IMG/VR virus record: IMGVR_UViG_3300033141_006329
Location: 124,001 to 188,000 of that record
DNA: 64,000 nucleotides
From: a virus
Strand: one strand, 5' to 3'
The notes under the pieces: generated by a model
Databases searched by the model: none
The model's input: the letters and a program-made list of their open reading frames with translations, nothing else
Told to the model about the DNA's origin: nothing
Part shown: positions 1 through 64,000 of the stretch, piece by piece
Layout: the number at the start of each line of letters is the position of its first letter
Numbering within the stretch: the first letter of the stretch is position 1
Program-made: the position numbers and the translations under genes

Positions 1-1
1 A

Positions 2-1387
2 CTCAGTGAAGAAACTAACCGAATGGAAGAATCCGTAGTGACAATGAGCGAAGTAGATGTAACTCTTAAGGGACATGCAATGAATGAGTTTGGAAAAGTT
101 GTGGAAGAAAGTCAATCCATGAGAATAAGACCTACCATAATCGAAGATACAAATAGTGCAAGTACAATTCCCATAGAAAATGTAAGACTGATAATCCACG
201 ATCCCAGATATATAATAAAGTTACAATCCAATAGGTTCAAAATGTGTTTAGGATATTTAGTATTACCTAGACCTAGTGATGGCGGCGGATCAAATGGTAT
301 ACCAGGTGCAAGTTGCGGTAGTTCTACAGGATCTTCAGGGTTACAATTTTATGGATCACACAGTATGCGACCAATGACAGGTATAGATAGATTATATTCA
401 GAAATAATAACATCTATAAAGAAAAAGTTAGGAACCAAAGAATTATCGATTCAGAAAAAAGAAATATTGGATATGTTAACCAGAGTTGTTAAGGAATATG
501 ATGCTCAGGAAAATCTCCAATTTAATATAAGATATGTCCCACCAGAAAGAATGGAACATTTCAATATAGAAAGTAGAAGGTTTTTTCCATACGGTGAAGG
601 AATATTTTATAAATCCTCATTCTCAGCTAAATTATTGGCAGTATTTGAAACGGCATTGGTAATAAAAAGAGTATCTGACTCTAGTGATAAAAGGGTAATA
701 TATGTAGAATCCGGTTTACCCAGAAATGTAAGGAATCTGATCGAAGAACTTAAAGAGTCAATGCAGAAGAGGAAATTTAGTATGGATACTATGGGTAATA
801 TAAGTAGTGTTGTATCAATGATTACAAGCTATGAAACCTATTATATTCCTCAAAAACAAGGCAAGCGATATGTAGAGTTTGATCAAATCCCATCCAATAT
901 AAATATAAGAGATTTACATGACGAACTAAAAACCTTTAGAGATCAATTAATATCATCATTAGATGTACCACCTGCATTTGTTAATGTTGATGAAAATACA
1001 CCAAATAAGAATGCCCTATCACACGAGTCAATGTTATTCGCAAAAACTATTGTAGGATATCAAGATCAATTGTCAAGACCAGTGCAAGGCTTATTTTCAA
1101 AAATATATAAGCTGGTGCATGATCAGAAGATACCTTTAGGTATAAATATAACCTTCTTTCCTCCAAGGATGTTGGAAATAGAGAGGGATGCGGAACATAA
1201 TGAGACTGTAGTTAGATTAATCAATGCTTTAGCTGAAGTTGGTATTGATAAAGAATATCTCAAGAGGAAGTATTTATCTATTGACTGGGTCGAACATGAA
1301 GAATATAAGACTAAATCCGAATTAGAGAATAAAACAGAGGGTGAGAAGAAGGATGAAGAAGGTGGAGGTTTTGGTGGTGGATATTAA
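2..1387 (+). CDS. Portal vertex protein, gp20-like (5' partial)
   Basis: The protein would form the dodecameric ring at the DNA-packaging vertex that connects head and tail. The frame is open to the left edge, so the true start lies outside the window; the ATG at 23 is internal. The C-terminal half carries the gp20-like stretch SLDVPPAFVN, then KNALSHESMLFAKTI and helical segments. The tail is acidic and ends in a glycine-rich GGGFGGGY. The next genes are an acidic core-like protein and the prohead protease, the same order as the T4 20-67-21 cluster. The family call comes from recalled sequence features and gene order. Confidence 0.85.
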   Translation, partial: LSEETNRMEESVVTMSEVDVTLKGHAMNEFGKVVEESQSMRIRPTIIEDTNSASTIPIENVRLIIHDPRYIIKLQSNRFKMCLGYLVLPRPSDGGGSNGIPGASCGSSTGSSGLQFYGSHSMRPMTGIDRLYSEIITSIKKKLGTKELSIQKKEILDMLTRVVKEYDAQENLQFNIRYVPPERMEHFNIESRRFFPYGEGIFYKSSFSAKLLAVFETALVIKRVSDSSDKRVIYVESGLPRNVRNLIEELKESMQKRKFSMDTMGNISSVVSMITSYETYYIPQKQGKRYVEFDQIPSNINIRDLHDELKTFRDQLISSLDVPPAFVNVDENTPNKNALSHESMLFAKTIVGYQDQLSRPVQGLFSKIYKLVHDQKIPLGINITFFPPRMLEIERDAEHNETVVRLINALAEVGIDKEYLKRKYLSIDWVEHEEYKTKSELENKTEGEKKDEEGGGFGGGY

Positions 1388-1412
1388 CAGGAAACTACTG
1401 TTAAATAAGGCA

Positions 1413-1430
1413 GGACAAACTATAAACAAT
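1413..1430 (+). promoter_or_regulatory. Late motif GGACAAACTATAAACAAT
   Basis: This is one of the two longest copies of the repeated motif; the other is at 10821. It starts 32 bases before the ATG at 1445, with an AGAAGGAG ribosome site between them. It follows the portal stop codon. It is probably a phage-specific late promoter or an RNA processing site. Confidence 0.6.
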
Positions 1431-1444
1431 AGAAGGAGAAATAA

Positions 1445-1897
1445 ATGAGACTTTACGATCTGTTGGAAGATATCCTGCTTTACACTGAACAGGAACAAGA
1501 AGATCCACCCGAAGAACAAGAGGCTCCAGATGAGGAAGCTCAAGCGGAACCTCCTGCAGAGGAATATGAAGAAGAACCCGCAGCGGGTGGGGATGAATTT
1601 GGAGAACCAGAAGTATCTCCTGAAGAAACAATCACAATCATAGATAAGGCATATAGACTTAAGAAGATATATTCGCGGCTAATAGCCCTATCTCGTATAT
1701 TAGATTATGAAACAGATCCTAAATTAGAGGAAATTAGAGATAAGACCTTGGAAGCTATAGACCTCTTTCATATCATCGTTTCAAATTTCGATAGTTTTAA
1801 GGATAAGTTAGACAATATAATAGATGGATTTTATAAATTTTTAGAGAAAGCGACAGAAGAGCTGGATAAATTAACGAAGGAAACGAAGGAAGAATAG
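1445..1897 (+). CDS. Acidic prohead-core-like protein
   Basis: A 150-aa protein. Residues 17-60 are almost all Glu, Asp, Pro and Ala; residues 60-150 are predicted helical and charged. Its position between portal and prohead protease is where T4 carries the small acidic core protein gp67, so an internal scaffold role is inferred from position and composition, not from clear similarity. It has its own GGACAAAC motif and a strong AGAAGGAG site. The ATG at 1907 follows after 9 bases. Confidence 0.6.
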   Translation: MRLYDLLEDILLYTEQEQEDPPEEQEAPDEEAQAEPPAEEYEEEPAAGGDEFGEPEVSPEETITIIDKAYRLKKIYSRLIALSRILDYETDPKLEEIRDKTLEAIDLFHIIVSNFDSFKDKLDNIIDGFYKFLEKATEELDKLTKETKEE

Positions 1898-1906
1898 GAG
1901 AGAGAT

Positions 1907-2593
1907 ATGTATATAATTTCTGAAGCATCAAGTGTAAGAACAATTCCTAAGAAATTAAAATCACTGAAAGAAGGTAGAATCCGATTGAAAGTTGGTCTTC
2001 AAACAGGTGATGTTATTAATAGGAATAGAAGGAGATATAGTAAAGGTTTACTAGAGAACGGAGTTAAGAGTGTCAGCGAAAGAGTTAAAGAAGGTAGTTT
2101 TTTAGGCGAGTTGGACCATCCTACAGATAAGCAAAATCCATCACGCCAAATAACAATTTTATATAAGGAAGCATCTCACAAATTCTGCGAACTCGGATGG
2201 GAGGGCAATAAGCTCGTTTCGGTTATAGAGACTTTAAGAACCCCAAATGGAACCATTCTTAAAAATTTAGCAGAAGATGGTGTACCAGTAGGCTTCTCTT
2301 TTCGGGGGATGGGGGATTTACGACAATGCCACGAAGGAGGCAAGACCTTCTATGAAGTACAAGGACCTTTACATGTAATAACCTGGGATGCTGTATCTTA
2401 CCCTTCACACGATGGAGCGCGTCTAATAGAAATTACAGAAGGTGTAACAAAAATGATATATGAATCTACAGGATTGACGGAATCCGCCGATGGGATGATT
2501 TGTACAGAAGAAGGTCATTGTTATTTTCCCAATGATTTTGACAAACTTGTAGAACAACGAATATTTAGATTAACGAATAAATTTCAAATTTAA
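1907..2593 (+). CDS. Prohead maturation protease, gp21-like
   Basis: A serine protease that would cleave scaffold and capsid N-termini during head maturation. Of 228 aa, the visible catalytic elements are GELDHPT (His71), GFSFRGMG (Ser131) and ITWDAVSYPSHDGA (Asp161), in the His-Ser-Asp order of herpesvirus-type and T4 gp21 proteases. It is preceded by AGGAGAGAG and lies directly after the acidic core protein, matching T4 head-gene order. The C-terminal 50 residues are less conserved and may include a self-processing site. Confidence 0.88.
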   Translation: MYIISEASSVRTIPKKLKSLKEGRIRLKVGLQTGDVINRNRRRYSKGLLENGVKSVSERVKEGSFLGELDHPTDKQNPSRQITILYKEASHKFCELGWEGNKLVSVIETLRTPNGTILKNLAEDGVPVGFSFRGMGDLRQCHEGGKTFYEVQGPLHVITWDAVSYPSHDGARLIEITEGVTKMIYESTGLTESADGMICTEEGHCYFPNDFDKLVEQRIFRLTNKFQI

Positions 2594-2612
2594 GGAAAGG
2601 AGGAAATAAATT

Positions 2613-3170
2613 ATGGCTATAACTGCACCAGTACAAGAACGAGCTGTAGACCCTTATAGTTCAAATAGATATTCATCAATAATCAACAGGCTATCTAGAA
2701 TAGTTACTAGTGGGAGCGATGTGATCCTTTATCCTTTTCAATCATTCCAGTTAACACGTTTGAGTGATACAGAGATTAGCGTGGGTCCAGGAATGTGTAT
2801 TAAGGATGATGTATTGATACATATAAAGGAAACATTTGCTTTGGATTTTGAAGACAATGCTCATTATATAGATGATGATTATGCTATGGATTCTGCTGGA
2901 TATTACTATATGGTTTTACAATATTACTATGCGAGATCTTTACCTGCTCCTCGTGCATGGATTAAGATAATTAGAGATACAGCTGGATTATATAGAGCAG
3001 ACAATAAATCTGATAGTTATATTTTCTTAGGAGCTGCAAAAATAGTAGATGATGGTGGATATAAATTGGAAGATCCCGATTGTTTATATTATTCAGATCC
3101 TGACTATCCCTCTGTGATAAGATCTACCCAAAGTGGAAATTGGACATATGTTGATGGGGGGACATTATAA
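2613..3170 (+). CDS. Virion structural protein (baseplate/fibre type)
   Basis: A 185-aa protein of unknown exact role. The pattern is mostly beta, with the segments ISVGPGMCIKDDVLIHI and YYYMVLQYYYARS followed by SYIFLGAAKI. The same order of segments recurs in the next gene (TVGLGECFINGVYIKI, GDIYVVVKYDP, KYLFLGSLDA), so the two look like paralogues. The Shine-Dalgarno site is AAAGGAGG. The stop overlaps the next start (TAATG). Placement before the long fibre gene suggests a fibre-attachment or baseplate role, by inference. Confidence 0.65.
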   Translation: MAITAPVQERAVDPYSSNRYSSIINRLSRIVTSGSDVILYPFQSFQLTRLSDTEISVGPGMCIKDDVLIHIKETFALDFEDNAHYIDDDYAMDSAGYYYMVLQYYYARSLPAPRAWIKIIRDTAGLYRADNKSDSYIFLGAAKIVDDGGYKLEDPDCLYYSDPDYPSVIRSTQSGNWTYVDGGTL

Positions 3171-3799
3171 TGTCAGAGAGAACTATAACATTGCCACCCA
3201 CAGAACAATATTCTATTATAGAGACCTTTAGTGCAAACACTGCTGATATAATAAACCAAGCAATAATTCATATGGTAGGAAATCCTCCAGTGACAGGTAG
3301 CAACTCTATATATGGAGATGTTTATGACCTAACAGAAGATATTGAATATAACCCCTGTGTATTACCAGACTCATTTATAATTACAAAAACAAGTTCCACA
3401 ATTTTGACAGTGGGATTAGGAGAATGTTTTATCAATGGTGTATATATTAAAATTAAAGCTGAAAAGTCATTATCTGCAAATAGTGCGGATTCATATATAG
3501 ATGGAGCAGTAGCACACTCTGGAGATATATATGTCGTCGTAAAATATGATCCTACAGAGATTGCACCGAATGCATATGTTGGCCTCATTAAAAAAGCTAC
3601 ATATGTTGCATTGTCAGATTCAGATAAAAAGAAATATTTGTTTCTAGGATCTTTAGATGCAACTTATATATCATCAACAGTGAGTGATATTATAACATAT
3701 TATTATGATGTAGATGATGATACACAAACCAGAAGTTACCCCCATAATTTTTTAGATGGTGGTTGGCTTGATTTGCCACCAGATCTATGGCACCCATAG
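3170..3799 (+). CDS. Virion structural protein, paralogue of preceding gene
   Basis: A 209-aa protein, translationally coupled to the upstream gene by a TAATG overlap. It shares segment order with that gene (LTVGLGECFING, then SGDIYVVVKYDP, then YLFLGSLDA) but has a longer N-terminus. It ends in aromatic and proline-rich LDLPPDLWHP. The role is probably tail or fibre attachment, inferred from position between head genes and the 1758-aa fibre. The HNH endonuclease starts 12 bases after its stop. Confidence 0.65.
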   Translation: MSERTITLPPTEQYSIIETFSANTADIINQAIIHMVGNPPVTGSNSIYGDVYDLTEDIEYNPCVLPDSFIITKTSSTILTVGLGECFINGVYIKIKAEKSLSANSADSYIDGAVAHSGDIYVVVKYDPTEIAPNAYVGLIKKATYVALSDSDKKKYLFLGSLDATYISSTVSDIITYYYDVDDDTQTRSYPHNFLDGGWLDLPPDLWHP

Positions 3800-3810
3800 G
3801 AGAAGATAGT

Positions 3811-4512
3811 ATGGAAGGTATAAATATGGAGAGATTGAAGGATATGCAGGAAATATGGAGAGAAGCACTTGATATGATATGGGAGGAAGGTCTGGAACAA
3901 GTCAATATCAACAAAAGTGGAAGACACGGTAGTTATAAAGGAACGCCATTTCATCATTGGACTTGGAATCTCTATCATCCTGATGATCCTAAAATATTAG
4001 GTGATAGTATGCATATTCATCATAAAGATTTGAATCATTTAAATGACCATATATCTAATCTTCAAAAAATGACTAGTGCCGAACATACGAGCTTACATAT
4101 GACCGGCCATTGCCCATCAAAAGAAACCAGACAAAAAAGGTCTGAATCACAAATGGGTGAAAAAAATCACATGTACGGGCGTATAGGTAAGGATAATCCT
4201 CGAACTAATACACATCATACAATTGAATCTAAGCTATTAATGTCACAAAATAAAAAAGGTAAGTGCTGCGGAAAAGATAACCCCTTTTATAATAAACATC
4301 ACACGATAGAAAGTAGACAAGCAATGTCTATTAATCGTACTGACGTTTCGGGTAAAAATAATCCTAATGCAAAGGCTGTAGTGGCGGAATATAAAGAATA
4401 TTCCACTATGAAATCGGCTGGTGAGGCTTTAAACGTGAGTCCAGATACCATAAATCATCGCATCAAAACAAACAAACCAGGATATTCATATATTCCTAAA
4501 AACAAAAACTAA
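3811..4512 (+). CDS. HNH homing endonuclease with NUMOD3 and IENR1-like modules
   Basis: A free-standing homing-type nuclease of 233 aa from the ATG at 3811, chosen because AGGAG sits 8 bases upstream; an in-frame ATG at 3787 lies inside the previous gene. The HNH core is HIHHKDLNHLNDHISNLQ. It is followed by repeated NUMOD3-like DNA-contact motifs (KNHMYGR, GKDNPRTNTHHT, GKDNPFYNKHHT) and a C-terminal IENR1/NUMOD1-type helix-turn-helix (STMKSAGEALNVSPDTINHR). It lies between two structural genes. Inference: a selfish invader of the late operon. Confidence 0.88.
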   Translation: MEGINMERLKDMQEIWREALDMIWEEGLEQVNINKSGRHGSYKGTPFHHWTWNLYHPDDPKILGDSMHIHHKDLNHLNDHISNLQKMTSAEHTSLHMTGHCPSKETRQKRSESQMGEKNHMYGRIGKDNPRTNTHHTIESKLLMSQNKKGKCCGKDNPFYNKHHTIESRQAMSINRTDVSGKNNPNAKAVVAEYKEYSTMKSAGEALNVSPDTINHRIKTNKPGYSYIPKNKN

Positions 4513-4533
4513 CTCAAATAAAGGAGAACAAAT

Positions 4534-7500
4534 ATGTCAACAAAAATAAAGTTAAAACGCGGTACTAATGCTGCTGTTCTTGCATATACAGCTGATATTG
4601 GTGAGCCCATCTTGGATACAGACAATATGCAAGTCAGAATAGGAGATGGCTCCACGCCAGGTGGTATACTTCTCAGTAAATCTGATTCGCTATATCAAGT
4701 AGAAAAGAATGCAGAGCAGATGAGAGCAATTACACCTTCTGGATTTTTACCACCTCATCAAAATGCTGAGGATGCTGTAGGATTAGTAAATACTACTACT
4801 GTATTATACACTGCTACAACAGCAAGATCAACTGGGATACCTTCCCTATTAACCAAAGCTAATGCATCTGTAGTCTCAGATGATAGTAATAAATTCTATC
4901 TCCACAATGCTCCTCAGAAAGTGAATGTGAACGGATATTCTATAGTTTTGGAAAATCAACCATCAAAATATTGTAATAATATAATAGAGCTTCCTGCTGC
5001 TCCTTCCTCAGGTACACGTCAAGATCTCATCATACTAGAGGTTTGGAAGGAAATGGTCACCCCAGGCGCTTCTGATGATGCATTTTTACCTTATGGATCA
5101 GTAAATTACGATCCCAAGAATTATGAAAGTACTTATGATTCCTGCACTCTATTCTCAACAGTTCAAACAGGCGGAAATTGGCCCTTATATTTAGCAGGTA
5201 CTTATGGCAACCCCTCAGAAGATTCCTCCTATCATGGAAAATATGTGAAGGCTAATGATGCAAACATAGCAACTTTCATAGCTAATCCAGAAAATAATGT
5301 AGGAATAACAGATGATGGTAAGTTCTTTCAAATTAGGTGGAGAATTGCTACATTAGAGAATATAAATCCTGATAGGGCAATCCCTACGGGTACCCAGTGG
5401 GTATTTAATGATAATAATGGTGATAATTTTAGACCTCAAGGCCAAAAAGCCTCAAGACCAATATCTGGTTCTTCAACAGGTACTGATGGTGTATTGGGTG
5501 TGCAGCTAGGAGGATATGCAGTTAATTCTACTATTTTAGATTCTGGGTTGTATCTTGGTGGTAAATATACCAATGGCAATACACCTCTGACTGCTATATC
5601 TGGTGTTTCCTTAGATGGCTTTACTTATAATATCCCAATCTGCGCAGTCCATCGTAGAAACTCAACTGCCTATTCTCTCTCAAATCCAAACGGAGCAGGA
5701 TCAATAGCTTCTGGTATATCTGGTAGACCTGACGATAAATATTATGATGAAGTTAATAAAGATGATATACTCGATTTAAGACATAGAGTAAGCCCTAATG
5801 GATTTGATGTGAAGGCTTTACATGAAGAGACTCAGCAACAATTATTGAAGAGTGATTTGACAACTAACTGGGAAAATTTGAATTCAGATCCTGGTGGATA
5901 TGCAGTTTATTCTGATAGTGATGTGTATGGTACTAAGATATTAAGAAGTGAGGGTGTAACGGGCGAAGATAAAGTGCTCGGTGATAGTATGTTCGGAACT
6001 ACTGGAAGTGAATTAGTTACTAATGGTGATTTTACAACTGATTATTCTGGATGGACTGACGGTTCTAGTGGGTCAGGATCAGTATCAGTTATTTCTAGTC
6101 AATTAAATATTACTGGAATAGATACTAATAATAGAGGAATAGCTAAACAAAGTGTTTCTGTTACGATAGGTAAATTATATAAAGTGTCTATAGATATAAT
6201 TAATGCTGGGGTTGATGCAAGAGTAAATATGGGATCTATAAATGGTGCTTATGATTATGCTCAATTTGACTGTAAAGGAACATATAATTCTTTATTCAAA
6301 GCAACAACAAGCACTGCTTATATATATGTGTCTGAATTAGGTAATGGAACTATGATTGTAGATAATGTTTCACTTTATGAAATCGATGCAGGAACTGAAG
6401 CTGCTTTCACACAAATAGATGAAACCAACAATTCTGTACCAGCTCGTCTTGACGGTCTTCGTAATTATTTTTCTGATCGTCCAGGTGAACAAGTTATATA
6501 CGGAGTTGTAGAAGATACTTCTAATGCTGCTGAAAATCCAAACCCACAAGGATTCTTTGATTTTGGCACACCAGCAACGGGAAATATGTGGAGTTTAAGT
6601 AAGGCTCAGATGGTTATAGATATAGGTGATGAAGGCACCTATGATGTATCACATGCCTCTGCCCCATCAGTAATTCTTGATGGTAGTACTTATAAATGTT
6701 GGTATTCAGGATATGGTGTAGGTGCTTATAGAACTATTTATGCCGAAGGACCAGATGGTATAAATTGGTCAAATCATGAAATGGTTATAGATAAAGATGT
6801 GGAAGGCACTTATGATACATCATATGCCTATCAACCATCAGTAATTCTTGATGGTAGTACTTATAAATGTTGGTATACTGGATATGATGGAAGTACTTAT
6901 AGAATTCTTTATGCTGAAGGACCAGATGGTATAAATTGGTCAAATCATGAGATGGTAATAGATAAAGATGTGGAAGGCACTTATGATACATCACATGCCT
7001 ATACACCATCAGTAATTCTTGATGGTGGTACTTATAAAATGTGGTATGCTGGATTTGATGGAAGTAATAATAGAATTATTTATTGTGAAGGTACAGATGG
7101 TATAAATTGGTCAAATCATGAAATGGTTATAGATAAAGATGTGGAAGGAACTTATGATACATCATATGCCTATTCTCCATCAGTAATTAAAGATGGCAGC
7201 ACTTATAAATGTTGGTATGCTGGATTAACTGGAAGTAATTTTAGAACTCTTTATTGTGAAGGACCAGATGGCATAAACTGGTCAAATCATGAGATTGTTA
7301 TAGATATAGGGACGGAAGGTACTTATGATACAGTACGTGTCTATTCTCCATCAGTAATTCTTGATGGTAGTACTTATAAATGTTGGTATTCTGGATATGA
7401 TGGAAGTAATTATAGAATAATCTACAATGAAGCCTGCTATGGCGTCCGTCTAGATTCCCGTTCACTAAATGCCGCTGGTACTAGGCAGGATTTAGAAACA

Positions 7501-9810
7501 GATAGACCTCATTTCTCTGGAAGAACTCCTGACATATATTGGTCAGATGATGTTAATAATTCTGATTATGCTGGTAAGGGCTGTAAAGCTGATGTGAACT
7601 GGTGGACAGATGGTAGCCTGACTATGACGGGGGATATGTTGTATGGTGAAGTTTTGGAGCCTACATGGACTAAACTTACAATCAATGCAGCTTCCAGTTT
7701 AGTAGCTGGTGATACATATACTGTTGATGCTGTAGTATGTACTGTTAAATGTTGGAATACTGCTAAAACAATCTTATGGGTAACTTATGCTGGATCAACT
7801 ATTGTAGATACTACAGGTGCATCCTCTGCTCATACAGGAAGTGGTGATGCTTCTATAACTGTAACAGCAATAGTAACAGGAGAAGGTAATCTTGATATGA
7901 GTGGCAATGCCGTTTCTGGTGTTACTGATTTGGCTGGTAGTTATGTCGGAGAAGGTGAAGATCTTCATGCTGGCAAATCCCTCCTCATGAATGCTTATGT
8001 CGAATATAATGCAGGTTCTGGATTTCTAACTCGTGTTCCTTATGATGATCATACCACTACATATCCTGACGGTAGAGAAAGCATAAAAGCATGTCAATTT
8101 TATATTGATGGTACACAAGTATTACCAAATGATGGTATTGATTTTCAACCATTTGGAACACCAATAGATCCTACCACTGACGATGCTGGTGAGCCGGATA
8201 CACATTGTAAGAGTACTGGACTTATGGGATTTGTTAAGAGAGGTGCTGTGATTGATATAGGTGCGGAAGGCACTTATGATACATCACATGCCTATCAACC
8301 ATCAGTAATTCTTGATAGTGGTACTTATAAATGTTGGTATGCTGGATATGGTGCAAGCGCTTATAGGATTCTTTATGCTGAAGGACCAGATGGTATAAAT
8401 TGGTCAAACCATGAGATGGTAATAGATAAAGATGTGGAAGGCACTTATGATATATCACATGCCTATACGCCATCAGTAATTCTTGATGGTAGTACTTATA
8501 AATGTTGGTATTCAGGACATGATGGAAGTAATTATAGAACTCTTTATTGTGAAGGACCAGATGGCATAAACTGGTCAAATCATCAATTGAGTATAAATAT
8601 AGGCGATGAAGGAACTTATGATACAGGACGTGCCTATTATCCATCAGTAATTCTTGATGGTAGTACTTATAAATGTTGGTATACTGGATTTGATGGATCT
8701 TATCTTAGAATTATATATTGCGATAGTGCAGATGGTATAACTTGGACAAATCATCAAATGGTTATAGATAAAGATGTGGAAGGTACATATGATACATCAC
8801 ATGCCTATCAACATTCAGTAATTCTGGATGGTAGTACTTATAAAATGTGGTATGCTGGAGAGGCGTCAGGTATTAATAGAGTTCTTTATGCTACATCTAC
8901 AGATGGTAAGAACTGGGCTAAACCTGTATTATTTATGGATATAGGAACAGAAGGTAATCAAGATAGTGTAGATTTATCGAAAGTAAGTATAATAAAAGAT
9001 GATGCTGCATATAAGGTGTGGTATACTGGGTTTAGTGGCTCTTATTTGAGAATATTCCACTCAGTTCTCACTATGACAGATCCTGCCAATACTGGTTCCT
9101 CCACTACTGGTGTGTATTCTACTACTGGAAATATGAATTTTGCTCCAGGTAAAGATGACTCGGTATTAATTCAATATGAGCATCGTGCATTGCAATTTGA
9201 TACAAGTAGATTGGGTGGAAGTGATCCTTCTCATACCCTGACTTATACATTGAAGTATTTACCTGATACTGCTATGGTGACTACGTTGGGAACTGGTGGT
9301 AAACCAGCGGATAATACATACTATGAAGATTATAGAGATTTTACTAACGAAATTGGTTATACAGCTTATAGCGACTATATGCTTACAGGTGTAGAATTAG
9401 AGATGGACCCACAAGGTGGTAATATTGAATTTAGTTCAGCATCTTTTGATAAACCTTGGCTCACTCTCGATACACATGTCCCATATAAATTTTCTAAATA
9501 TTATGGAAGGAGCAGTTATTCATATAAAAGCTTAGAAGGGGATTATATAAGTCTGAGTAGTCTTGATATGTATAGCTTTAATGGATTATCAACTTTGGTA
9601 ACTGATATATATTATCCAGCATTTGGAAGTTTAGGCATGTTGCCACCAGTCGCAATAGCTGGTTGTGTTATTATGTTACCAGGTATAGGTGAAAAAAATA
9701 AGGAGTTATTTATTATTATGGGACTGAATCTATACGGGAATATAACAGAGACAACTAATGTAAGCTCTGTTACAATGTACAATCTAATAGGCAGACCTGT
9801 AACAAAATAG
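4534..9810 (+). CDS. Long tail fibre / receptor-binding protein with two five-bladed propellers
   Basis: A 1758-aa virion protein expected to bind the host surface. Residues 1-50 (IKLKRGTNAAV, GEPILDTDNMQVRIGDGS) match the N-terminal attachment domain common to phage fibres and Mtd-type proteins. Residues about 492-617 (LVTNGDFTTDYSGWTD to VDNVSLYEI) look like a jelly-roll carbohydrate-binding module. About 693-967 and 1239-1512 each hold five repeats of about 54 aa (PSVILDGSTYKCWYSGYDG, PDGINWSNHEM), resembling GH43/GH32-type propellers. The spacer between them and the C-terminal 245 aa are beta-rich. I see no clear catalytic acid pair, so binding is more likely than hydrolysis. Confidence 0.8.
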   Translation: MSTKIKLKRGTNAAVLAYTADIGEPILDTDNMQVRIGDGSTPGGILLSKSDSLYQVEKNAEQMRAITPSGFLPPHQNAEDAVGLVNTTTVLYTATTARSTGIPSLLTKANASVVSDDSNKFYLHNAPQKVNVNGYSIVLENQPSKYCNNIIELPAAPSSGTRQDLIILEVWKEMVTPGASDDAFLPYGSVNYDPKNYESTYDSCTLFSTVQTGGNWPLYLAGTYGNPSEDSSYHGKYVKANDANIATFIANPENNVGITDDGKFFQIRWRIATLENINPDRAIPTGTQWVFNDNNGDNFRPQGQKASRPISGSSTGTDGVLGVQLGGYAVNSTILDSGLYLGGKYTNGNTPLTAISGVSLDGFTYNIPICAVHRRNSTAYSLSNPNGAGSIASGISGRPDDKYYDEVNKDDILDLRHRVSPNGFDVKALHEETQQQLLKSDLTTNWENLNSDPGGYAVYSDSDVYGTKILRSEGVTGEDKVLGDSMFGTTGSELVTNGDFTTDYSGWTDGSSGSGSVSVISSQLNITGIDTNNRGIAKQSVSVTIGKLYKVSIDIINAGVDARVNMGSINGAYDYAQFDCKGTYNSLFKATTSTAYIYVSELGNGTMIVDNVSLYEIDAGTEAAFTQIDETNNSVPARLDGLRNYFSDRPGEQVIYGVVEDTSNAAENPNPQGFFDFGTPATGNMWSLSKAQMVIDIGDEGTYDVSHASAPSVILDGSTYKCWYSGYGVGAYRTIYAEGPDGINWSNHEMVIDKDVEGTYDTSYAYQPSVILDGSTYKCWYTGYDGSTYRILYAEGPDGINWSNHEMVIDKDVEGTYDTSHAYTPSVILDGGTYKMWYAGFDGSNNRIIYCEGTDGINWSNHEMVIDKDVEGTYDTSYAYSPSVIKDGSTYKCWYAGLTGSNFRTLYCEGPDGINWSNHEIVIDIGTEGTYDTVRVYSPSVILDGSTYKCWYSGYDGSNYRIIYNEACYGVRLDSRSLNAAGTRQDLETDRPHFSGRTPDIYWSDDVNNSDYAGKGCKADVNWWTDGSLTMTGDMLYGEVLEPTWTKLTINAASSLVAGDTYTVDAVVCTVKCWNTAKTILWVTYAGSTIVDTTGASSAHTGSGDASITVTAIVTGEGNLDMSGNAVSGVTDLAGSYVGEGEDLHAGKSLLMNAYVEYNAGSGFLTRVPYDDHTTTYPDGRESIKACQFYIDGTQVLPNDGIDFQPFGTPIDPTTDDAGEPDTHCKSTGLMGFVKRGAVIDIGAEGTYDTSHAYQPSVILDSGTYKCWYAGYGASAYRILYAEGPDGINWSNHEMVIDKDVEGTYDISHAYTPSVILDGSTYKCWYSGHDGSNYRTLYCEGPDGINWSNHQLSINIGDEGTYDTGRAYYPSVILDGSTYKCWYTGFDGSYLRIIYCDSADGITWTNHQMVIDKDVEGTYDTSHAYQHSVILDGSTYKMWYAGEASGINRVLYATSTDGKNWAKPVLFMDIGTEGNQDSVDLSKVSIIKDDAAYKVWYTGFSGSYLRIFHSVLTMTDPANTGSSTTGVYSTTGNMNFAPGKDDSVLIQYEHRALQFDTSRLGGSDPSHTLTYTLKYLPDTAMVTTLGTGGKPADNTYYEDYRDFTNEIGYTAYSDYMLTGVELEMDPQGGNIEFSSASFDKPWLTLDTHVPYKFSKYYGRSSYSYKSLEGDYISLSSLDMYSFNGLSTLVTDIYYPAFGSLGMLPPVAIAGCVIMLPGIGEKNKELFIIMGLNLYGNITETTNVSSVTMYNLIGRPVTK
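6612..7433 (+). repeat. Five coding repeats, first propeller
   Basis: Five tandem units of about 165 bases encode blades with PSVILDG, CWYSGYDG, YRILYAEG and DGINWSNHE. DNA identity between units is high, for example repeated gatggtataaattggtcaa and gatggtagtacttataaa, so units could recombine. The last unit lacks the DGINW segment, as expected where a propeller closes. Confidence 0.85.
8248..9069 (+). repeat. Five coding repeats, second propeller
   Basis: A second set of five blade units in the same reading frame, about 800 bases downstream of the first. Units 1, 2 and 4 are nearly identical to units of the first set, which points to duplication of a whole propeller. The final unit is diverged (SIIKDDAAYKVWYTGFSG). 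Confidence 0.85.
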
Positions 9811-9823
9811 TAACAATTTTTTT

Positions 9824-9849
9824 GGGAGGAGTTCTTCTGGACTTCTCCC
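9824..9849 (+). terminator. Possible terminator hairpin after fibre gene
   Basis: The stem GGGAGgAGT pairs with ACTtCTCCC around an 7-8 base loop. It lacks a long T-run afterwards (attattata), so termination is uncertain. It lies 14 bases after the fibre stop codon. Confidence 0.4.
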
Positions 9850-9907
9850 ATTATTATAGGAACCCTAATTCTATGGCTGGATTATTTGGAAGGGATTAGG
9901 GGGTAGG

Positions 9908-9961
9908 TAAATAAATGGACGAACTCTGAATTATCAGAGTGGAAATTAACAATTTTATTTA
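9908..9961 (+). ncRNA. Two-stem leader RNA element, copy 1
   Basis: The outer stem TAAATAAA (9908-9915) pairs with TTTATTTA (9954-9961). The inner stem ACTCTGA pairs with TCAGAGT around an ATTA loop. The strands between stems are TGGACGA (5') and GGAAATTAAC (3'), identical to copy 2 at 10838, while both stems differ in sequence but still pair. The 3' strand ends one base before the GGGAGAAGG ribosome site of the gene at 9974, so control of translation or RNA processing is plausible. Confidence 0.65.
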
Positions 9962-9973
9962 AGGGAGAAGGAA

Positions 9974-10765
9974 ATGAGTAATTTAATTAATGGTTACAGT
10001 GATATATTGAGTAGAAATAATTTGACAACTAATGGTAGTTTCAGAATAAATCAAAGAGGGAATTTTACTGGTTGGGCACCTTGTGCTGTGAATGATTATG
10101 TGGCGGATTGTTGGCGTGTTATTTATAATGGTTTAGATTATTGTGAAGCTATACAAAACTCAGATGGTTATTTGGGATTAAAAGGATATGGTAAAAAAGG
10201 CCAATACTTTAGACTTAAAAATAAAGATATTAGTAATTTTGGACAAAATGGTAATAACTCCCTGGCGGCGATAACTGGGACAGTAGTAGCATATAACGCA
10301 GTAGGTGGGGGTCCTTTATACGTATCAGGATATCCACGATTTAACAGTAGTGGCGACACAATGATTTTTATAAAAGATACTATATTAAAATCTGGTGAAA
10401 CAACTGAAAATCTGTCTGTTTATACAACTTTATCACACAATTTTAATTACGACCCTCAAATTTTCTTATCATTGAAGGTAACAGGTCAATTTGAAGTTTA
10501 TCTTTATAATTATAGAGAACTAGCCGGTGCATTTAGAAATCCACCAAGTTTTGTTCCTGTCCCATATGCTGAGGATTTACAACGAGCTGAAAGATATTAT
10601 CAGGAAGGTTCTTTTAAAGGTGATGTTTATGTTCCATTTAGAACCAAAATGGCAGGAACCCCCTCAGTTACCTTAAGTTCGGGTAGTGCAAGTGATATAT
10701 CGGCTGATGGGTTTGTAACTGGAAGTAGTACTGGCGTTTATACTTGGACAGCAGAAATAGCATAA
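9974..10765 (+). CDS. Tail fibre / carbohydrate-binding protein
   Basis: A 263-aa protein. The N-terminus, LTTNGSFRINQRGNFTGW followed by NDYVADCWRV, is a pattern common in phage fibre and receptor-binding proteins (NGxFxxxQRG, then YxxDRWR). The middle is beta-rich, and the C-terminus (ERYYQEGSFKG, VPFRTKMAGTPSVTLSSGS) resembles fibre tips. It sits directly after the 1758-aa fibre and is probably a second receptor-binding component. Its leader holds the two-stem RNA element. Confidence 0.7.
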   Translation: MSNLINGYSDILSRNNLTTNGSFRINQRGNFTGWAPCAVNDYVADCWRVIYNGLDYCEAIQNSDGYLGLKGYGKKGQYFRLKNKDISNFGQNGNNSLAAITGTVVAYNAVGGGPLYVSGYPRFNSSGDTMIFIKDTILKSGETTENLSVYTTLSHNFNYDPQIFLSLKVTGQFEVYLYNYRELAGAFRNPPSFVPVPYAEDLQRAERYYQEGSFKGDVYVPFRTKMAGTPSVTLSSGSASDISADGFVTGSSTGVYTWTAEIA

Positions 10766-10793
10766 CTTTAACAAAAATTAAAGTCCTACAAAG

Positions 10794-10818
10794 AGGGGTT
10801 AAAATTCCTTTAACCCCT
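10794..10818 (+). terminator. Hairpin after fibre gene
   Basis: The perfect ten-base stem AGGGGTTAAA pairs with TTTAACCCCT around a 5-base loop. It lacks a T-run and is followed directly by the next GGACAAAC motif, so it may be a terminator or a transcript 3'-end stabiliser. Confidence 0.5.
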
Positions 10819-10820
10819 AA

Positions 10821-10838
10821 GGACAAACTATAAACAAT
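10821..10838 (+). promoter_or_regulatory. Late motif GGACAAACTATAAACAAT
   Basis: Identical over 18 bases to the copy at 1413. It lies immediately after a strong hairpin and immediately before the second RNA leader element. It is 90 bases from the ATG at 10911. Confidence 0.6.
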
Positions 10839-10886
10839 ATTGAATGGACGAAGGGAAGGTTCCCTGGAAATTAACCGACTTCAATA
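10838..10886 (+). ncRNA. Two-stem leader RNA element, copy 2
   Basis: The outer stem TATTGAA (10838-10844) pairs with TTCAATA (10880-10886). The inner stem AGGGA pairs with TCCCT around an AGGT loop. The joining strands TGGACGA and GGAAATTAAC are identical to copy 1 at 9908, and both helices change sequence while pairing is kept. It is followed by AAAGGAG for the gene at 10911. It begins at the end of the GGACAAAC motif, so it may form the 5' end of the transcript. Confidence 0.65.
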
Positions 10887-10910
10887 CAAATTATAAAGGA
10901 GTAAGAAGAA

Positions 10911-11990
10911 ATGAGTTTATTACATGTAACATTTGATGGAGAAACAATTTGTGCAATGAGACCAGAGGATCCCACTAAGACTTTTTCAAGTAGTGATGTT
11001 CCTAGTGGTACGGCATCTGTTATTTATAAGGCTGCCAAAATCTCATCTAAAAGTCATGGTAAAACCTTAACCACTGGTCTACCCACCCTCACATCCGCCG
11101 AAATAGCCACCAAAATATCCGATAGAGTAGATGCCCTTACAGCCGTTACACCCGGCGAAGTTATATATGATGGTACTAGTGATACAATAGGTACTATATC
11201 CACTTATGACGCCGACTTAGACGCTATAGATCAGACAAAAGTCCTAAAACCCACAGCCGCAGAAATCCAAGCAAAAATAGATGAAACAAGAGGATTCACC
11301 GAAGCAGAAGCCCAGCAACATGCTGATCAAGAAAATCATGTAAATTTATGTTCAAGCCTCACGGCAAAATCCACAGGTACTTGTACTATAGATGGTGTTA
11401 CACTTAGTGACTCATCCGCTGATTTTGTTACTGATGTAGTAGCCGCAAATGATACAGTAGTTATTGGTAGTGATATGGCATTTGTTGTAGATAGTACCAC
11501 AGATGAAATTACATTATCACATGCTATCGCTGAAGGTGATTACAACGTATATACACCAATGAGTTTATCCGACGCTATGGCTGCGATGAGGACCAAAGAT
11601 AATGATGGTGATACCATTGATGACTTAACTGATAACGAAGCAGATACAGCCCTTACAGTCGCATCTAAGACCGCTCTCGCAACACAGCAAGTTAATGTTG
11701 TTGTTGATGGTTGTTTAGAAGTTCCGACTCTTTATACAGAATTAGAATCCGGCAATTGTACAACGTCCACTACTACTCTAACTGATGGTACCGCTGACTT
11801 TGTTACTGCTGGTGTAGCTGAAGATGATTTAGTAAAAGTTGATGGTGGTATGTATAAGGTAGCCTCAGTAACTAGTGCTACGGTTTTAGAATTGAAGGTA
11901 GCCCCAGCTCCAGAACTTGCAGAAGCCACATCATATTCCGTATTGAACAGTGCATTTATGGCACAATTTGATTATATAAAATCCGCGTAG
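10911..11990 (+). CDS. Virion structural protein with repeated beta domain
   Basis: A 359-aa protein, Thr/Ala/Asp-rich and low in Lys. Two copies of a domain are visible: TLSDSSADFVTDVVAANDTVVI near residue 160 and TLTDGTADFVTAGVAEDDLVKV near residue 285, each followed by a beta segment (DSTTDEITLSHAI; SVTSATVLELKV). A similar segment (DGTTDFVVDGITTDMYVF) occurs in the protein at 38917. The region is GC-richer than its neighbours (about 11040-11300). The exact virion position is unknown. Confidence 0.6.
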   Translation: MSLLHVTFDGETICAMRPEDPTKTFSSSDVPSGTASVIYKAAKISSKSHGKTLTTGLPTLTSAEIATKISDRVDALTAVTPGEVIYDGTSDTIGTISTYDADLDAIDQTKVLKPTAAEIQAKIDETRGFTEAEAQQHADQENHVNLCSSLTAKSTGTCTIDGVTLSDSSADFVTDVVAANDTVVIGSDMAFVVDSTTDEITLSHAIAEGDYNVYTPMSLSDAMAAMRTKDNDGDTIDDLTDNEADTALTVASKTALATQQVNVVVDGCLEVPTLYTELESGNCTTSTTTLTDGTADFVTAGVAEDDLVKVDGGMYKVASVTSATVLELKVAPAPELAEATSYSVLNSAFMAQFDYIKSA

Positions 11991-12008
11991 TTTAAGAGGA
12001 GATAAAAT

Positions 12009-12341
12009 ATGCCGCCCGATGGTTTGAACCGAGATGATTTAGTCCTGCTCATGGATTCCTATAAGAAACAAGTAGAAGTAAATACTCAGTTACAGAATGC
12101 GCAATCTCATCTTTTAAGTAAGATGAATATGATAATAGATATCCAGAAAAGAACTTGTGAGATTGTAGAACAAAGTTCCAGTAGTTTTTCAATTGGAATG
12201 AATAAACTTGTAGACAGGATGGGTCGAGACAGGGTAGAAAATGTTAGAGATCATAGTGCAATTAAAAATCGTATTTATATCTCAATGATTGGTATGGTAA
12301 CAATAATTGCAACATTAATAGCTTTATTTGTAAAAGGGTAA
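12009..12341 (+). CDS. Small protein with C-terminal membrane anchor
   Basis: A 110-aa protein. Residues 1-85 are polar and helical, probably coiled coil (KKQVEVNTQLQNAQSHLLSKM). Residues about 88-108 form one membrane segment (IYISMIGMVTIIATLIALF) ending in KG. The layout resembles XhlA-type lysis accessory proteins. It lies just upstream of the holin-endolysin genes, which supports a lysis role, but similarity alone does not prove it. Confidence 0.5.
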   Translation: MPPDGLNRDDLVLLMDSYKKQVEVNTQLQNAQSHLLSKMNMIIDIQKRTCEIVEQSSSSFSIGMNKLVDRMGRDRVENVRDHSAIKNRIYISMIGMVTIIATLIALFVKG

Positions 12342-12355
12342 TAATATAATCTTTA

Positions 12356-12382
12356 GGGGGGAGTAAAATCATTATTCCTCTC
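12356..12382 (+). terminator. Possible hairpin before lysis genes
   Basis: GGGGGGAGTAA pairs imperfectly, with G-U pairs, with TTATTCCTCTC. It is a weak candidate, placed between the preceding gene and the GGACAAATT motif at 12418. Confidence 0.3.
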
Positions 12383-12417
12383 TGAAGAATTCTAAAAAAA
12401 TCACCAGTGATGTAACA

Positions 12418-12436
12418 GGACAAATTAAAAAAGAAT
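12418..12436 (+). promoter_or_regulatory. Late motif variant GGACAAATTAAAAAAG
   Basis: A GGACAAATT variant of the repeated motif, 47 bases before the ATG at 12465, with AGAAGGAGGGG as ribosome site. It would drive the lysis cassette. Confidence 0.5.
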
Positions 12437-12464
12437 AAAAATTTAATAAGAAGGAGGGGAAATT

Positions 12465-13025
12465 ATGATACCTATATTAGGTGCGTTGATTGGGGGCCTG
12501 ATGAAGAATGGCTTAGGATTATTGGCTAATGTAGCAAAGAAAAAGGGTAAAGAATTTATAGAAGAAAGGACAGGAATAAGTCTTGACGACACAGATAATC
12601 TTACAGAGGAACAATTGCTAAAATTGAAGCAATATGAGATGGATCATGAGGAAGAATTGCTGAAAATAGCAATAGAAGATAAAAAGCTAAGTATAGAAGA
12701 ACAGAAGATGTTCTTGGGGGATGTTCAAGACGCTCGGGGCATGCAAAAACAGGCTCTGACGGGGCAAGGAGATTTGTTCTCAAAAAGATTTGTGTATTAC
12801 TACGCCGCATTTACTACTATATTTACGTTTATTTATATCTTTTGGATTACTTTTGGAACTATACCAACTGCGAATATTCGCTTTGCTGATACAATTCTGG
12901 GATTTTTAATTGGTTCAATTATTTCGGTTATTATCAACTTTTTCTATGGCAGCAGCGAGGGGTCAAAAGAGAAATCGGAAGAGCTTAAGGATAGTATAGC
13001 TAGTAAGATTAAAGGGGGAAATTAA
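12465..13025 (+). CDS. Holin-like three-segment membrane protein
   Basis: A 186-aa protein. The N-terminal hydrophobic helix (IPILGALIGGLM) is followed by a charged helical region (residues 25-100). Two membrane segments follow (YYYAAFTTIFTFIYIFWITFG; FLIGSIISVIINFFYG) with a charged tail. The layout matches the 3TM holin family, which opens the inner membrane for endolysin. The M15 endolysin gene starts two bases after the stop, so the pair forms a lysis cassette. Confidence 0.75.
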   Translation: MIPILGALIGGLMKNGLGLLANVAKKKGKEFIEERTGISLDDTDNLTEEQLLKLKQYEMDHEEELLKIAIEDKKLSIEEQKMFLGDVQDARGMQKQALTGQGDLFSKRFVYYYAAFTTIFTFIYIFWITFGTIPTANIRFADTILGFLIGSIISVIINFFYGSSEGSKEKSEELKDSIASKIKGGN

Positions 13026-13027
13026 AA

Positions 13028-13405
13028 ATGGGTATGGTAAGTAAACAGTGGGAATTTCTCCAAGACTTGTGTAAATTGTTAGACAGAGCTAAAGATTTAG
13101 GATTCACGGTAACCGGAGGCGAATTACAAAGACCAATTTCTCTACAGCGTCTTTATGTAAAGACGGGCCGTTCGAAGACTATGCGATCCAGCCATCTAAA
13201 CAGATTAGCTATAGATTTAAACTTCTTTTTAAAGAATGAAAAAGGTAGGTTAAGATTAACTTGGAATAGAGAAGATATCCGACCACTCGGTGATTACTGG
13301 GAAAGCCTTGATCCTAAAAACGTATGGGGAGGGTCATGGCGTGGCCTAATCGATAAAGGTAAATCCACCTTTGTAGATGTTCCTCATTTCGAGAGAAGAT
13401 TATAG
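13028..13405 (+). CDS. M15-family peptidase endolysin
   Basis: A 125-aa zinc peptidase that would cut peptide links in host peptidoglycan. Zinc ligands are visible as SSHLNRLAIDLNFF (His56, Asp63) and DVPHFER (His120), the HxxxxxxD...H pattern of VanY/T5-endopeptidase-type M15 enzymes. The length fits a single-domain endolysin with no separate cell-wall-binding domain. It directly follows the holin-like gene. Confidence 0.85.
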   Translation: MGMVSKQWEFLQDLCKLLDRAKDLGFTVTGGELQRPISLQRLYVKTGRSKTMRSSHLNRLAIDLNFFLKNEKGRLRLTWNREDIRPLGDYWESLDPKNVWGGSWRGLIDKGKSTFVDVPHFERRL

Positions 13406-13407
13406 TC

Positions 13408-13833
13408 ATGAAACACCTACAAATAAAATTAACTAAAGCTCAATCAAAATTCTTTTCAAATATATACAAAAAATATGCTTGGATGAAAATGACTACAAAA
13501 AATGATGTCGTATATTTTCCTGAAGATAATATTGTAGATGTTTGTATGTTAGTTGATAATGGAGGAACGGGTAATAGTTTTAGATCACTGAGGACAAAAT
13601 TGGATAAGGTCATTAAAACATATGATCCGCTCATACAAGCTGGTATAAAAGAAAGTATAGAAACAGGTAAGGCTTTACAATTAATCAAATTAGAAAAGGA
13701 TTTAGCTAGACTTACAAAAAAAGAAGAGCAAATAAAAGAGTTAGAGATCAAGAAGAATTTCAATGCCAAAATTACCGAAGAGAAGAAACAAGAAGGATAT
13801 AAAACAGTAACTATGGAGGTATATGAGATATAA
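13408..13833 (+). CDS. Unknown protein, coiled-coil C-terminus
   Basis: A 141-aa protein I do not recognise. Residues 1-75 look globular; residues 80-130 are a Lys/Glu-rich coiled coil (LEKDLARLTKKEEQIKELEI). It starts 2 bases after the endolysin stop, and its own stop overlaps the next small start (TAATG). The lysis-operon position suggests a late accessory protein, with no further evidence. Confidence 0.65.
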   Translation: MKHLQIKLTKAQSKFFSNIYKKYAWMKMTTKNDVVYFPEDNIVDVCMLVDNGGTGNSFRSLRTKLDKVIKTYDPLIQAGIKESIETGKALQLIKLEKDLARLTKKEEQIKELEIKKNFNAKITEEKKQEGYKTVTMEVYEI

Positions 13834-13922
13834 TGGGTATAAGAGGTTCACAGATAAAGGGTAAAGAGGAAGAGTCCGAGATAAAAGAAAAACCAGAAGA
13901 AAAGGAGAAAGACAATGAGTAA
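13833..13922 (+). CDS. Small charged protein, 29 aa
   Basis: ATG at 13833 overlaps the upstream stop (TAATG), and the stop overlaps the next start by 8 bases. The peptide MGIRGSQIKGKEEE and the rest are almost entirely Lys and Glu. Coupling on both sides supports translation; function is unknown. It could instead be a translational bridge. Confidence 0.45.
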   Translation: MGIRGSQIKGKEEESEIKEKPEEKEKDNE

Positions 13923-14439
13923 AAAGAAAAAGTTAACAACCGAAGAAATTTTAGAAGATATGAAAACTCGTATAGTGGTTAAGGATCACGAAAGAACAAA
14001 AGAGTTTAAAAGTGCTTCTAAATTATTAGAAGAAGGAACAATTTCTAAGGGTGTGTTTAAAAAGATATTGGAAGCTGACCGAAATATAAAAGTCATGACG
14101 CCACAAGAATATGATAACTTACCTACATTTGATGGACAGTTTATAAAAACCAAAACCAAAGAAGAGATTAGTAAGTATATAGAAGGACCATTTAAAATGG
14201 GTGAGAGAGCCTCAGAGAAATATGCCATGATAATGATAGGCGAGCTTGAATCGTATGGCCAACTGCATGAGTTGGATACTGAACCAGATGGCATCGAACC
14301 TCATATAAGATTTAATACTCGTATGATAGCCCTCACCGATACAAAATCTACGACAGAAGAAGCAGGTGAAGTTGTATGGTCAGATGATCCAGATATAATT
14401 GAAAACAGGATAAAAGAAATATCCAGAGATATATCTTAG
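13915..14439 (+). CDS. Unknown late protein, 174 aa
   Basis: I do not recognise this protein. The N-terminal third is Lys/Glu-rich and helical; the middle holds MTPQEYDNLPTFDGQFIKT; the C-terminus is acidic with no membrane segment. AAAAGGAG precedes the ATG. It lies between the lysis genes and a small two-segment membrane protein in the same operon. Confidence 0.65.
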   Translation: MSKKKKLTTEEILEDMKTRIVVKDHERTKEFKSASKLLEEGTISKGVFKKILEADRNIKVMTPQEYDNLPTFDGQFIKTKTKEEISKYIEGPFKMGERASEKYAMIMIGELESYGQLHELDTEPDGIEPHIRFNTRMIALTDTKSTTEEAGEVVWSDDPDIIENRIKEISRDIS

Positions 14440-14453
14440 TTAGGAGAAATAAA

Positions 14454-14699
14454 ATGGAACAAAAAACAGAAACGAAATCAGGAATAAAACCAGGTTGGCA
14501 ATCGACAGAATTTTGGATAACAATTGGGTCTATATTATTGGGCATACTTGTACTGACAGGAGTATTAACCCCTGCTCAATCCGCAGCAAATATGGTTATA
14601 GTAGAGAGAATAGCAGCCTCCCTAATGGTAATATTACCTCAATTGGGTTATAGTATTTCTAGAGGGAAAGTAAAATCTTTAGATGTATTGAACAAATAA
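14454..14699 (+). CDS. Small holin-like membrane protein
   Basis: An 81-aa protein. Two hydrophobic segments, FWITIGSILLGILVLTGVL and ANMVIVERIAASLMVILPQLGY, are joined by TPAQSA, with a polar N-terminus and basic C-terminus. This topology fits small phage holins. It closes the operon that includes the 3TM holin and endolysin, so it may be a second holin or antiholin. TAGGAG precedes the ATG; terminators follow. Confidence 0.55.
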   Translation: MEQKTETKSGIKPGWQSTEFWITIGSILLGILVLTGVLTPAQSAANMVIVERIAASLMVILPQLGYSISRGKVKSLDVLNK

Positions 14700-14710
14700 T
14701 AGGCGCGTCT

Positions 14711-14776
14711 CAGAGGGGTGACGATTCCTCTGTTTATCATAGGGAGGAGGAAGATTTTATACTCCTCCCCTTTTTT
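14711..14776 (+). terminator. Double hairpin terminator
   Basis: The hairpin CAGAGG...CCTCTG (14711-14732) is followed by a strong one, GGGAGGAG...CTCCTCCC (14742-14769), ending in TTTTTT. The second is a classic intrinsic terminator for the lysis operon. Confidence 0.85.
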
Positions 14777-14804
14777 CATATATATAGGACCAATCATCTT
14801 AAAA

Positions 14805-14820
14805 GGACAAACTAAAAATA
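14805..14820 (+). promoter_or_regulatory. Late motif GGACAAACTAAAAATA
   Basis: Copy of the repeated motif just after the strong terminator and 29 bases before the ATG at 14834. The AGGAGGTG ribosome site follows directly. Confidence 0.55.
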
Positions 14821-14833
14821 GGAGGTGATAAAT

Positions 14834-15013
14834 ATGGCAGTAGCAGAAGAATATATTAATAATTTACTTAAGAACATTATAAACCAAAGAGAAGTACCCG
14901 TAAGAGCTGCAAAATTTATGGTTGGAAAAATTGGAAATGATGATGATCCGAATACTAAATTAATACAGAATAGATGTGATTGCAAACAGGCCGATGTAAA
15001 GGATAAGGAATAA
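14834..15013 (+). CDS. Small unknown protein, 59 aa
   Basis: The start is set at the ATG at 14834 because AGGAGGTG lies at ideal spacing; an in-frame GTG nine bases earlier is part of that ribosome site. The peptide begins MAVAEEYINN and ends with CDCKQADVKDKE. I do not recognise it. It is the first gene after a terminator and late motif, ahead of the capsid genes. Confidence 0.6.
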   Translation: MAVAEEYINNLLKNIINQREVPVRAAKFMVGKIGNDDDPNTKLIQNRCDCKQADVKDKE

Positions 15014-15035
15014 TCTATAATTAACGAGGGGCGAA

Positions 15036-15329
15036 ATGAGGATAGATAAAATTAGACAAAAAAAAGAAAACAAACCTATCAATGAAGGATTTATAACTGA
15101 CGCTATAAATAACTATATTGATAAAGTCATATTCCCAAAAAATTTGGTATTTAGAAAACTTGCCCTTATAGAGAGTAAGTTTAATAAAGAATATGAAGAT
15201 GTCACTAAGTTAATAGTTCAAGGAAATAAATCTATCAACGAACTTATAGGCAAATCAGAGGTTTTAAACAACCGTTGCAATAGTTTGTTATACAGATTGC
15301 GAATGGAATTTTCTGGTAGTGAACATTAG
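15036..15329 (+). CDS. Unknown protein before capsid genes
   Basis: A 97-aa, mostly helical and basic protein with no membrane segment. The ribosome site GAGGGG lies 5 bases before the ATG. The family is not recognised. It is cotranscribed with the 59-aa protein and lies upstream of a coiled-coil protein and the major capsid protein, so a head-assembly role is possible but unproven. Confidence 0.6.
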   Translation: MRIDKIRQKKENKPINEGFITDAINNYIDKVIFPKNLVFRKLALIESKFNKEYEDVTKLIVQGNKSINELIGKSEVLNNRCNSLLYRLRMEFSGSEH

Positions 15330-15366
15330 TGAAAATCCATATCCCGACGGCAATGACATTTACAAA

Positions 15367-15382
15367 GGACAAACTAAAAAAC
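15367..15382 (+). promoter_or_regulatory. Late motif GGACAAACTAAAAAAC
   Basis: Copy of the motif 33 bases before the ATG at 15400, with AAGGAGGA between. It would drive the coiled-coil protein and major capsid protein. Confidence 0.55.
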
Positions 15383-15399
15383 AAGGAGGATATTTCCTG

Positions 15400-15807
15400 A
15401 TGGAAATTTCGAAACTTATAGAATGTAACGGACACAATACATCTACCGAAGATTTATTATCATACTTGTCTCAAATAGTTCTCACTCAGACAGATGAAAA
15501 GATTGAACAGAAGAGAAGAACTTTGGACACTGTTAAGGAGTCAGTCTCTGAGTCAAAGGATGATTTAAAAATCTTAAAGGAGAGATTAATACGTGTGAGG
15601 TCTGAACAACGACGATTAGATGCGCTTTATAAGGTACTCAAATTAATCGACAACCTAAAACAAGAGGGTGTCATGATTGGAGCCAATAAAGCAAAGATCT
15701 CAAATTTATTGTACAAGGTTCAGGATCAAGATGTGAAGAGTTTGATTAAATTAAAATCTAGGCTCTCTACATATATTCCCGATCACAGCAAAATAACTAT
15801 GTCCTAA
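15400..15807 (+). CDS. Coiled-coil protein upstream of capsid (scaffold candidate)
   Basis: A 135-aa protein from the ATG at 15400, chosen for the AAGGAGGA site and the late motif; the longer frame to 15319 overlaps the preceding gene. Residues 35-95 form a long charged coiled coil (KIEQKRRTLDTVKESVSESK). It lies immediately before the major capsid protein, where T4-like phages place the scaffold core protein gp22. The scaffold role is inferred from position and coiled coil only; it is shorter than gp22. Confidence 0.5.
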   Translation: MEISKLIECNGHNTSTEDLLSYLSQIVLTQTDEKIEQKRRTLDTVKESVSESKDDLKILKERLIRVRSEQRRLDALYKVLKLIDNLKQEGVMIGANKAKISNLLYKVQDQDVKSLIKLKSRLSTYIPDHSKITMS

Positions 15808-15821
15808 AGGAGGATAACTTA

Positions 15822-17282
15822 ATGAAACATTTATTGAAAGAAACTTACGACCGAACCAAAAGGATGACTGGTATTGATGTACGGTCTCCACAGGGGTTCA
15901 AACAAACTTTAGCAGATCCTAATGCATTTAAGGTTTATGCAAAATCATTATCCGAAGGTCTTGACAAACAAGATCAAGAGGATTTCATGCTGTTAGCAGA
16001 GTGTACTCGTCAGGCATTGATGGAAAATTCTATGTTCCAACTCAATCCTTATGAGACATTAACTATGCCTGTATTACGTAACTTTTATCCCCGCCTTATA
16101 GCTAGGGAATTAGTAAACGTTATGCCTATTGATAAACCTGATGTAATTAAGGGTTTTATTCATGCGAAATTTAAGAAACATGGCGAATCCGCTTTTGATC
16201 ATAATTTCCCAAGTACAGCTACAGATATTTCTCGTGGTCCTTCTGTTGGTATTAATGTAACTAAGACTGCCAATATTGGTACTACTGATATTCTAGCTGA
16301 AGCTGGACTAAGTTCAAGTCAGAGTCATGTGGAACACGATTTTCATATCACTGGTATTTATGATGCAACATCTGGTAGCCCAGCGGTTGTTGATATTATT
16401 CCTACTGTCGATGGTATGTTTTCAGAGACGGTTACTACAGCAAGTCATGAGACTGATGTAATTTCTGGTCACATCGACTTTTTGAATGGAACAATTACGT
16501 GGTCTTCTGCTAATGGTGCGGTTACAGCTATTCGTTATACTGCTGTATGTTCATTAGAAGAGAATCAAATTAATCCTACTGTGAAATTTGAAGTAGAAAA
16601 AATTAGATTTACGACCGTAGATCGAAGAATATCTGCTGAATGGACAATCAACATGGAGCAGGATGTGAAGGCTCTGTGGGATCTGTCATTACAGGGAGAA
16701 TTCGTTAATATAATTGGTGAGCAGATTGCATTGGATATCGATCGTGAGATCATTAATGCTCTCGTGGCTGCTAATGCTGCTTTAAACCCAGCATCTCATA
16801 CACAAACATTTAACCTTTATCCGCCTACAGCTTTTACGTGGGGAAGGAAAATGTGGTATGAGAATGTTATTCCTACACTCAATAACTTAAGTGCACAAAT
16901 TTATAATAGTACATTAATGGGTCCTGCTAATACTTTAGCATGTAATCCTCTTGATGCTGCTGTATTTGAGTCTTTAAATAGTTTTGAGTATACTGGTAAT
17001 AGTGTTGACGGTGGTGATGTTGGATATAGAAGTGCAACTGTAACTGGTGGAAAATGGAAAATACTGGTAAGCTCTATTGTACCACAAGGTAAAGTAATAG
17101 CTAAATATCGTAGTTCTGATTTATCTCGTGCGGCATACGTGTATGCCCCATACGTGCCAGCCCTACTTTCGCCGTATCCTTTGGGAAATATTCCCTCATT
17201 GACAATTTTAACTCGCTATTCGAGTAAAGTTATTCGTCATAAGGCTCTTGGTGTTCTTAATATTACTGATGTTGCTCCTTAA
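15822..17282 (+). CDS. Major capsid protein, gp23-like
   Basis: A 486-aa HK97-fold shell protein. The segment MPVLRNFYPRLIARELVNVMPI near residue 75 is the family hallmark, and RFTTVDRRISAEWTINMEQD, FVNIIGEQIALDIDREIINAL and a C-terminal GVLNITDV follow in gp23-like order. The N-terminal about 60 residues are charged, as expected for a segment removed by the gp21-like protease. AAAGGAGGAT precedes the ATG. A terminator follows, and the late motif at 15367 is the nearest promoter-like signal. Confidence 0.88.
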   Translation: MKHLLKETYDRTKRMTGIDVRSPQGFKQTLADPNAFKVYAKSLSEGLDKQDQEDFMLLAECTRQALMENSMFQLNPYETLTMPVLRNFYPRLIARELVNVMPIDKPDVIKGFIHAKFKKHGESAFDHNFPSTATDISRGPSVGINVTKTANIGTTDILAEAGLSSSQSHVEHDFHITGIYDATSGSPAVVDIIPTVDGMFSETVTTASHETDVISGHIDFLNGTITWSSANGAVTAIRYTAVCSLEENQINPTVKFEVEKIRFTTVDRRISAEWTINMEQDVKALWDLSLQGEFVNIIGEQIALDIDREIINALVAANAALNPASHTQTFNLYPPTAFTWGRKMWYENVIPTLNNLSAQIYNSTLMGPANTLACNPLDAAVFESLNSFEYTGNSVDGGDVGYRSATVTGGKWKILVSSIVPQGKVIAKYRSSDLSRAAYVYAPYVPALLSPYPLGNIPSLTILTRYSSKVIRHKALGVLNITDVAP

Positions 17283-17324
17283 TAAATCAAAAAATAATTT
17301 TGGCTAATATGCCTAATTAAAAAT

Positions 17325-17360
17325 AAAGTCCCTAGATCATTTCTGGTATAGGGACTTTTT
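17325..17360. terminator. Bidirectional terminator
   Basis: AAAGTCCCTA pairs with TAGGGACTTT, followed by TTTCTTTC on + and preceded by A-rich sequence that serves the - strand. It separates the capsid operon from the convergent endonuclease gene. Confidence 0.85.
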
Positions 17361-17384
17361 CTTTCAAAAACCTAATTTAAATAA

Positions 17385-18830
17385 TTATTCTATCATTATT
17401 ACATTTTGATCTGAACTCTTAAAAAGTTCAATATTATGTATAACGATATCATCAATGGGTACACTACTAACATTATCCATATTTTTAAATCTTATAACTC
17501 TCCAACCTATCTGATTAAACTGAAAATCTCTATAATCATCTCTATCTTTATCTTGATGATATCTTGATCCATCTGACTCAACAATTATATTTAAACTTGA
17601 AATCACTATATCAGCAGTTCTGTTTATTTCAAAAAACGGTACTTCTAACTCTGCGTCTGGATAATATTTCTTAATAATCTTATATAAAGCTTTTTGGGGC
17701 TTGGTGGTGTTTGTAGTGTTAAATGAATTTACATATGTTGCAAATCCGCTTAAAAACTTCAAACTCTGCTTTTTTCTATATTCATCACTCCCAGTATAAC
17801 CTTCATATTTGACCCCCTCCCTTTTGCACTGTGGGCACCGGGTAAAACTATCTGCACATAATCTTGATTTAAATACTACATTACAATGTCTACAAGTCAT
17901 AAATTTAAAACCAATCGGATGACCCAACGAACCACCAATAATGCCACCAATTCTTGACATTTCTATAAAATGTTTACTAAAAAGAGGAGCATTTGAATAT
18001 TTTAATTTATATTCACTTAATGTCATATCATGTTTAGCCAGATGTTTATGATCTATTCGACCATAAGCTTTCCAACAAACCTGACAAACTATTCGTTTAT
18101 CATCAACCTCCAGTTGATTGGGATATGTCATATTATTACAATCTGGGCATATTTCATTTTCATAGTTTATAGCAACTCTAACCTCTCTATCACATACTGT
18201 GCATTGAATAGTTTTATTTTTAAATTTCTCAATATGCATAGCGTTTTCATTATCATATTCGTTTAACATGGTTCTCCTAGTTTTATCTCCAGAAGACCCA
18301 GCCATACCTATACCGCCATATCTTATAGTACAGGTTTCTAAAATTTTATCATTGACCCCATCTATACCACGGGCATTTGTTACATCCTCACCATATCTTT
18401 TTTGTAACGTTTCTATACGAGCTACATTAGCATGTTCATGAGTTCTCCCATCAGGATCTTCTTTTCCAGCCCTTTTACAATGATCACAAAATCCAAATTT
18501 TCCATGATTGCCATTAACTGTTAAATCATCATCGGGACAATCATCATCTTCATGATAAAAACATTTTACTATTTTGGATGCAACTGCACTATTCTTTCCC
18601 CTCATAACTCTTTTTTGTTGCTGTTCATACGTCATTGTTATCCAATCAGGAAATTCTGTCCTTACATCCTCTAATGTTTTTCCATGCTTTCTTACATGCT
18701 TCCCATCTAAAATTTGTTTACCTTTCCCATCCAATTCCTTACAATAAGGACAGGTTATAGCTTCCGCAACACCAATTAAATTCTTTCCTTTTGCAAATGG
18801 TATCATACTTCTTTTCCTCTCTTCTCTCAT
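17385..18830 (-). CDS. Zinc-finger homing-type endonuclease (Vsr/EDxHD-like)
   Basis: A 481-aa protein with many CxxC pairs: CPYCKELDGKGK near the start, CTVCDREVRV and CPDCNNMTY mid-protein, a MucR-like CQVCWKAYGRIDHKHLAKHDMTLSEY, and CPQCKREG. The C-terminal 110 aa hold a Vsr/EDxHD-type nuclease core (EINRTADIVI, then IIVESDGSRYHQDKDRDDYR, then GWRVIRFKN). It is convergent with the capsid gene. A GGACAAATTTAAGAG motif lies about 65 bases upstream. Inference: a free-standing mobile nuclease. Confidence 0.78.
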   Translation of the reverse strand: MREERKRSMIPFAKGKNLIGVAEAITCPYCKELDGKGKQILDGKHVRKHGKTLEDVRTEFPDWITMTYEQQQKRVMRGKNSAVASKIVKCFYHEDDDCPDDDLTVNGNHGKFGFCDHCKRAGKEDPDGRTHEHANVARIETLQKRYGEDVTNARGIDGVNDKILETCTIRYGGIGMAGSSGDKTRRTMLNEYDNENAMHIEKFKNKTIQCTVCDREVRVAINYENEICPDCNNMTYPNQLEVDDKRIVCQVCWKAYGRIDHKHLAKHDMTLSEYKLKYSNAPLFSKHFIEMSRIGGIIGGSLGHPIGFKFMTCRHCNVVFKSRLCADSFTRCPQCKREGVKYEGYTGSDEYRKKQSLKFLSGFATYVNSFNTTNTTKPQKALYKIIKKYYPDAELEVPFFEINRTADIVISSLNIIVESDGSRYHQDKDRDDYRDFQFNQIGWRVIRFKNMDNVSSVPIDDIVIHNIELFKSSDQNVIMIE

Positions 18831-18893
18831 TTAAAATTATACTTTAAAACCTACCATTCTTTAACCTTCTTATTTTTAACATTCATCACACCT

Positions 18894-18908
18894 CTCTTAA
18901 ATTTGTCC
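18894..18908 (-). promoter_or_regulatory. Late motif variant GGACAAATTTAAGAG
   Basis: A - strand match to the phage motif, about 65 bases upstream of the endonuclease start at 18830 and downstream of the small-gene array. Weaker match than others. Confidence 0.35.
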
Positions 18909-18956
18909 ACACCATCATGTGGGATTTTATCCACTCAAAGCAATTTCCTCCTTATA

Positions 18957-19310
18957 TCAGATAATCACTCCTAAGTTAAATAGATCCATAAGACAATCAT
19001 CCAAATCAATTGTTAAATAATAATTAGACTTTATATTTATAATTAATATATATAAATCCTCAATAGAGTTCAACAACAAAAATTTATCAACTATATTAAT
19101 TAGTTCTAATATCATTCTTCTATCTCTCGTAATAATGTAAATATCTATATATTGCATTATTCGTATAGTTGAAATAATCCCGACTGTTAATGTAACATCA
19201 TTATAATCATAGAGCGCATCGATTCTATCGTAAACATAAACAACATGACCATATTCATCATGTAGTTCTTGCCTGTGTATCTGACAATCCCATTTCCACT
19301 TGCTATTCAT
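18957..19310 (-). CDS. Array-family small protein (last of the block)
   Basis: A 117-aa protein at the downstream end of the array. It keeps the family plan: an aromatic N-terminus (WKWDCQIHRQELHD), a central strand-rich part, a helix, and near the end LTIDLDDCLMDLFNLG in place of the usual IDxLLxxFxEGG. It lacks the EGG residues, as expected because no coupled gene follows. AAGGAGAT precedes the ATG. Function unknown. Confidence 0.75.
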   Translation of the reverse strand: MNSKWKWDCQIHRQELHDEYGHVVYVYDRIDALYDYNDVTLTVGIISTIRIMQYIDIYIITRDRRMILELINIVDKFLLLNSIEDLYILIINIKSNYYLTIDLDDCLMDLFNLGVII

Positions 19311-19322
19311 AAAAATATCTCC

Positions 19323-19757
19323 TTATAATTCAGCTCCTTCCTCAAGTAATATATCAAGTGCATTGTGAACATTTATATGATTGGACGATTGCTCTCGCAC
19401 TAATCCAAAAAGAAGTTCAAAACCATAATGCTCAATATATTTTTCTGCTATTTCCATTAGTACTAAAGAAAATCTATCATCAGAAATTTCAAACCATATT
19501 CCATCAGAACTCCTATTAGAACATTTCCAAATAATTATAGCCCACAAAAATCTTCCAGTACTCATAAATTTATATTTTTTTACAATAATCCAGTTATCCC
19601 CTATATTTTTACTTATACCACCTTTATAAATGTCTCCAATATTTTTATTTATATCATACTTAAATTTTTCATCAAAACATTTTATCACATCATACCCTAA
19701 GAGTGACATCAAATATAGTTCCCAACCAAGTTTTTCATAATCTCCTATATCTACCAT
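19323..19757 (-). CDS. Array-family small protein, YEKLGW type
   Basis: A 144-aa protein beginning MVDIGDYEKLGWEL, with IWFEISDDRFSLVLMEIAEKYIEHYG in the middle and ALDILLEEGAEL at the end. The next gene upstream (19760) has the same N-terminal block and a near-identical last 60 codons (RVYNTLDILLEEGAEL), so the two are a recent tandem duplicate. The start is ATG with GAAGGAG supplied by the upstream gene's last codons. Function unknown. Confidence 0.8.
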   Translation of the reverse strand: MVDIGDYEKLGWELYLMSLLGYDVIKCFDEKFKYDINKNIGDIYKGGISKNIGDNWIIVKKYKFMSTGRFLWAIIIWKCSNRSSDGIWFEISDDRFSLVLMEIAEKYIEHYGFELLFGLVREQSSNHINVHNALDILLEEGAEL

Positions 19758-19759
19758 AA

Positions 19760-20152
19760 TTATAATTCAGCTCCTTCCTCAAGTAATATATCAAGTGTAT
19801 TGTAAACCCTTATACGGTAGGATGATCGTTTTCGCAGTAACTCAAAAAGAAGTTTAAAATTATAAGGTTCAATGTAGTTCTCCATAACATCCACTAGTAC
19901 CAAAGAAAAATCATCATTAGAAACTTCAAACCATATTGTACTAGAATGTTTTCTAATGCGGTCCCAAATAATTATGCCCCAACAATGTTTTCCGGTATCC
20001 CTAAATTTATATTTTCTTATAATAACCCTAAAGTGCTCGGTGTACGCACTTCCTTTTTCAAAATGCCCACCGTAACATTTTTCTAGATCGATTAAATCAT
20101 TAAACGATTTTTTTCTCCAGCCAAGTTTTTCATAATCTCCTAAATTTATCAA
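19760..20152 (-). CDS. Array-family small protein, YEKLGW type (TTG start)
   Basis: A 130-aa protein. The only start that keeps the conserved INLGDYEKLGW block is a TTG at 20152. It shares IWFEVSNDDFSLVLVDVMENYIEPY and a C-terminal LDILLEEGAEL with its downstream duplicate. The ending again encodes GAAGGAG for the next gene. Function unknown. Confidence 0.75.
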   Translation of the reverse strand: MINLGDYEKLGWRKKSFNDLIDLEKCYGGHFEKGSAYTEHFRVIIRKYKFRDTGKHCWGIIIWDRIRKHSSTIWFEVSNDDFSLVLVDVMENYIEPYNFKLLFELLRKRSSYRIRVYNTLDILLEEGAEL

Positions 20153-20200
20153 AACTACCCCCTTCCTCAGTTCACAGTAGGATTAAATATCCTTTATGAT

Positions 20201-20515
20201 TTACATAATTTGCCCTTCATCTACCACACTTATCAATAATTCATCCTCATTTGTAGTTACCTCCCCTAGATTTAATATAACATCTATCATACTAGGACCA
20301 TATCGATTTATAGCTTCTGATATAATTATTTTCAATTCTTCTCTAAAGGATGATGTAGTATACAAACGAGTAGTTCCATCATAATAATGATTTAAAATAC
20401 CCCAAAAACCTTCATTATAAAATGTATGAAACAACTCTCTAAAGTCATTATGATATTCATCTAAATTGTCCCAACAATTCTCCCTAAAATTATGCACAGT
20501 AATCCATTTATTCAT
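20201..20515 (-). CDS. Array-family small protein, SFREELK type
   Basis: A 104-aa protein. It shares NLDEYHNDFRELFHTFY and SSFREELKIIISEAINRYG with the protein at 24562 (NLDEYYKDHKELFHTFY, LSFREELKIILSEMVEKL), so the two are paralogues about 4 kb apart. The C-terminus lacks the EGG motif (VVDEGQIM). The start overlaps the upstream stop as ATGA. Function unknown. Confidence 0.8.
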   Translation of the reverse strand: MNKWITVHNFRENCWDNLDEYHNDFRELFHTFYNEGFWGILNHYYDGTTRLYTTSSFREELKIIISEAINRYGPSMIDVILNLGEVTTNEDELLISVVDEGQIM

Positions 20516-20901
20516 AAGATAATCCCTTCCTCAAGTAATATATTAAGAGCATCGAGAGTAGTTACATGAGGGCTTATATTATAATCATTGTCCATTGGGA
20601 TATTTCGTATTGTATGCACAAGAGATTTGAAACCATAAATATCAATATAGCTTTCCACTAATTCCAGTAGTACTAAAGCAAAATTATCTTTTGATATTTT
20701 AAACCATACGGCATCATTATTTTTTGTAACATTAGTTATAACTATACCCCAACAAATATTATACTCAGGTCCATATCGAAAGCCCCATTTTCTTACAGTA
20801 ATTTTTCTATCATTGTTAAATTTTTTCACTGTATCAACATACGATGAATAATCATTATATACAGCAACCCAGCCTAAATTCTTATAATCTCCTATATTCA
20901 T
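20512..20901 (-). CDS. Array-family small protein, YKNLGW type
   Basis: A 129-aa protein from the ATG at 20901 (MNIGDYKNLGW), preferred over the upstream in-frame start at 20961, which would run into the membrane-protein gene and breaks the common length. The middle is VWFKISKDNFALVLLELVESYI, and the end LNILLEEGIIL encodes the ribosome site for the coupled gene at 20515. Function unknown. Confidence 0.78.
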   Translation of the reverse strand: MNIGDYKNLGWVAVYNDYSSYVDTVKKFNNDRKITVRKWGFRYGPEYNICWGIVITNVTKNNDAVWFKISKDNFALVLLELVESYIDIYGFKSLVHTIRNIPMDNDYNISPHVTTLDALNILLEEGIIL

Positions 20902-20921
20902 AAAAACTATCCTTCCATAAT

Positions 20922-21164
20922 TTACCCATCCAAATCTGCATCCAGGTAATCGCCAACCCACCCAATTATAAATACAAGAACAATTGCAAATACCGTAAAG
21001 AAAATACGGTTTGTCATCAGATCCTGAATCATATATCTTTCATAACCACTCTCTACCATATATACAAAGCGACTATAATGCCAAGGAACCCACCAACATA
21101 ATAACCCTATATCTACAAACAATGCTCCCAACTTCCCCTTATGTCTATTTAGAAATTTTATCAT
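20922..21164 (-). CDS. Small membrane protein
   Basis: An 80-aa protein with a basic N-terminus (MIKFLNRHKGKLG) and two hydrophobic segments (ALFVDIGLLCWWVPW; IFFTVFAIVLVFIIGWVG), ending acidic (LDADLDG). It is not an array-family member, but its start overlaps the upstream stop (TAATGA), so it belongs to the same transcript. Function unknown. Confidence 0.75.
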   Translation of the reverse strand: MIKFLNRHKGKLGALFVDIGLLCWWVPWHYSRFVYMVESGYERYMIQDLMTNRIFFTVFAIVLVFIIGWVGDYLDADLDG

Positions 21165-21328
21165 TAGTTTTCCTCCAATATTTCATACCAACCACACACC
21201 TCAGCTCTTTCTTGAGCCACAGTTTGTGACATGTCCTCTAACTCCTCATTTGTTATACTATCATCAATCTCAACATCTTCATATTCTTTTTGGTGACCTC
21301 TCCAAGAATACCAATATCTTACTTTCAT
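21164..21328 (-). CDS. Small protein MKVRYWYSW, 54 aa
   Basis: The start is placed at 21328, where AAGGAGATAATTAAG precedes ATG; the longer frame to 21388 runs through the upstream gene. The peptide begins MKVRYWYSWRGHQKEYED and is acidic afterwards (DSITNEELEDMSQ), ending GWYEILEEN. I do not recognise it. It is coupled to the membrane-protein gene. Confidence 0.65.
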   Translation of the reverse strand: MKVRYWYSWRGHQKEYEDVEIDDSITNEELEDMSQTVAQERAEVCGWYEILEEN

Positions 21329-21341
21329 CTTAATTATCTCC

Positions 21342-21485
21342 TTACATATGTCCAAGTGCGTAAAATATCCCTGACAATACTGTGGCAATCAAAGCAATAA
21401 ACAACCCATCAATATCCTGTGTCCCTATAGAAGCAATAGCTCCACACATCAAACACCCTATATTTAACATTACCCAATTATTCAT
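21342..21485 (-). CDS. Small hydrophobic protein, 47 aa
   Basis: The peptide MNNWVMLNIGCLMCGAIAS continues with two hydrophobic stretches, GCLMCGAIASI and LFIALIATVLSGIFYALG, and ends GHM. The ATG has GGAGGAAAAATA upstream, and the stop lies 13 bases before the next start. Probably a small membrane protein of unknown role. Confidence 0.6.
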   Translation of the reverse strand: MNNWVMLNIGCLMCGAIASIGTQDIDGLFIALIATVLSGIFYALGHM

Positions 21486-21499
21486 TATTTTTCCTCCAG

Positions 21500-21961
21500 T
21501 TAAATAATCATACCACTCAAATCTCCCAATAACATATCAATATCCAGCCTCATAATATTATCGTCGCAACCTATAATATCAGAAACACAATCAGCATTCT
21601 CCATCTTCCTATCTATATAATTCATGATGTCATTTCCTAGTTTTTCCTTCAACGGGAAATGAGAAAGGGTTAATATGTTATCTAAAAATATATTAATCAT
21701 AGCATAAGAGGAGGAGTGATAATAGATACCATTCCTATGTATACAGATATGTACCCCACCTCCTTTTCGTCTTTCTTCTTCTAAAAAGAATATACCCACG
21801 CCGTAGATATTTATAGTGATATACCAATGTTGTGAGATACAAGCTTCCCACACACCAACACGGATATTTTTCCACTCTAATTTATCACGCCGTTTCCTAT
21901 GTACAAATTCATTATCCATAAATTTTCCATCCCTAACTACAGGGAATTCCATCTTCTTCAT
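21500..21961 (-). CDS. Array-family-like protein, diverged
   Basis: A 153-aa protein. It has a hydrophobic-aromatic central strand region (WYITINIYGVGIFFLEEERR), a helix (MINIFLDNILTL), and an ending close to the family (MRLDIDMLLGDLSGMII, compare IDIDDLL..EGG). Overlaps its upstream neighbour by ATGA. Assigned to the family by layout and ending only. Function unknown. Confidence 0.65.
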   Translation of the reverse strand: MKKMEFPVVRDGKFMDNEFVHRKRRDKLEWKNIRVGVWEACISQHWYITINIYGVGIFFLEEERRKGGGVHICIHRNGIYYHSSSYAMINIFLDNILTLSHFPLKEKLGNDIMNYIDRKMENADCVSDIIGCDDNIMRLDIDMLLGDLSGMII

Positions 21962-22254
21962 GATTTATTTTCCTTATAGTAATTCTCGATTCTTCTTTTC
22001 TCATCTCTTTCTTTTTCCTCTTCCAAAAATACCTTATCAATAACAGCATCTATACCCTTCTCGATTATACTTCTGACCATTTCGCTATCCTGTCCTTCTA
22101 TTTCTATTATAGACTGTTCTCTTAAAGTTGCCAGCCATCTTTTTCTTTCTTCATATGCACCTGCATCCCAAGCGTCCTGCGCTATTGCCTCTGATCCTCG
22201 AAATCTCCAAGTTAAATTACCTATCCATTTATTCCACCATTCTTTAAATTTCAT
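21958..22254 (-). CDS. Charged helical protein, 98 aa
   Basis: Begins MKFKEWWNKWIGNLTWRF and continues as a charged helix (DAGAYEERKRWLATLREQS, VFLEEEKERDEKRRIENYY). It is not an array-family member by pattern. The start ATGA overlaps the upstream gene's EGGVEL stop region, so it is coupled. Function unknown. Confidence 0.7.
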   Translation of the reverse strand: MKFKEWWNKWIGNLTWRFRGSEAIAQDAWDAGAYEERKRWLATLREQSIIEIEGQDSEMVRSIIEKGIDAVIDKVFLEEEKERDEKRRIENYYKENKS

Positions 22255-22619
22255 AATTCTACCCCTCCCTCAATCATAGAGTCCAGAAAGTTATCTTCTA
22301 TCATCTTATGTATAAACTTGAATATGTTTTTTGTTGGTATAAGGTAGATATTATAATCATCTCCTTCAATATATAAAACTCTGTTTAACATATCCAAACA
22401 TTGGACCAAAGCTTCACTGAGTGGAGTATATTCTGGAGAACAACCATTTGTCAATTGGTCAAATAAACCTTCAACTGTTCCAATTATATGATCCTCAATT
22501 TCCTTCACGTGTCCATCTTCAACATAATATTCAATCTCCACCTTAATAATTTCGTTCGCAAGCAATAGAGGTATCAATTCTTCAAAGTCTAATCCTTCAA
22601 CATTAACTATTGTTGGCAT
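22251..22619 (-). CDS. Array-family C-terminus with different N-terminus
   Basis: A 122-aa protein. The N-terminus (MPTIVNVEGLDFEELIPLLL) is unlike other members, but the end KFIHKMIEDNFLDSMIEGGVEL carries the family EGGVEL and encodes GGAGGGG for the coupled downstream gene. The start has AAGGAG. It lies directly over a truncated family remnant (22607-22696), so the N-terminus may have been swapped. Function unknown. Confidence 0.7.
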   Translation of the reverse strand: MPTIVNVEGLDFEELIPLLLANEIIKVEIEYYVEDGHVKEIEDHIIGTVEGLFDQLTNGCSPEYTPLSEALVQCLDMLNRVLYIEGDDYNIYLIPTKNIFKFIHKMIEDNFLDSMIEGGVEL

Positions 22620-22696
22620 ATTATCTCCTTTTCTTTTTTGAAAACATCACCTGAAAAGTCAAACCAACCTAACGTTCTGTATTTTTCAAGATTCAT
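22607..22696 (-). pseudogene. Truncated array-family remnant, 29 codons
   Basis: ATG at 22696 overlaps the upstream stop. It encodes MNLEKYRTLGWFDFSGDVF, the standard family opening, then runs into charged codons and a stop at 22607 inside the next gene's start. No C-terminal part remains. It looks like a family gene lost after its first 15-20 codons, with the ribosome site of the gene at 22619 (AAAAGGAG) now inside it. Confidence 0.6.
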
Positions 22697-23048
22697 AACC
22701 AACTCCTTGTTCATTATACATACTAAAGATATATTCCACATCGCACCTACTTATAAGAAATTTCTCACTTGCTATATCATAATGTTTTAATATTTTTAAG
22801 AGTGCGTTGAACCCTTTGTTTCTTATAACATGATCTGCTATTTTCATTAATTCCAATCTAAATTCATTACTAAAAATATCAAACCATATTGCTCTACCTT
22901 GGCATGTATGTGATTTCTCGCCTACAATTCCTATATATTTTTGAAGAGCAGATTTTCTTATCCACATCCAATCAGTTGTTGTGCGAAATGATAAATCTTC
23001 AAAACCACATTGTTCCCAACCCCTCATTCTATATTTTTCAAAGTCCAC
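22686..23048 (-). CDS. Array-family small protein, YRMRGW type (GTG start)
   Basis: A 120-aa protein. Aligning with siblings places the start at GTG 23048 (MDFEKYRMRGW), inside the overlap with the upstream gene; a TTG two codons earlier is the alternative. The middle is AIWFDIFSNEFRLELMKIADHVI, and the C-terminus (DVEYIFSMYNEQGVGYES) is diverged. Function unknown. Confidence 0.75.
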   Translation of the reverse strand: MDFEKYRMRGWEQCGFEDLSFRTTTDWMWIRKSALQKYIGIVGEKSHTCQGRAIWFDIFSNEFRLELMKIADHVIRNKGFNALLKILKHYDIASEKFLISRCDVEYIFSMYNEQGVGYES

Positions 23049-23427
23049 AACCAAACCCCCCCCACATTATATTGATTAATAGATCAATATTAATATCGAC
23101 ATTGTTATACCTTTGCATATAATGATCTAGTATATCTGTAACCATTTTTATATTTCCTCTCTTCTCAGACTCTTCGATAATATCTAATAAAACCAAACCA
23201 AACTTATCAGTTCCAATATCAAACCACATGGAACCAGTTGTCGGCCCATCACTTTTCCCGCTAAGAATACCCCATTCCGGAATGTTGTTCAATTTAAATT
23301 TTCGCAGTAGTATCCAATGATTACCAATTACTTTTATCGCATTTATCCTCTGAGATGCTGTTTTGAAATTACTTAGAGCCCAGCCTTTCTTAGCATACTG
23401 TTCAGATATTATATCCTCTAAATCCAT
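23038..23427 (-). CDS. Array-family small protein, YAKKGW type
   Basis: A 129-aa protein with QYAKKGWALSNF, HWILLRKFKLNNIPEWGIL, SMWFDIGTDKFGLVLLDIIEES and an ending INIDLLINIMWGGFGCGL. The poly-G run of the ending serves as ribosome site for the coupled GTG-start gene downstream. A close relative of 23418, 23812 and 24194. Function unknown. Confidence 0.8.
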   Translation of the reverse strand: MDLEDIISEQYAKKGWALSNFKTASQRINAIKVIGNHWILLRKFKLNNIPEWGILSGKSDGPTTGSMWFDIGTDKFGLVLLDIIEESEKRGNIKMVTDILDHYMQRYNNVDINIDLLINIMWGGFGCGL

Positions 23428-23822
23428 ATCGTACCCTCCTCTAAAATTATATCACATACTTTTTCTGCACATACTTTGATAGGATTTGTTGGTATACATC
23501 CTTCTTGTTTGGGATTTTTATTGCGATTCCATATTAAACCTACAACCTCTGAAGTATTATTCTTCTGTTCAGCATCATCTACTATATCCATCAGGATATG
23601 AGGAAAGTCATTATTACTCATATCAAACCATATTGCATTACCATTATACTCGTCGTATAATGGACCTACAATGATGCCCCAATTTGGTATATTTCTTACA
23701 ACAAACCAATGATGACCAGTTTCTTTTACCATATCTAGATTATCAGGATTATATTCTTCAGGGTCATCTTCATTAAGTTTGTTTATTTCCCACCCCTTTT
23801 TCTCATATTTTTCAAAGTTCAT
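23418..23822 (-). CDS. Array-family small protein, YEKKGW type
   Basis: A 134-aa protein from the ATG at 23822 (MNFEKYEKKGWEINKL). It contains HHWFVVRNIPNWGIIVGPL and AIWFDMSNNDFPHILMDIVDDAE, and ends VCDIILEEGTIWI. The start sits in the last codons of the upstream gene (GCNEL), whose GAGGGGG supplies the ribosome site. Function unknown. Confidence 0.8.
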   Translation of the reverse strand: MNFEKYEKKGWEINKLNEDDPEEYNPDNLDMVKETGHHWFVVRNIPNWGIIVGPLYDEYNGNAIWFDMSNNDFPHILMDIVDDAEQKNNTSEVVGLIWNRNKNPKQEGCIPTNPIKVCAEKVCDIILEEGTIWI

Positions 23823-24204
23823 TGCAACCCCCTTCAAATATTATATTGATTGTTTTGTTTAGGTCACTATTTATATTGCAAACCTTTATATTATAAGTCT
23901 TTTTATTATAATGAGTTTGAATATAATCTATTAGTGTTTTAATATCTTTAACATTGTAATCAACAACAATATTAAATAAAACTGAAATAAAATCCTCTGT
24001 TAATATATTAAACCATATTGTGACAGTAGTATCCTCTTTAATTTTTCCAATAATAATACCATATTTATAATGTCCATCTAATCTTCCATTTAATTTTCTT
24101 GCAATAACCCAATGCTCTCCAATTATGGTTGATATGTCTATACTATTAATAAACTTATTTTTGCACCCATCCCAACCCTTCTCAATGTATTTTTCAAAGT
24201 TCAT
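23812..24204 (-). CDS. Array-family small protein, YIEKGW type
   Basis: A 130-aa protein. Two ATGs (24210, 24204) lie in the overlap; 24204 gives the family opening MNFEKYIEKGW. It contains EHWVIARKLNGRLDGHYKYG and IWFNILTEDFISVLFNIVVDY, and ends LNKTINIIFEGGCNEL, whose codons provide GGAGG for the next gene. Function unknown. Confidence 0.8.
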   Translation of the reverse strand: MNFEKYIEKGWDGCKNKFINSIDISTIIGEHWVIARKLNGRLDGHYKYGIIIGKIKEDTTVTIWFNILTEDFISVLFNIVVDYNVKDIKTLIDYIQTHYNKKTYNIKVCNINSDLNKTINIIFEGGCNEL

Positions 24205-24565
24205 AACCATCTCCTTCGAATATTAGATCACACAATTCATCTGTATTTATATCGATACAATGAAGAGAACTACTCATAGAAACTAAGTCTATCAGCCCCC
24301 TAAGAGTATTTTCTTCCTCATGATCTATAATTATATCCAACAAAACAGTGAGGAAATTTTCAGAAGAAATCTTAAACCATATCGATCTTCCAGATCCTAC
24401 ACCTGTCCTACCTATAATTATACCACACTCATCTCCAGTACTAATTCCCCATATCTTTCTTACAATAACCCAATGACTTTCAATTGTTTTTGATATGGTT
24501 ACTGTATTACTGGTAATGTAATCCCGACTGTTCCACCCTAATTTCTCATATTTTTCAAAGTTCAT
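24194..24565 (-). CDS. Array-family small protein, YEKLGW type
   Basis: A 123-aa protein and a good model member: MNFEKYEKLGW, SHWVIVRKIWGISTGDECG, IWFKISSENFLTVLLDIIIDHEEE, INTDELCDLIFEGDGYEL. Predicted strands are followed by one helix and a short acidic ending. ATG overlaps the upstream EGGYQL stop (TTATGA). Function unknown. Confidence 0.82.
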   Translation of the reverse strand: MNFEKYEKLGWNSRDYITSNTVTISKTIESHWVIVRKIWGISTGDECGIIIGRTGVGSGRSIWFKISSENFLTVLLDIIIDHEEENTLRGLIDLVSMSSSLHCIDINTDELCDLIFEGDGYEL

Positions 24566-24888
24566 AATTGATAACCTCCTTCTAATATCCTCATAAGAGT
24601 ATCATCAATATCTAATTCTATAAATAACTCACATCCAGATAAAAATTCTATGGGGAAATCGTCTAGTTTTTCCACCATTTCAGATAAAATTATCTTTAGT
24701 TCTTCTCTGAATGATAATGGTGCTACTATACATAAATTACCACTATAATTATAATCCTTTACACCCCAGCATAATTTGGTTTTCCACCTACTATAAAATG
24801 TGTGAAACAATTCTTTATGATCCTTATAATATTCATCTAAATTTCTACAGTTTCCACAATAATCATTTATTTTCATCCACCCATTCAT
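24562..24888 (-). CDS. Array-family small protein, SFREELK type
   Basis: A 108-aa protein from the ATG at 24888 with TAGGAGGTG at good spacing; a GTG two codons earlier is part of that site. It contains RNLDEYYKDHKELFHTFY, a close match to 20201, then LSFREELKIILSEM and an ending LDIDDTLMRILEGGYQL. It is a distant paralogue of the YEKLGW type with the same ending. Function unknown. Confidence 0.8.
   Translation of the reverse strand: MNGWMKINDYCGNCRNLDEYYKDHKELFHTFYSRWKTKLCWGVKDYNYSGNLCIVAPLSFREELKIILSEMVEKLDDFPIEFLSGCELFIELDIDDTLMRILEGGYQL
24563..24580 (-). promoter_or_regulatory. Example of ribosome site embedded in EGGxxL codons
   Basis: The last codons of the gene at 24562 read GAA GGA GGT TAT CAA TTA TGA. 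GGAGG lies 8 bases before the ATG of the next gene, which shares A-T-G-A with the stop. The same layout recurs across the array. Confidence 0.8.
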
Positions 24889-24897
24889 TTTCACCTC

Positions 24898-25263
24898 CTA
24901 TAGATTTATTCCTTTATTATATGACTCCACACAAAATCTATCTATATCAAAATTGATATAATTATAAAAATATTTTCCAGATGATATGAAATCGCACCCT
25001 GACAATTGTATAGGATTATTAATGATATTGTATAACTTATGTAATACTCCTTTATCAACATAATCTTGAACTAACCTCTTTAAAACCTTTTCAAAATTCA
25101 AACCATATCCATCAAACACAATAGAAGGAGATAGTGGATTCCAATTCCCCTTACATATAGATATATCCCAATATTCAAAATGAGATGCCCAACAAATACG
25201 AATCCCATATTCCTTGTAATTTGTTTCATGCCACAAATATCTAGTATTTGTCCAGACTAACAA
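24898..25263 (-). CDS. Array-family small protein (TTG start)
   Basis: A 121-aa protein. TTG at 25263 overlaps the end of the upstream EGGANC gene; no ATG fits. It contains RICWASHFEYWDISICKGNW and IVFDGYGLNFEKVLKRLVQDYV, and ends FDIDRFCVESYNKGINL. The ending lacks GGAGG, and the next gene has its own separate ribosome site. Function unknown. Confidence 0.72.
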   Translation of the reverse strand: MLVWTNTRYLWHETNYKEYGIRICWASHFEYWDISICKGNWNPLSPSIVFDGYGLNFEKVLKRLVQDYVDKGVLHKLYNIINNPIQLSGCDFISSGKYFYNYINFDIDRFCVESYNKGINL

Positions 25264-25604
25264 TTTGCACCCCCCTCCAATATAATATCCAATGTATCTC
25301 GCATGCTCATCCTAGTGTAACCATAATCGTCATGTAGGTTCACATAGTGAATCCGGTTCAGTAATTCGGCACACCCAAATCTCTCGATATAATCACTTAA
25401 TACATCAAGTAAAATATATTTGAGTTTGTTACCAGTATCCATAAAAATCATAGCTTCCCCACCCATAGATATTTTTCCAATAGATAATATCCAACCATTC
25501 CAACAAGAAGCTTTGGAAATACATATCCAATATTCATCTTTTTTGATATGAGTCCCTGCATAATCCGTAATCCAAGTTAATCCTATATCCTCATTTGATA
25601 TCAT
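25257..25604 (-). CDS. Array-family small protein
   Basis: A 115-aa protein. GLTWITDYAGTHIKKDEYWI and NGWILSIGKISMGGEAMIFMD form the strand-rich half; KYILLDVLSDYIERFGCAELL is the helix; the end is RDTLDIILEGGANC. The ATG overlaps the upstream GGLIL stop (ATTATGA). Function unknown. Confidence 0.8.
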   Translation of the reverse strand: MISNEDIGLTWITDYAGTHIKKDEYWICISKASCWNGWILSIGKISMGGEAMIFMDTGNKLKYILLDVLSDYIERFGCAELLNRIHYVNLHDDYGYTRMSMRDTLDIILEGGANC

Positions 25605-25999
25605 AATATTAATCCTCCCATATCGAACATACTATTTAGTATATCTTCCTCAGCCTCAATATTAATATATTGCGCATTGTTGGAGTTGAGATCGCTAATC
25701 ATCTCAAAAAGCTCTTCGAGCTGATTATTTGTTATACACTTGTCCACGATATTCATGAGAGTATCAAAAAAGTTTTTACAACACAACATGAAAGTTATAG
25801 TATTGGTGGAGTTGGTCTGCCACTGATCTTTATATAATGTTAATCTCCAAGCGTCCTTTCCCATATACCATCCAATCTGCATAATATATCTTCCGTGTAT
25901 TTTGTTATAATTCCCTGCACACTCATTCCAACGATCTGTCATATTTCTTATCACTTCTTCGCCCAAATTCTTAAATAAACCCTTCTTTCGAATAATCAT
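25601..25999 (-). CDS. Array-family small protein
   Basis: A 132-aa protein with an extended basic N-terminus (MIIRKKGLFKNLGEEVIRNM), then IGWYMGKDAWRLTLYKDQW, FFDTLMNIVDKCI and an ending AEEDILNSMFDMGGLIL. The last five residues are shared with the upstream 74-aa member. ATGA overlap on both sides. Function unknown. Confidence 0.78.
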   Translation of the reverse strand: MIIRKKGLFKNLGEEVIRNMTDRWNECAGNYNKIHGRYIMQIGWYMGKDAWRLTLYKDQWQTNSTNTITFMLCCKNFFDTLMNIVDKCITNNQLEELFEMISDLNSNNAQYINIEAEEDILNSMFDMGGLIL

Positions 26000-26220
26000 A
26001 ATATTAATCCTCCCGCAGTAAGTAAATCTAATAGATCCTCAATATGAATACCTATGAAATGTGTTCCACCATTCTTTACGAATTCCGTTCTTTTAGTACG
26101 ATCCGAATTCAATATATCTTTAATCTTTTCTGAGTTTTCAGGTGTAGTTGTCATATCAAAATGCAATGTAGTACCACCATAAAAAACGAAGGTCATATCT
26201 TTAACCCATTTTTTAAACAT
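25996..26220 (-). CDS. Short array-family protein, 74 aa
   Basis: Shortened family member: MFKKWVKDMTFVFYGGTTLHF, then a helix and FIGIHIEDLLDLLTAGGLIL. It keeps the IEDLL...GG ending but lacks most of the strand-rich region. Its start is within the last codons of the upstream gene (NMDV). It may be a minimal form or a partly deleted one. Function unknown. Confidence 0.7.
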   Translation of the reverse strand: MFKKWVKDMTFVFYGGTTLHFDMTTTPENSEKIKDILNSDRTKRTEFVKNGGTHFIGIHIEDLLDLLTAGGLIL

Positions 26221-26539
26221 CCATATTTCCTCCCATAAATTGATTCAAAAGATCATCTATATCAAGCGCGACAGTATCATCACATGCTTGTATTGTTTTC
26301 TTAAAGGTTTCTGAAAAATCATCATATATTTTCTCAATGCATTCGATTATAACATCTCTAAAATTATGGCCAATAATATCAAATATAATATGACCATCAT
26401 TATCTCCGCCGGGCCATTTGATTAATTCCACCCCACTATAAGGATCTCCATCGTCCCAAACTGCAATATCACAACCATGTGTACTATGTATCAGGGCACC
26501 ACATACATCCCAGCCCCAATGAAGTTTTTGCTTATACAT
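26213..26539 (-). CDS. Array-family small protein, VWD type
   Basis: A 108-aa protein with CDIAVWDDGDPYSGVELIKW, IIFDIIGHNFRDVIIECIEKIYDD and VALDIDDLLNQFMGGNMDV. It forms a close trio with 26542 and 26873 (shared CDIxVWDN, VIIECIxK, LDIDDxLN). The trio is a local tandem expansion. Function unknown. Confidence 0.8.
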   Translation of the reverse strand: MYKQKLHWGWDVCGALIHSTHGCDIAVWDDGDPYSGVELIKWPGGDNDGHIIFDIIGHNFRDVIIECIEKIYDDFSETFKKTIQACDDTVALDIDDLLNQFMGGNMDV

Positions 26540-26541
26540 GT

Positions 26542-26880
26542 TTATATCCCTCTTCCAATCATGATATTCAAAATATCATCTATATCAAGAGTAACAACAT
26601 TATCACAACTACAAATCAAATCCCTAAATTTATCAATATTACCATCAAATACTTTTTTGATACATTCAATTATAACCTTATCAAAATGTTGGCCGGCAAT
26701 ATCGAATAAAATAAAAGCATCAGTATATTTGTTCCAGTTACCATCATCTATCTCCATGCCACTAACCATTCCGTCAATAGCATAAAAACTATTTTCATTA
26801 TCCCAAACCACTATATCACAATCTGGGAATTCGCAAATAAAATCACCATCTTCTTTAGTCCATTTAAAATTTCTAGTCAT
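26542..26880 (-). CDS. Array-family small protein, VWD type
   Basis: A 112-aa protein: FKWTKEDGDFICEFPDCDIV, then ILFDIAGQHFDKVIIECIKKVFDG, then VVTLDIDDILNIMIGRGI. Second member of the VWD trio. It starts with ATG inside the end of its upstream neighbour (GCDD). Function unknown. Confidence 0.8.
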   Translation of the reverse strand: MTRNFKWTKEDGDFICEFPDCDIVVWDNENSFYAIDGMVSGMEIDDGNWNKYTDAFILFDIAGQHFDKVIIECIKKVFDGNIDKFRDLICSCDNVVTLDIDDILNIMIGRGI

Positions 26881-27196
26881 CGCACCCTTCCTCCATCAAA
26901 TCATTTAACACATTATCTATATCAATTATAACTTGAGTATCACATTTTCCTATATGCTGTTGAAATGTATACGCAGAATCAAATATTTCCTCAATACAAC
27001 TGATTAATACTTTATCAAAATTGGGATTATTGATATAAAATTCAATATAATCTATTGTATCAGCAGATTTTCTACATACTAATTCTAGTCCCATGCGGTC
27101 AATACCATCGTTCCATATGATAATATCATAATGTTCTGTAGTATGAGTAAGACGATCATCACCCCATATATCGTTATACCAACTAAGTTTCCTCAT
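26873..27196 (-). CDS. Array-family small protein, VWD type
   Basis: A 107-aa protein from the ATG at 27196 (MRKLSWYNDIWG); a TTG two codons upstream is the alternative. It contains HYDIIIWNDGIDRMGLELV and FDKVLISCIEEIFDSAYTF, and ends VIIDIDNVLNDLMEEGCDD. Third member of the trio. It overlaps the end of the 55-aa gene upstream. Function unknown. Confidence 0.78.
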   Translation of the reverse strand: MRKLSWYNDIWGDDRLTHTTEHYDIIIWNDGIDRMGLELVCRKSADTIDYIEFYINNPNFDKVLISCIEEIFDSAYTFQQHIGKCDTQVIIDIDNVLNDLMEEGCDD

Positions 27197-27350
27197 ACAC
27201 AATCCCGCCCACTACAAAATAATCCAACATAATATCTACGTTATCCTTTATAAAACAATGACAAGGCGTGATTTGTGCTATATATGTACGAGACATCCCT
27301 GCAAATCTATATAAAGGCGTCAGCACCACCTTCTCATTACAATTTTTCAT
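27183..27350 (-). CDS. Small protein with array-type ending, 55 aa
   Basis: ATG at 27350 has GAGGAGAAATT upstream. The peptide opens MKNCNEKVVLTPLYRFAGMS and ends NVDIMLDYFVVGGIVYEET, which resembles the family ending. GGCGGG in that ending precedes the next start. It may be a very short family form. Function unknown. Confidence 0.55.
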   Translation of the reverse strand: MKNCNEKVVLTPLYRFAGMSRTYIAQITPCHCFIKDNVDIMLDYFVVGGIVYEET

Positions 27351-27359
27351 AATTTCTCC

Positions 27360-27491
27360 TCAATAAATCTCACCTTTATTATTAATCAACTGTATCATTG
27401 TCTCTAATTTATATGGAAAATCTACCATATCCTTTCGTGCTAAACCGTCCCAAATTCTATTTTCTTCTTTCCTCCATTCTTTTTCGGTCAT
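27360..27491 (-). CDS. Small charged protein, 43 aa
   Basis: Opens MTEKEWRKEENRIWDGLARK and continues to a stop at 27360. GGAGGGATATAATATATT precedes the ATG, and the stop TGA runs into GAGGAG for the next gene. No family assignment. It fills what otherwise looks like a gap in the array. Confidence 0.55.
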   Translation of the reverse strand: MTEKEWRKEENRIWDGLARKDMVDFPYKLETMIQLINNKGEIY

Positions 27492-27823
27492 AATATATTA
27501 TATCCCTCCTCCATAAATTGATTTAAAATATTATATTGACTTATCTGTATATTCAATTCATAAATCTCTTTGACTAACTTTTTAAATTTTTGCAAATTAT
27601 ATTCCTCGTCGCGAGATTTGATAATAACCATTAACTCTTTTCTGAACGATGAAGATTTAATGCAGAAACGGATATGACCAAAACCCGAAGCTGAGATGAT
27701 CCAATCCTTCTCGCTAGGAAACAATCGAAATAATTCAATGTGCTCTTCTCTATAGACTGCATCTGTAGTAATATAACTAGGGTAATGTTTACGGTTCTCA
27801 AAGCTAATCCACCGGCTGCTCAT
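27488..27823 (-). CDS. Array-family small protein, SFREEL type
   Basis: A 111-aa protein: RKHYPSYITTDAVYREEHIE, FRLFPSEKDWIISASGFGHI, SSSFRKELMVIIKSRD, NILNQFMEEGYNIL. First of four consecutive members (27488-28781) sharing a W...TTDxYxxxxxxLFxxFP opening and an RE/RKEL helix. The ending supplies GGAGGG. Function unknown. Confidence 0.8.
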   Translation of the reverse strand: MSSRWISFENRKHYPSYITTDAVYREEHIELFRLFPSEKDWIISASGFGHIRFCIKSSSFRKELMVIIKSRDEEYNLQKFKKLVKEIYELNIQISQYNILNQFMEEGYNIL

Positions 27824-28151
27824 AACGACATCCCTCCTCCATAAATTTCATCAATAAATCATTGTCATATATTTTCACATTCACTGTTTTATTAATACTT
27901 TTCCGCACTACATATTTAAAAAATTCGACACTCTGACTTATATTCGATTTGGTAATAACTGATTTTAAACACTCTCTAAATAATAATGAAGTGGTATAAA
28001 ATTTAATAACACCTCTTCCAGAACCCGAAAGGATCCAATAATAAGTACCTTGATATATACGTAGTTGATCCCGGCCATTTATCCTAAATGTATCCGTAGT
28101 ATAATAACTTTTGGGAGGACCTTCTTTTTCCTCATTCCAACCATCTATCAT
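27804..28151 (-). CDS. Array-family small protein, SFREEL type
   Basis: A 115-aa protein: PKSYYTTDTFRINGRDQLRI, YYWILSGSGRGVIKFYTTSL, LFRECLKSVITKS, DNDLLMKFMEEGCRYEQ. The last five residues (YEQPVD) extend past the EGG motif because the overlap with the next gene is longer (20 bases). Function unknown. Confidence 0.8.
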   Translation of the reverse strand: MIDGWNEEKEGPPKSYYTTDTFRINGRDQLRIYQGTYYWILSGSGRGVIKFYTTSLLFRECLKSVITKSNISQSVEFFKYVVRKSINKTVNVKIYDNDLLMKFMEEGCRYEQPVD

Positions 28152-28461
28152 CTCCTACTCCTTTCACTAATAATATTTCTAATATATCGTCTTTTACTTC
28201 TATATATTTACAAGACTCATCATTCACAATAGGTTCAATTCCGCACTTATTAAAAAATTCAGATAATACTGTTTTTATAACAACTTTTATCTTAGGTGAA
28301 AATATTTTAAATACAAGAATACAATAATTATTGTGTGGAGTTACAACATTCCAACCATCATTATCTGGAAAGAGATTAAATTGTTTTACATCATCCTTAT
28401 AATATCGATCCGTTGTATTATAAGAACAAATAGTATTAGTAATAGATTTCCAACCTGTCAT
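28132..28461 (-). CDS. Array-family small protein, SFREEL type
   Basis: A 109-aa protein: TGWKSITNTICSYNTTDRYY, QFNLFPDNDGWNVVTPHNNY, IKVVIKTVLSEFFNKCG, and a weak ending KDDILEILLVKGVGDDRWLE. The EGG triad has decayed to VKG, although AAAGGAGT is still encoded there. Function unknown. Confidence 0.78.
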   Translation of the reverse strand: MTGWKSITNTICSYNTTDRYYKDDVKQFNLFPDNDGWNVVTPHNNYCILVFKIFSPKIKVVIKTVLSEFFNKCGIEPIVNDESCKYIEVKDDILEILLVKGVGDDRWLE

Positions 28462-28781
28462 AATTCTTCTCCCTCATTTATAATTGTGATTAGTATATCT
28501 AGTTCCAATTTTATACTTGGATAACTATTCATAAACAGATATAGGCTGTCTAATCCATGTTTTTCAATATATTCTGATATAATTGTTTTTATCACTTCTC
28601 TAAAAGATAATAGACCAGTATAAAATTTAATATTGCCTAAGTTTATATGTTTTGATAACAACCAACGATATTCGGTAACATATAGGTATAGAAAATATTT
28701 TTCACCGATCCAATATTTATCACAAGCCGTGTATCTAAAAACTTTATCTGTTAATTCGAGCCAACCGTTGCTATAACTCAT
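28458..28781 (-). CDS. Array-family small protein, SFREEL type
   Basis: A 107-aa protein: NGWLELTDKVFRYTACDKYW, then LSFREVIKTIISEYIEKHGL, then LELDILITIINEGEEL. Closest to 28132. The ATG overlaps the end of the MWKK-type gene (KGYEL). The ending GAGGGAGAAGAATTATGA encodes the next ribosome site. Function unknown. Confidence 0.8.
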   Translation of the reverse strand: MSYSNGWLELTDKVFRYTACDKYWIGEKYFLYLYVTEYRWLLSKHINLGNIKFYTGLLSFREVIKTIISEYIEKHGLDSLYLFMNSYPSIKLELDILITIINEGEEL

Positions 28782-29094
28782 ATCCTTTCTCCATCAAACT
28801 GTTTATATTCTCATCGATATTGATTTTCACAACAATTTTATGCAGATTTCTCATCATCATTGTTACACCTTTAAAATCATGAAAAATTTGATCCCCTATA
28901 GCATCACGTATTTCATACTTAAAATCTATGGATGATTTGGGAGGAATCTTGAACCAGAAAAGATTTATAATACAACCGCCTCCTCTAAATACTTCACGTA
29001 GGCTCACACACCAGTAAACATAATCAACCGCAGAGATAGATAGGGTGTGGTCGCCATAATTAAAGCGTATACCATTCTCACATTTTTTCCACAT
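28771..29094 (-). CDS. Array-family small protein, MWKK type
   Basis: A 107-aa protein from the ATG at 29094 (MWKKCENGIRFNYGDH), which lies in the end of the upstream gene; the longer frame to 29139 lacks a ribosome site. Its paralogue is 30207 (MWEKFYNGMWFAYDKD). Both have IRDAIGDQIFHDF or LRDIIGKQIYQDF, then an ending VKINIDENINSLMEKGYEL. Function unknown. Confidence 0.8.
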   Translation of the reverse strand: MWKKCENGIRFNYGDHTLSISAVDYVYWCVSLREVFRGGGCIINLFWFKIPPKSSIDFKYEIRDAIGDQIFHDFKGVTMMMRNLHKIVVKINIDENINSLMEKGYEL

Positions 29095-29455
29095 ATTGCG
29101 CCCCTTCCTCTGACATATTATAAAATAAAGATTCCACACTCATGTCGATATTAATAATAATACCATTGGGATTATGTGTTTTTACAATATTTAACATTTT
29201 TGCACGGAATGTTTCGACTGATTTTGATTTCAAATTCTCATATATAATATCCAACAAAATAGGAATAAAATCATCATTTATATTTTTGAATATAATAGCA
29301 ACGCCACTATAATCTTCGTATCCAATAGCTATTCCCCAACCAGATCCTAATCCATACCTGATTGCTATCCAATATGCCCCTACTCTTGTGCCCATCCCAG
29401 TATGCCCATATTCTACAGACCAGCCTTCCCTTACATAACACGAAATATCATTCAT
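29078..29455 (-). CDS. Array-family small protein, duplicate of 30555 gene
   Basis: A 125-aa protein: MNDISCYVREGWSVEYGHTG, then YWIAIRYGLGSGWGIAIGY, AIIFKNINDDFIPILLDIIYE. The protein at 30555 has WGIAMGYTDCKGLAIIFEKV and TDFIPLLLDIVEQY. Both are followed by an MWxK-type gene, so the two-gene unit has been duplicated. Function unknown. Confidence 0.82.
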   Translation of the reverse strand: MNDISCYVREGWSVEYGHTGMGTRVGAYWIAIRYGLGSGWGIAIGYEDYSGVAIIFKNINDDFIPILLDIIYENLKSKSVETFRAKMLNIVKTHNPNGIIINIDMSVESLFYNMSEEGAQYVEKM

Positions 29456-29844
29456 GTCCTTCTTTCCCTCCCCAATAAAATGTTTCCAATGTATCCTCCA
29501 ATCTCACAGCAATAAAATCTTTATTATTTTTTATAAAGTTATAAAATTTATCATAATTTTTTTCAATAGCCTTCTCAACAATAAGTATTATTTCGCCAGG
29601 AAATTTATCATCTGAAATTTCAAAATCAATACCACCAATAAAAGTGTTACCATTGTCTAATTTCAAACGAAGGGATCCATCAGAATTACTTTCCTCCCAA
29701 AAATCTAAAAAAATACCACCCATCCGTCCACATGATGCAATAATTATTCCCCTCATAAACAAGATCATCACCCTCAGCAGGGCTCATCTGCGCTTTTCCT
29801 TCCTTTATATGAGCATAATATTCATACATCTCATTTGAGTCCAT
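29448..29844 (-). pseudogene. Frameshifted array-family gene
   Basis: Frame 1, from the ATG at 29844 (MDSNEMYEYYAHIKEGKAQM), runs to YCIMWTDGWYFF and then stops at 29686. The other frame continues LDFWEESNSDGSLRLKLDNG, EISDDKFPGEIILIVEKAIE and an ending VRLEDTLETFYWGGKEGHE. Together they make one family-like protein. The break lies at a run of seven A on + (29707-29713; T on the coding strand). It is a real frameshift, slippage or a sequencing error. Confidence 0.65.
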
Positions 29845-30220
29845 AACAACCTCCCTCAAAAAATTCTTGTATAACCAAATCAAATACATCATATTTGTAA
29901 TCATAAGATGTATAAGGAGCAATTGTCTCATATAAATCCTCTACAGATCCAGACCTTAAAAATTCTGTCATTAGATCCAATAATATATACATGAAATCAT
30001 AATCATTTGTATTAAATACGATATATTTGCAACCAAAAGCGAATTCAGATCCTCGTATAGTCCTCTTAATATTTGATGTCATTATAGCAATCTTGGTGGG
30101 ACCAAAACTATTGACATCATACATGACCCCTATAGTATATGGATTTTTTTCATAAAAGAATCTTTCTCCATGATCCTTAACGGACCAACCAAAATCAATA
30201 TAATGTTTAACATTGTTCAT
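29831..30220 (-). CDS. Array-family small protein
   Basis: A 129-aa protein: MNNVKHYIDFGWSVKDHGER, YTIGVMYDVNSFGPTKIAIM, YIVFNTNDYDFMYILLDLMTEFL, and an ending LVIQEFFEGGCYGLK. A family member by the FGWSV opening, the helix and the EGGC ending. It lies between the MWEK gene and the frameshifted gene. GAGGGAGG in its end serves the next start. Function unknown. Confidence 0.8.
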   Translation of the reverse strand: MNNVKHYIDFGWSVKDHGERFFYEKNPYTIGVMYDVNSFGPTKIAIMTSNIKRTIRGSEFAFGCKYIVFNTNDYDFMYILLDLMTEFLRSGSVEDLYETIAPYTSYDYKYDVFDLVIQEFFEGGCYGLK

Positions 30221-30554
30221 ATGACCCTCCCTTCAATAACTCATTCAAACAATTATAGATATCAACATGTATAACCTCATTATAATTATCCTTCATAATA
30301 TCTAGAACACTTTCAAAATCCTGATAAATCTGTTTCCCTATAATATCTCGTAATTCGCATTGAAAAGAATTAGTCATATAAGAAGGCATTACAAATTTTA
30401 TATAAACCATCATCGAGCAACTACCCCTACTATACCAATGCCGATGTTCCAGATATACGCTCTCTTTATATCTATCTTTTTCATATGTTTGCGATATGAC
30501 TATCTCATCTTTATCATATGCGAACCACATGCCATTATAGAATTTTTCCCACAT
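30207..30554 (-). CDS. Array-family small protein, MWEK type
   Basis: A 115-aa protein: MWEKFYNGMWFAYDKDEIVI, FQCELRDIIGKQIYQDFESV, IHVDIYNCLNELLKGGSYEQC. Paralogue of 28771; each is preceded by an FIPxLLDI-type gene. It starts immediately after the upstream stop, with AGAGGGGAAGAT as ribosome site. Function unknown. Confidence 0.8.
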   Translation of the reverse strand: MWEKFYNGMWFAYDKDEIVISQTYEKDRYKESVYLEHRHWYSRGSCSMMVYIKFVMPSYMTNSFQCELRDIIGKQIYQDFESVLDIMKDNYNEVIHVDIYNCLNELLKGGSYEQC

Positions 30555-30917
30555 TTATCTTCCCCTCTCTAATATATCAAAAAGAAATTTATCTATATCA
30601 ATTTTTATATAAACAGTACTACCTATACAAAGATCATTTAGAACTATATCTATCAATGTGGATTCTAACTTATGTAGTGTATTTGTCTGTATATATTGTT
30701 CTACAATATCCAATAATAGAGGAATGAAATCAGTACCAACTTTCTCAAATATTATAGCAAGTCCTTTACAGTCTGTATATCCCATAGCAATTCCCCAGCC
30801 ACAACAATTAACTCCACATATCACAGCCACCCATATATCATCAATATTTTTATACATACCCACCCCATGCCTACTATCAAATATCCAATCATTTCTGCGA
30901 TATTGTTCTAGATTCAC
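30555..30917 (-). CDS. Array-family small protein, YRRNDW type
   Basis: A 120-aa protein: MNLEQYRRNDWIFDSRHGVG, WVAVICGVNCCGWGIAMGYT, AIIFEKVGTDFIPLLLDIVEQY, IKIDIDKFLFDILERGR. Its pairing with 30207 mirrors the 29078/28771 pair. The ending has decayed to ERGR but AGAGAGGGG remains as ribosome site. Function unknown. Confidence 0.82.
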   Translation of the reverse strand: MNLEQYRRNDWIFDSRHGVGMYKNIDDIWVAVICGVNCCGWGIAMGYTDCKGLAIIFEKVGTDFIPLLLDIVEQYIQTNTLHKLESTLIDIVLNDLCIGSTVYIKIDIDKFLFDILERGR

Positions 30918-31216
30918 AATTCACCTCCCTCAGCCATAAAATTCAAAATACTTTCATCGTCCATAAACAGACCACCACCATCATAATTCATAATATTGTT
31001 GATATTCAAATTCACATCATCTATAGCCTTGCGTAAAATATTTTCAAGTATATACATAAAATCATTGTGATATTCTTCATTCATAAGAAAAACAAAACGT
31101 ACTAAAAACGTAATACCATCAGATATATCCAAACCAGGATAATAACCAGTGAAACAATTCCTCAATCCTATATTTATCTGATATTTTTTATAAGGTGTAT
31201 ATATGTTACTAATCAT
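30914..31216 (-). CDS. Array-family small protein, DDESILN type
   Basis: A 100-aa protein from the ATG at 31216, which overlaps the upstream stop (TAATG). It contains YQINIGLRNCFTGYYPGLDI and EEYHNDFMYILENILRKAID, and ends LFMDDESILNFMAEGGEL. Its neighbour 31216-31560 has the same plan (YPGMYIDDGIEI, MDDESILNCIMSEG), so the pair is a tandem duplicate. Function unknown. Confidence 0.8.
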   Translation of the reverse strand: MISNIYTPYKKYQINIGLRNCFTGYYPGLDISDGITFLVRFVFLMNEEYHNDFMYILENILRKAIDDVNLNINNIMNYDGGGLFMDDESILNFMAEGGEL

Positions 31217-31560
31217 TATAATTTCTCCCAATATCCTTCACTCATTATACAATTTAAAATACTTTCATCATCCATCCACATTTTACACAACTCTTTACTA
31301 TTCATCTCATGGATCAAAATCTTCATATTAATATCTATAGAATTAATAGCTTTTTGTAGAGTTGAATTGAGTATATCCATAAATTCAGGATGATATTCCT
31401 CATCCATATAGAAGACAGGAGTAGCTATAATTTCAATACCATCATCTATATACATTCCAGGATATTCAGGACCAGCACAATCTTTCATACATATGTGTAT
31501 ATTGTATTTGCCATATTTTTTACTTTCGTATTTTTCTATCTCATATTCGTACGATCTCAT
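31216..31560 (-). CDS. Array-family small protein, DDESILN type
   Basis: A 114-aa protein from the ATG at 31560 (MRSYEYEIEKYESKKYG), with AAGGAGGATTATA upstream; the longer frame runs back through the RNA-ligase-like gene. It contains YNIHICMKDCAGPEYPGMYI and EEYHPEFMDILNSTLQKAIN, and ends WMDDESILNCIMSEGYWEKL. The GAAGGA near its end precedes the next start. Function unknown. Confidence 0.78.
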   Translation of the reverse strand: MRSYEYEIEKYESKKYGKYNIHICMKDCAGPEYPGMYIDDGIEIIATPVFYMDEEYHPEFMDILNSTLQKAINSIDINMKILIHEMNSKELCKMWMDDESILNCIMSEGYWEKL

Positions 31561-32308
31561 TATAATCCTCCTTCTTAGGATACCAATTCCATATAGCTTC
31601 TTCTCCCGATCTCTCAGGCAGATATATACCATCCCTTTTATCCAGCCTAACATATTTACATAAAAAATCAACTACCCATCTTCTATCACCTCTCTTATTT
31701 ATTACCTTATTCCGTTCAACTCGCCATACGGCCCCCTCCACCTCATCAATGGCTCCATGGAATCCATACTTACCTAATCTTACCATTATATCAGCCACAG
31801 ATATAGCCCCACCAACATGAAGGATATGAGGAGTTATGAAATCGAATTGTCCTACTCTTGATTTTAAATCATTAAAAAGAATGCGCTTATAATTGGAAAA
31901 TAAATCAAATGTAACAAATGGTTCATGCGTTAGATTATATCTTGTACTATGAGCTTGTGCTAACCACTCTCCGCAAATCCTCTCATCATTATTAAGAAGC
32001 TCATCAAAGCGAGTTCTATTCCTCTCAACCCAATCAGCAAAAAATCGATGTTGTTTATAATCAGAGCTAACGGCTAAATAACCTGCTCTTATGAGAGGGT
32101 ATATTATTCCATCCTTTTTTGCTACACCGACATTTGTTCCGTCCAATTTTTCCAGGACAGTTATTAAATCATGTTCGTCTCTGGTCTTTTTTATAGCTAT
32201 ATTTCCTTGTCTCTCAGGACAATGATGATCACCGTATCCTGTTCTACTGTTGGGTAGATGCGGAATGTGACCATAACATTTAATTCCTAACGGTTTTTTA
32301 GGTCTCAT
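31541..32308 (-). CDS. RNA-ligase-like nucleotidyltransferase
   Basis: A 255-aa ATP-dependent ligase-type protein from the ATG at 32308 (MRPKKPLG), which overlaps the upstream stop. Nucleotidyltransferase motifs are in order: I, EKLDGTNVG (Lys54); III/IIIa, ICGEWLAQAH and FVTFDLF; IV, VEGAVWRVE; V, VDFLCKYVRLD. This fits Rnl2-like RNA ligases, which seal RNA nicks and may counter host tRNA cleavage. It lies inside the small-gene array and shares its translational coupling. A small DNA ligase is the alternative. Confidence 0.75.
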   Translation of the reverse strand: MRPKKPLGIKCYGHIPHLPNSRTGYGDHHCPERQGNIAIKKTRDEHDLITVLEKLDGTNVGVAKKDGIIYPLIRAGYLAVSSDYKQHRFFADWVERNRTRFDELLNNDERICGEWLAQAHSTRYNLTHEPFVTFDLFSNYKRILFNDLKSRVGQFDFITPHILHVGGAISVADIMVRLGKYGFHGAIDEVEGAVWRVERNKVINKRGDRRWVVDFLCKYVRLDKRDGIYLPERSGEEAIWNWYPKKEDYNEIVRI

Positions 32309-32600
32309 ATTGTTTCCCTTCATACATAAAATCAATATCATGATATTCAAAGTAACTATATTTTTCCAATACATTTAAAAATCCACTCTTATCACCCACA
32401 TCAACCAGAGCCTCAATAAATTCTTCCGCCTCCTTAACATCAAAGTTTTTTAACATACCAATGTGTGTTTCGGTCGTTTCTCTCATATCATGATATATAA
32501 TATAACAACCAGGATGATTACATAAAATAACAGATAATTCCGAATTCTCCTGACACGATACCTTATCTTCCCAATGACTATTGATAATATTTGAGTTCAT
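32298..32600 (-). CDS. Array-family small protein, YFEYHDIDFMYEG type
   Basis: A 100-aa protein: ELSVILCNHPGCYIIYHD, MLKNFDVKEAEEFIEALVDV, and an ending LEKYSYFEYHDIDFMYEGKQ. The last about 20 codons are almost identical in DNA to those of 32597 and of the LRR gene at 33906. It overlaps the ligase-like gene downstream by 11 bases. Function unknown. Confidence 0.8.
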   Translation of the reverse strand: MNSNIINSHWEDKVSCQENSELSVILCNHPGCYIIYHDMRETTETHIGMLKNFDVKEAEEFIEALVDVGDKSGFLNVLEKYSYFEYHDIDFMYEGKQYET

Positions 32601-33094
32601 AATTCAACTCCTTCATACATAAAATCAATATCATGATATTCGAAGTAACTATATTTTTCCAATATATATTGAAATCCTCCTCTACTGCACCCATTGATTA
32701 ATATCGTGATAAATTCTTCCGCTTCCTCAACATCAAAGTTTTTAAGTATACAAATATGTCTTTTCCCTGAGTATAAAATATAATGAGTCAATAACCAGCA
32801 ACCAGGATATTTGTTCAAGAAGACAGATAATTCTTTGTTCTCACAATACATTTTGTGAGTTTTCCAACTACCAAATCCTACCGCTTTCATAATAACTTCC
32901 CCCTCATTCATAATAATCTCAAATAACTTCTCATAATCAATATTCACAGAATGCATTTGATAATTAGTATTATTAAAATCATCTCGTTCTATAGTGAACA
33001 TCATCTTTACTGCACCACTACCGACTTTCCAATTTCGAATAACCATATCAAATCTCCCTTCAATAATATCATTAACTAATGTAACATTACACAA
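32597..33094 (-). CDS. Fused array-family protein, two partial modules
   Basis: A 165-aa frame (TTG start at 33094). Residues 1-68 end in VNIDYEKLFEIIMNEGEV, a family C-terminus. The frame then runs without a stop into MKAVGFGSWKTHKMYCENKE and a complete YFEYHDIDFMYEGVEL-type module. GAGGGGGAAGTTATT lies before the internal ATG at 32890, so the second module could be translated on its own. It looks like two neighbouring genes joined in frame after deletion of the first gene's N-terminus. Function unknown. Confidence 0.68.
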   Translation of the reverse strand: MCNVTLVNDIIEGRFDMVIRNWKVGSGAVKMMFTIERDDFNNTNYQMHSVNIDYEKLFEIIMNEGEVIMKAVGFGSWKTHKMYCENKELSVFLNKYPGCWLLTHYILYSGKRHICILKNFDVEEAEEFITILINGCSRGGFQYILEKYSYFEYHDIDFMYEGVEL

Positions 33095-33476
33095 GTTGAT
33101 ATCCCTTCCCCGAAAACCCTTCTAATAACTCATAGATTTTTATCCTTACTGTATGTGGTGATACAGGATGGTGATCATATATTAGGTTGTCAGTTTCGTA
33201 AGGTTTTAAAGTCTGTTCAGACATTAGAAATATAAGATGCTCGTTAAAAGCTTTGTATTTTTTATCCGATAACAATATATCAAATACCAATACCTTACGA
33301 GGGAGGGTATTATGATTAGTATAAAATCTAATTGTTGGAAATGTGTTATTAACCATCATCCAAATCTCATAATATAAATCCTGTAATACATAAGCACCTA
33401 TAGGGCAATATTTCCATGTTACACCATTAATATTAATACTCTTCTCACAGTTATCAGATCCCGATCGATTAATCAT
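33087..33476 (-). CDS. Array-family small protein
   Basis: A 129-aa protein from the ATG at 33476 (MINRSGSDNCEKSININGVT), inside the upstream gene's GGCQYD ending, with AAGGGAGGATG as site. It contains WKYCPIGAYVLQDLYYEIWM and VLVFDILLSDKKYKAFNEHL, and ends IKIYELLEGFSGKGYQLV. Placed in the family by layout. Function unknown. Confidence 0.72.
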   Translation of the reverse strand: MINRSGSDNCEKSININGVTWKYCPIGAYVLQDLYYEIWMMVNNTFPTIRFYTNHNTLPRKVLVFDILLSDKKYKAFNEHLIFLMSEQTLKPYETDNLIYDHHPVSPHTVRIKIYELLEGFSGKGYQLV

Positions 33477-33909
33477 ACTGACATCCTCCCTTATAAAAAA
33501 TATCAAAAAGAATATGTAGAGAAGTATGTGCATTATATACTTTTCTGACCCCAGTAAAATCAAAACGATCTATAGGAAATCTATCAATATGCACTAATGC
33601 ACTTCGGCCTATTTCCAATATTTCCCCATGAAACTTGTCATTAATTGGTTTGAATAATATGGACAATATTGTAGTTCTTGGAGATGGCTCATCTTGATTA
33701 TAACCCCATTTTCTTGTAGGATTTACCTTAGAGATATCCAACATCGATATGAATATATACACTATATGTGGTCTGCATACAATACCTGCCTCTAATGTGT
33801 AACCATTGTATTTTCTCTGATATCTGCCAGAAGTTTTGTTCCATTTTATCTCACCCTCTTTTAAGGTCAGATAAGAATAATCAAATATATCAACATACAA
33901 ACTTTTCAT
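33469..33909 (-). CDS. Array-family small protein
   Basis: A 146-aa protein: MKSLYVDIFDYSYLTLKEGE, a strand-rich half (YTLEAGIVCRPHIVYIFISM), ILFKPINDKFHGEILEIGRS and an ending LHILFDIFYKGGCQYD. Its ATG overlaps the LRR gene's stop (GAATTATGA). AAGGGAGG in its end serves the gene at 33476. Function unknown. Confidence 0.78.
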   Translation of the reverse strand: MKSLYVDIFDYSYLTLKEGEIKWNKTSGRYQRKYNGYTLEAGIVCRPHIVYIFISMLDISKVNPTRKWGYNQDEPSPRTTILSILFKPINDKFHGEILEIGRSALVHIDRFPIDRFDFTGVRKVYNAHTSLHILFDIFYKGGCQYD

Positions 33910-34880
33910 AATTCAACTCCTTCATACATAAAATCAATATCATGATATTCAAAGTAACTATATTTTTCTAGTGTGCGCATGAATTGTTGTTCACCACCGA
34001 CTGCAAACAATGCTACAACGAAATCCTTTGCTGTTCTGATGTCAAAGTTTTTTAACACAGCAATATTTAAAAGAGATGTTGAACTTAGTCGCTTGGTATA
34101 TGTCAACTCAAAACAGCCAGGATATTTGTATAAATTAATAGATAATACGCGATGGTCGTAACTCGTGCAATTATCATACCACTCATCGCCAAATGCCGTG
34201 CCCCCGACACTCTTAAGCTTTTGAAGTTTACCTTCCTTAGTCAAAGATAATAATTTGGCAAATGTATTTACATCGTACCGACCATTAAACGTTTCTATAT
34301 TTTTTAATTTCGAAAGAGGTTCATAAGGAATATCTAATCTCTTATTGAAATCAACACTAAGATATTCTAAATTTTCTAACTTGCCTAGAGTATTCACAGA
34401 AGTTGCCGCACCACCATACAAATAAAGATGTTTTAACGACCTAAGATTTTTTAAGAAAGACATATCCATAATCTCACCGTTATTTAAAGATAAATATAGC
34501 GATTGTAATTGATTCAATTTCCCAATGTGCGACACACAACCAGAACAATTTGTAATTTTCAAAAAAGTCAGATTTGGAAGTAAAGATAAGAAAGGTTTAT
34601 CCCCTAAATCGAAATTTCTCATGGTGAGAGATTTTAAATTACTTAAAGTATTTATATTACTGAGATCCCATTTATCAATGCAATAATTTGCCCCTGATAT
34701 ACTCAATTCTGTCAGAGATTTAAAATATGGTAATATATTCGATAAATCTCTATTATTGCATAATCCAATGCTATCTATATGTTTCAAATGAATAGGTAGG
34801 ATGGTTCCATTTTTTGATAACCCGTTCTTTTTTCTTATCAACCTTCTTGCACTAAGTCCTTCAATGTTTAAACTCTTCAC
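33906..34880 (-). CDS. Leucine-rich-repeat protein fused to array-family domain
   Basis: A 324-aa protein. Residues about 25-210 are leucine-rich repeats (LPYFKSLTELSISGANY, LSNLKSLTMRN, LPNLTFLKITNC, LNQLQSLYLSL, LRSLKHLYLYGG, LENLEYLSVDF). Residues about 230-324 are a YFEYHDIDFMYEGVEL-type array domain (INLYKYPGCFELTY, VLKNFDIRTAKDFVVALFAV). LRRs usually bind proteins, so the fusion suggests the array domain works with a protein partner. Coupled by overlaps on both sides. No signal peptide seen. Confidence 0.85.
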   Translation of the reverse strand: MKSLNIEGLSARRLIRKKNGLSKNGTILPIHLKHIDSIGLCNNRDLSNILPYFKSLTELSISGANYCIDKWDLSNINTLSNLKSLTMRNFDLGDKPFLSLLPNLTFLKITNCSGCVSHIGKLNQLQSLYLSLNNGEIMDMSFLKNLRSLKHLYLYGGAATSVNTLGKLENLEYLSVDFNKRLDIPYEPLSKLKNIETFNGRYDVNTFAKLLSLTKEGKLQKLKSVGGTAFGDEWYDNCTSYDHRVLSINLYKYPGCFELTYTKRLSSTSLLNIAVLKNFDIRTAKDFVVALFAVGGEQQFMRTLEKYSYFEYHDIDFMYEGVEL

Positions 34881-35200
34881 AATTCAAATCCTCCCTCATT
34901 CATAATCTCTAATACGTCATATAGATCATAATGATCCCCGTTTTTCCTGTTCATGACATCAACCAAATTCTTTATGCTTCTTGTTTCCATAAATGAGGAT
35001 AATATTTTGGCTAATTCGTTGTCAAATCTTTTCGGCATATTGTAAAAATATAGTTTAAGAAATCTTCCACCCCTACTCAGATATACAAGTCTATGATTTG
35101 AAAATGTAAATGACCCAACCCATAAAGAACTTTTCCGATTATTACTTGATATCATATCAGAATGTTTTCCCACACTGCTTTCCTTCCAAATCAATTTCAT
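34877..35200 (-). CDS. Array-family small protein
   Basis: A 107-aa protein: SSLWVGSFTFSNHRLVYLSR, LKLYFYNMPKRFDNELAKIL, YDLYDVLEIMNEGGFEL. It has the standard family layout with an ATGA overlap onto the LRR gene's start. GAGGGAGG in the end is the LRR gene's ribosome site. Function unknown. Confidence 0.8.
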   Translation of the reverse strand: MKLIWKESSVGKHSDMISSNNRKSSLWVGSFTFSNHRLVYLSRGGRFLKLYFYNMPKRFDNELAKILSSFMETRSIKNLVDVMNRKNGDHYDLYDVLEIMNEGGFEL

Positions 35201-35565
35201 ACCCAGACTCCCTCAAAATAAAATTGTTGTACAAGATGTTCTACAATACATACAGATATTCTTGTATTTGTTTTAATATTTTTTATTAACTCAAGATTCT
35301 CCTCGATAATTATAAAAGGTTGTAGTATATCCATTATCTCACAGTAGAATATATCATTTCCAATATCAAATAAGAAGTATGCACTAGTACTACCATCATA
35401 ACTTATTCTTGCCCACCATGTTTCAGGGGATATTGTACTTAAAGATATGGTAGCATTTACATTAAATTTAGAATTGGTTCTATATGTAATATAACGTTTC
35501 CTGCTATTGTTATTACTATAAGATTTGATTGTCCATGTTATACCATTTCGTTTGAAACGATTCAT
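35197..35565 (-). CDS. Array-family small protein (first of the block)
   Basis: A 122-aa protein from the ATG at 35565 (MNRFKRNGITWTIKSYSN) with TGGGAGACCTT upstream. It contains WWARISYDGSTSAYFLFDIG and IFYCEIMDILQPFIII, and ends IVEHLVQQFYFEGVWV. It is the most upstream member of the block, 105 bases after the ligA terminator, so a promoter for the array could lie between 35566 and 35670; no GGACAAAC motif is there. Confidence 0.78.
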   Translation of the reverse strand: MNRFKRNGITWTIKSYSNNNSRKRYITYRTNSKFNVNATISLSTISPETWWARISYDGSTSAYFLFDIGNDIFYCEIMDILQPFIIIEENLELIKNIKTNTRISVCIVEHLVQQFYFEGVWV

Positions 35566-35670
35566 AAGGTCTCCCAAAAAAATTAAAACTAATAATCCGT
35601 AATTTCTCATTAAAAGAAATTCCCCGCCACGATAATGACAGGGAAATAATATATTATCACATGATATGAT

Positions 35671-35701
35671 ATAAAAGGGCTCTACCCCTGAATAGAACCC
35701 T
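35671..35701 (-). terminator. Intrinsic terminator after DNA ligase
   Basis: On the - strand AGGGTTCTA pairs with TAGAGCCCT around an 8-base loop and is followed by TTTTAT. It separates ligA from the small-gene array. Confidence 0.7.
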
Positions 35702-35722
35702 GATTATAAACAGATTGAAATA

Positions 35723-37516
35723 CTAACCAATCATTTCCATAAATGCATCCAGCGTCACTACAGGCACATTATATTTTATAGCCTTATCAATTTTACCCGA
35801 TGTAAAATCTGAGTCGGGTTTAACTAATAATGATAGAGTCTTAGTAACAGATTTAGAAGGTGACCATCCCCACACCTCTGCTAATTTGTGATAATGCGCT
35901 TTCTTTTTAGGAAATGTTCCTGTAAAACAAATTGTTTTTACTTCCATGTTTATTTCCTCCTTTTTGCGAATTTTTAATATGCTTTTTAACGCATCGATAT
36001 AATTCCCTAATATATTTAAACTCAGGAAAATTTCCCCTGAGCGTTCTATACCAATGCCCTCAATTTCCATTAATTCATCTGTTGACATTTTCCTCAGATC
36101 CGATAAAGAACGAGTTTTGAGGACAGATTCACTCATTCTTATCCCAACGCCCTCAATATTAAGAGAGGCGAGGATTTGCCATTCATATACTCCATTGTCT
36201 ATAACCTTATGTATTTCATCATATAGGTTTTGAGCCGAACTATTTGCAAATCCATCCAGCTCCAAAATATCTTCTTTAGTGAGATTAAAAATATCAATCA
36301 GACTGTTACAGTCCTTATTGTCTATTAATTTTTTCAGGGTGGGTTCTCCTAATCTCTCTATGCCTATACGAACAACAGAATCAGAGAGGCATTGTAATAG
36401 CTTACCAGTACACTCATCGTTACTACATCTCAATACAGGCTCGTCATATATGACTTTTTCACCACAAGCAGGACACATGTCCAGTTTTATCTCAATTCTA
36501 TTCTTGCCTGGAATAACTTTTTGGACATCAGGAATTATATCACCACATCGTTCGACTATGATCTCATCCCCTATATGTATATCGTTATCCAATACATACT
36601 TATAGTTATGAAGATTGACATTAGATACTATGACTCCACTAATCTCTACAGGCTCAACTTTGCCTACGGGGGTAATAACATTCTTTCCCGAACTCCAGAA
36701 TATATCTATCAACTTAGTTCTACCTGTAGGGTTTTTGAATTTTAGTGCCATCTGCCCTTTTGGATGATGAGAGGTTGCGCCTAAAGATTTAGAATATTCC
36801 TCATCATGCAATTTAATGACCAGACCATCTGTGGGATATTTATTCATGATAGCTTTTTGTATCAAAGTATTCCAATCTAATTTGGCCATGTGTTTATATT
36901 TCACAGATAGATTGACATGATTAAATGGAACAAAGGTTAATATTTTTCCTAAAGAATCATCTATATCATCTCTATTAAACAAACCAGCACACGCGTTCCT
37001 AGGAGTCTTATATGCCTCACCATTTTTTCTACAGATCTTATCTCGTATTCGATCAAAATCTTTAAGGGTCATAACAATCTCACCGACAACATATTTGGGA
37101 TTTTCATTGCCCTCAAATTTGATTATTGGTAATTTATCGGATATATTCACACCTATATATCCGTTACCTCTTGTCGATAAAACACCAGCATTAAACTCAC
37201 CAGTTGCTCCATCCAATTTTAATTGAATGTCAAATAATTCATTATCGGTCCTCGCTGTTTTTCCACACCATTCTAATATTTCATTTACAGAATATTTTTT
37301 GGCTAATGATAGCATAGGATTTTTATGTGTAATCTTACCTGCTGGTATGGATACAGGTGTATTAATCTCATTTAATAGAGGATGTTTTGGATCAATTGCT
37401 CGCAACTCTTCTACCAGTACATCATACTCTGAATCAGATATGTTCGAGTCATCATCCTCCCAATATAGGCGATCGTGATAGGTAATTAATCTTTCTAATT
37501 CTTCTTTTCTATTCAT
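35723..37516 (-). CDS. ligA: NAD-dependent DNA ligase
   Basis: A 597-aa enzyme that seals nicks in DNA using NAD. Domain order is complete: the Ia NAD-binding segment (YHDRLYWEDDDSNISDSEYD), the adenylation lysine in LKLDGATG (Lys100), an OB fold, a four-Cys zinc finger (CPACGEKV, CSNDECTGK), helix-hairpin-helix segments (DILELDGFANSSAQNL, LMEIEGIGI) and a C-terminal BRCT domain (KTICFTGTFPKKKAHYHKL). It is about 70 residues shorter than typical bacterial LigA. A replication or repair role in the phage is expected. Confidence 0.93.
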   Translation of the reverse strand: MNRKEELERLITYHDRLYWEDDDSNISDSEYDVLVEELRAIDPKHPLLNEINTPVSIPAGKITHKNPMLSLAKKYSVNEILEWCGKTARTDNELFDIQLKLDGATGEFNAGVLSTRGNGYIGVNISDKLPIIKFEGNENPKYVVGEIVMTLKDFDRIRDKICRKNGEAYKTPRNACAGLFNRDDIDDSLGKILTFVPFNHVNLSVKYKHMAKLDWNTLIQKAIMNKYPTDGLVIKLHDEEYSKSLGATSHHPKGQMALKFKNPTGRTKLIDIFWSSGKNVITPVGKVEPVEISGVIVSNVNLHNYKYVLDNDIHIGDEIIVERCGDIIPDVQKVIPGKNRIEIKLDMCPACGEKVIYDEPVLRCSNDECTGKLLQCLSDSVVRIGIERLGEPTLKKLIDNKDCNSLIDIFNLTKEDILELDGFANSSAQNLYDEIHKVIDNGVYEWQILASLNIEGVGIRMSESVLKTRSLSDLRKMSTDELMEIEGIGIERSGEIFLSLNILGNYIDALKSILKIRKKEEINMEVKTICFTGTFPKKKAHYHKLAEVWGWSPSKSVTKTLSLLVKPDSDFTSGKIDKAIKYNVPVVTLDAFMEMIG

Positions 37517-37528
37517 ATTTTTCTCCTT

Positions 37529-37798
37529 TTAATCAGGGTATTTCCCTTTTTGTATGTCCTCAACACTTCTAGACTTTTCTTTTTCCTTAGCCTCACATTC
37601 TTTTTTAGAACAACCTTTCTTAGCATAGTCGTTGCAATAAAACCCTGCCCCTTTAAAAATTATACCTGTACCACCTGTAATAATCCTTCTTATTTCCTCA
37701 CCACATTTTGGACAAATTGTTAGAGGTTCTTCAACCATTTTTTGGAATATCTCAAATTGGTATCCGCATCCTTCACATTTATAATCATAATTTGGCAT
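37529..37798 (-). CDS. FmdB-like zinc-ribbon protein
   Basis: An 89-aa protein. The opening MPNYDYKCEGCGYQFEIFQK and CPKCGEEIRRIITG form the CxxC...CxxC ribbon of the FmdB family. The tail (FYCNDYAKKGCSKKECEAKE) adds three more Cys. The family's exact role is unclear (a regulator in some bacteria). It lies 12 bases upstream of ligA in the same transcript. Confidence 0.8.
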   Translation of the reverse strand: MPNYDYKCEGCGYQFEIFQKMVEEPLTICPKCGEEIRRIITGGTGIIFKGAGFYCNDYAKKGCSKKECEAKEKEKSRSVEDIQKGKYPD

Positions 37799-38027
37799 TC
37801 GATTTCTCCTTATTGATAATTGAACCTACAATGGCTCCATATGTAACACAGCATAAACATGCTACTATGAAAGGAAACCAAGGTATGCCATTGTTCTTCG
37901 TGGTACATAGCCACCCAATATATATGGGCGCACCTATAGCAGCAGGTATAAAAAGGTATCTATCCTTTCCTGTAGTTTTGTATTTTCTTGCGGGCCAAAT
38001 AACAATATCCTTTAATTTTTTAAGCAT
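37785..38027 (-). CDS. Small membrane protein
   Basis: An 80-aa protein from the ATG at 38027 (MLKKLKDIVIWPARKYKTTG), which overlaps the upstream gene's stop. Two hydrophobic segments: YLFIPAAIGAPIYIGWL and FIVACLCCVTYGAIVGSI. It ends INKEKSNAKL, like the ending INKEKENA of its upstream neighbour. Function unknown. Confidence 0.72.
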   Translation of the reverse strand: MLKKLKDIVIWPARKYKTTGKDRYLFIPAAIGAPIYIGWLCTTKNNGIPWFPFIVACLCCVTYGAIVGSIINKEKSNAKL

Positions 38028-38259
38028 TTTCTTTCTCCTTATTGATAAGATATTTGCACATTTGCGGGTAAAAGAATGCAAATACATACCATATCCCCAT
38101 AAACGAAATGGAAAATAATCTTTCATCAAATATACCAAATATCACAAACACACAAATAGGCGGGACAAAGACAAATATTAAAAATAATAATATCTCTATG
38201 TAAGTGGTTCTGGCCCCTGTAAATTTTCTCCAATACCAAGTAAACATCTTTTTAAACAT
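38020..38259 (-). CDS. Small membrane protein
   Basis: A 79-aa protein with a basic N-terminus (MFKKMFTWYWRKFTGARTTY) and two or three membrane segments (ILLFLIFVFVPPICVFVIFG; ISFMGIWYVFAFFYP). The ending NKEKENA encodes AAGGAGAAAG, the ribosome site for the next gene. Probably an early membrane protein; function unknown. Confidence 0.72.
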   Translation of the reverse strand: MFKKMFTWYWRKFTGARTTYIEILLFLIFVFVPPICVFVIFGIFDERLFSISFMGIWYVFAFFYPQMCKYLINKEKENA

Positions 38260-38782
38260 TCTGCTCCTCCTTTATTTTTTGAATATATGGTTTTAATTCC
38301 TCAAACGATACGGGTTTATAATCCCAAACATCTACTCCCACATTTATTACATTTTTTTGAATTTTAAACAGATCGTGTACATGGGCACATATAAAAATCT
38401 TAGATCTGTCAATACAACTCAAGGCAGGATCATGACACAATATTAAATCAATACCATCAATAGTAATTTCTAAACTTGTATGTACACTCCGAAACCCTAT
38501 ATTATTTACATATGAAAAAGGTTTAAGGGTATCATGATTTCCCAATATTAAAATTTTTATTCCTTTTAATTTTCTAATAACCGACTGATAATAATTCATA
38601 TGTTGGTTTGATCTGAGACTTAAATCACCAACAATATAAACAGTATCATCTTTTCCAACGACCTCATTATGATTTTTTATTAAAGCTTTGTCCATCTCTT
38701 CGCTGGTTTTGTATGGGCGATTACAATACAGAATTGCATTGTAATGACCATAGTGTGGATCCGCCGTAAAGTATATACTCAT
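38252..38782 (-). CDS. Metallophosphoesterase
   Basis: A 176-aa calcineurin-like phosphoesterase from the ATG at 38782 (MSIYFTADPHYGH), with GGAGAGAGGATA upstream. Metal-binding motifs are in order: DPHYGH, GDLSLR, GNHD, CHDP and HVH. The substrate cannot be told from sequence; phage relatives act on nucleotides or nucleic acid ends. It is the first gene of the - strand block, facing the structural operon at 38917. Confidence 0.85.
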   Translation of the reverse strand: MSIYFTADPHYGHYNAILYCNRPYKTSEEMDKALIKNHNEVVGKDDTVYIVGDLSLRSNQHMNYYQSVIRKLKGIKILILGNHDTLKPFSYVNNIGFRSVHTSLEITIDGIDLILCHDPALSCIDRSKIFICAHVHDLFKIQKNVINVGVDVWDYKPVSFEELKPYIQKIKEEQNV

Positions 38783-38871
38783 TATCCTCTCTCCTTTCTT
38801 TAAAAATAAAATTAGCAAACAAGGTTCTTCATTCATAATTTAATATATATAGTTGAACCGCATATTAGGTA

Positions 38872-38889
38872 GGACAAACTATAAAGAAA
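38872..38889 (+). promoter_or_regulatory. Late motif GGACAAACTATAAAGAAA
   Basis: A good copy of the repeated motif in the divergent intergenic region, 45 bases before the ATG at 38917, with TTAGGAGGG following. It points to the + strand structural operon. Confidence 0.6.
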
Positions 38890-38916
38890 ACATTGAATTA
38901 GGAGGGTATATGTATT

Positions 38917-40164
38917 ATGGGGTTTTGTCCTTTTTTATCATTGAGAAAAATAATACAAGTGAATGTTGCACCAAGGACAATTGGTGGTAGCATCACAAGA
39001 GATAATGGGAGTACGGTAACGTCGTGGATTCCAGGAACAGAAGAAGCTGTTTATAAACCCACATCTATTTCTGCTGCTATAGACACAGTAGATTACAATT
39101 CGGCTATAACATATGAACCTTGTCAAACTACAGCATGTCAATTATGGGATGATAAAAATAGTAGATGTGGCGCAAGAAGTTCAGATTTTATATACAATGG
39201 CAACACAGTTGAATCTGATGCAATAGTTAATATTATAAAAGCTGTAGTAGGTTCATACAGTCAAATAACTTCAGGTAATACATTGGTCCAAGAATTTCAA
39301 GATGTTGTAGGAAAAAGCACAGAGCAAGATAATTCAAGTAGTTTATATAAATATCTTCAGGATGTTATAGGAACACATGCTGAGAAAGATGGTATTAATA
39401 ATTCAACTAGTCTAATAAACTATCTACAGGATGTTGTAGGAAAAAATGCAGATAAGGATAATGATAAAAGTCTGTTATCATTCCTATCATCAATATTAGG
39501 GGCAAATACAGATAAGGATTCTGGTAATTCTTTTCTTAAACAGTTTACAGAAATAGTAGGATCAATAACAGACAAAGATGTAGCATCAGCTGATTGGGGA
39601 ATTTTAACCAGTCTCCTGAGTACATTCAGATTAACACATGTACCATCTGGAGAAGCACCCGCACCCTCAACACTGATAATGGAATTTTTAAATAAAACAG
39701 ATGCAGATAAGGTGGATTTTAGTTCATTGGGAGTTTCGGGTAGTATATATGGTCACGAGTTTATGATATATGAATCAAACCCGGATGATTTACCACCCAT
39801 ACTTAAAACGATACAGGAACATCCAGATTTTAAAACAGATGATATAGTAGATTTAGCAAATAGTAATTGTTCAGTGACTAATACTGTACCAGGGCATGAT
39901 AGTACTGATGAATGGGAATATACAATAGAAGCGACTGATGGTACAACAGATTTTGTAGTTGATGGTATAACTACGGATATGTATGTATTCGTTGAAAGCA
40001 TAAATAAAGTGGGAACCATAACTGAAGTTGCTCCGGATAGTGTTGCTACAAAATTAAAAATAAATATGGGCGTATATGATATTGATCCTTTACCAAACCT
40101 GTCATATTTCTTTATAGCAGGTAGGAAAAGAATATCATTTGCAGAATATGAATCCATGTTTTGA
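38917..40164 (+). CDS. Virion structural protein with 24-aa repeats
   Basis: A 415-aa protein. The N-terminal 90 aa contain CQTTACQLWDDKNSRCG. Residues about 125-215 hold four or five repeats of about 24 aa (FQDVVGKSTEQDNSSSLYKY, LQDVIGTHAEKDG, LQDVVGKNADKDN, TEIVGSITDKD), probably helical. The C-terminal part has a beta domain (EATDGTTDFVVDGITTDMYVF) like that in the protein at 10911. An ATG at 38910 is in another frame and gives only a short peptide. Likely tail or baseplate; not identified further. Confidence 0.65.
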   Translation: MGFCPFLSLRKIIQVNVAPRTIGGSITRDNGSTVTSWIPGTEEAVYKPTSISAAIDTVDYNSAITYEPCQTTACQLWDDKNSRCGARSSDFIYNGNTVESDAIVNIIKAVVGSYSQITSGNTLVQEFQDVVGKSTEQDNSSSLYKYLQDVIGTHAEKDGINNSTSLINYLQDVVGKNADKDNDKSLLSFLSSILGANTDKDSGNSFLKQFTEIVGSITDKDVASADWGILTSLLSTFRLTHVPSGEAPAPSTLIMEFLNKTDADKVDFSSLGVSGSIYGHEFMIYESNPDDLPPILKTIQEHPDFKTDDIVDLANSNCSVTNTVPGHDSTDEWEYTIEATDGTTDFVVDGITTDMYVFVESINKVGTITEVAPDSVATKLKINMGVYDIDPLPNLSYFFIAGRKRISFAEYESMF

Positions 40165-40179
40165 TAAGGATAATATAAT

Positions 40180-40494
40180 ATGCCAGCAAATAGTAGATTG
40201 TTCGATCTATATGCAGGGGTAACACCATTACCTCCCCATCCACCAATCCCGCCTCCACCAATGGTCGGAGCAATAATAGCATTATGTTCAGGCGATCATA
40301 CAGTAGAATCTTTTAGTCAAGCCACTATCGGAAGTATGGGGTTGGACAACTGTATGATTCATGTGACATTCATAGTAGCAGGAAGCGGGACATCTAAAAC
40401 AAACGGGAAAGCAAAAGCTCGTGTTGGAGATCCTGTTGTCGGTGGTACTATAGGGGTAATGGTAACAGGCGCAGGGACAGAACAGACAGGATGA
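40180..40494 (+). CDS. PAAR-like baseplate spike tip protein
   Basis: A 104-aa protein. The proline-rich start (PLPPHPPIPPPPMVG) is followed by GSGTSKTNGKAKARVGDPVVGGTIG, matching the PAAR pattern in which a modified NGKPAARVGDP repeat builds the metal-capped tip. Such proteins, like T4 gp5.4, sharpen the spike that pierces the host membrane. It lies 15 bases after the previous structural gene. Confidence 0.72.
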   Translation: MPANSRLFDLYAGVTPLPPHPPIPPPPMVGAIIALCSGDHTVESFSQATIGSMGLDNCMIHVTFIVAGSGTSKTNGKAKARVGDPVVGGTIGVMVTGAGTEQTG

Positions 40495-40582
40495 TGATAA
40501 TCATCTCAGCCACACATATTAACAAACCAATCTATCTTTAAAAATAATAAGCGTTTAGATAGTGCGCTTTGAGAGGAAAGTT

Positions 40583-41383
40583 ATGAACATGTATCAAGAA
40601 AAATTTGTAGCAGTGGTTAAATGTAATGGAAAAATTATGAGAGAAAGGGATGGAGTTATATCCTTACCATTTGGATCAGAATATTCTATATTATTAAAAA
40701 ATCTTAATACAGTAAAAGCATCTGTAGATATATCTGTAGATAGTATGGATGTGGTTGATGGTCATTCTATTTTAATAGAACCTGAAAAATCTGTAGAGTT
40801 AGAAGGATTTATGAGAGGATCTGTTGCGAGGAATAGATTCAAATTTATAAATAAAACTAAGGAAATATCTGAATATAGGGGTGATAGAATAGATGATGGG
40901 TTAATACGAGTAGAGGTTACATTTGAGAAGAAAATAGAAAAAACAATTACAATATCAGATGGTACTTATTATACTTATTATCCTCCAGTTTATAATCATT
41001 TTACATGGACAGATGGTGGAAGTGGCAGTACTGGTGGTTTATTATCAGAAATGGATTTTTCGATCTCTAATACATGTAGTACCAAATTGGGATCAGGTCA
41101 TGTATCATGTAGTGCCGCCCAGAGTGACATGAGCGAGCCATTATCAGATGAGGGTATAACAGTTAAAGGATCTTCTTGTAATCAAGCATTCGCCCCGGCA
41201 TCAATAGGAATGTTGGAAGATAATTCCTCAGTTATAATATTACAGTTGAGTGGTTATAATGCTGAGGGTATTAAAGTAAAAAGTCCTATAACAGTTAACA
41301 CCAAGATAACATGTGAAACCTGCGGTAAGGGTTCCAAATCTAATTTAAAATTTTGTGGGAATTGTGGAACCTCACTAATATAG
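40583..41383 (+). CDS. Secondary structural protein with C-terminal zinc ribbon
   Basis: A 266-aa protein from the ATG at 40583 with GAGAGGAAAG upstream. Residues 25-75 (FGSEYSILLKNLNTVKASV, DSMDVVDGHSILIEPEKSVE) match a pattern seen in phage and bacterial proteins that carry an Ig-like fold. The end is a zinc ribbon (CETCGKGSKSNLKFCGNCG). The combination is unusual for a virion protein. Role unknown; its operon suggests baseplate or tail. Confidence 0.62.
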   Translation: MNMYQEKFVAVVKCNGKIMRERDGVISLPFGSEYSILLKNLNTVKASVDISVDSMDVVDGHSILIEPEKSVELEGFMRGSVARNRFKFINKTKEISEYRGDRIDDGLIRVEVTFEKKIEKTITISDGTYYTYYPPVYNHFTWTDGGSGSTGGLLSEMDFSISNTCSTKLGSGHVSCSAAQSDMSEPLSDEGITVKGSSCNQAFAPASIGMLEDNSSVIILQLSGYNAEGIKVKSPITVNTKITCETCGKGSKSNLKFCGNCGTSLI

Positions 41384-41459
41384 TACAATCTTGTGGCTGA
41401 GGTATTATTATATTTTTTGAGGATATTATTTTTTATAGTTAATTATCGGAGGATTAAAA

Positions 41460-41738
41460 ATGAAAGAACAAACCGTTAAACAATCTGAGGAATTAAAACA
41501 AGCAATAGAATCAAGGGATAAATTTTTACAAAGACATCCTAACCTAAAAATATTTCAAATGGAAATCGACAATGCTTTAGATAGGGTAAAGGACCCCTTA
41601 GAGAGATTGAGAATTCTATTCAAGTTAATAACTAAAAGAAATAATGAGCTACAGGAGGCAATAAACGAATACAAAATTGAATATACTTCATTACCTGAGG
41701 ATGTCAAGAAAGAAGTAGAACCTGTAACAATGTTGTGA
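41460..41738 (+). CDS. Unknown helical protein, 92 aa
   Basis: The sequence opens MKEQTVKQSEELKQAIESRD, then FLQRHPNLKIFQMEIDNALD, and is helical throughout. The opening resembles a small family with an RDxFLxxHPxLxxxQxEI signature, but I cannot name it. ATCGGAGGA precedes the ATG. The TnpB element begins at its stop codon, so the insertion left the frame intact. Confidence 0.6.
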   Translation: MKEQTVKQSEELKQAIESRDKFLQRHPNLKIFQMEIDNALDRVKDPLERLRILFKLITKRNNELQEAINEYKIEYTSLPEDVKKEVEPVTML

Positions 41739-41880
41739 ACTACCACAACTTCAAGTTGCAGCTTCCTGCTTCGCTGAAATCCACTTGACAAGGTTCTATA
41801 CAAGCAACCAAGTTAGAGGTTGATCTCTCAGCAGGCGTTGAACTGATGCGTCCCGCACCAGTTTGATTTAACCCTTTATA
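41736..41880 (-). ncRNA. Candidate omega RNA of TnpB
   Basis: In TnpB elements the guide RNA is made from the 3' end of tnpB and ends at the right end of the element. Here that region covers the last about 45 codons (SSTPAERSTSNL onward) and the CAACTTGAAGTTG hairpin. The position is inferred from family knowledge only. Confidence 0.35.
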
Positions 41881-42990
41881 GAGGATGTTCTTTGCAGCAT
41901 GAATGTCACGATCTTTTCTATAACCACAGTCGCAGACGAACATCCTATCTTTTAAGGTTAGTGATTTGTTAATTGCGTTACACGCAGGACATAATTTAGT
42001 GGAGGGATAGTATCTATCTACGAGCCTTAGAGTATGTGACTTTTTCTTTAAGTCACTCATTATTCCTCCAAGGATTGAATGTTGAACTGATTTTCCAAAC
42101 CACTTCTCGCTCCACCCTTTAATATTCTCGTCTTGCACACAGACAATTTTATACTTCTTTGTGATATGCGAAACAATTTTGTTTTTCGCATCTTTCTTCT
42201 GATTAGTTAACTTGTTGTATTTCTTAGCTATCTTCGAATTGAGTTTCCTATTATTCTTAGAGCCTTTCTTCTTGTGTTTCTTCTTTCGTTGAAGACGTTT
42301 TAGACTTTCTGGTATTGGGAATGAGAAGCTATGCTTCTCACCATTATCAAAAGTAAGAGAAGTCTTGATGCCGAAGTCAATGCCTATAGCTTCCTGTTCA
42401 AACACTTTCTCTTCCTTCGGTAAATAGCAAGTGACATGTAAGAAATAATCTTCGCATTTTCGTACGAGGTTCGCTGTTGCAATCTCTGCATTTGAAGGGA
42501 TTTGTTTCAAACCTATCAGTTTGAAACTACCCTTAAATCCTTGCAGCTTGAGATACTTGCCTCGCAGCTTATGCGTACTATTGAATTGCTTCAGATAAAT
42601 GCTATTCGATCTACTCTTGAACTTCAATCTACCTACTTTCTTACCTTTCTTCTTCTTAGCAGATAGTCCACAAATGTTGTGAAACAACCTCTCTCGAACG
42701 CCCTGCTTCATCTGAGAAGAAATCGCTTCAAGCGAACGAGTTTCGGCGATTTTATCTTTTCCGCAAATTGAGATCTCGTTCACTTTAGTATTAAAATTTA
42801 CCGGGTTATCTGTACCTAACATACAATTATACAACCACTTAGCTTCTAAGAATAAACGATCCAGGTACTCTCGTTTTTTCTTGGAGAGATGTGATTTATC
42901 AAACTTCAGCTCGTAAACTTTACAAATCAAAGACTTACGTCTTTCTCTTGTAGCCTTACCAGCCAGTTTGATTCTTTCGTTTTTTGTCAT
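41740..42990 (-). CDS. tnpB: TnpB RNA-guided endonuclease
   Basis: A 416-aa protein with all catalytic features: RuvC Asp205 (GIDFGIKTSLTF), Glu288 (CVQDENIKGW), a four-Cys zinc finger (CPACNAIN, CDCGYRKD) and Asp362 (RDIHAAKNIL). The C-terminus continues RISSTPAERS, the region that normally overlaps the guide RNA. The length is normal for an active enzyme. It is transcribed against its neighbours and carries a phage-type GGACAAACTACAAATA motif 16 bases upstream of the start, which suggests it is expressed during infection. Confidence 0.92.
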   Translation of the reverse strand: MTKNERIKLAGKATRERRKSLICKVYELKFDKSHLSKKKREYLDRLFLEAKWLYNCMLGTDNPVNFNTKVNEISICGKDKIAETRSLEAISSQMKQGVRERLFHNICGLSAKKKKGKKVGRLKFKSRSNSIYLKQFNSTHKLRGKYLKLQGFKGSFKLIGLKQIPSNAEIATANLVRKCEDYFLHVTCYLPKEEKVFEQEAIGIDFGIKTSLTFDNGEKHSFSFPIPESLKRLQRKKKHKKKGSKNNRKLNSKIAKKYNKLTNQKKDAKNKIVSHITKKYKIVCVQDENIKGWSEKWFGKSVQHSILGGIMSDLKKKSHTLRLVDRYYPSTKLCPACNAINKSLTLKDRMFVCDCGYRKDRDIHAAKNILYKGLNQTGAGRISSTPAERSTSNLVACIEPCQVDFSEAGSCNLKLW

Positions 42991-43005
42991 TTACAGATTT
43001 CCTCT

Positions 43006-43022
43006 TTATTTGTAGTTTGTCC
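43006..43022 (-). promoter_or_regulatory. Late motif GGACAAACTACAAATAA upstream of tnpB
   Basis: A - strand copy of the phage motif followed by AGAGGAAATCTGTAA and the tnpB ATG. It lies between the left-end palindrome and tnpB, so it is inside the element. Confidence 0.55.
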
Positions 43023-43134
43023 TCTGAGAAGGCTGGGAAAAAACAACAGAATTCATCCACAGCTTCAGGTTGTGGTATTCTTCTTGGATGGGAGGAATAA
43101 TATCCTTAGATAAAAATGTGTCTGATTTTATAAA

Positions 43135-43151
43135 GGACAAACTGTAAAGAA
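43135..43151 (+). promoter_or_regulatory. Late motif GGACAAACTGTAAAGAA
   Basis: Copy of the motif after the TnpB element, 101 bases before the ATG at 43236. It restores + strand late expression downstream of the oppositely oriented tnpB. Confidence 0.55.
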
Positions 43152-43235
43152 GAATTTAAATTTTATTTCTTGTGAGGAAATAGAAATTAAGAGTTAGTTT
43201 TATAAGGAACTCAAAAAATTGAAAGGAGAATTAAA

Positions 43236-44273
43236 ATGAGTTTTGAATTATTAGATGATGTTTTGTTAGAGTCTGGGTATAAAACTCCAGATGAAGAGAA
43301 AAAAGAAGAGGAAGTTGTCAATACTGAAGATAATGATATATTCGAGGAATTAGATGGAATGATCGAAGGGGCTATGAGAGAATCCCTGAGAAATACTGTT
43401 TTTTGTAGTGAAAATGATAGTGATGTTAAATTAGAGCATCTCGAAGTAGTTGAGAGTGCTGAATTTACCGAAGAGCAAATGACTAAGTTTATGGATACTA
43501 CGATATATCCTATATTGGAGATGTCTGGTTCATTAGAAGATAATGATAATGAAACTGTATCGTTGCCAATATTTGAAATAGTTGGTCTCTTAGAGGATTT
43601 AGGTTCAGATGAAATAACTGAGGAAAATGCTGATATAGAATTAGAAGCAATATGCGAATTCTATGGTATAAATGATGAAGATAGGGAAACTATCATTGCA
43701 GAGGCTACAGAATTGTTAGAATCACATGGTATAGATAAGCTTGATCCTTCAATGCAGGATGTTAGTCTTTTAGTATGTGAGACTATAGTTATTTTAGGCG
43801 AAGTTGATACGAGTGAAAATTTGGAAGAAGCAAAGAAGAAGGGTGGACGACCTACAAAGAAACAGGTTCAAATGAGAATACTCAGAGGACGCATAAAAGA
43901 TGCACCTGGAAAGGCTTTGGCTTATAGTAAAGAAAAAGGAAAAGAAGTTGGAAGTTGGGTTGCTGCTAAAGGTAAGGCAGGTTTGGCTAAAGGAAAAGAA
44001 GCTTTGGGTACGAAAAAAGGTAAGATTATAGCTGGTGCTATTACAATGGCTGCTGTAGCTGCTGCTGCTGCTCTTGCATATAGACGTAAGGGAGATAAAT
44101 GTAAAGGTCTTGATGGCGATGCGAAATCTAAATGTAAAGCCGCCGCTGTTAATGATGCAATCAAAGCATTGAACCAACAGAAATCACAATGTAAAAAAGC
44201 AAAAAATCCCGCCAAGTGTGCTGCTGGTGTTGATAAACAAATAGCAAAATGGAAAGGCCGCATGGCTGCATAA
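43236..44273 (+). CDS. Virion protein with acidic N-half and basic, Cys-containing C-half
   Basis: A 345-aa protein. Residues 1-190 are very acidic. Residues 195-260 are Lys/Gly/Ala-rich (KKKGGRPTKKQ, GKAGLAKGKEALGTKKG). One membrane-like segment follows (IIAGAITMAAVAAAAALAY), then a Cys pattern CKGLDGDAKSKC and CKKAKNPAKC. The next gene repeats the second Cys pattern. Such charge asymmetry may reflect DNA or core association; role unknown. AAAGGAG precedes the ATG. Confidence 0.6.
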   Translation: MSFELLDDVLLESGYKTPDEEKKEEEVVNTEDNDIFEELDGMIEGAMRESLRNTVFCSENDSDVKLEHLEVVESAEFTEEQMTKFMDTTIYPILEMSGSLEDNDNETVSLPIFEIVGLLEDLGSDEITEENADIELEAICEFYGINDEDRETIIAEATELLESHGIDKLDPSMQDVSLLVCETIVILGEVDTSENLEEAKKKGGRPTKKQVQMRILRGRIKDAPGKALAYSKEKGKEVGSWVAAKGKAGLAKGKEALGTKKGKIIAGAITMAAVAAAAALAYRRKGDKCKGLDGDAKSKCKAAAVNDAIKALNQQKSQCKKAKNPAKCAAGVDKQIAKWKGRMAA

Positions 44274-44303
44274 GTAAGGATAAATATATTTTATAGGATA
44301 GAA

Positions 44304-44337
44304 GGGGTCGGGTTTTAAATCCTGACCCCGCTTTTTC
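44304..44337 (+). terminator. Intrinsic terminator
   Basis: GGGGTCGGG pairs with CCTGACCCC around TTTTAAAT and is followed by GCTTTTTC. Confidence 0.85.
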
Positions 44338-44356
44338 TTAAGAGGAGTTTTGAAAG

Positions 44357-44746
44357 ATGCATTATTTAAAAAGATGGTTCGAGGAGTTAGGTAGTGGTAA
44401 TTGCTCACAATCCGTATCCACATATGAGACTCCTGCCAAACCCATTTTGAGACCCGAAACTGAAGATGAAATTACAACCGAAGAAGATGATGAACAAGAA
44501 GATATAAATGAAGGCACCACAGATAGGATAGATAAAAAAATACATGGGAGAAAAGATTATTGGGACCGACGAATAGAATATATTAGCAAGTTAATGGATG
44601 ATATAAAGACAGAGAGTAGGAAATGCAGAGATATGGGAGACCCCAAGAAATCTAGAGATTGTGTAGAGAAATGGAGAAAGGAAATGATTAGGGCTAGAGA
44701 GAGTATGGATAAAGCACAGACTGCATTGAGAAAGACAGAAGACTAG
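44357..44746 (+). CDS. Charged protein sharing Cys pattern with previous gene
   Basis: A 129-aa protein. The first 60 residues are acidic (ETEDEITTEEDDEQEDINEG). Residues 65-129 are helical and contain CRDMGDPKKSRDCVEKWRKE, comparable with CKKAKNPAKCAAGVDKQ at the end of the preceding protein. The two may be related modules. GAGGAG precedes the ATG, and its stop overlaps the next GTG start. Function unknown. Confidence 0.6.
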   Translation: MHYLKRWFEELGSGNCSQSVSTYETPAKPILRPETEDEITTEEDDEQEDINEGTTDRIDKKIHGRKDYWDRRIEYISKLMDDIKTESRKCRDMGDPKKSRDCVEKWRKEMIRARESMDKAQTALRKTED

Positions 44747-45432
44747 TGTCAATACCAAAACATCTCAATACAGTAGTGGTAAAAAATAAATACTACCCTG
44801 GAGGTTTAACCGAAGGTCAAGTTTGGTCACATTATCTAAAAAATAAACCTGAGATATTAAAGGAGATAAATAGAAAACCCGTAACTCTATTTATATTTAC
44901 AGATATAAATGAATGGATCGTCAAAAGAAAATTATTTAATTCTCCGTTCACATTAGATAATAGTAATTTTTCCTCAGTTCTTACGGGTCGCACTGTTTCA
45001 ATATCCGCCGAACAAGGAAAGATGACAGAATTTTGGATAATAGATATAGACCCCGGTCCAAGTGCAAATGAGATGTTGTTGAAGGATTGTATAACAGATT
45101 TAATATCCTCAACTATTTTTAAGATCCCTACAGTAAAGGGTATGAGAATAATTTCTACTTCTAAAGGATATCATTTTTATGTTTTATTAAAAAAGAAAAT
45201 GAATATCGATGTATCTAGAAGGATATTATTTAAAATGCTGACCTCAGAATTCACCGGCAAATATCTAATCAATAAAAAAAGTCCTAAAGGTCCAGAAATT
45301 AATTTGGATTTATCTCCCACTTCTTTTAGAGGATCTCATGTAGTTCCTGGTGCCCTTACAAGAAATGGTTTAGTGGCAGTAGATTGTACAAGAAATTGGG
45401 AATCCTTTACCAGACAAAGGGCGATAATATAA
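44746..45432 (+). CDS. LigD-polymerase-like primase-polymerase (AEP) protein
   Basis: A 228-aa protein with a GTG start overlapping the upstream TAG. The opening KYYPGGLTEGQVWSHYLKNK resembles the start of LigD polymerase domains. The catalytic elements follow: EFWIIDIDPG (Asp100, Asp102), STSKGYHFYVLL (His143) and EINLDLSP (Asp188). The end SHVVPGALTRNGLVAVDC fits the same fold. Relatives extend DNA ends for repair. Finding it among structural genes is odd; it could be injected, or simply placed there. Coupled to the next gene (TAATG). Confidence 0.72.
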   Translation: MSIPKHLNTVVVKNKYYPGGLTEGQVWSHYLKNKPEILKEINRKPVTLFIFTDINEWIVKRKLFNSPFTLDNSNFSSVLTGRTVSISAEQGKMTEFWIIDIDPGPSANEMLLKDCITDLISSTIFKIPTVKGMRIISTSKGYHFYVLLKKKMNIDVSRRILFKMLTSEFTGKYLINKKSPKGPEINLDLSPTSFRGSHVVPGALTRNGLVAVDCTRNWESFTRQRAII

Positions 45433-46373
45433 TGAAACAATATATACCTGAGCTGGATTATCATTTCGATCAATATTGGTCAACCAGAGGTGAGATACGT
45501 ATTAATAATGTGTTTCTTCCCGAAGTCGAAACTGAAGAAAACAATATCCCGACTGGATCATTTATAGAATTATTATTTAGTCAGGCATTTGTATATGATG
45601 ATTACAAGTATCGATTTGAGGAAATTGCATATACTTTATTTACTAAACCCATACGAGAAAGATTACAAAATAGTTCCACCCTGATAAATTGTTATATATC
45701 CACAGACTCGACATCTGAAACTAATTTATTTTCCTTAGAAACAACCGACCTTATTCTATTGGATAAACTTAAGGATTATAGACAAGATGTTGAGGGTTTA
45801 AATTTAGATGATGTAATTTATGATGACCTCACCACAGCATTATCAAAACTAATTTATATATATTTGGATATAATGCTACACAATTCATACGAACGATTTA
45901 ATACAATTGATACCTTAAGTACTGAGGATAATCTATTGTGTAACTTGTTTGAAACATATGTAGTTAACGAAGCATACAAGGCTATGAAAAACTGGTCATT
46001 CTTAATAGATGCTAATTTATTGGAATTAAGATTGGTACATGACGCAGTTGTTTTGAATGAGGAGCAGATAGAAAACGAACAAGCTCCAATGTCAACCTCT
46101 ACATATGATTTGGATATTTGGGTTTGGTGGAATGGTAGAAAATTAACATATGAAGAGGAGTATGATTTGTATAGGATATGGGATGGTCAAGATGGCCGCT
46201 TCTATACGCGAGTTGGTTGGCACGATAAGGGATTGGATATAAAATTAGGACATACTATAACTATGGAATATTATGTTGTTGTTCAACCATTGGATGCAGA
46301 AAAAGATCCTTTTGTTGATGGTGAAGAATATTCAGAAATAATGACCTGGTTACTAGATGGAGGTCTTTTTTAG
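45432..46373 (+). CDS. Tail/baseplate protein, 313 aa
   Basis: The start is the ATG at 45432, which overlaps the upstream stop. The protein is mixed helix and strand, with LDIWVWWNGRKLTYEEEYDL and YTRVGWHDKGLDIKLGHTIT in the C-terminal third. I do not recognise a family. The next gene starts directly after its stop, and that large protein looks like a baseplate wedge component, so this is probably a partner. Confidence 0.6.
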   Translation: MKQYIPELDYHFDQYWSTRGEIRINNVFLPEVETEENNIPTGSFIELLFSQAFVYDDYKYRFEEIAYTLFTKPIRERLQNSSTLINCYISTDSTSETNLFSLETTDLILLDKLKDYRQDVEGLNLDDVIYDDLTTALSKLIYIYLDIMLHNSYERFNTIDTLSTEDNLLCNLFETYVVNEAYKAMKNWSFLIDANLLELRLVHDAVVLNEEQIENEQAPMSTSTYDLDIWVWWNGRKLTYEEEYDLYRIWDGQDGRFYTRVGWHDKGLDIKLGHTITMEYYVVVQPLDAEKDPFVDGEEYSEIMTWLLDGGLF

Positions 46374-48785
46374 ATGGCTAATGAACATGAGAGAATAGAT
46401 CAATTTTTCGAACTATTGGAATGGTTAAAACAGACTGACAGTATACCAGAAGAAGATATAGAAACATGGTTACACAGAAGTCCTGAACTCGAATATAAAC
46501 AAAAGCAACTGGCATATGATGATAAACAAAAAACAGTAGAATTTTTTGAAACAATTATAGATCAACCCGCATTCTCCTCCAACGATCATAAAAGATTAAG
46601 AAAATTCCTCATAGATTGGTATGCGAGTCATAGGTCATATGTAACCCAAATGTTTAAAAGTACTGATCCATTCAGTATGAGTTCAGAAGCCTTAAATGAA
46701 ATAATCCTAAGTTTTGGTTTTCCTTACCCTCAGAAAATAATATCAACCTCAAGAAAAGCTCAGTTTATATTAGATCTTATAAACATGTATCAAAAGAAAG
46801 GCACACCATCAGTTCTAGTAAAAGCACTACAAACGTATTTTGGTTTAAGCAATGTTATTTTATCTGAGTGGTGGATAAATAGAAGACCTAACGGTGAATT
46901 TTATGCTGTATCTGAACCAATATTTCCTGTAGGTTTGCAAGGGAATCCTTTATATAGAACAGAAATAAGTTATAGTGCATTTGCAGATGTCGATCCACTC
47001 TGGCATTTGAGTGAAGCAGAGTTGATATCAACTTATGCCAGTGCTAAAATTAAATTACCATCTATAACCTCACATATATCATTACAAGCAACAGTTAGTA
47101 TATTTGGAGTAAATGCAGCTCTGGCAATATTAAATAGAAAATTACAGGAATCATATGAATATTGGTCAGGGACAGGAGACCTTAATAGAGATATATCGTT
47201 ATCAAAATATGCGTGGACAATATCTCCTTTAGAATTAACCTTACTGATTGATTATGTTTTTAACAGCACAACTGATACTGCGGATAAGAGATTTATATTT
47301 TATAATGGTAGACATACACCCTTAGACATACCCGAATTAGATGAATCACGGGACGATATCGATGATGTGGAATTTAGTCTCATCATAGATGAATATAATC
47401 AAATAGTAAGGAAACCCGGAACCAGAGCAGAACGAGATGAATTATTAGCATTAAAAAAAGAAAGTTTTTCAGGAGTTATATCAGAACAATCTGTAACTGA
47501 TACCCTTAGAGATTCGGGTACCGTGTTAAATAGTATAAATCCAGAACTCAAAAGTGAATTTGATATATTGCTTGCAGCTGTAGGTAGTAATAGAAGAGAT
47601 ATATTAGATTCTCTATTGAGAGATTTGGAATATTATTTAATGGATACTTTAGGTGTCATGGAATATCCTATAAGTTATCTCATAACAGGATCTCCTATAC
47701 AAGATACATTAAAGGATGTTATGGATTTCTTTAAACCTTATAGAGCAAGAATAAGAGAATTTATAAGTTCTATGGCATTTGATGATCCTTTGGAAGATTC
47801 ACAGAGGGTTGATGATAGTCACTTTTATAATATGTATCTTCAAATGGTTGATAAAGGATATCTATCAGATTTAACGTTTGAACAATGTATGGTGGAAGAT
47901 CGTTTATACTTAGCATTGAATATGCCTTTCCATGAATATCTACTCAGTATGGGTGGGATTAAAGATTACCTATTTACAACAATTACTCACATGGCATCAT
48001 CTGTATCAGAAGTAGAAGATAGTAAACTCATAACACTAGATCAATGGTTTGTGGAACAGAATTATAACAAATTTGATTGGGGTATAGTTGAAGATAATTT
48101 GAGACATACCTTGATAACACAGAGATTGGGGTCTATATTACATATTCCTTACGACGCCACAACTGAAAATTATGGAGAGCAATTAGAAGATAATTTAGAG
48201 GCAATAATATATCACACAGAGAGATCTCACCTAGAAGATTTGCGTGATTCAAAAATAATTTCAATAGGTAATTCATTTCTAGAAACTAAACAGTTTGGAT
48301 TCAATTGTGGTTTCAATAAGGACAAACTCTTGATAGAACAAAATCAATTGATATACGATAGAGTTATTTATCCTGATGGATCTATAGGAACAATTAAGTG
48401 TGGAACAGATAGTTTAGGTTTATCTATTATTAGATTCTCCAACATAACTGATAATATTACACTTTCTGAAAATAGAATATATACTATTAATCAGCAATTC
48501 GTTGAAGAAGATAATAGAGGCTGGTGGGAAGATGGATTCTATTATGATAACATGATACCCGCAGTTAACAACATAGTTCATGATGATGCTTTTAGAAACG
48601 GACTCGATGAAGGTGGTTTGGATTATTTTATAGAGCATATGGCGCAAAGGTTATCAGATACTTATAATCCAACTGAACAACCAATAATAGGAACACATAT
48701 ACGTTTAATAGAGCCCTCAAATAATGACTTCTTAGATATGTCTCATGTTGAGGATTCTATTGAAATAGAGATTATAGATTTATAA
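46374..48785 (+). CDS. Large tail protein, baseplate wedge candidate
   Basis: An 803-aa, mostly helical protein. The segment FILDLINMYQKKGTPSVLVK, followed by LQTYFGLSNVILSEWW, resembles the GTxxALxxALxxxG stretch of gpI-type and wedge tail proteins. Large size and place in the tail operon support a baseplate wedge role, but no close family is recognised. It follows the 313-aa gene with no gap. A GGACAAACT at 48317 lies inside the frame. Confidence 0.58.
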   Translation: MANEHERIDQFFELLEWLKQTDSIPEEDIETWLHRSPELEYKQKQLAYDDKQKTVEFFETIIDQPAFSSNDHKRLRKFLIDWYASHRSYVTQMFKSTDPFSMSSEALNEIILSFGFPYPQKIISTSRKAQFILDLINMYQKKGTPSVLVKALQTYFGLSNVILSEWWINRRPNGEFYAVSEPIFPVGLQGNPLYRTEISYSAFADVDPLWHLSEAELISTYASAKIKLPSITSHISLQATVSIFGVNAALAILNRKLQESYEYWSGTGDLNRDISLSKYAWTISPLELTLLIDYVFNSTTDTADKRFIFYNGRHTPLDIPELDESRDDIDDVEFSLIIDEYNQIVRKPGTRAERDELLALKKESFSGVISEQSVTDTLRDSGTVLNSINPELKSEFDILLAAVGSNRRDILDSLLRDLEYYLMDTLGVMEYPISYLITGSPIQDTLKDVMDFFKPYRARIREFISSMAFDDPLEDSQRVDDSHFYNMYLQMVDKGYLSDLTFEQCMVEDRLYLALNMPFHEYLLSMGGIKDYLFTTITHMASSVSEVEDSKLITLDQWFVEQNYNKFDWGIVEDNLRHTLITQRLGSILHIPYDATTENYGEQLEDNLEAIIYHTERSHLEDLRDSKIISIGNSFLETKQFGFNCGFNKDKLLIEQNQLIYDRVIYPDGSIGTIKCGTDSLGLSIIRFSNITDNITLSENRIYTINQQFVEEDNRGWWEDGFYYDNMIPAVNNIVHDDAFRNGLDEGGLDYFIEHMAQRLSDTYNPTEQPIIGTHIRLIEPSNNDFLDMSHVEDSIEIEIIDL

Positions 48786-48797
48786 GGAGAGGGGCTA

Positions 48798-48977
48798 ATG
48801 GGTAAAGTTAAAAGGATTCCAATAATAATTGGAGACAATCAAAGGAAAAATATCAGAGATGAGTTTATTTCTGGGGATATTAAACCAAAAATAAATGTCA
48901 TTAAAAAAGATATAGAAAAAAATGATGGAACAAAGGATAGTTTATACATTGTCAAGGAAAAGAGGAGGATTGAATAA
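48798..48977 (+). CDS. Small basic protein, 59 aa
   Basis: ATG at 48798 is preceded by AAGGAGAGGGG. The peptide opens MGKVKRIPIIIGDNQRKNIR and is Lys-rich. The stop overlaps the next start exactly (TAATG), and AGAGGAGG for that gene lies in its last codons. Coupling on both sides supports a real gene. Function unknown. Confidence 0.65.
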   Translation: MGKVKRIPIIIGDNQRKNIRDEFISGDIKPKINVIKKDIEKNDGTKDSLYIVKEKRRIE

Positions 48978-49708
48978 TGGGTAGTAAATATGAGACCCCT
49001 ATAGTCGTGCCTAAAGATTATATTGTAAATCCCAAAGAACGTGGAATGTTTGGAAGGACTAATCTTGTTAATATTAAGGTTCGAAATATTGTAACAGGGG
49101 AAATAGAAAGTGATCAAAATAGTAACCTTATAGTATACAGAGGAAGAGACTGGCTATTACAAAGGGCTTATAATGCTGGATTTGGAAGCGGCACTAGAGA
49201 TGGTGAACAATGGGAAGCTATGTGGATAAATTGGTTAGCAGTAGGTACGGGTGGGTCAGTAGGTGGAAATCCATTGACTCCTACAAGTCCTGCATTACCA
49301 GATTATGTATTAAATACGCATGGAACTGTTGATGTGGGAAGTAATTATATTACAGTTGGCGGAAAGGAATATCATACATTTGATTCTGGATTCCCAAAAT
49401 TCTTACACGATACGGATGTAACGGAGACTGTATATGGTCCTTCTTTTACTGATTATAACGGTACAACTAATCCTAGTGACAGCGTATTGATAGGGCTGGT
49501 TAAAGTGACGCTCTCATCTGAAGAATGTAATGGTGGGGCACTGGATACAGATTATCAGGATATTTCTGAGGCAGGTTTATTTATAAGCAGCTCGGCTAGT
49601 GTTGGATCTCCTCCTACTCAGTTGGAATTATTTGCAAGAGTGTGCTTTTCAACAGTAAGAAAGAACAACGAAAGGGAAATTATCCTAAGTTGGTTCACGT
49701 ATTTCTAA
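48977..49708 (+). CDS. Tail/baseplate structural protein
   Basis: A 243-aa protein. NWLAVGTGGSVGGNPLTPTS near residue 85, DISEAGLFISSS near 200, and the end ELFARVCFSTVRKNNEREII form a pattern seen in phage baseplate and tail proteins that end with RVxFxxxxKxxxRExxxxWxxxF. It is the last gene of the operon; a hairpin follows. Exact position in the tail is not known. Confidence 0.65.
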   Translation: MGSKYETPIVVPKDYIVNPKERGMFGRTNLVNIKVRNIVTGEIESDQNSNLIVYRGRDWLLQRAYNAGFGSGTRDGEQWEAMWINWLAVGTGGSVGGNPLTPTSPALPDYVLNTHGTVDVGSNYITVGGKEYHTFDSGFPKFLHDTDVTETVYGPSFTDYNGTTNPSDSVLIGLVKVTLSSEECNGGALDTDYQDISEAGLFISSSASVGSPPTQLELFARVCFSTVRKNNEREIILSWFTYF

Positions 49709-49715
49709 TGATTTC

Positions 49716-49745
49716 AATGAGTTGGAATATATCAACTCATTTCAT
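49716..49745 (+). terminator. Terminator-like hairpin
   Basis: AATGAGTTG pairs with CAACTCATT around an 8-base loop just after the stop at 49708. The T-run is short. The next late motif follows within 20 bases. Confidence 0.5.
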
Positions 49746-49760
49746 GGTAAAAATCAAACA

Positions 49761-49778
49761 GGACAAACTCTAAACTTA
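49761..49778 (+). promoter_or_regulatory. Late motif GGACAAACTCTAAACTTA
   Basis: Copy of the motif after the hairpin, 44 bases before the endonuclease ATG at 49805, with AAGAGAGGGG between. Confidence 0.55.
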
Positions 49779-49804
49779 AACAATTTAAGAGAGGGGTTTG
49801 TCCT

Positions 49805-50998
49805 ATGGTTAGTTGTAAATTATGCGGTAAAAAATTTGAAACTTTAAGAGGTGTTGCTACGCATCTAAGATTTTGTAAAAAGAATCTGAATGAAATGAAA
49901 ATTGTAGATTATTATAATCAATTTATAAAACAAGGTATTGAAGGAAAGTGTGTACTGTGTGGAAAATATACTAGATTTAACGGATTAGATATAGGTTTTT
50001 CTACGTATTGTGGGAGTCGATGTGCAGCACTTGGTGTAAATAAAGGATTAAAGGCAAATCCCAGAATAAATGAACCAAAAAAGAAATCGGTTATCTGCAA
50101 AATGTGTAATAAAAAATTAAACAATATAAATAGCTTGGGGAACCATCTTAAATATTGTAAATCTAATATTGATAGATTAAATTCAAACCAATATTATAAT
50201 AAATATATAAAGAAAGATGATGAAGAATTATGTAAAACATGTGGAAATGTTACTAAATTCAAAGGTCTGGAGAAAGGTTATGATGCATATTGTAGTAAGA
50301 TTTGTTCAAACAGAGATAGACCGATTTCAGAAAAATTAAATAATACTATTATGTATACAGATAGATTACAAAAAATTGGACTTGAACCTATATATGAAGG
50401 TGAATATTTTACCGGACGCCAAGAGATAGAATTCAAGTGTTCAAAATGTAGTCGTATATTTAAAAATTATACATTTAATATATTAAAAATTAGAAACAAA
50501 TGTCCATTTTGTACAGATAAAAGTAGATCAATATCTGAAAGATTAATATATTCATATCTAAAACATAAATTTCATAAATATAATGTTTATAACAATTATA
50601 AAAAATTATTATATCCATTTGAAATAGATATAATAATGCCTTCTCTTAATATATCTTTAGAATATAATGGTCTTTATTATCATTCAAGTCAAAATTCTCA
50701 AAATAGAGATTTGTGGAAATCACATGGATGCATCAAAAATAATTTCAAGCATGTGGTTATATGGGAAGACGAGTTTAATATACATAATAAAGATTATAAA
50801 TTTATAGATACCATAATAAAAAATGCTATGGAATGTGATGTTAAAAAATACATGAAAAATACAAAATATTTTACAACATTTCCTATCAGTATAGCCGATA
50901 TAGACAACTTCGATAAAACTAAAAGATTTAAACTTTTACAGTTGAGTGAATGTAATAAAAACTTTAAAAGACCTCCAAGATCATTATTCGTCCCATAA
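49805..50998 (+). CDS. Zinc-finger homing-type endonuclease (EDxHD-like)
   Basis: A 397-aa protein. The N-terminal half has paired zinc fingers (CKLCGKKFETLRGVATHLRF; CKMCNKKLNNINSLGNHLKY; CSKCSRIFKN; CPFCTDKSRS). The C-terminal third has a Vsr/EDxHD-type core: YPFEIDIIMPSLNISLEYNG, then YYHS, then HVVIWEDEF. The fold is inferred from the spacing of these acidic and His residues. It has its own late motif and terminator, so it is an independent mobile gene between tail genes. Confidence 0.78.
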   Translation: MVSCKLCGKKFETLRGVATHLRFCKKNLNEMKIVDYYNQFIKQGIEGKCVLCGKYTRFNGLDIGFSTYCGSRCAALGVNKGLKANPRINEPKKKSVICKMCNKKLNNINSLGNHLKYCKSNIDRLNSNQYYNKYIKKDDEELCKTCGNVTKFKGLEKGYDAYCSKICSNRDRPISEKLNNTIMYTDRLQKIGLEPIYEGEYFTGRQEIEFKCSKCSRIFKNYTFNILKIRNKCPFCTDKSRSISERLIYSYLKHKFHKYNVYNNYKKLLYPFEIDIIMPSLNISLEYNGLYYHSSQNSQNRDLWKSHGCIKNNFKHVVIWEDEFNIHNKDYKFIDTIIKNAMECDVKKYMKNTKYFTTFPISIADIDNFDKTKRFKLLQLSECNKNFKRPPRSLFVP

Positions 50999-51025
50999 TT
51001 TCTAAAAATAATCAAAAAGATATTA

Positions 51026-51053
51026 GGGAGGGGCTTTCGCCCCTTCCTTTTTA
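51026..51053. terminator. Bidirectional terminator
   Basis: GGGAGGGGC pairs with GCCCCTTCC around TTTC, followed by TTTTTA; A-rich sequence upstream serves the - strand. It lies between convergent genes. Confidence 0.85.
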
Positions 51054-51791
51054 TCCAACCATTTCTCCGGATCCTAACCGTATATCCCAAGAATACTTCC
51101 CACTTATATCCGATAGTTCATCGCTTATTTGATCTTTACTTTTAACCACAACTCCGCTAAAACATCCTAACGCAGTGTCTTGAAAACAACCTCTAATATG
51201 TTCGAATTGTGTCATATAGATCTCCTCTTGTATTGACTTGTTAATAGATAAATCGTTAAATATATCAATCAATGATGGTTTCTTAAAATCTATCCATACA
51301 TAATTTATGATACTTTCTGCTTCACCTTTAGTCGCACAATACTCATCCTCAAGAAGTTTCTCCTGAAGATCTTTCCTAGTAACTAGACATAAATCTCTAT
51401 CATTTGAACCACAGATATTAGATATAAGTTCTCTGGGATTTATACTTATATTAAATTTCTTCACCAACTCATGTAAAATAATACACATAGTCTCTGCTTT
51501 ATCGTATTCTATTCTACGCAATAACCCAATTGCTCTCTGCCCTGGTTTTATTATCAATGCCTCTATACCTTCCGCCGATATAAATTTAATGGAAGGAATA
51601 ATATTAATATTCAAATTATTACCTAAAACTTTTAAAGGATATTTAGTATACAAATCAAAATTTTCCGGAACATTAAAACTGACGGTTATAGGTGAATTAT
51701 TATATTTTATTGAACACACCTTCAGCCAATCAGCAACAGCAGAATAATTAGGAGAAGTTAAGCATACATTAAAGTCCTCTAAACATGTCAT
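51051..51791 (-). CDS. Unknown protein coupled to LRR gene
   Basis: A 246-aa protein I do not recognise. It has a strand-rich first half (ITVSFNVPENFDLYTKYPL), helices in the second half, and scattered Cys with no zinc pattern. Its ATG lies inside the LRR gene's 3' end, where AGGAGGACAAAG serves as ribosome site. The pair therefore forms one unit, comparable to the LRR-endonuclease pair at 54535-56639. Confidence 0.65.
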   Translation of the reverse strand: MTCLEDFNVCLTSPNYSAVADWLKVCSIKYNNSPITVSFNVPENFDLYTKYPLKVLGNNLNINIIPSIKFISAEGIEALIIKPGQRAIGLLRRIEYDKAETMCIILHELVKKFNISINPRELISNICGSNDRDLCLVTRKDLQEKLLEDEYCATKGEAESIINYVWIDFKKPSLIDIFNDLSINKSIQEEIYMTQFEHIRGCFQDTALGCFSGVVVKSKDQISDELSDISGKYSWDIRLGSGEMVG

Positions 51792-52584
51792 CTTTGTCCT
51801 CCTCTTCTACTAGTTCTGTCCCTAATAAATTTTCATCTACTCCTAAATTAAAATATTCAGGACAAGATGTAATAAACTCTTTTTGTATAACTTCTTTGGT
51901 TTTGAATAAACCTTCAGTCATTAACATTTCCTCTACTATTGTGATAGCATCATTTATAGATATATTCTTAATATGAGATACTCTGGGTAGAAGACTGAAT
52001 ACAATGCGATCAGAACTATGCCTAGTGTGAGTTTTTATTTCAACTCCACCAAAAACTGCCATTATGAAAATATCACCACCTACTAAATTTACTACAAATT
52101 CATCATCCAACCAAGTGTATCTTTTAGATATAAAGGGTTTACCATTGAAGGTTTTTAAATTTGGTAGAGCTTTTAAAATATAGGATTGATGAAAAGGTAT
52201 ATCTGCATAGAGATGAACTAAATTTTTCAAATTACATAATGGAAGATAATTGTTGATACTATTGTTAGATATGTTTAGATATTGTAGAGTAGTCATATCT
52301 TTTAAGGGTGCTATATCACCTATACAGTTACTATACAAATCAATATGTTCTAAAGGAAGATTTTCTAAGGGTGTTAAATCACAAGCATACCCATTCTGCA
52401 TCCTAAGAGATATTAAATTTCTACATTTATGTAATCCTGTAAGATTAGTAATATTATCCTTTATTATTAATGATTTAACTTTTAAAAAATCCTCTTTAGT
52501 CAGTTTATGCATACAACTTAAACCAAGCATATGTTGTATACAACGCTTCATTACAGGATTAAGTGTTTTATATTTGTGTGTCAT
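51769..52584 (-). CDS. Leucine-rich-repeat protein
   Basis: A 271-aa protein from the ATG at 52584 (MTHKYKTLNPVMKRCI) with ATGGAGGAAATAA upstream; the frame to 52737 crosses the sheath promoter. LRR units span residues about 25-140 (FLKVKSLIIKDNITNLTGLH, LENLPLEHIDLYSNCIGDI, MTTLQYLNISNNSINNYLPL, LKNLVHLYADIP). The C-terminal 110 aa (FIMAVFGGVEIKT, SINDAITIVEEMLM) may be a diverged array-type domain but match poorly. Confidence 0.8.
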   Translation of the reverse strand: MTHKYKTLNPVMKRCIQHMLGLSCMHKLTKEDFLKVKSLIIKDNITNLTGLHKCRNLISLRMQNGYACDLTPLENLPLEHIDLYSNCIGDIAPLKDMTTLQYLNISNNSINNYLPLCNLKNLVHLYADIPFHQSYILKALPNLKTFNGKPFISKRYTWLDDEFVVNLVGGDIFIMAVFGGVEIKTHTRHSSDRIVFSLLPRVSHIKNISINDAITIVEEMLMTEGLFKTKEVIQKEFITSCPEYFNLGVDENLLGTELVEEEDKDDMFRGL

Positions 52585-52677
52585 TTTTATTTCCTCCATT
52601 TTTAAATTTTTTAAAACCACCTTTATATATCTGTTTTTTAATGAGTTCCTCCTATTCAATCCAAACCCTTTTATAAA

Positions 52678-52696
52678 GGACAAATTAAAAAGACTA
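52678..52696 (+). promoter_or_regulatory. Late motif variant GGACAAATTAAAAAGACTA
   Basis: GGACAAATT variant, 76 bases before the sheath ATG at 52754, in the divergent region next to the LRR gene. Confidence 0.5.
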
Positions 52697-52753
52697 GGAT
52701 AAACGTTTAGGATGATAATCCTATTTAAAACACTCATAAAAAAGGAGATTATA

Positions 52754-54448
52754 ATGGCTCATGTAGCACCCGGTGTATACACCAAGATAATTGACCTTTC
52801 CGAATATGTTGCAGGAATTCCCTCTACTATAGGGTTCCTACCAATCATATGCGAACAAGGTCCAGACAATCAGTTAATTCAAACTAATGCTAAGGATTTC
52901 TATGTTGATTTTGGCGAACCTAACATTAGTTATGCAGGAAAAGCAGCAGGACAAGGTCCTTATATTGCAGGATCTTATCTAAGAGAAAGTGATTCTCTTT
53001 ATGTAATCAGGTGTTTACCTGAAGATGCTAATTTTTCGAACTTAAGTATTTTAGCGGAAGCAGAAGGCGGCTATGGGGCGGATTCCACATCAGATGTAAC
53101 CATTGATAGTGATACTGGTATTAACACAACTGGTGAGCTAGAAACATTACTAACGAGCGGTGACGCATGTATAGTTTTTTACGGAGTAGGAAGAGGAGAT
53201 TTTTATAATAATTTCCAAGTTAGTATAAGCAAACATTCTAATCCACAACTATCTGATCCTGCAATTATGGGTCATTATGATATGGTTTATGTGCTGGATT
53301 TATATAAGAGACAATCTGAGGATGATGAGGATGGTTTACCACAGTATGAAATCATATCTTCCTTTGAGGTATCATTTAATCCTGTCCGGCTAGATGCGAG
53401 TGGAGAAAGTATGTTCATCGGGGATATCATAGATAGATATAGTCGATATGTAAAATGCGTTGTTGATAGAGATAAATGTGGCGTAGCCGTTAATGCTGGA
53501 CATGCCGATTTTTCTCAACCATTTGTATCAGGTGCTATTAATCTGGACAATGGCGATGTGGGTAGCCTTTTTACTGCGACTGGTATTGACCTTGATGTTG
53601 CGAAGCAAATATTAGGTAAGGCTTATACAGGTACTTTACCTAAGACTCAGACAGGACTTTACGTTGACGAAGTTTTGGATACAGAAGATGTCTATTTTAC
53701 TATCGTTTTGGATGGTGGATATGCAACGGATGTAAAGAGTCAGATATATACGCTAGTCCAAACTAGGAAGGATTGTGTTGCCCTGATTGATAACGGCGAC
53801 AATACAACTCCTGCTAATGCTATAGTAGCTCGTGATGATAACCATACTTATAATACTAAGTATATGGCATTATATGAGAGCTACAGTAAAATATACGATA
53901 CTTATACCGGACGTGATATATGGGTCAGCCCAATATATCATATGGCTAATATCGTTCCTTATACTGATAATGTAGCTGAGGTTTGGTGGGCACCTGCAGG
54001 ATTTAATAGAGCCACTATCGGAACTATTAAGGAACTGCGTTATAGCCCCCGTCTAGGAGAGAGAGATAATTTTTACTTAAAACAAATAAATCCAATCGTG
54101 AAATTTAATGTTGGGTATACAGTGTTTTCACAATTAACCACACAGAAGAGACCAAGTGCATTACAAGATTTAAATATCATACGTTTAGTGCTATATTGCA
54201 AAAGGGCCATAGAACAATTTGCCAAATTTTTTATTTTTGAGCAAAATGATGCCCTCACATGGTCATCAATTTCTATACAAGTAAATAAATTCTTAAAAGT
54301 TATACAAGATAAGAGAGGTTTGTATAGTTACAGTGTTGATGTTGGGGCCTCAGAATATGAGTTAAAAAGCAAGCAAATACATCTGAACGTTACCCTTGAA
54401 CCTACCCGCGTGGTGGAACAAATTTATCTAAATTTCTTCATTAAGTAA
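52754..54448 (+). CDS. Contractile tail sheath protein, gp18-like
   Basis: A 564-aa protein. The ATG at 52754 is preceded by AAAGGAGATTATA, so the earlier in-frame start at 52712 is unlikely. The start MAHVAPGVYTKIIDLSEYV and the C-terminal DVGASEYELKSKQIHLNVTL, then PTRVVEQIYLNFFIK, are typical of T4-type sheath subunits. Subunits form the contractile tube around the tail tube. A terminator follows; the tube gene is not in this stretch. Confidence 0.9.
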   Translation: MAHVAPGVYTKIIDLSEYVAGIPSTIGFLPIICEQGPDNQLIQTNAKDFYVDFGEPNISYAGKAAGQGPYIAGSYLRESDSLYVIRCLPEDANFSNLSILAEAEGGYGADSTSDVTIDSDTGINTTGELETLLTSGDACIVFYGVGRGDFYNNFQVSISKHSNPQLSDPAIMGHYDMVYVLDLYKRQSEDDEDGLPQYEIISSFEVSFNPVRLDASGESMFIGDIIDRYSRYVKCVVDRDKCGVAVNAGHADFSQPFVSGAINLDNGDVGSLFTATGIDLDVAKQILGKAYTGTLPKTQTGLYVDEVLDTEDVYFTIVLDGGYATDVKSQIYTLVQTRKDCVALIDNGDNTTPANAIVARDDNHTYNTKYMALYESYSKIYDTYTGRDIWVSPIYHMANIVPYTDNVAEVWWAPAGFNRATIGTIKELRYSPRLGERDNFYLKQINPIVKFNVGYTVFSQLTTQKRPSALQDLNIIRLVLYCKRAIEQFAKFFIFEQNDALTWSSISIQVNKFLKVIQDKRGLYSYSVDVGASEYELKSKQIHLNVTLEPTRVVEQIYLNFFIK

Positions 54449-54467
54449 AATAATCAAAATTTAATAA

Positions 54468-54499
54468 AAAGGGAGAGCAATATTACTCTCCCTTTTTTC
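54468..54499. terminator. Bidirectional terminator
   Basis: GGGAGAG pairs with CTCTCCC around an 8-base loop, flanked by AAAAA and TTTTTT. It separates the sheath gene from the convergent endonuclease. Confidence 0.88.
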
Positions 54500-54534
54500 T
54501 TCGTTATAAAATTACATTCTCTTTCAAAAACCTA

Positions 54535-55644
54535 TTATTCCATTAAAATCTTTTTAAATTCTTTATCATTTATATCTAAAATACTACCTTTTTTATTAAC
54601 TTTAATTCTAATAAATCTACAACCCAACTCTTTAATTATTTCTTTCTGTCTTCTAACATCTTCAAGTTTGAGACACCCTCCCAGATAATGGTGAGACTCG
54701 TCTATTTCTATAGCAATATTTCTTTTCTTATCATACCCATCTAGAAAATACCCAATGACTCTATATTCACCACCCCTCTCAGCATGCTGAAAATCAAATC
54801 CTTTATCATTTAGAATTTCTATTATATGGCAACCCTTAGAATTATAATAGGGAGTCACTTGACCATTACAATTTTCAATTTTAGATAATGTCATTTCCCT
54901 TCTCTGTAGTCGAAATTCTTTTGTTTTTGAATAACTGTCTACACCATATTTTTTTAAACAAGTTTGTTTTCTATTAATTATTGCTTCGGGACTAAGTAAT
55001 ATTGCAGCCGCATCTCTATCTAAAGAAGCACAACTAATATTACAATAACTATCAACTGCAAAACCCTTAATAAGACTAATAAATTTGGTAGCATTATTAC
55101 AACTGTCTCTTTTACATTTTGAAGGTTTACCTCCTAAATATTTGATATGATATTCTTCCAGCTCTTTGTCACCAAATCGATGTATACCATTATGAATAGA
55201 AAGATGTTTAGATAAATCATATTTATTTTCAAATCTTTTCTCAATACTATTCTCTAAACAAATCATACAAACTTCTGGTAGTTCATAATATCCTTCCTCT
55301 ATTTTCTTATGTTCTGCTTTATCCTTCCAGTTTTTAGATCTAATTTTCTTGGAGTCAGGGTTTAGATTTCTACAATGTTTACAATATTGATTACCGCTAT
55401 TGCTTTTATTTGCCCGGTAACCATTATTTGTCTCATAAAAACTCATCTCCCCACCACAAACACAACAATATTTTTCTTTCTTTAATTCATTAGGGTTATC
55501 TATAATATAAACATCAAAATATTTATTTTTTATATTTTTCAAACCCTGAATATTATGTGCATTTCTTAAATGTTGTGCCAAACCATTTGCATTTGCAACC
55601 AGTTTTCCACATATTGCACATTTAGTTTTAAATTCTTCTCTCAT
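54535..55644 (-). CDS. Homing-type endonuclease, CxxC fingers plus Vsr-like domain
   Basis: A 369-aa protein with zinc fingers CAICGKLVANANGLAQHLRN, CCVCGGEMSF and CMICLENSIEKR, a CLKKYGVDSYSKTKEFRLQR repeat, then the nuclease core (YFLDGYDKKRNIAIEIDESH, RRQKEIIKELGCRFIRIKVN). The same core occurs at 57611. Its ATG overlaps the upstream LRR gene's stop by four bases, so the LRR and the nuclease are translated together. Confidence 0.78.
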   Translation of the reverse strand: MREEFKTKCAICGKLVANANGLAQHLRNAHNIQGLKNIKNKYFDVYIIDNPNELKKEKYCCVCGGEMSFYETNNGYRANKSNSGNQYCKHCRNLNPDSKKIRSKNWKDKAEHKKIEEGYYELPEVCMICLENSIEKRFENKYDLSKHLSIHNGIHRFGDKELEEYHIKYLGGKPSKCKRDSCNNATKFISLIKGFAVDSYCNISCASLDRDAAAILLSPEAIINRKQTCLKKYGVDSYSKTKEFRLQRREMTLSKIENCNGQVTPYYNSKGCHIIEILNDKGFDFQHAERGGEYRVIGYFLDGYDKKRNIAIEIDESHHYLGGCLKLEDVRRQKEIIKELGCRFIRIKVNKKGSILDINDKEFKKILME

Positions 55645-56639
55645 ATACTACTTCCTTTAAACAACTCACTCTCAAAATCAAAACTAATAACAGGATTATC
55701 CTTAAGATAAGTCTTGAGTTTACATCTGCTCATACCTAAAATAAGAACCTTTAAAAAATCAAATAATTCATATAAATTCACATCTTTGATGGTTGAATGT
55801 ATATTTTCATCATTATCCTCAGGAGAATATAAAATTTCCCAATATAATTTCGACATAGGATAAATTGTCAATATAGAATAAATCTCACCATAATATTCAT
55901 GTGTTTCTTCCAACCACCATCTCTTCAAATTAGGTTGTGTGGCCCACACTACTCCATTTATAAATACATTATCATAGTTTATACGGTTTAGCCCAGAAAC
56001 ATTATATAATTTTTTAACGATGTCATTTGAAATTCCACTGCCTTCATAATCAATATCCAATTCAGTCAGCTTTGGTAACTGTTCTAATATACTTAAATCT
56101 AAGGAAGAATTATTTGGAATACCTAAATAACTCAATTTATCTAAATTAGAAATAGGATATACATTTTTTAATAATTCACAATATTGCAAATCCAATCTCC
56201 TCAATTTTAATAACCCACTGATTGGACATATATCAGTAATTGGATTATTGCTTAAATTCAATTCTTCTAAATTTAATAGATTTTCAATCCCGCATATTGT
56301 GGGAATTTTATTATCAGCAATGTATAAGTATTTTAAATTATATAGACATACTAACGGGGATATGTCCATAATTCTATTTGAAAATAAATCCAGTTTCTTC
56401 AGACTGATAAGATTTTTTAAAGGCTTTAAATCTGTTATTGTATTGTTAAACAAATCCAACTCTACCAAATTAATAAAATATTCTAATCCACCTATCGATT
56501 CTAATTTCTTTTCAGATAAATCTAATTTTGTTATACTCTCTACTTCATCCTTATATACAGGATCATCAGATCTTTTATTTAAAATTTCTTTTATAATATC
56601 TCTTAATTTTCCATATTCAAATTTCAATTCTTCTCTCAT
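55641..56639 (-). CDS. Leucine-rich-repeat protein with array-like C-terminus
   Basis: A 332-aa protein. LRR units, many with the LxxLxxLDLxxNxI pattern, span about 45-205 (LDLFNNTITDLKPLKNLISL, LDLFSNRIMDISPLVCLYNL, LNLSNNPITDICPISGLLKL, LGIPNNSSLDLSILEQL). Residues 225-332 keep the layout of the array domain (SILTIYPMSKLYWEI, LYELFDFLKVLILGMSRC, ISFDFESELFKGSSI). It has a GGACATACTAAAG motif upstream. Probably binds a protein partner; target unknown. Confidence 0.83.
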   Translation of the reverse strand: MREELKFEYGKLRDIIKEILNKRSDDPVYKDEVESITKLDLSEKKLESIGGLEYFINLVELDLFNNTITDLKPLKNLISLKKLDLFSNRIMDISPLVCLYNLKYLYIADNKIPTICGIENLLNLEELNLSNNPITDICPISGLLKLRRLDLQYCELLKNVYPISNLDKLSYLGIPNNSSLDLSILEQLPKLTELDIDYEGSGISNDIVKKLYNVSGLNRINYDNVFINGVVWATQPNLKRWWLEETHEYYGEIYSILTIYPMSKLYWEILYSPEDNDENIHSTIKDVNLYELFDFLKVLILGMSRCKLKTYLKDNPVISFDFESELFKGSSI

Positions 56640-56676
56640 AACCCAACTTTATTCCTTCCTCTCTATTTAACCTCTT

Positions 56677-56694
56677 GTTTTCTTTAGTATGTCC
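56677..56694 (-). promoter_or_regulatory. Late motif variant GGACATACTAAAGAAAAC
   Basis: One-base variant of the motif on the - strand, 38 bases upstream of the LRR gene's ATG at 56639. GAGAGGAAGGAAT follows as ribosome site. Confidence 0.45.
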
Positions 56695-56749
56695 TCTTCC
56701 TACTATGGTTTTCCATTCATTCTATCCTTTTTAATAGATTTTTTGGATA

Positions 56750-57136
56750 TCATGGGTGAATATCTACAAATGTTAGGCTATCTCCCGGCCGACCATGATA
56801 CCAAAACTGGTCACGTGTAGAATATTGATCTTTTTTGTATACAGCTTTGACGTGGTTGCGGAATTCCATATAGGTTTCGGGTTTATCATCTTCCCATTTA
56901 TATTTTATGTCATGTAAATCAGTAAAAAAGTATACTTTCCATGTTTTGTCAGTAACAACCTTACTTAGAATTTGGGCCAAACAATGATGACAATCTAGTA
57001 TAGATGGTGTAACATATATATTTTGAATTGTCCCACCAAATCTTGACCAAGTTATTCCTTCTACATATGCACATTGCCCCAAACTACTATATAGTAATAT
57101 AATTCCCAATAATATAATTATTATTTTTTCTTTCAT
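56750..57136 (-). CDS. Secreted protein with signal peptide
   Basis: A 128-aa protein. The N-terminus MKEKIIIILLGIILLYSSLG ends in QCAYVEG, a typical export signal; the Cys is not in a good lipobox. The mature part contains CHHCLAQI, giving a possible metal-binding or disulphide pair, and WKVYFFTDLHDIKYKWEDD. An exported phage protein could act in exclusion or lysis, but nothing specific is recognised. Confidence 0.68.
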   Translation of the reverse strand: MKEKIIIILLGIILLYSSLGQCAYVEGITWSRFGGTIQNIYVTPSILDCHHCLAQILSKVVTDKTWKVYFFTDLHDIKYKWEDDKPETYMEFRNHVKAVYKKDQYSTRDQFWYHGRPGDSLTFVDIHP

Positions 57137-57236
57137 TTTAAATCTCCTATTATGTTATGATTTTTATTTGCAATTTTCTTTCTCATCCATTCTTATTTTT
57201 TAATACATTTCACCATTATTTTAAAGATCCAGCATC

Positions 57237-57596
57237 TTATCTTTTCCGACACTTCTCTTTAATTTTCATTCTTAACTCTGGAGATGGGAATGGGTTTTCT
57301 ATACCATATTTTAGAGCTGTTGCTTTAATCTTCTCCTGAACCATATTCTTCTCCTTTTCAACCTTCAGTTCTTCCTGCTCCTTCTCATGTCCCCCACCAA
57401 ACCAATATTCATGCAGTTCTGTTTTTGCCTTTTCTACTGCTTTATTATATTCCTTAAGTTTATATTTATATATACTACTGCCCTTATCATCTCCAACAAA
57501 TTTATGGGTTGAAAAATCATATTCTTTTCCATAATGCTCTGATATGTATTCTTTTATTTTCTTCTGTGTTTTTGATCCATAGTCGTCACCTAACAT
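57237..57596 (-). CDS. Protein ending in one endonuclease-type repeat
   Basis: A 119-aa, charged and helical protein. The last 30 residues (ALKYGIENPFPSPELRMKIK) match the KYGVxxPxQSxEIKEKxK repeats of the endonuclease at 57611, its immediate upstream neighbour. It may be a repeat-bearing fragment of an endonuclease fused to another N-terminus. Function unknown. Confidence 0.62.
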   Translation of the reverse strand: MLGDDYGSKTQKKIKEYISEHYGKEYDFSTHKFVGDDKGSSIYKYKLKEYNKAVEKAKTELHEYWFGGGHEKEQEELKVEKEKNMVQEKIKATALKYGIENPFPSPELRMKIKEKCRKR

Positions 57597-57610
57597 TTTA
57601 AATTCTCCTT

Positions 57611-58621
57611 TTATTGTTTATAATTTTCCATCAAAATATTTTTAAATTCTTCATCGTCTACATCCAAGATATTATTATCTTTATCAACCTTAACTCTCAC
57701 AAATCTACACCCTAACTCCTCAGTTATCTCTTGTTGTCTTCTGATATCTTTCTTTTGACGATAATTATAAGAATGTTCGGGTTCATCTATCTCTATAGCT
57801 ATATTCTTTTCCTCATCATAACCATCCAAAAAGTATCCTATAACTCTATACTCACCACCATTTTCAGCATGTTGAAAATTAAAACCATTATCATTCAAAT
57901 TTTCAATTATGTTGCAACCGCTTGGATTGTAGAGAGGTAAAATCTGACCATGACAATTTTTTATCCTTCTTAAATAACTATCACGGGCTCGTTGACGATT
58001 TTCTTTTGTTTTGGCGTAACAAACTTCACCATATTTTCTTAAACAAGTTTTTATAATTTTTTCTTTAATCATTTCTGATTGTAGTGAACACCCCACACCA
58101 TATTTTTTAAAACAAGTTTTTTTTACTTTCAATTTGAACCATATTGTCTGAGAGGGGTGTTCTACGTTATATTTTTTCAAACAAGTCTTTTTTATTTTAT
58201 CCTGTATTTCATCATATTTTTCTAAACAAGTTTGTCTAAGTTTTTCTCTTACCTCTTCGATTTGTAACGGACAACATACGCCATGGTTTTTAAAACAAGT
58301 CTTTTTCTTTTTTTCTTTTATTTCCTTAGACTGTGACGGATTTTCTACACCTCTATTTCTCATATTAGTTTGTTTCTTTTTTTCTTTTATTTCTTTAGAC
58401 TGTGAGGGATGTTCTACATTATGATTTTCTAAACAAGTTTGTCTACGGTTTTCTCTTACCTCTTTTGTCCATGCTCTTTGTTTTATTTTTTTTCTTGTTT
58501 CTGGACATTTACTTTGATTGGTTTCACAACACCACTTACCATTCTTAAACCTATGCTTCGCTTCCCTGCCACATCCATACTCACACAACCTTACATTCTC
58601 TTTAACCTTAACTTCTTCCAT
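57611..58621 (-). CDS. Homing-type endonuclease with KYGVxxPSQS repeats
   Basis: A 336-aa protein. It starts with a short zinc module (CEYGCGREAKHRFKNGKWCC). Seven or so repeats of about 25-28 aa follow (CLENHNVEHPSQSKEIKEKK, CFKNHGVCCPLQIEEVREKL, CLKKYNVEHPSQTIWFKLKV), a module known from phage endonucleases. The C-terminal core is GYDEEKNIAIEIDEPEHSYN with QKKDIRRQQEITEELGCRFV. It is closest to the protein at 54535 in this window. Confidence 0.78.
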   Translation of the reverse strand: MEEVKVKENVRLCEYGCGREAKHRFKNGKWCCETNQSKCPETRKKIKQRAWTKEVRENRRQTCLENHNVEHPSQSKEIKEKKKQTNMRNRGVENPSQSKEIKEKKKKTCFKNHGVCCPLQIEEVREKLRQTCLEKYDEIQDKIKKTCLKKYNVEHPSQTIWFKLKVKKTCFKKYGVGCSLQSEMIKEKIIKTCLRKYGEVCYAKTKENRQRARDSYLRRIKNCHGQILPLYNPSGCNIIENLNDNGFNFQHAENGGEYRVIGYFLDGYDEEKNIAIEIDEPEHSYNYRQKKDIRRQQEITEELGCRFVRVKVDKDNNILDVDDEEFKNILMENYKQ

Positions 58622-58676
58622 AATTTATTCCTCTCTATTCTTCCTCTCGTATCCTTCCTACAAAATTAGATTTTCC

Positions 58677-59081
58677 TTATATCTTCTCATATTTATTTTC
58701 AGCCACCTCTAATAATTCAGGAACTGTCCTTATCATCCTTAATAAAGTTACTCCGGCAGCTGGTATTAAATCACCCTCCATCCACACTGTTAAAGTCCGT
58801 TGAGGTAAATCTAAAATTCTTTCCATAGTCGATAAGCTAACACCGGCCTCAACAAAATAATTTAATATATTTATTACCGCTCTTTTTCTTTGTCTGATAA
58901 TGACAACATTAATTTTTTCATCATTTTCACCGAAGAAATCGCCCTCTGTAAGACAAGTATTACATTTATAATTAACAATAGTAATATATTCCTCATCAGA
59001 ATAAGGTAATGAAATTAATTTTTTTTCTTCGGATTTTATAATATGCCCTGAACCACATGCTGGACAAATATTGTTAGTCAT
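58677..59081 (-). CDS. MqsA-like zinc/HTH protein
   Basis: A 134-aa protein. An N-terminal zinc site (CPACGSGHIIKSEEKK, CNTCLTEGD) is followed by a C-terminal helix-turn-helix (GVSLSTMERILDLPQRTLTV). This is the layout of MqsA/YgiT-type antitoxin regulators. No toxin-like gene is adjacent, so a stand-alone DNA-binding regulator is more likely here. AGGAGAAAAA precedes the ATG. Confidence 0.7.
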   Translation of the reverse strand: MTNNICPACGSGHIIKSEEKKLISLPYSDEEYITIVNYKCNTCLTEGDFFGENDEKINVVIIRQRKRAVINILNYFVEAGVSLSTMERILDLPQRTLTVWMEGDLIPAAGVTLLRMIRTVPELLEVAENKYEKI

Positions 59082-59106
59082 TTTTTCTCCTCCAATCTTT
59101 TATTCA

Positions 59107-59286
59107 CTAATTCCCCATCCACCCATCTACTATAGATTTTGCTTTAGTATATTGTACCATTTTTTCTATTTCATCTCTAAAAGCATACTTAAGTGCTTCT
59201 AAGAATTTTTGGTCTAATTTTAGCTTAGCATATTCTTCTTCACTTATTGTTATTGTTTTTTTATTATCCAATTTATTTCTTCCCAT
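59107..59286 (-). CDS. Small protein, 59 aa, with ITISEEEYAKL start
   Basis: The frame encodes MGRNKLDNKKTITISEEEYA, then KLKLDQKFLEALKYAFRDEI, ending GWMGN. The ISxxEYxxLxxDxxxLxAL pattern is shared with the 51-aa protein at 62655 and is common in small phage proteins of unknown role. It lies between the MqsA-like gene and the second array block. Confidence 0.6.
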   Translation of the reverse strand: MGRNKLDNKKTITISEEEYAKLKLDQKFLEALKYAFRDEIEKMVQYTKAKSIVDGWMGN

Positions 59287-59343
59287 TATCTGTTTAACTT
59301 ATTTATATTTTTTAATTTGTTCAACCATCTCACTGGATTTCTC

Positions 59344-59643
59344 TCATTCATATTCTCCTCCTACCTCATAAAACGTTGTCAATAAATCCCCCACAATTAT
59401 TTGACATCTATTAGTATATTCATTATTTTCATTTTGAAAGTCTCTAGGATTACATTTACTTAAATAATTATGCACTATCATTTTTAATTCTGCTTCAAAT
59501 CTTTCATTTGGTTCTTCAAATATACAATCCCAGCAACAATTGTCCCACTTACCAACTATCAGATACAAAAAACCAGATGCTTGCCCTCTGAAGGTACTCA
59601 TAATACAGTTGTCAGTACAATCATTACACATCATATCCATCAT
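59344..59643 (-). CDS. Array-family small protein, second block
   Basis: A 99-aa protein from the ATG at 59643, which overlaps the upstream stop (TGATG). It contains CNDCTDNCIMSTFRGQASGF, LYLIVGKWDNCCWDCIFEEP and RFEAELKMIVHNYLSKC, and ends RCQIIVGDLLTTFYEVGGEYE. The ending and helix match the large array 24 kb away. Function unknown. Confidence 0.72.
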   Translation of the reverse strand: MMDMMCNDCTDNCIMSTFRGQASGFLYLIVGKWDNCCWDCIFEEPNERFEAELKMIVHNYLSKCNPRDFQNENNEYTNRCQIIVGDLLTTFYEVGGEYE

Positions 59644-59933
59644 CAGTATTCCTCCCCCTCCTCCCAAAATATCCTAAATAAATTATCCTCAATATTTATA
59701 AATACGTCATCATTATATAAGTTGATCCGATATTTAAGTTCTTTACATGTATGATCCTTCAAATAATTAGAAACAATATTTCCCAACACATTTTTGAACT
59801 TTTCACTTCTCGTCTCAAAAGGATAAGAGGAATAAACCGAACCTCCACTATCCATCATTAAATACCAATAATTACTGATTGGACCTCTGACAATAGATAT
59901 GGTCCAACTATCTATATGAATTAATTTGTTCAT
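59643..59933 (-). CDS. Array-family small protein, second block
   Basis: A 96-aa protein: WTISIVRGPISNYWYLMMDS, FETRSEKFKNVLGNIVSNYL, and an ending FINIEDNLFRIFWEEGEEY. It has the family layout, with GAGGAGGGGGAGG at the end as ribosome site for the next start. Function unknown. Confidence 0.75.
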   Translation of the reverse strand: MNKLIHIDSWTISIVRGPISNYWYLMMDSGGSVYSSYPFETRSEKFKNVLGNIVSNYLKDHTCKELKYRINLYNDDVFINIEDNLFRIFWEEGEEY

Positions 59934-59945
59934 TTTTCCTTTACC

Positions 59946-60242
59946 TCAATATAACCCCACACTTGTCTTTTTCCCTCTAAACTTTTTATTGTTGACTTTA
60001 GAAGGTTTAGTAATATATTTTCTAACTTCTGGTCTATTTTTAATAATGTCACAATAAGTTTTAGCCCAATATGAATTAGTTATTCTTCTCCACATTTCCT
60101 CTATATCATTTATATGTCTACAATATAAAAAAGCATCATTACTCTCGGTGATTAGTTTTCTTAGTTGTTCTGTCTCGACTCCTCTCAGACATTCGTTCAC
60201 TGCCCAGTGACTCTTTTCATATTTGTTTGTTAATTTATTCAT
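59946..60242 (-). CDS. Unknown helical protein, 98 aa
   Basis: Opens MNKLTNKYEKSHWAVNECLR and continues helical (RKLITESNDAFLYCRHINDI), with a basic C-terminus (VNNKKFRGKKTSVGLY). No family EGG ending. I do not recognise it. It lies between two array-type genes and a coupled pair. Confidence 0.65.
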   Translation of the reverse strand: MNKLTNKYEKSHWAVNECLRGVETEQLRKLITESNDAFLYCRHINDIEEMWRRITNSYWAKTYCDIIKNRPEVRKYITKPSKVNNKKFRGKKTSVGLY

Positions 60243-60250
60243 AGTGCCCC

Positions 60251-60523
60251 CTAAAATGGATCCTTCCTCACACTTATAAAATTTTCTGCATATCCTGAAA
60301 AATTCATTTCATAAACATCATCCACATCCGCCATCTCCTCTATAAAACCTTTCTCAATCATCCATGCAATCAATGGTACACTGTAAGGATCTTTCCCAGT
60401 ATCATCAGTATAATCAGTCTGGATAGAATTTTTATCTATTTCCTTTAGTGTCCTATATAATCCAAATATTACAGAATCAGCACCCGCAGACGTTACAAAT
60501 AATTTTCCTTTAGGTATTTTCAT
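60251..60523 (-). CDS. Unknown protein, 90 aa
   Basis: The sequence MKIPKGKLFVTSAGADSVIF continues with GLYRTLKEIDKNSIQTDYTD and ends FSGYAENFISVRKDPF. It is probably a small globular protein; no family recognised. The start ATGA overlaps the stop of the gene at 60520. Confidence 0.65.
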   Translation of the reverse strand: MKIPKGKLFVTSAGADSVIFGLYRTLKEIDKNSIQTDYTDDTGKDPYSVPLIAWMIEKGFIEEMADVDDVYEMNFSGYAENFISVRKDPF

Positions 60524-60963
60524 TTTATTTCCCTTACCATATAACGTTTTTGCTCTACTAAATTTAGTTTCTTCCCTCTAATAACTGCTTCGGGGCGATC
60601 ATCGATATAATCTCCTTCATCATCTTTTTCAAATTCCTGTAAAAACTTTAAAACTTTATCTTCATCATCAACCCCAAATTCTTCAATCCTATAATAATTT
60701 TCATCGGGTCTATCTATACAACACGCCACATAAATCTTATCTGATTTTCTTGGCTTACTGTTTCCAAAATCTAAAATATATTGATCTAACACCATAGGAT
60801 TGGATTCTATTCCTCTAATCACACCGATAACATCTCCATCTTCATTGTCAATTTCATTTGCCCAATCCTCTGCTTTTTTTATTGTATCACACGATCCCGA
60901 TTGTTGATAATGATGAGGATCTTGAAATATTACATATATTTTTTCACTATTTTCTTTTTTCAT
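60520..60963 (-). CDS. Unknown acidic protein with two similar segments
   Basis: A 147-aa protein. EKIYVIFQDPHHYQQSG and DKIYVACCIDRPDENYY look like an internal repeat of a strand motif, each followed by acidic helices. It ends VEQKRYMVREIK. The start overlaps the upstream stop (AAAATGAAAA). Function unknown. Confidence 0.65.
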   Translation of the reverse strand: MKKENSEKIYVIFQDPHHYQQSGSCDTIKKAEDWANEIDNEDGDVIGVIRGIESNPMVLDQYILDFGNSKPRKSDKIYVACCIDRPDENYYRIEEFGVDDEDKVLKFLQEFEKDDEGDYIDDRPEAVIRGKKLNLVEQKRYMVREIK

Positions 60964-61373
60964 TTTAATTCTCCTTCATAAAATATTCCTAATAAATTGT
61001 CTAAATCTATGTCTACTGGTTTCAATCCAACACGCCTAAAACTAACATTAGGCTCTCCACATCCCAATGTTGTAGATATTATTCTTGCTATGCTACCTTT
61101 TGATTTAAGATCCGTTTCACTAGATATCAATTCAGAAATTACCCTTGCCAAAACATAACCAAACTTAAAGTCATTGGTATCAAATCTTTGAGTATATAAA
61201 CAACGACTACTAATATATTCAATGCACCATGCCTCTGGAAATCTTTGTAGAATAATACGAATATTATAGGATACTTTTGGTGTAAAATAATCTACAACTA
61301 ATCCTTTATGCTTCTCCCATATTATTCCTTCAAATTGTCTACATGTGGGTAATTCTTTTTCGAGGTTGCTCAT
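60960..61373 (-). CDS. Array-family small protein, second block
   Basis: A 137-aa protein: GIIWEKHKGLVVDYFTPKVS, EAWCIEYISSRCLYTQRF, FGYVLARVISELISSETDL, and an ending VDIDLDNLLGIFYEGELK. It has the standard strand-helix-ending layout. ATGA overlap with the upstream GGGELR stop. Function unknown. Confidence 0.75.
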   Translation of the reverse strand: MSNLEKELPTCRQFEGIIWEKHKGLVVDYFTPKVSYNIRIILQRFPEAWCIEYISSRCLYTQRFDTNDFKFGYVLARVISELISSETDLKSKGSIARIISTTLGCGEPNVSFRRVGLKPVDIDLDNLLGIFYEGELK

Positions 61374-61675
61374 CTTAATTCTCCTCCACCATTAAATATT
61401 TCTCCCAACAAATTATTGGTAACATAATCATCAGTTCCGATATCTAATGCGCGATGAATCATGGGATCAACATTAAAATAGCTATTGTAGTGAGATTTTA
61501 CGTTTACATGCCAACCCTTATCATCCATAGATATACTATGAAATATCAAATACTCGAACTCATAGATTAGAGAATTTGCATTTGTACTATAACCAGTATA
61601 TACATTTTCTTCCCCACAATTATGATCCAGCCAGAGTTCATTTTTTGTAAATCTTGCTTTTGCAAATTCTATCAA
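61370..61675 (-). CDS. Array-family small protein, DKGW type
   Basis: A 101-aa protein: MIEFAKARFTKNELWLDHNC, YLIFHSISMDDKGWHVNVKS, and an ending YVTNNLLGEIFNGGGELR. Paralogue of 61672 and of the partial gene at the right edge (shared FxxLxMTxxGWHxxM and VTxNLLxEI). Overlaps the next gene by ATGA. Function unknown. Confidence 0.78.
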   Translation of the reverse strand: MIEFAKARFTKNELWLDHNCGEENVYTGYSTNANSLIYEFEYLIFHSISMDDKGWHVNVKSHYNSYFNVDPMIHRALDIGTDDYVTNNLLGEIFNGGGELR

Positions 61676-61983
61676 TACGTTCCTCCCTCATAATAAACTC
61701 CCTCTATCAGTTTATCGATCCCTATATGTTTATCAACCGCAGTATCCAATGCTCGAAATAAAAATGCAGGAATAGTAGAATGTTCATAAGATGCTGACAT
61801 TTGAGCCTGCCAACCTTTTTGAGTCATAAACAATCTATCAAAAATTAAATCCTTCTCGTAAAAATAATAAGTGAGAGGCTCTATGCGTTCCAAACGACCT
61901 CTACTTTGATGATAATTTTGATTTCCAAAATCATAATCCATGATAATCCCGGTTTCGTTGAAGTTCGCTTCTATAATATACAT
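61672..61983 (-). CDS. Array-family small protein, QKGW type
   Basis: A 103-aa protein from the ATG at 61983 (MYIIEANFNETGIIMDYDFG), whose start aligns with that of 61370; the in-frame ATG at 62010 lies inside the ASCH-like gene. It contains LIFDRLFMTQKGWQAQMSAS, and ends HIGIDKLIEGVYYEGGTY. GGGAGAAAAA is the ribosome site. Function unknown. Confidence 0.78.
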   Translation of the reverse strand: MYIIEANFNETGIIMDYDFGNQNYHQSRGRLERIEPLTYYFYEKDLIFDRLFMTQKGWQAQMSASYEHSTIPAFLFRALDTAVDKHIGIDKLIEGVYYEGGTY

Positions 61984-61997
61984 CAATATTTTTCTCC

Positions 61998-62318
61998 CTA
62001 TATCATCCATCTCACTACAGTTACCTTTAAATCATCTCCGGTCCCAGGATACATTATCTTAAAGAAGTTTAACATTTGTTCCCTGCCGGCAAAGCCATGA
62101 TCAATACTGTCCCTTCTTTCTACTTCTCCTATAGTGATATGCTTAACAGAAATTATCCTTCTTATAACTGCCCAGCTGGGATCCTCATTTCCTATCAGGA
62201 CAGTTCCTAGTTCATAATGACGATGACCTTTTCTTATAACCGTACTTTTCTTTTTATTTTGAACATCATCTCGCATATGATGTCCTCCTATTAATATTGC
62301 TTGTACTGGTGGTTTCAT
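61998..62318 (-). CDS. ASCH-like small protein
   Basis: A 106-aa protein. TVIRKGHRHYELGTVLIG, then AVIRRIISVKHITIGEVERR, then GFAGREQMLNFFKIMYPGTG and VTVVRWMI, follow the strand-helix order of ASCH/PUA-like domains, which bind RNA or modified nucleotides. The first 20 residues (PPVQAILIGGHHMRDDVQNK) include a possible short loop. ATGA overlap with the upstream gene. Family call is by eye. Confidence 0.58.
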   Translation of the reverse strand: MKPPVQAILIGGHHMRDDVQNKKKSTVIRKGHRHYELGTVLIGNEDPSWAVIRRIISVKHITIGEVERRDSIDHGFAGREQMLNFFKIMYPGTGDDLKVTVVRWMI

Positions 62319-62653
62319 TTTTCTTCCTCCTTTCCTATCTCCATAAATTGTGTCAATAATTTATCTATAGTTATTTCATAATCTTCATCCTTTAAAATCT
62401 CATTCTTCAAAATTTGGATCCCACCCTTCTTCTTTGTAAGATCTGAAACAATTTGAAATAATATCTCACCAAAATTAAAATTACGAACGACAAAGAACAA
62501 CCAACCTTGATTAACGAAACGAGTTGAAGAAAGATCGATAATATAGTTACCATCTATATTGGGAAATAATTCAAACTTACACTTATTTTCATAATATAAA
62601 ACCCAGCAATCATAATTACCATGTCTCTGATTCTTTATTTTATGCCATTTCAA
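62315..62653 (-). CDS. Array-family small protein (TTG start)
   Basis: A 112-aa protein. TTG at 62653 is preferred because GGAGG lies 8 bases upstream, in the last codons of the previous gene, and it gives a family-like length; the ATG at 62737 would overlap that gene by 80 bases. It contains YENKCKFELFPNIDGNYII and FGEILFQIVSDLTKKKGG, and ends ITIDKLLTQFMEIGKEEEK. Function unknown. Confidence 0.7.
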   Translation of the reverse strand: MKWHKIKNQRHGNYDCWVLYYENKCKFELFPNIDGNYIIDLSSTRFVNQGWLFFVVRNFNFGEILFQIVSDLTKKKGGIQILKNEILKDEDYEITIDKLLTQFMEIGKEEEK

Positions 62654-62654
62654 A

Positions 62655-62810
62655 TTATTCTCCCTCCTTTTCCCATTCATCCAAAAGATTTGCTGCATCA
62701 CTACATCCTTCCCAATTATCAAGTCCAGATTGTTCAAGTGCTTGTAACCATAGTCGATCCTTCAATAATTCATCATATTCTTTTTTGCTTATAGTTATTT
62801 GTTCTTCCAT
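62655..62810 (-). CDS. Small protein, 51 aa, with ITISKKEYDELL start
   Basis: Encodes MEEQITISKKEYDELLKDRL, then WLQALEQSGLDNWEGCSDAA, ending EWEKEGE. The ISKxEYxxLLxDxxxLxxLxxxGxDNWEG pattern occurs in small proteins of many phages; role unknown. AGAAGGAGAAGATC precedes the ATG. Its final codons give GGAGGGAG for the next gene. Confidence 0.68.
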   Translation of the reverse strand: MEEQITISKKEYDELLKDRLWLQALEQSGLDNWEGCSDAANLLDEWEKEGE

Positions 62811-62822
62811 GATCTTCTCCTT

Positions 62823-63323
62823 CTAATATCTCAACTTATATAATCTGTTAAATTCATTACTCGGTTTAGCCCCTTCTATAATATCAATTAGTTCTTTCAA
62901 TTGTTTAAGATATCTCATATTATAACCTTCCCATATATTTCGTTCCTTAAACTCACCATATCCCCTAACTATACTAAAATCGATACCTAAACCAAAACGT
63001 ATTTCAATGATAGCTGGTAGATTATACTTATTAGAGAAATAGTTTTTCCATCCCTCACAGGGTGTTCCATAAAAATTATAATGATTGTTTTTTAATACAT
63101 AATCAGATAGGTTGATATAAGTAAAACTATATTTATTTTCTGGATCTTTTCCTAATGGACCATATTTATAACGTTTTGCCCAACTCTGTAATTTTTCTTC
63201 TGTTTTCTTTCTTTTTTCACAGTATAAAAAATGATATTCTGCATCATTGTTGTTTTCAAATGTATTTTTACAAATGGGACATTCGTATTCAGTTAAGATA
63301 GTTTTTATCTGTTTGATTTTCAT
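62823..63323 (-). CDS. C2H2/CxxC zinc-finger protein
   Basis: A 166-aa protein. The N-terminal finger YECPICKNTFENNNDAEYHF, then LYCEKRKK, gives CxxC...H...C. The remaining 130 aa (YNLPAIIEIRFGLGIDFSIV) are mixed and not recognised. A DNA- or RNA-binding role is likely from the finger. AAGGAGAATA precedes the ATG. Confidence 0.68.
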   Translation of the reverse strand: MKIKQIKTILTEYECPICKNTFENNNDAEYHFLYCEKRKKTEEKLQSWAKRYKYGPLGKDPENKYSFTYINLSDYVLKNNHYNFYGTPCEGWKNYFSNKYNLPAIIEIRFGLGIDFSIVRGYGEFKERNIWEGYNMRYLKQLKELIDIIEGAKPSNEFNRLYKLRY

Positions 63324-63350
63324 TATTCTCCTTATTCAACTTAAAATTGT

Positions 63351-63575
63351 TCACCAAAACTTAAGGTCATGTTTTGTTGCACTCACCATAAATAATGTAA
63401 ATAATGTTATAGGTCCAAACAAACTCAGAAATAAAGATATTTTCATATTTGTCCAATAGTTTCGTTTTGCAAAGATGGGCCATTCTCCTTGGCACCAAGC
63501 AAAGTAAAAGCCGTGAGATAAAACACTACATATTAACCATCCTAAAATTATTACTATTATTATAATCTCTTTCAT
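63351..63575 (-). CDS. Small membrane protein
   Basis: A 74-aa protein with two hydrophobic stretches (IIIIVIILGWLICSVLSHGF; MKISLFLSLFGPITLFTLFM) separated by CQGEWPIFAKRNYW. The ending KHDLKFW resembles YGLKFW of the gene at 63592, and both have a hydrophobic start followed by a short polar loop, so the two are probably paralogues. Function unknown. Confidence 0.7.
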   Translation of the reverse strand: MKEIIIIVIILGWLICSVLSHGFYFAWCQGEWPIFAKRNYWTNMKISLFLSLFGPITLFTLFMVSATKHDLKFW

Positions 63576-63591
63576 AAGTCAACTCCTTTCT

Positions 63592-63813
63592 CTACCAAAA
63601 TTTTAAACCATACTTAAGCCTGTGCATTAAAAAACTAATTACCAATCCTGGAAATCCAAAACCAAACCCTATAATCATAGAACCAATCATATATCTATAA
63701 TAATCTTTTTCAAAATATCCTGTAGGTTCTCTTATGAAATAGGCAAAGTTAATACCGTAAGAAATCACACCACTCACAATCCATATAATAATAATTACCA
63801 TATTCTCACTCAT
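63592..63813 (-). CDS. Small membrane protein
   Basis: A 73-aa protein: MSENMVIIIIWIVSGVISYG, then a polar loop (FIREPTGYFEKDYYRYMIGS) and a second hydrophobic segment (MIIGFGFGFPGLVISFLMHR), ending YGLKFW. Paralogue of 63351. Its ATG overlaps the end of the right-edge gene. Function unknown. Confidence 0.7.
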   Translation of the reverse strand: MSENMVIIIIWIVSGVISYGINFAYFIREPTGYFEKDYYRYMIGSMIIGFGFGFPGLVISFLMHRLKYGLKFW

Positions 63814-64000
63814 ATTTTATACCTCTCTCCCATATCTCCTCTAATAAATTATCAGTTACATATTCATCAACAGCATTTGATACAAGATTTAACAATTGTT
63901 CACACCGACTTACTAAGTTTTCGTTCTGATACATATCGAAATGCCAACCATTCTTAGTCATAATCAAACCACTGAATACTAAGTCGTGAAATCTATAATA
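63806..64000 (-). CDS. Array-family protein, GW type (5' partial at right edge)
   Basis: The frame is open at position 64000. It contains FHDLVFSGLIMTKNGWHFDM, then LLNLVSNAVDEYVTDNLLEE and an ending IWERGIKYE. It is a paralogue of 61370 and 61672 by the TKNGWHFDM and VTDNLLEEI segments. It shows the second array block continues past the window. AGAGGAGAT near the end serves the next start. Confidence 0.75.
   Translation of the reverse strand, partial: YYRFHDLVFSGLIMTKNGWHFDMYQNENLVSRCEQLLNLVSNAVDEYVTDNLLEEIWERGIKYE

Follow-up and report, generated by a model that had tools for sequence, protein, structure and literature searches.

The closest precedent in logic for the RNA element described here is, by analogy, the operator of gene 43 (DNA polymerase) in phages T4 and RB69, a hairpin just upstream of the ribosome site whose top is identical in the two phages and whose stem differs in length (PMC3014915). 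Another structured phage leader RNA for autogenous control, that of T4 gene 32, is a pseudoknot (PMC3014915). Phage HK022 carries two related copies of another RNA, putL and putR, near its transcription starts; these are about 70 nt long with two stem-loops, involve a triplex and act on the host polymerase (PMC9378689). Lastly, hammerhead ribozymes have been found in the neighbourhood of phage tail genes (PMC3088659). For jumbo phages that encode their own RNA polymerase, knowledge of post-transcriptional control is scant.

Short RNAs acting in cis are already known from phage leaders, and the element presented here is of this kind; we found two copies of it, both on the sense strand just 5' of the ribosome sites of two neighbouring genes. 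Both copies therefore lie where a gene 43-type operator would, on the sense strand and upstream of or overlapping the ribosome site, and the likeness extends to a leader hairpin with conserved bases and a varying length (PMC3014915). However, the conserved bases of the gene 43 operator make up the top of the hairpin with its apical loop, whereas in the present element they lie in an internal loop that separates two helices, and its apical loop varies; moreover, the gene 43 operator has a cognate protein, whereas the protein that would bind the present element is putative. In contrast to the T4 gene 32 pseudoknot, the fixed loops have no pseudoknot partner that we could see, and the inner apical loops differ between the copies (ATTA and AGGT).

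Two copies of a leader RNA element in a jumbo phage

The window analysed here is a stretch of 64,000 nucleotides, bases 124001-188000 of a 223,370-base record from a jumbo phage that encodes a multisubunit RNA polymerase of its own. One 1372-aa open frame in the record encodes the beta subunit. Matches to the beta-prime domain PF00623 fall in two different open frames with about 780 bases between them, and beta-prime would accordingly appear to be a split gene or to carry an insertion; RNA polymerase sequences lie at record positions 27796-28941 and 36180-37279, both on the minus strand. In its major capsid protein the phage shares 71% identity with two distinct jumbo-size IMG/VR records (three contigs, of which two are near-identical); a distant similarity links this protein to the capsid proteins of phages AR9 and PBS1 and of staphylococcal jumbo phages.

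Direct reading of the sequence confirmed the two elements that a sequence-only reading of this DNA had pointed out, at 9908-9961 (54 nt) and 10838-10886 (49 nt) on the plus strand, each with an outer and an inner helix that both pair. In copy 1, which reads TAAATAAA-TGGACGA-ACTCTGA-ATTA-TCAGAGT-GGAAATTAAC-AAT-TTTATTTA, an outer helix of 8 pairs (9908-9915/9954-9961) encloses the 5' loop strand TGGACGA (9916-9922), an inner hairpin of 7 pairs (9923-9929/9934-9940) with the apical loop ATTA, the 3' loop strand GGAAATTAAC (9941-9950) and a linker, AAT (9951-9953). Copy 2 reads TATTGAA-TGGACGA-AGGGA-AGGT-TCCCT-GGAAATTAAC-CGAC-TTCAATA, with an outer helix of 7 pairs (10838-10844/10880-10886), the 5' loop strand at 10845-10851, an inner hairpin of 5 pairs (10852-10856/10861-10865) with the apical loop AGGT, the 3' loop strand at 10866-10875 and the linker CGAC at 10876-10879. 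The two loop strands are indeed the same in both copies, 7 bases (TGGACGA) and 10 bases (GGAAATTAAC) that together form a 17-base internal loop.

Directly 3' of copy 1, at a distance of 1 base, lies the ribosome site AGGGAGAAGGA of a 263-aa gene (9974-10765, plus strand) that matches a tail fiber protein family (phrog_4492, E 6e-11). The ribosome site AAAGGAG of a 359-aa gene (10911-11990, plus strand) begins about 8-10 bases 3' of copy 2, and this gene is without a family match. The statement that each copy precedes a structural gene is consequently supported for the first gene, whereas for the second no family match bears it out.

For the comparison of the two copies, we inserted N by hand into the alignment so that the helices stayed in register. 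All 27 comparable cells pair, and sliding the partner (3') strand by 1-3 columns as a control lowers the pairing to 38-48%. Among the 12 comparable pairs, 7 have both bases exchanged and still pair (3 of 7 in the outer helix and 4 of 5 in the inner helix), and 5 are unchanged; one-sided changes and broken pairs are absent (0 of each). The earlier wording that the helices differ completely was therefore too strong, although the compensated changes on which it rested are there. The unchanged pairs include two loop-adjacent A-T pairs of the outer helix and the loop-adjacent A-T pair of the inner helix, so the fixed part of the element may extend beyond the loops, to AATGGACGAA ... TGGAAATTAAC ... 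TT.

The pattern TGGACGA-N(8-38)-GGAAATTAAC has two matches in the window, where none is expected, and two in the whole record, where the reversed pattern, used as a control, has none. At random positions of the record, helices as long as those of copy 1 arise with chances of 1.3e-3 (inner) and 4.7e-3 (outer), and helices as long as those of copy 2 with chances of 7.9e-3 and 1.1e-2, respectively. An unguided search for pairs of sites that share the element's architecture and have identical loop ends (the last 6 and first 8 bases) recovered the pair of copy 1 and copy 2 and found no pair in six shuffled genomes; its other shared matches were the same DNA counted twice in overlapping stretches. 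A search of this record and two relative records for further element pairs with shared loops otherwise returned only chance-like or duplicated-gene pairs. The claim that changed helices around fixed loops reflect a selected RNA structure is thus well supported by the pairing in the alignment and by the shuffles; it is near certain that the element is a selected RNA structure, and it is almost certainly a genuine control element.

Searches for further copies and relatives

A covariance model of the element scores the two copies at 63.6 and 55 bits in their own record and gave nothing convincing in the rest of it. In the whole records of relatives, both close (71% capsid identity) and distant, and of eight named jumbo phages, no match was better than an E value of 0.38. 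Instead of the many matches upstream of late genes that had been anticipated there are only the two copies, with none in the relatives searched. A lack of further copies in relatives had itself been named as grounds for rejecting the structure, and in the records searched this lack formally holds; however, neither the 263-aa nor the 359-aa protein has a match in the two best relative records, and since both downstream genes were not found there, the absence of the element from these two is uninformative. Neither protein has relatives in IMG/VR, and the 263-aa protein has none in the phage collection either.

Matches to a relaxed descriptor elsewhere in the whole record stayed at the level of shuffled sequence. 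Rfam 15 gave no match in the window at the gathering threshold, only chance-level matches for each element searched alone at E values up to 10, and again no match in another 139,501 bases of the record. The exact loop pattern occurs in 61 stretches in IMG/VR, about the number expected by chance, and none of these has a hairpin of at least 5 pairs between the loops. Three looser patterns retrieved nothing with structure among the IMG/VR matches listed, of which the best-looking two read as coding by eye, and a 19-base pattern retrieved 72 matches in GTDB genomes, none with structure and several reading as coding sequence. A literature search with the loop letters found only unrelated occurrences. 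The sequence-structure family is new as judged by these searches, being absent from Rfam and from the relatives, IMG/VR and GTDB as searched.

A promoter-like motif and the two leaders

The record contains a recurrent motif, GGACAAAYTAwAAACA, with about 43 strong sites, which mostly precede a start codon by 25-60 bases and lie just 5' of a ribosome site (median motif-to-start distance 41 bases). The motif is a strong candidate for a promoter of the phage polymerase, and it differs from the AR9 late promoter consensus, AACA-N6-TA/G (PMC5312081). Strong sites in the window lie at 1413, 10821, 12418, 14805, 15367, 38872, 43135, 49761 and 52678 on the plus strand and at 43022 on the minus strand. 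A second flavour of the motif, preceded by CCACAC...ACT, occurs elsewhere in the record.

Immediately 5' of copy 2 is the site GGACAAACTATAAACA at 10821-10836 (plus strand), which would put this copy at the extreme 5' end of its mRNA, beginning about 5 bases after the inferred transcript start. Leader 2 is 90 bases long, whereas most leaders behind the motif are 25-60 bases long and nearly unstructured; its unusual length is due to the element that it contains. Between the tail-fibre gene and this motif there is a hairpin, GGGGTTAAA/TTTAACCCC (10794-10817, plus strand).

In leader 1, by comparison, no promoter motif was found (best score -0.5 bits). Upstream of copy 1, on the plus strand and 3' of a 1758-aa gene, is a terminator-like hairpin of 12 pairs with a weak T tract (9823-9850), and a second predicted hairpin of this leader, CCCTAATTC...GGGATTAGGG, spans 9863-9903. 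Inside the second hairpin there is a tiny open frame of 8 codons, ATGGCTGGATTATTTGGAAGGGATTAG (9872-9898), possibly a chance occurrence. The 1758-aa protein (4534-9810) carries, besides a Major tropism determinant N-terminal domain (Mtd_N), numerous tandem repeats that weakly match glycoside-hydrolase 130 and BNR, and is probably a large adhesin.

Folding, a candidate operator function and its rivals

When excised, both copies fold as described, with z scores of -2.3 (copy 1) and -0.9 (copy 2), so the folding energy by itself is weak evidence for structure. In fuller leaders, the outer helix has a predicted occupancy of 1-12% at a cost of 1.7-3.1 kcal/mol and is thermodynamically marginal, and the inner hairpin is predicted to be strong in all leader fragments except the longest copy 2 fragment. 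The marginal outer helix suggests that the conserved loop either adds tertiary stability invisible to the folding model or is closed by a bound factor. Forcing the fold raises the predicted probability that the AUG is unpaired from 0.58 to 0.87 in leader 1 and from 0.67 to 0.93 in leader 2, a small effect by which the ribosome site would open slightly more. The purine-rich conserved loops have no complementarity to the Shine-Dalgarno bases, which stay unpaired inside the element. A simple ribosome-site switch, one of the functions originally offered, is not supported, since the loops do not complement the Shine-Dalgarno sequence and the forced fold makes the ribosome site more open. None of the other offered functions (processing site, ligand sensor, ribozyme-like fold) found specific support either.

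The reading that we favour, at a rough probability of 40%, is that the element would bind a protein acting in trans, probably one encoded by the phage, that co-regulates both neighbouring genes. Each copy would be a cis-acting RNA in a 5' leader, its short hairpin stacking on the marginal outer helix and holding the 17-base loop as the recognition surface for the factor, and the helices would serve as a scaffold free to drift as long as pairing holds. Binding would close the outer helix, and the bound complex beside the ribosome site would change the translation of both neighbouring genes together. Most likely it would do so by blocking 30S entry, as an autogenous or co-regulatory translational operator, although activation by holding the start region open is possible. 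The folding model favours repression no more than activation: the forced fold makes the AUG more accessible, which speaks for activation and not for repression, unless the ribosome is obstructed by the factor itself.

Such a protein-binding operator would fit both the combination of fixed loops with drifting but paired helices and the placement of the copies on the same strand and in the same place before two ribosome sites; a fold that is conserved yet predicted to be weak alone would likewise be expected if a bound factor or tertiary contacts stabilise it. Against it, there are only two copies, both in one record, the protein partner is putative and the link between the two target genes is their adjacency. 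Furthermore, copy 2 ends 24 bases before the AUG, at the edge of the 30S footprint, and a self-stabilised loop without a protein partner would be expected to show the same conservation pattern. Two copies with fixed loops and compensated helices nevertheless make a readily testable cis element, and if a phage protein binds it, this would be a translational operator common to a tail-fibre gene and its neighbour.

Behind the operator follow, in order, a stabiliser or processing site, a polymerase-binding RNA, a riboswitch, a DNA element and a ribozyme. It is unlikely that the element stabilises the 5' end of the mRNA by slowing decay, or marks a nuclease cut that separates two messages. The start of copy 2 so close behind the inferred transcript start is in favour of this, and leader 1, lacking a promoter motif and placing its copy behind hairpins, looks as a processed junction would; however, 17 invariant loop bases are unnecessary for a stabilising hairpin, and a 5'-end position of copy 1 would be hypothetical. 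A signal in the nascent RNA to the phage's own RNA polymerase, controlling antitermination or pausing as HK022 put does, is decidedly improbable, even though the record encodes a multisubunit polymerase and the presence of two related copies close to transcription starts is reminiscent of putL and putR (PMC9378689). The loop strands also resemble the promoter motif TGGACAAATTAA (p 0.04 and 0.006), a resemblance noticed post hoc and in AT-rich DNA. Instead of two adjacent stem-loops in about 70 nt, the element is one composite hairpin of 49-54 nt, and copy 1 is not near a recognised promoter and comes after, not before, the hairpins of its leader. The least probable reading of all builds on the same resemblance: the loop strands would imitate the phage promoter, so that the leader RNA, nascent or mature, would bind the polymerase and control transcription in cis as a promoter-mimic antiterminator. 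To our knowledge, none has been described for jumbo phages.

A long, fixed, asymmetric internal loop with a helix on either side is a common aptamer layout, which the element matches. Nevertheless, we see little prospect for a small-molecule riboswitch, since an expression platform is not evident (neither the loop nor the outer helix sequesters the ribosome site, and no terminator follows), Rfam riboswitch matches are absent and virion genes would be unusual targets. An equally slim chance attaches to an element acting as DNA, such as an operator, an extra promoter or a recombination site, whose inverted repeats merely look like RNA. GGACGAA does resemble the promoter motif and the phage is rich in homing endonucleases, but a palindromic site gains nothing from complementary arms with changed sequence in both helices, and promoter scores at the loops are at background, for which reason the loops were also rejected as promoters. 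A small self-cleaving ribozyme is slightly less probable again. The element is compact, has a fixed internal loop and lies in the 5' leader of phage genes, and it recalls the hammerhead (including its pseudoknot form) in that GACGA before and GAAA after the hairpin resemble CUGANGA ... GAAA (PMC11300833). This likeness is superficial: the 5' strand UGGACGA leaves C3 and U4 of the CUGANGA core unmatched (PMC11300833), and the 3' strand GGAAAUUAAC has an extra G before GAAA. The hammerhead also needs three helices, whereas both copies have two, with no stem III or cleavage-site arrangement. With the hammerhead core lacking and no Rfam ribozyme match, a known ribozyme is not supported.

We would like to note several further observations on this DNA. 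A coding origin of the loops was considered, as ATGGACGAA contains ATG in both copies, and was rejected by reading the sequence: the frame in copy 1 stops after four codons, and the two copies differ in the phase of the second loop. Homing-endonuclease-like free-standing frames lie between late genes at 3787-4512, 17385-18830, 49805-50998, 54535-55644 and 57611-58621; the first matches HNH/homing endonuclease families, and the other four were judged by reading. The frame at 41740-42990 (minus strand) reads like a TnpB-type transposon nuclease and has its own promoter motif, the one at 43022. At another site in the record, the motif is immediately followed by an 8-pair hairpin, TGTCACCT/AGGTGACA, with a second motif 144 bases downstream. 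Finally, a 101-base leader behind a motif (43135-43235), before a 345-aa gene, is predicted to be well folded (-14.2 kcal/mol) and contains GGAAATAGAAATTAAG, which is loosely like the second loop of the element.

Follow-up and report, generated by a model that had tools for sequence, protein, structure and literature searches.

Large paralogue families are a known phenomenon in giant phages, and one of them is structural. The giant Salmonella phage SPN3US encodes a 20-member paralogue family, with gp138-154 in tandem among others, whose products are packaged into the phage head (PMC5694885), and Bacillus phage G carries an expansion of zinc ribbons numbering ~35 copies (PMC7824862). Here we describe IMG/VR virus record IMGVR_UViG_3300033141_006329, in which a few small proteins, mostly of one family, are represented by more than 60 highly diverged copies in at least three arrays. 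The stretch of DNA that was analysed (the window) is 64,000 nucleotides long and corresponds to bases 124001-188000 of this 223,370-base record; record positions 40001-104000 were covered by profile searches only.

SPN3US paralogue family B resembles the arrays in that about 20 paralogues occur in one jumbo phage, mostly in one tandem block, and the variation of its copy number among related phages also counts as a likeness. It differs in that its proteins are 265-498 aa long, are part of the virion and are encoded with short gaps rather than overlaps. As a homologue, family B was rejected, since hhalign gave a probability of 0.1% and no SPN3US protein was among the best hmmsearch hits. In phage G, too, a single small domain has undergone a lineage-specific expansion within one giant phage, but the zinc ribbons belong to a known fold class, whereas the array proteins have neither a cysteine pattern nor a known family. 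The family described here appears to be new, as do its size and genetics.

Genomic setting and organization of array 1

The window encodes a major capsid protein, a tail sheath and other phage genes, and the source virus is apparently a jumbo tailed phage. Its capsid protein is at most about 25% identical to those of known phages (Bacillus phages AR9 and PBS1, Staphylococcus jumbo phages and others), while in IMG/VR three records carry relatives at 71% identity and two more at 52-54%. Arrays 1 and 2 are located within the structural gene region, adjoined by capsid, sheath and tube genes, and are encoded on the strand opposite to that of the neighbouring structural genes. Two terminator-like hairpins (35620-35701, minus strand) lie between the DNA ligase gene and array 1, and endonuclease-like genes of the DUF559/DUF7487 class adjoin the arrays at 17385-18806 and 57611-58621. 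An Rfam search gave no matches.

Array 1 (18957-35565, minus strand) is a single block of 45 ORFs with mostly overlapping genes. The first-pass annotation had described about 40 paralogues here, with nearly every gene encoding a product of about 75-150 aa from one diverged family. The size range applies to nearly all ORFs of the interval, nearly all of which are on the minus strand, and there is indeed one diverged family; its members number about 33 (33/45 ORFs), and the remainder includes an RNA ligase, a leucine-rich repeat protein and a probable membrane protein.

Read along the minus strand, on which all of the following genes lie, the array probably begins with the ATG at 35565, and its first genes are two superfamily members (34877-35565). 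These are followed by a leucine-rich repeat protein with a domain of the YFEYHDIDFMYEG subtype at its C-terminal end (33906-34880), two members (33087-33909, the one at 33087 recovered by the full-length search only), two stand-alone copies of the YFEYHDIDFMYEG domain (32298-33046) and the RNA ligase (31541-32308; PF09414, E = 5.9e-17), an enzyme class for which repair of RNA cleaved by RNase effectors has been proposed (PMC7824862). Further along are two members of the DDESILN subtype (30914-31560), six members that include the MWEK subtype (28771-30857; MWEK genes at 28771 and 30207), four of the SFREELK subtype (27488-28781), three of the VWD subtype (26213-27196), four members starting at 24562, 24898, 25257 and 25601 (24562-25999) and five of the YEKLGW subtype (22686-24565), among them the protein used for structure prediction (24194-24565). 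Six small genes within the array (20922-22619) were recovered by neither the full-length nor the tail-cut profile searches; one of them resembles a membrane protein gene. The array is completed by two members of different subtypes (YEKLGW at 20512-20901 and SFREELK at 20201-20515; together 20201-20901), two YEKLGW-subtype members that are 47% identical (19323-20152) and a last gene recovered by the full-length search only (18957-19310).

Gene overlaps and ribosome-binding sites encoded in the tail

The tail of the array proteins, EGGxEL or KGxEI, coincides with the position required for the ribosome-binding site of the following gene. In the example GAGGGAGGGGTAGAATTATGA the protein reading is E-G-G-V-E-L-stop, and the bases also supply GGAGG and the next ATG. 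Junctions between genes overlap in 66/91 cases in the arrays vs 31/133 elsewhere in the phage, and 31 of the 66 overlapping array junctions are ATGA overlaps. Where the overlap is 8-20 bases instead of 4, the glycine is shifted from its own stop codon, and its distance to the next start tends to hold. Codon choice follows the same pattern, with GGA or GGG used for 95/116 glycines in the last 14 residues vs 156/335 in the protein bodies.

The shared EGGxEL ending, which had been read as a protein signature, thus largely encodes the next gene's ribosome-binding site. The upstream part of the tail, a hydrophobic-D-x-D-x-L-L motif, is not accounted for by the ribosome site, and the glycine is retained even where a member does not overlap the gene that follows. 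Selection therefore probably acts on the ending at the level of both protein and RNA. Use of the tail as ribosome-binding site of the following gene points to a simple means by which tandem duplication could immediately yield functional operons.

Profile searches join most array genes into one superfamily

Superfamily membership was determined by iterative hmmsearch in a set of 258 proteins from this phage and 258 shuffled sequences, seeded with 13 aligned sequences of the YEKLGW subtype. The number of array genes recovered rose from 31 to 47 and then to 53 over three rounds, accompanied by one solitary gene; none of the shuffled sequences was picked up in these rounds, nor was any further gene from outside the arrays. 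Member counts were taken at round 3, as round 4 admitted an apparently unrelated protein (record 13908-14198). A search seeded with the SFREELK subtype reached a nearly identical set at convergence, comparison of the YEKLGW and SFREELK profiles with each other gave 95% probability over 91 columns, and a direct search of the record with profile A5 (29 sequences) returned 42 matches.

Because the tail encodes the next ribosome site, the search was repeated with the last 16 residues deleted from every protein. At round 2 of this control, 38 array genes and the solitary gene were still joined, so that 38/39 matches lay inside arrays (hypergeometric p about 1e-17). With full-length proteins the superfamily accounted for 33 of the 45 ORFs of array 1 at round 3, and after tail removal it still accounted for 29 by the final round. 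A similarity arising from the tail alone is therefore rejected for the main superfamily, and its members are homologous.

The subtypes YEKLGW, SFREELK, VWD, MWEK and DDESILN merge into this one superfamily. Six subtypes of a single family had been proposed; five are joined by profile comparison, none of them being placed in a known family of the libraries searched, and the sixth, YFEYHDIDFMYEG, has no sequence link to the superfamily in profile searches or profile-profile comparison. The MWEK subtype joins from the YEKLGW seed only when the tail is included, but from the SFREELK seed also without it, and both MWEK genes were recovered by the full-length search and by the tail-cut search from the SFREELK seed. 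The mean pairwise identity within the superfamily is 19%. Array neighbours are 23.5% identical vs 20.2% in random order (p = 0.0002), so that the local tandem groups noted at first reading are real.

Predicted fold and conservation

A structure model of the protein encoded at 24194-24565, built with 28 paralogues as alignment, is confident (mean pLDDT 85, pTM 0.75). The predicted topology is a helix, five antiparallel strands and three helices (H-E5-H3), with helices at residues 4-8, 71-84, 88-98 and 108-116 and strands at 12-16, 21-28, 31-38, 46-53 and 59-65. Structure prediction had been suggested as a check for a common fold, and for this one representative a single fold was obtained. Foldseek comparison of the model with PDB and BFVD gave nothing at E <= 0.001; the best PDB matches were to C1QBP/p32 (E 0.11, TM about 0.3) and the best BFVD match had E 0.0066 and TM 0.35. 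C1QBP/p32 and Pur-alpha were rejected as fold relatives, given TM values of about 0.3-0.5 and poor superposition.

Scans of 29 members against Pfam, NCBIfam, PHROGs and PADLOC gave no consistent match, each hit being to a single member (best E 0.0033). The best hit of a sequence search among solved structures was an engineered protein (E 0.0045); the hits followed no pattern and were rejected. The initial statement that no described family shows this signature has thus been borne out, as PDB, BFVD, Pfam, PHROGs, NCBIfam and PADLOC contain no convincing match.

In terms of conservation, the strongest columns of the superfamily alignment are W, F, G, W, F, L, L and I, and the conserved core comprises two W, I-x-F, F-x3-L-x2-I, LL and G. 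The best polar column is an E (56%) within the ribosome-site tail, the next polar column reaches 43%, and there is no conserved Cys column. With hydrophobic residues or Gly in the best-conserved columns and poor conservation in the polar ones, the alignment offers no candidate active site, and we infer from it a structural core without one. The lack of a conserved polar residue outside the ribosome-site tail indicates that these are probably binding proteins, not enzymes.

Further arrays, a second family and related phages

Superfamily genes are not limited to 18957-35565, the extent originally given for the array. Array 2 begins in the window at 59344-64000 (minus strand) and continues to record position 194785, between the tail sheath and tail tube genes; array 3 occupies record 217889-223370 and runs to the record end; and a solitary superfamily copy is located at record 19556-19912. 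Together the arrays cover at least 33 kb of the 223 kb record (about 15%).

Array 2 is dominated by a second ('KG') family with a similar strand-helix plan and about a dozen (12-13) members. The superfamily list has about 53 members and the KG list 12, with three common to both. In the tail-cut search the KG family shows no sequence link to the superfamily, and it is accepted that the two are linked through the tail only. The model of a KG-family protein from array 2 has five strands and a C-terminal helix (pLDDT 72), and no matches to it were found in PDB. The alike plans of the two families, as far as the models go, suggest common descent.

Related phages had been proposed as a place to look for arrays of variable size. 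Neither the relatives whose capsid proteins are 71% identical nor five further records gave a credible match to profiles A1 and A5, in searches of limited power for proteins that are 20% identical. Single-protein and close-subgroup scans of viral and genome contigs found no relatives, being pattern-based and of low power for such divergence. The phage, viral and bacterial collections likewise yielded no homologue outside the record in pattern-based scans, which are weak for such diverged proteins and may pass over near-identical records, and tblastn in phages with two members gave no matches.

The insertion sites, at the capsid region and the sheath-tube junction, are comparable across relatives. 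The distance between sheath and tube genes is 0.2 kb in one relative and 1.6 kb in another, vs 16.6 kb here, where array 2 is located; the 1.6 kb gap holds four small minus-strand genes without significant similarity. From the capsid gene to the next shared gene the distance is 5-9 kb in relatives vs 23-26 kb here, and in one relative the site of array 1 is occupied by two endonuclease-like genes. The arrays form islands in phage DNA that is otherwise collinear, with established insertion sites for arrays 1 and 2.

Possible roles of the array proteins

The arrays are a lineage-specific tandem expansion in which fold, reading frames and ribosome sites are preserved. We tentatively favour, as a reading that may well be correct, that expansion of a small single-domain protein has given a rapidly diversified set of intracellular binders against host or competitor proteins. 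Tandem duplication would have been repeated within overlapping operons and followed by strong divergence, resulting in about 50 superfamily members and about a dozen similarly planned proteins of the second family in at least three arrays. The conserved core would hold the five-stranded sheet and the helices while the remaining positions vary, giving each copy a different surface. Collectively, the copies might act on proteins of the host or of competitors, e.g. defence factors, by binding and blocking them, by serving as decoys or by redirecting them; new copies would be retained as targets change, and overlapping genes would allow many copies to be made together from one transcript.

The position of arrays 1 and 2 beside capsid, sheath and tube genes, along with the head-packaged family of SPN3US (PMC5694885), could instead point to virion components, namely small proteins that decorate the head or are ejected from it, expanded in the manner of that phage. 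We consider this rather unlikely, since the arrays run opposite to the neighbouring structural genes, terminator-like hairpins part array 1 from the genes upstream, and relatives make virions without detectable copies; the SPN3US precedent itself concerns much longer proteins, encoded with gaps instead of overlaps and devoid of profile similarity. This explanation overlaps with that of intracellular binders, as ejected proteins are able to act on the host. The endonuclease-like genes beside the arrays, and the two at the array 1 site in a relative, would also fit a near-neutral or selfish expansion, where homing endonucleases and recombination at accessory sites duplicate copies that have little function and drift. 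About 50 frames have stayed intact at an identity of about 19% and have kept their core residues and ribosome-binding sites, which implies long purifying selection on fold and translation and makes such an expansion unlikely.

Two further explanations concern the nature of the proteins. Ugi, Ocr and Arn are small acidic phage proteins that mimic nucleic acids, and array members could titrate DNA-binding host enzymes in the same manner, as their median isoelectric point is 4.96 and their net charge per 100 aa is -4.0 vs -1.0 for other small phage proteins. However, charge varies widely among members (43% are at or below -5 per 100 aa, the upper quartile is 0 and the 90th percentile of pI is 8.5), and no Ugi-, Ocr- or Arn-type protein was among the 50 best fold matches listed, so that we regard mimicry as highly improbable. 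That the common plan reflects several unrelated families, which biased amino-acid composition and the ribosome-site tail cause to resemble one another, draws on the coding function of part of the tail, on the array 2 family being tied by the tail only and on the unlinked YFEYHDIDFMYEG domain. It would be true for minority families at most, since 29/45 genes of the array 1 interval are joined without tails and shuffled sequences stayed below the inclusion threshold, and as a general account it is quite improbable.

The favoured reading, intracellular binders with variable surfaces, would perhaps imply a counter-defence or host-directed function. An effector, decoy or immunity role would be compatible with the lack of conserved polar or catalytic positions, the absence from relatives and the strong divergence. 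The RNA ligase in array 1 and the strand opposite to the structural genes fit better with a role at the time of infection than with one in the virion, and do not prove it. Strong divergence alone could stem from weak constraint. It is possible, if somewhat doubtful, that the arrays form a self-diversifying repertoire of more than 60 binders on a fold without known relatives, in which the unit of duplication is the domain together with its ribosome-site tail, so that copies would arrive translation-coupled and make up a standing effector library. If this is an arms-race repertoire, it would provide dozens of new binders and pointers to their targets; alternatively, the arrays show how phages tolerate large gene amplification.

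Leucine-rich repeat proteins and the YFEYHDIDFMYEG domain

The YFEYHDIDFMYEG domain is present in five to seven copies, either alone or behind leucine-rich repeats, and its C-terminal form has no family match in Pfam and PHROGs scans. Leucine-rich repeats connect three proteins of the window to known repeat proteins, and the difference lies in the unmatched C-terminal domain, which also stands alone. In other tblastn searches of phages only the leucine-rich repeats were matched, in two Listeria phage records. One of the three proteins is inside array 1; the two outside the arrays (51769-52584 and 55641-56639, both minus strand) have C-terminal parts that are weakly similar.

Repeats shared within and around the arrays

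Three genes of array 1, one of at least three sets of back-to-back, diverged small paralogues, have similar 3' ends, with 82-93% DNA identity over 68 bases (window 32317-33986). These genes lie at 32298, 32597 and 33906, the last encoding the leucine-rich repeat protein, and the similarity suggests that the YFEYHDIDFMYEG tail has recently been duplicated or exchanged among them.

Copies of TTTGTCCTTTATAA, exact or with one mismatch, occur in intergenic DNA on the minus strand at record positions 194992 and 194848 (upstream of array 2), 176684 (upstream of a leucine-rich repeat gene) and 167141 (upstream of a TnpB-like gene). From this placement, the motif is possibly a phage promoter for accessory genes on the minus strand. 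Judged by eye, the protein at window 41740-42990 is TnpB-like and has a zinc-ribbon pattern at its C-terminal end.

In the related phage G003, the site between the tail sheath and tail tube genes, where array 2 lies in the studied record, holds four small genes on the minus strand (111725-113097). Two of these four rank among the best non-self matches of two array profiles, with E values of 0.13 and 0.47 that are not significant. Two proteins of 105-106 aa resemble each other: one, inside array 2 (window 61998-62318), gave no match in Pfam, and the other is encoded at record 113933-114250.

Other proteins of the phage

Two large proteins of 1350 and 1614 aa are encoded side by side at record 27565-36461 (L009/L010), and from size and place alone they look like RNA polymerase subunits. 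The homologous stretch of G003 is split among several ORFs, between which lies a gene of the endonuclease family; thirteen mutually related endonuclease-like genes are dispersed through that genome. A 1758 aa protein (window 4534-9810) in which the pattern WYxGYDGSxYRIxYxEGPDGINWSNH recurs many times is probably a tail or adhesion protein.
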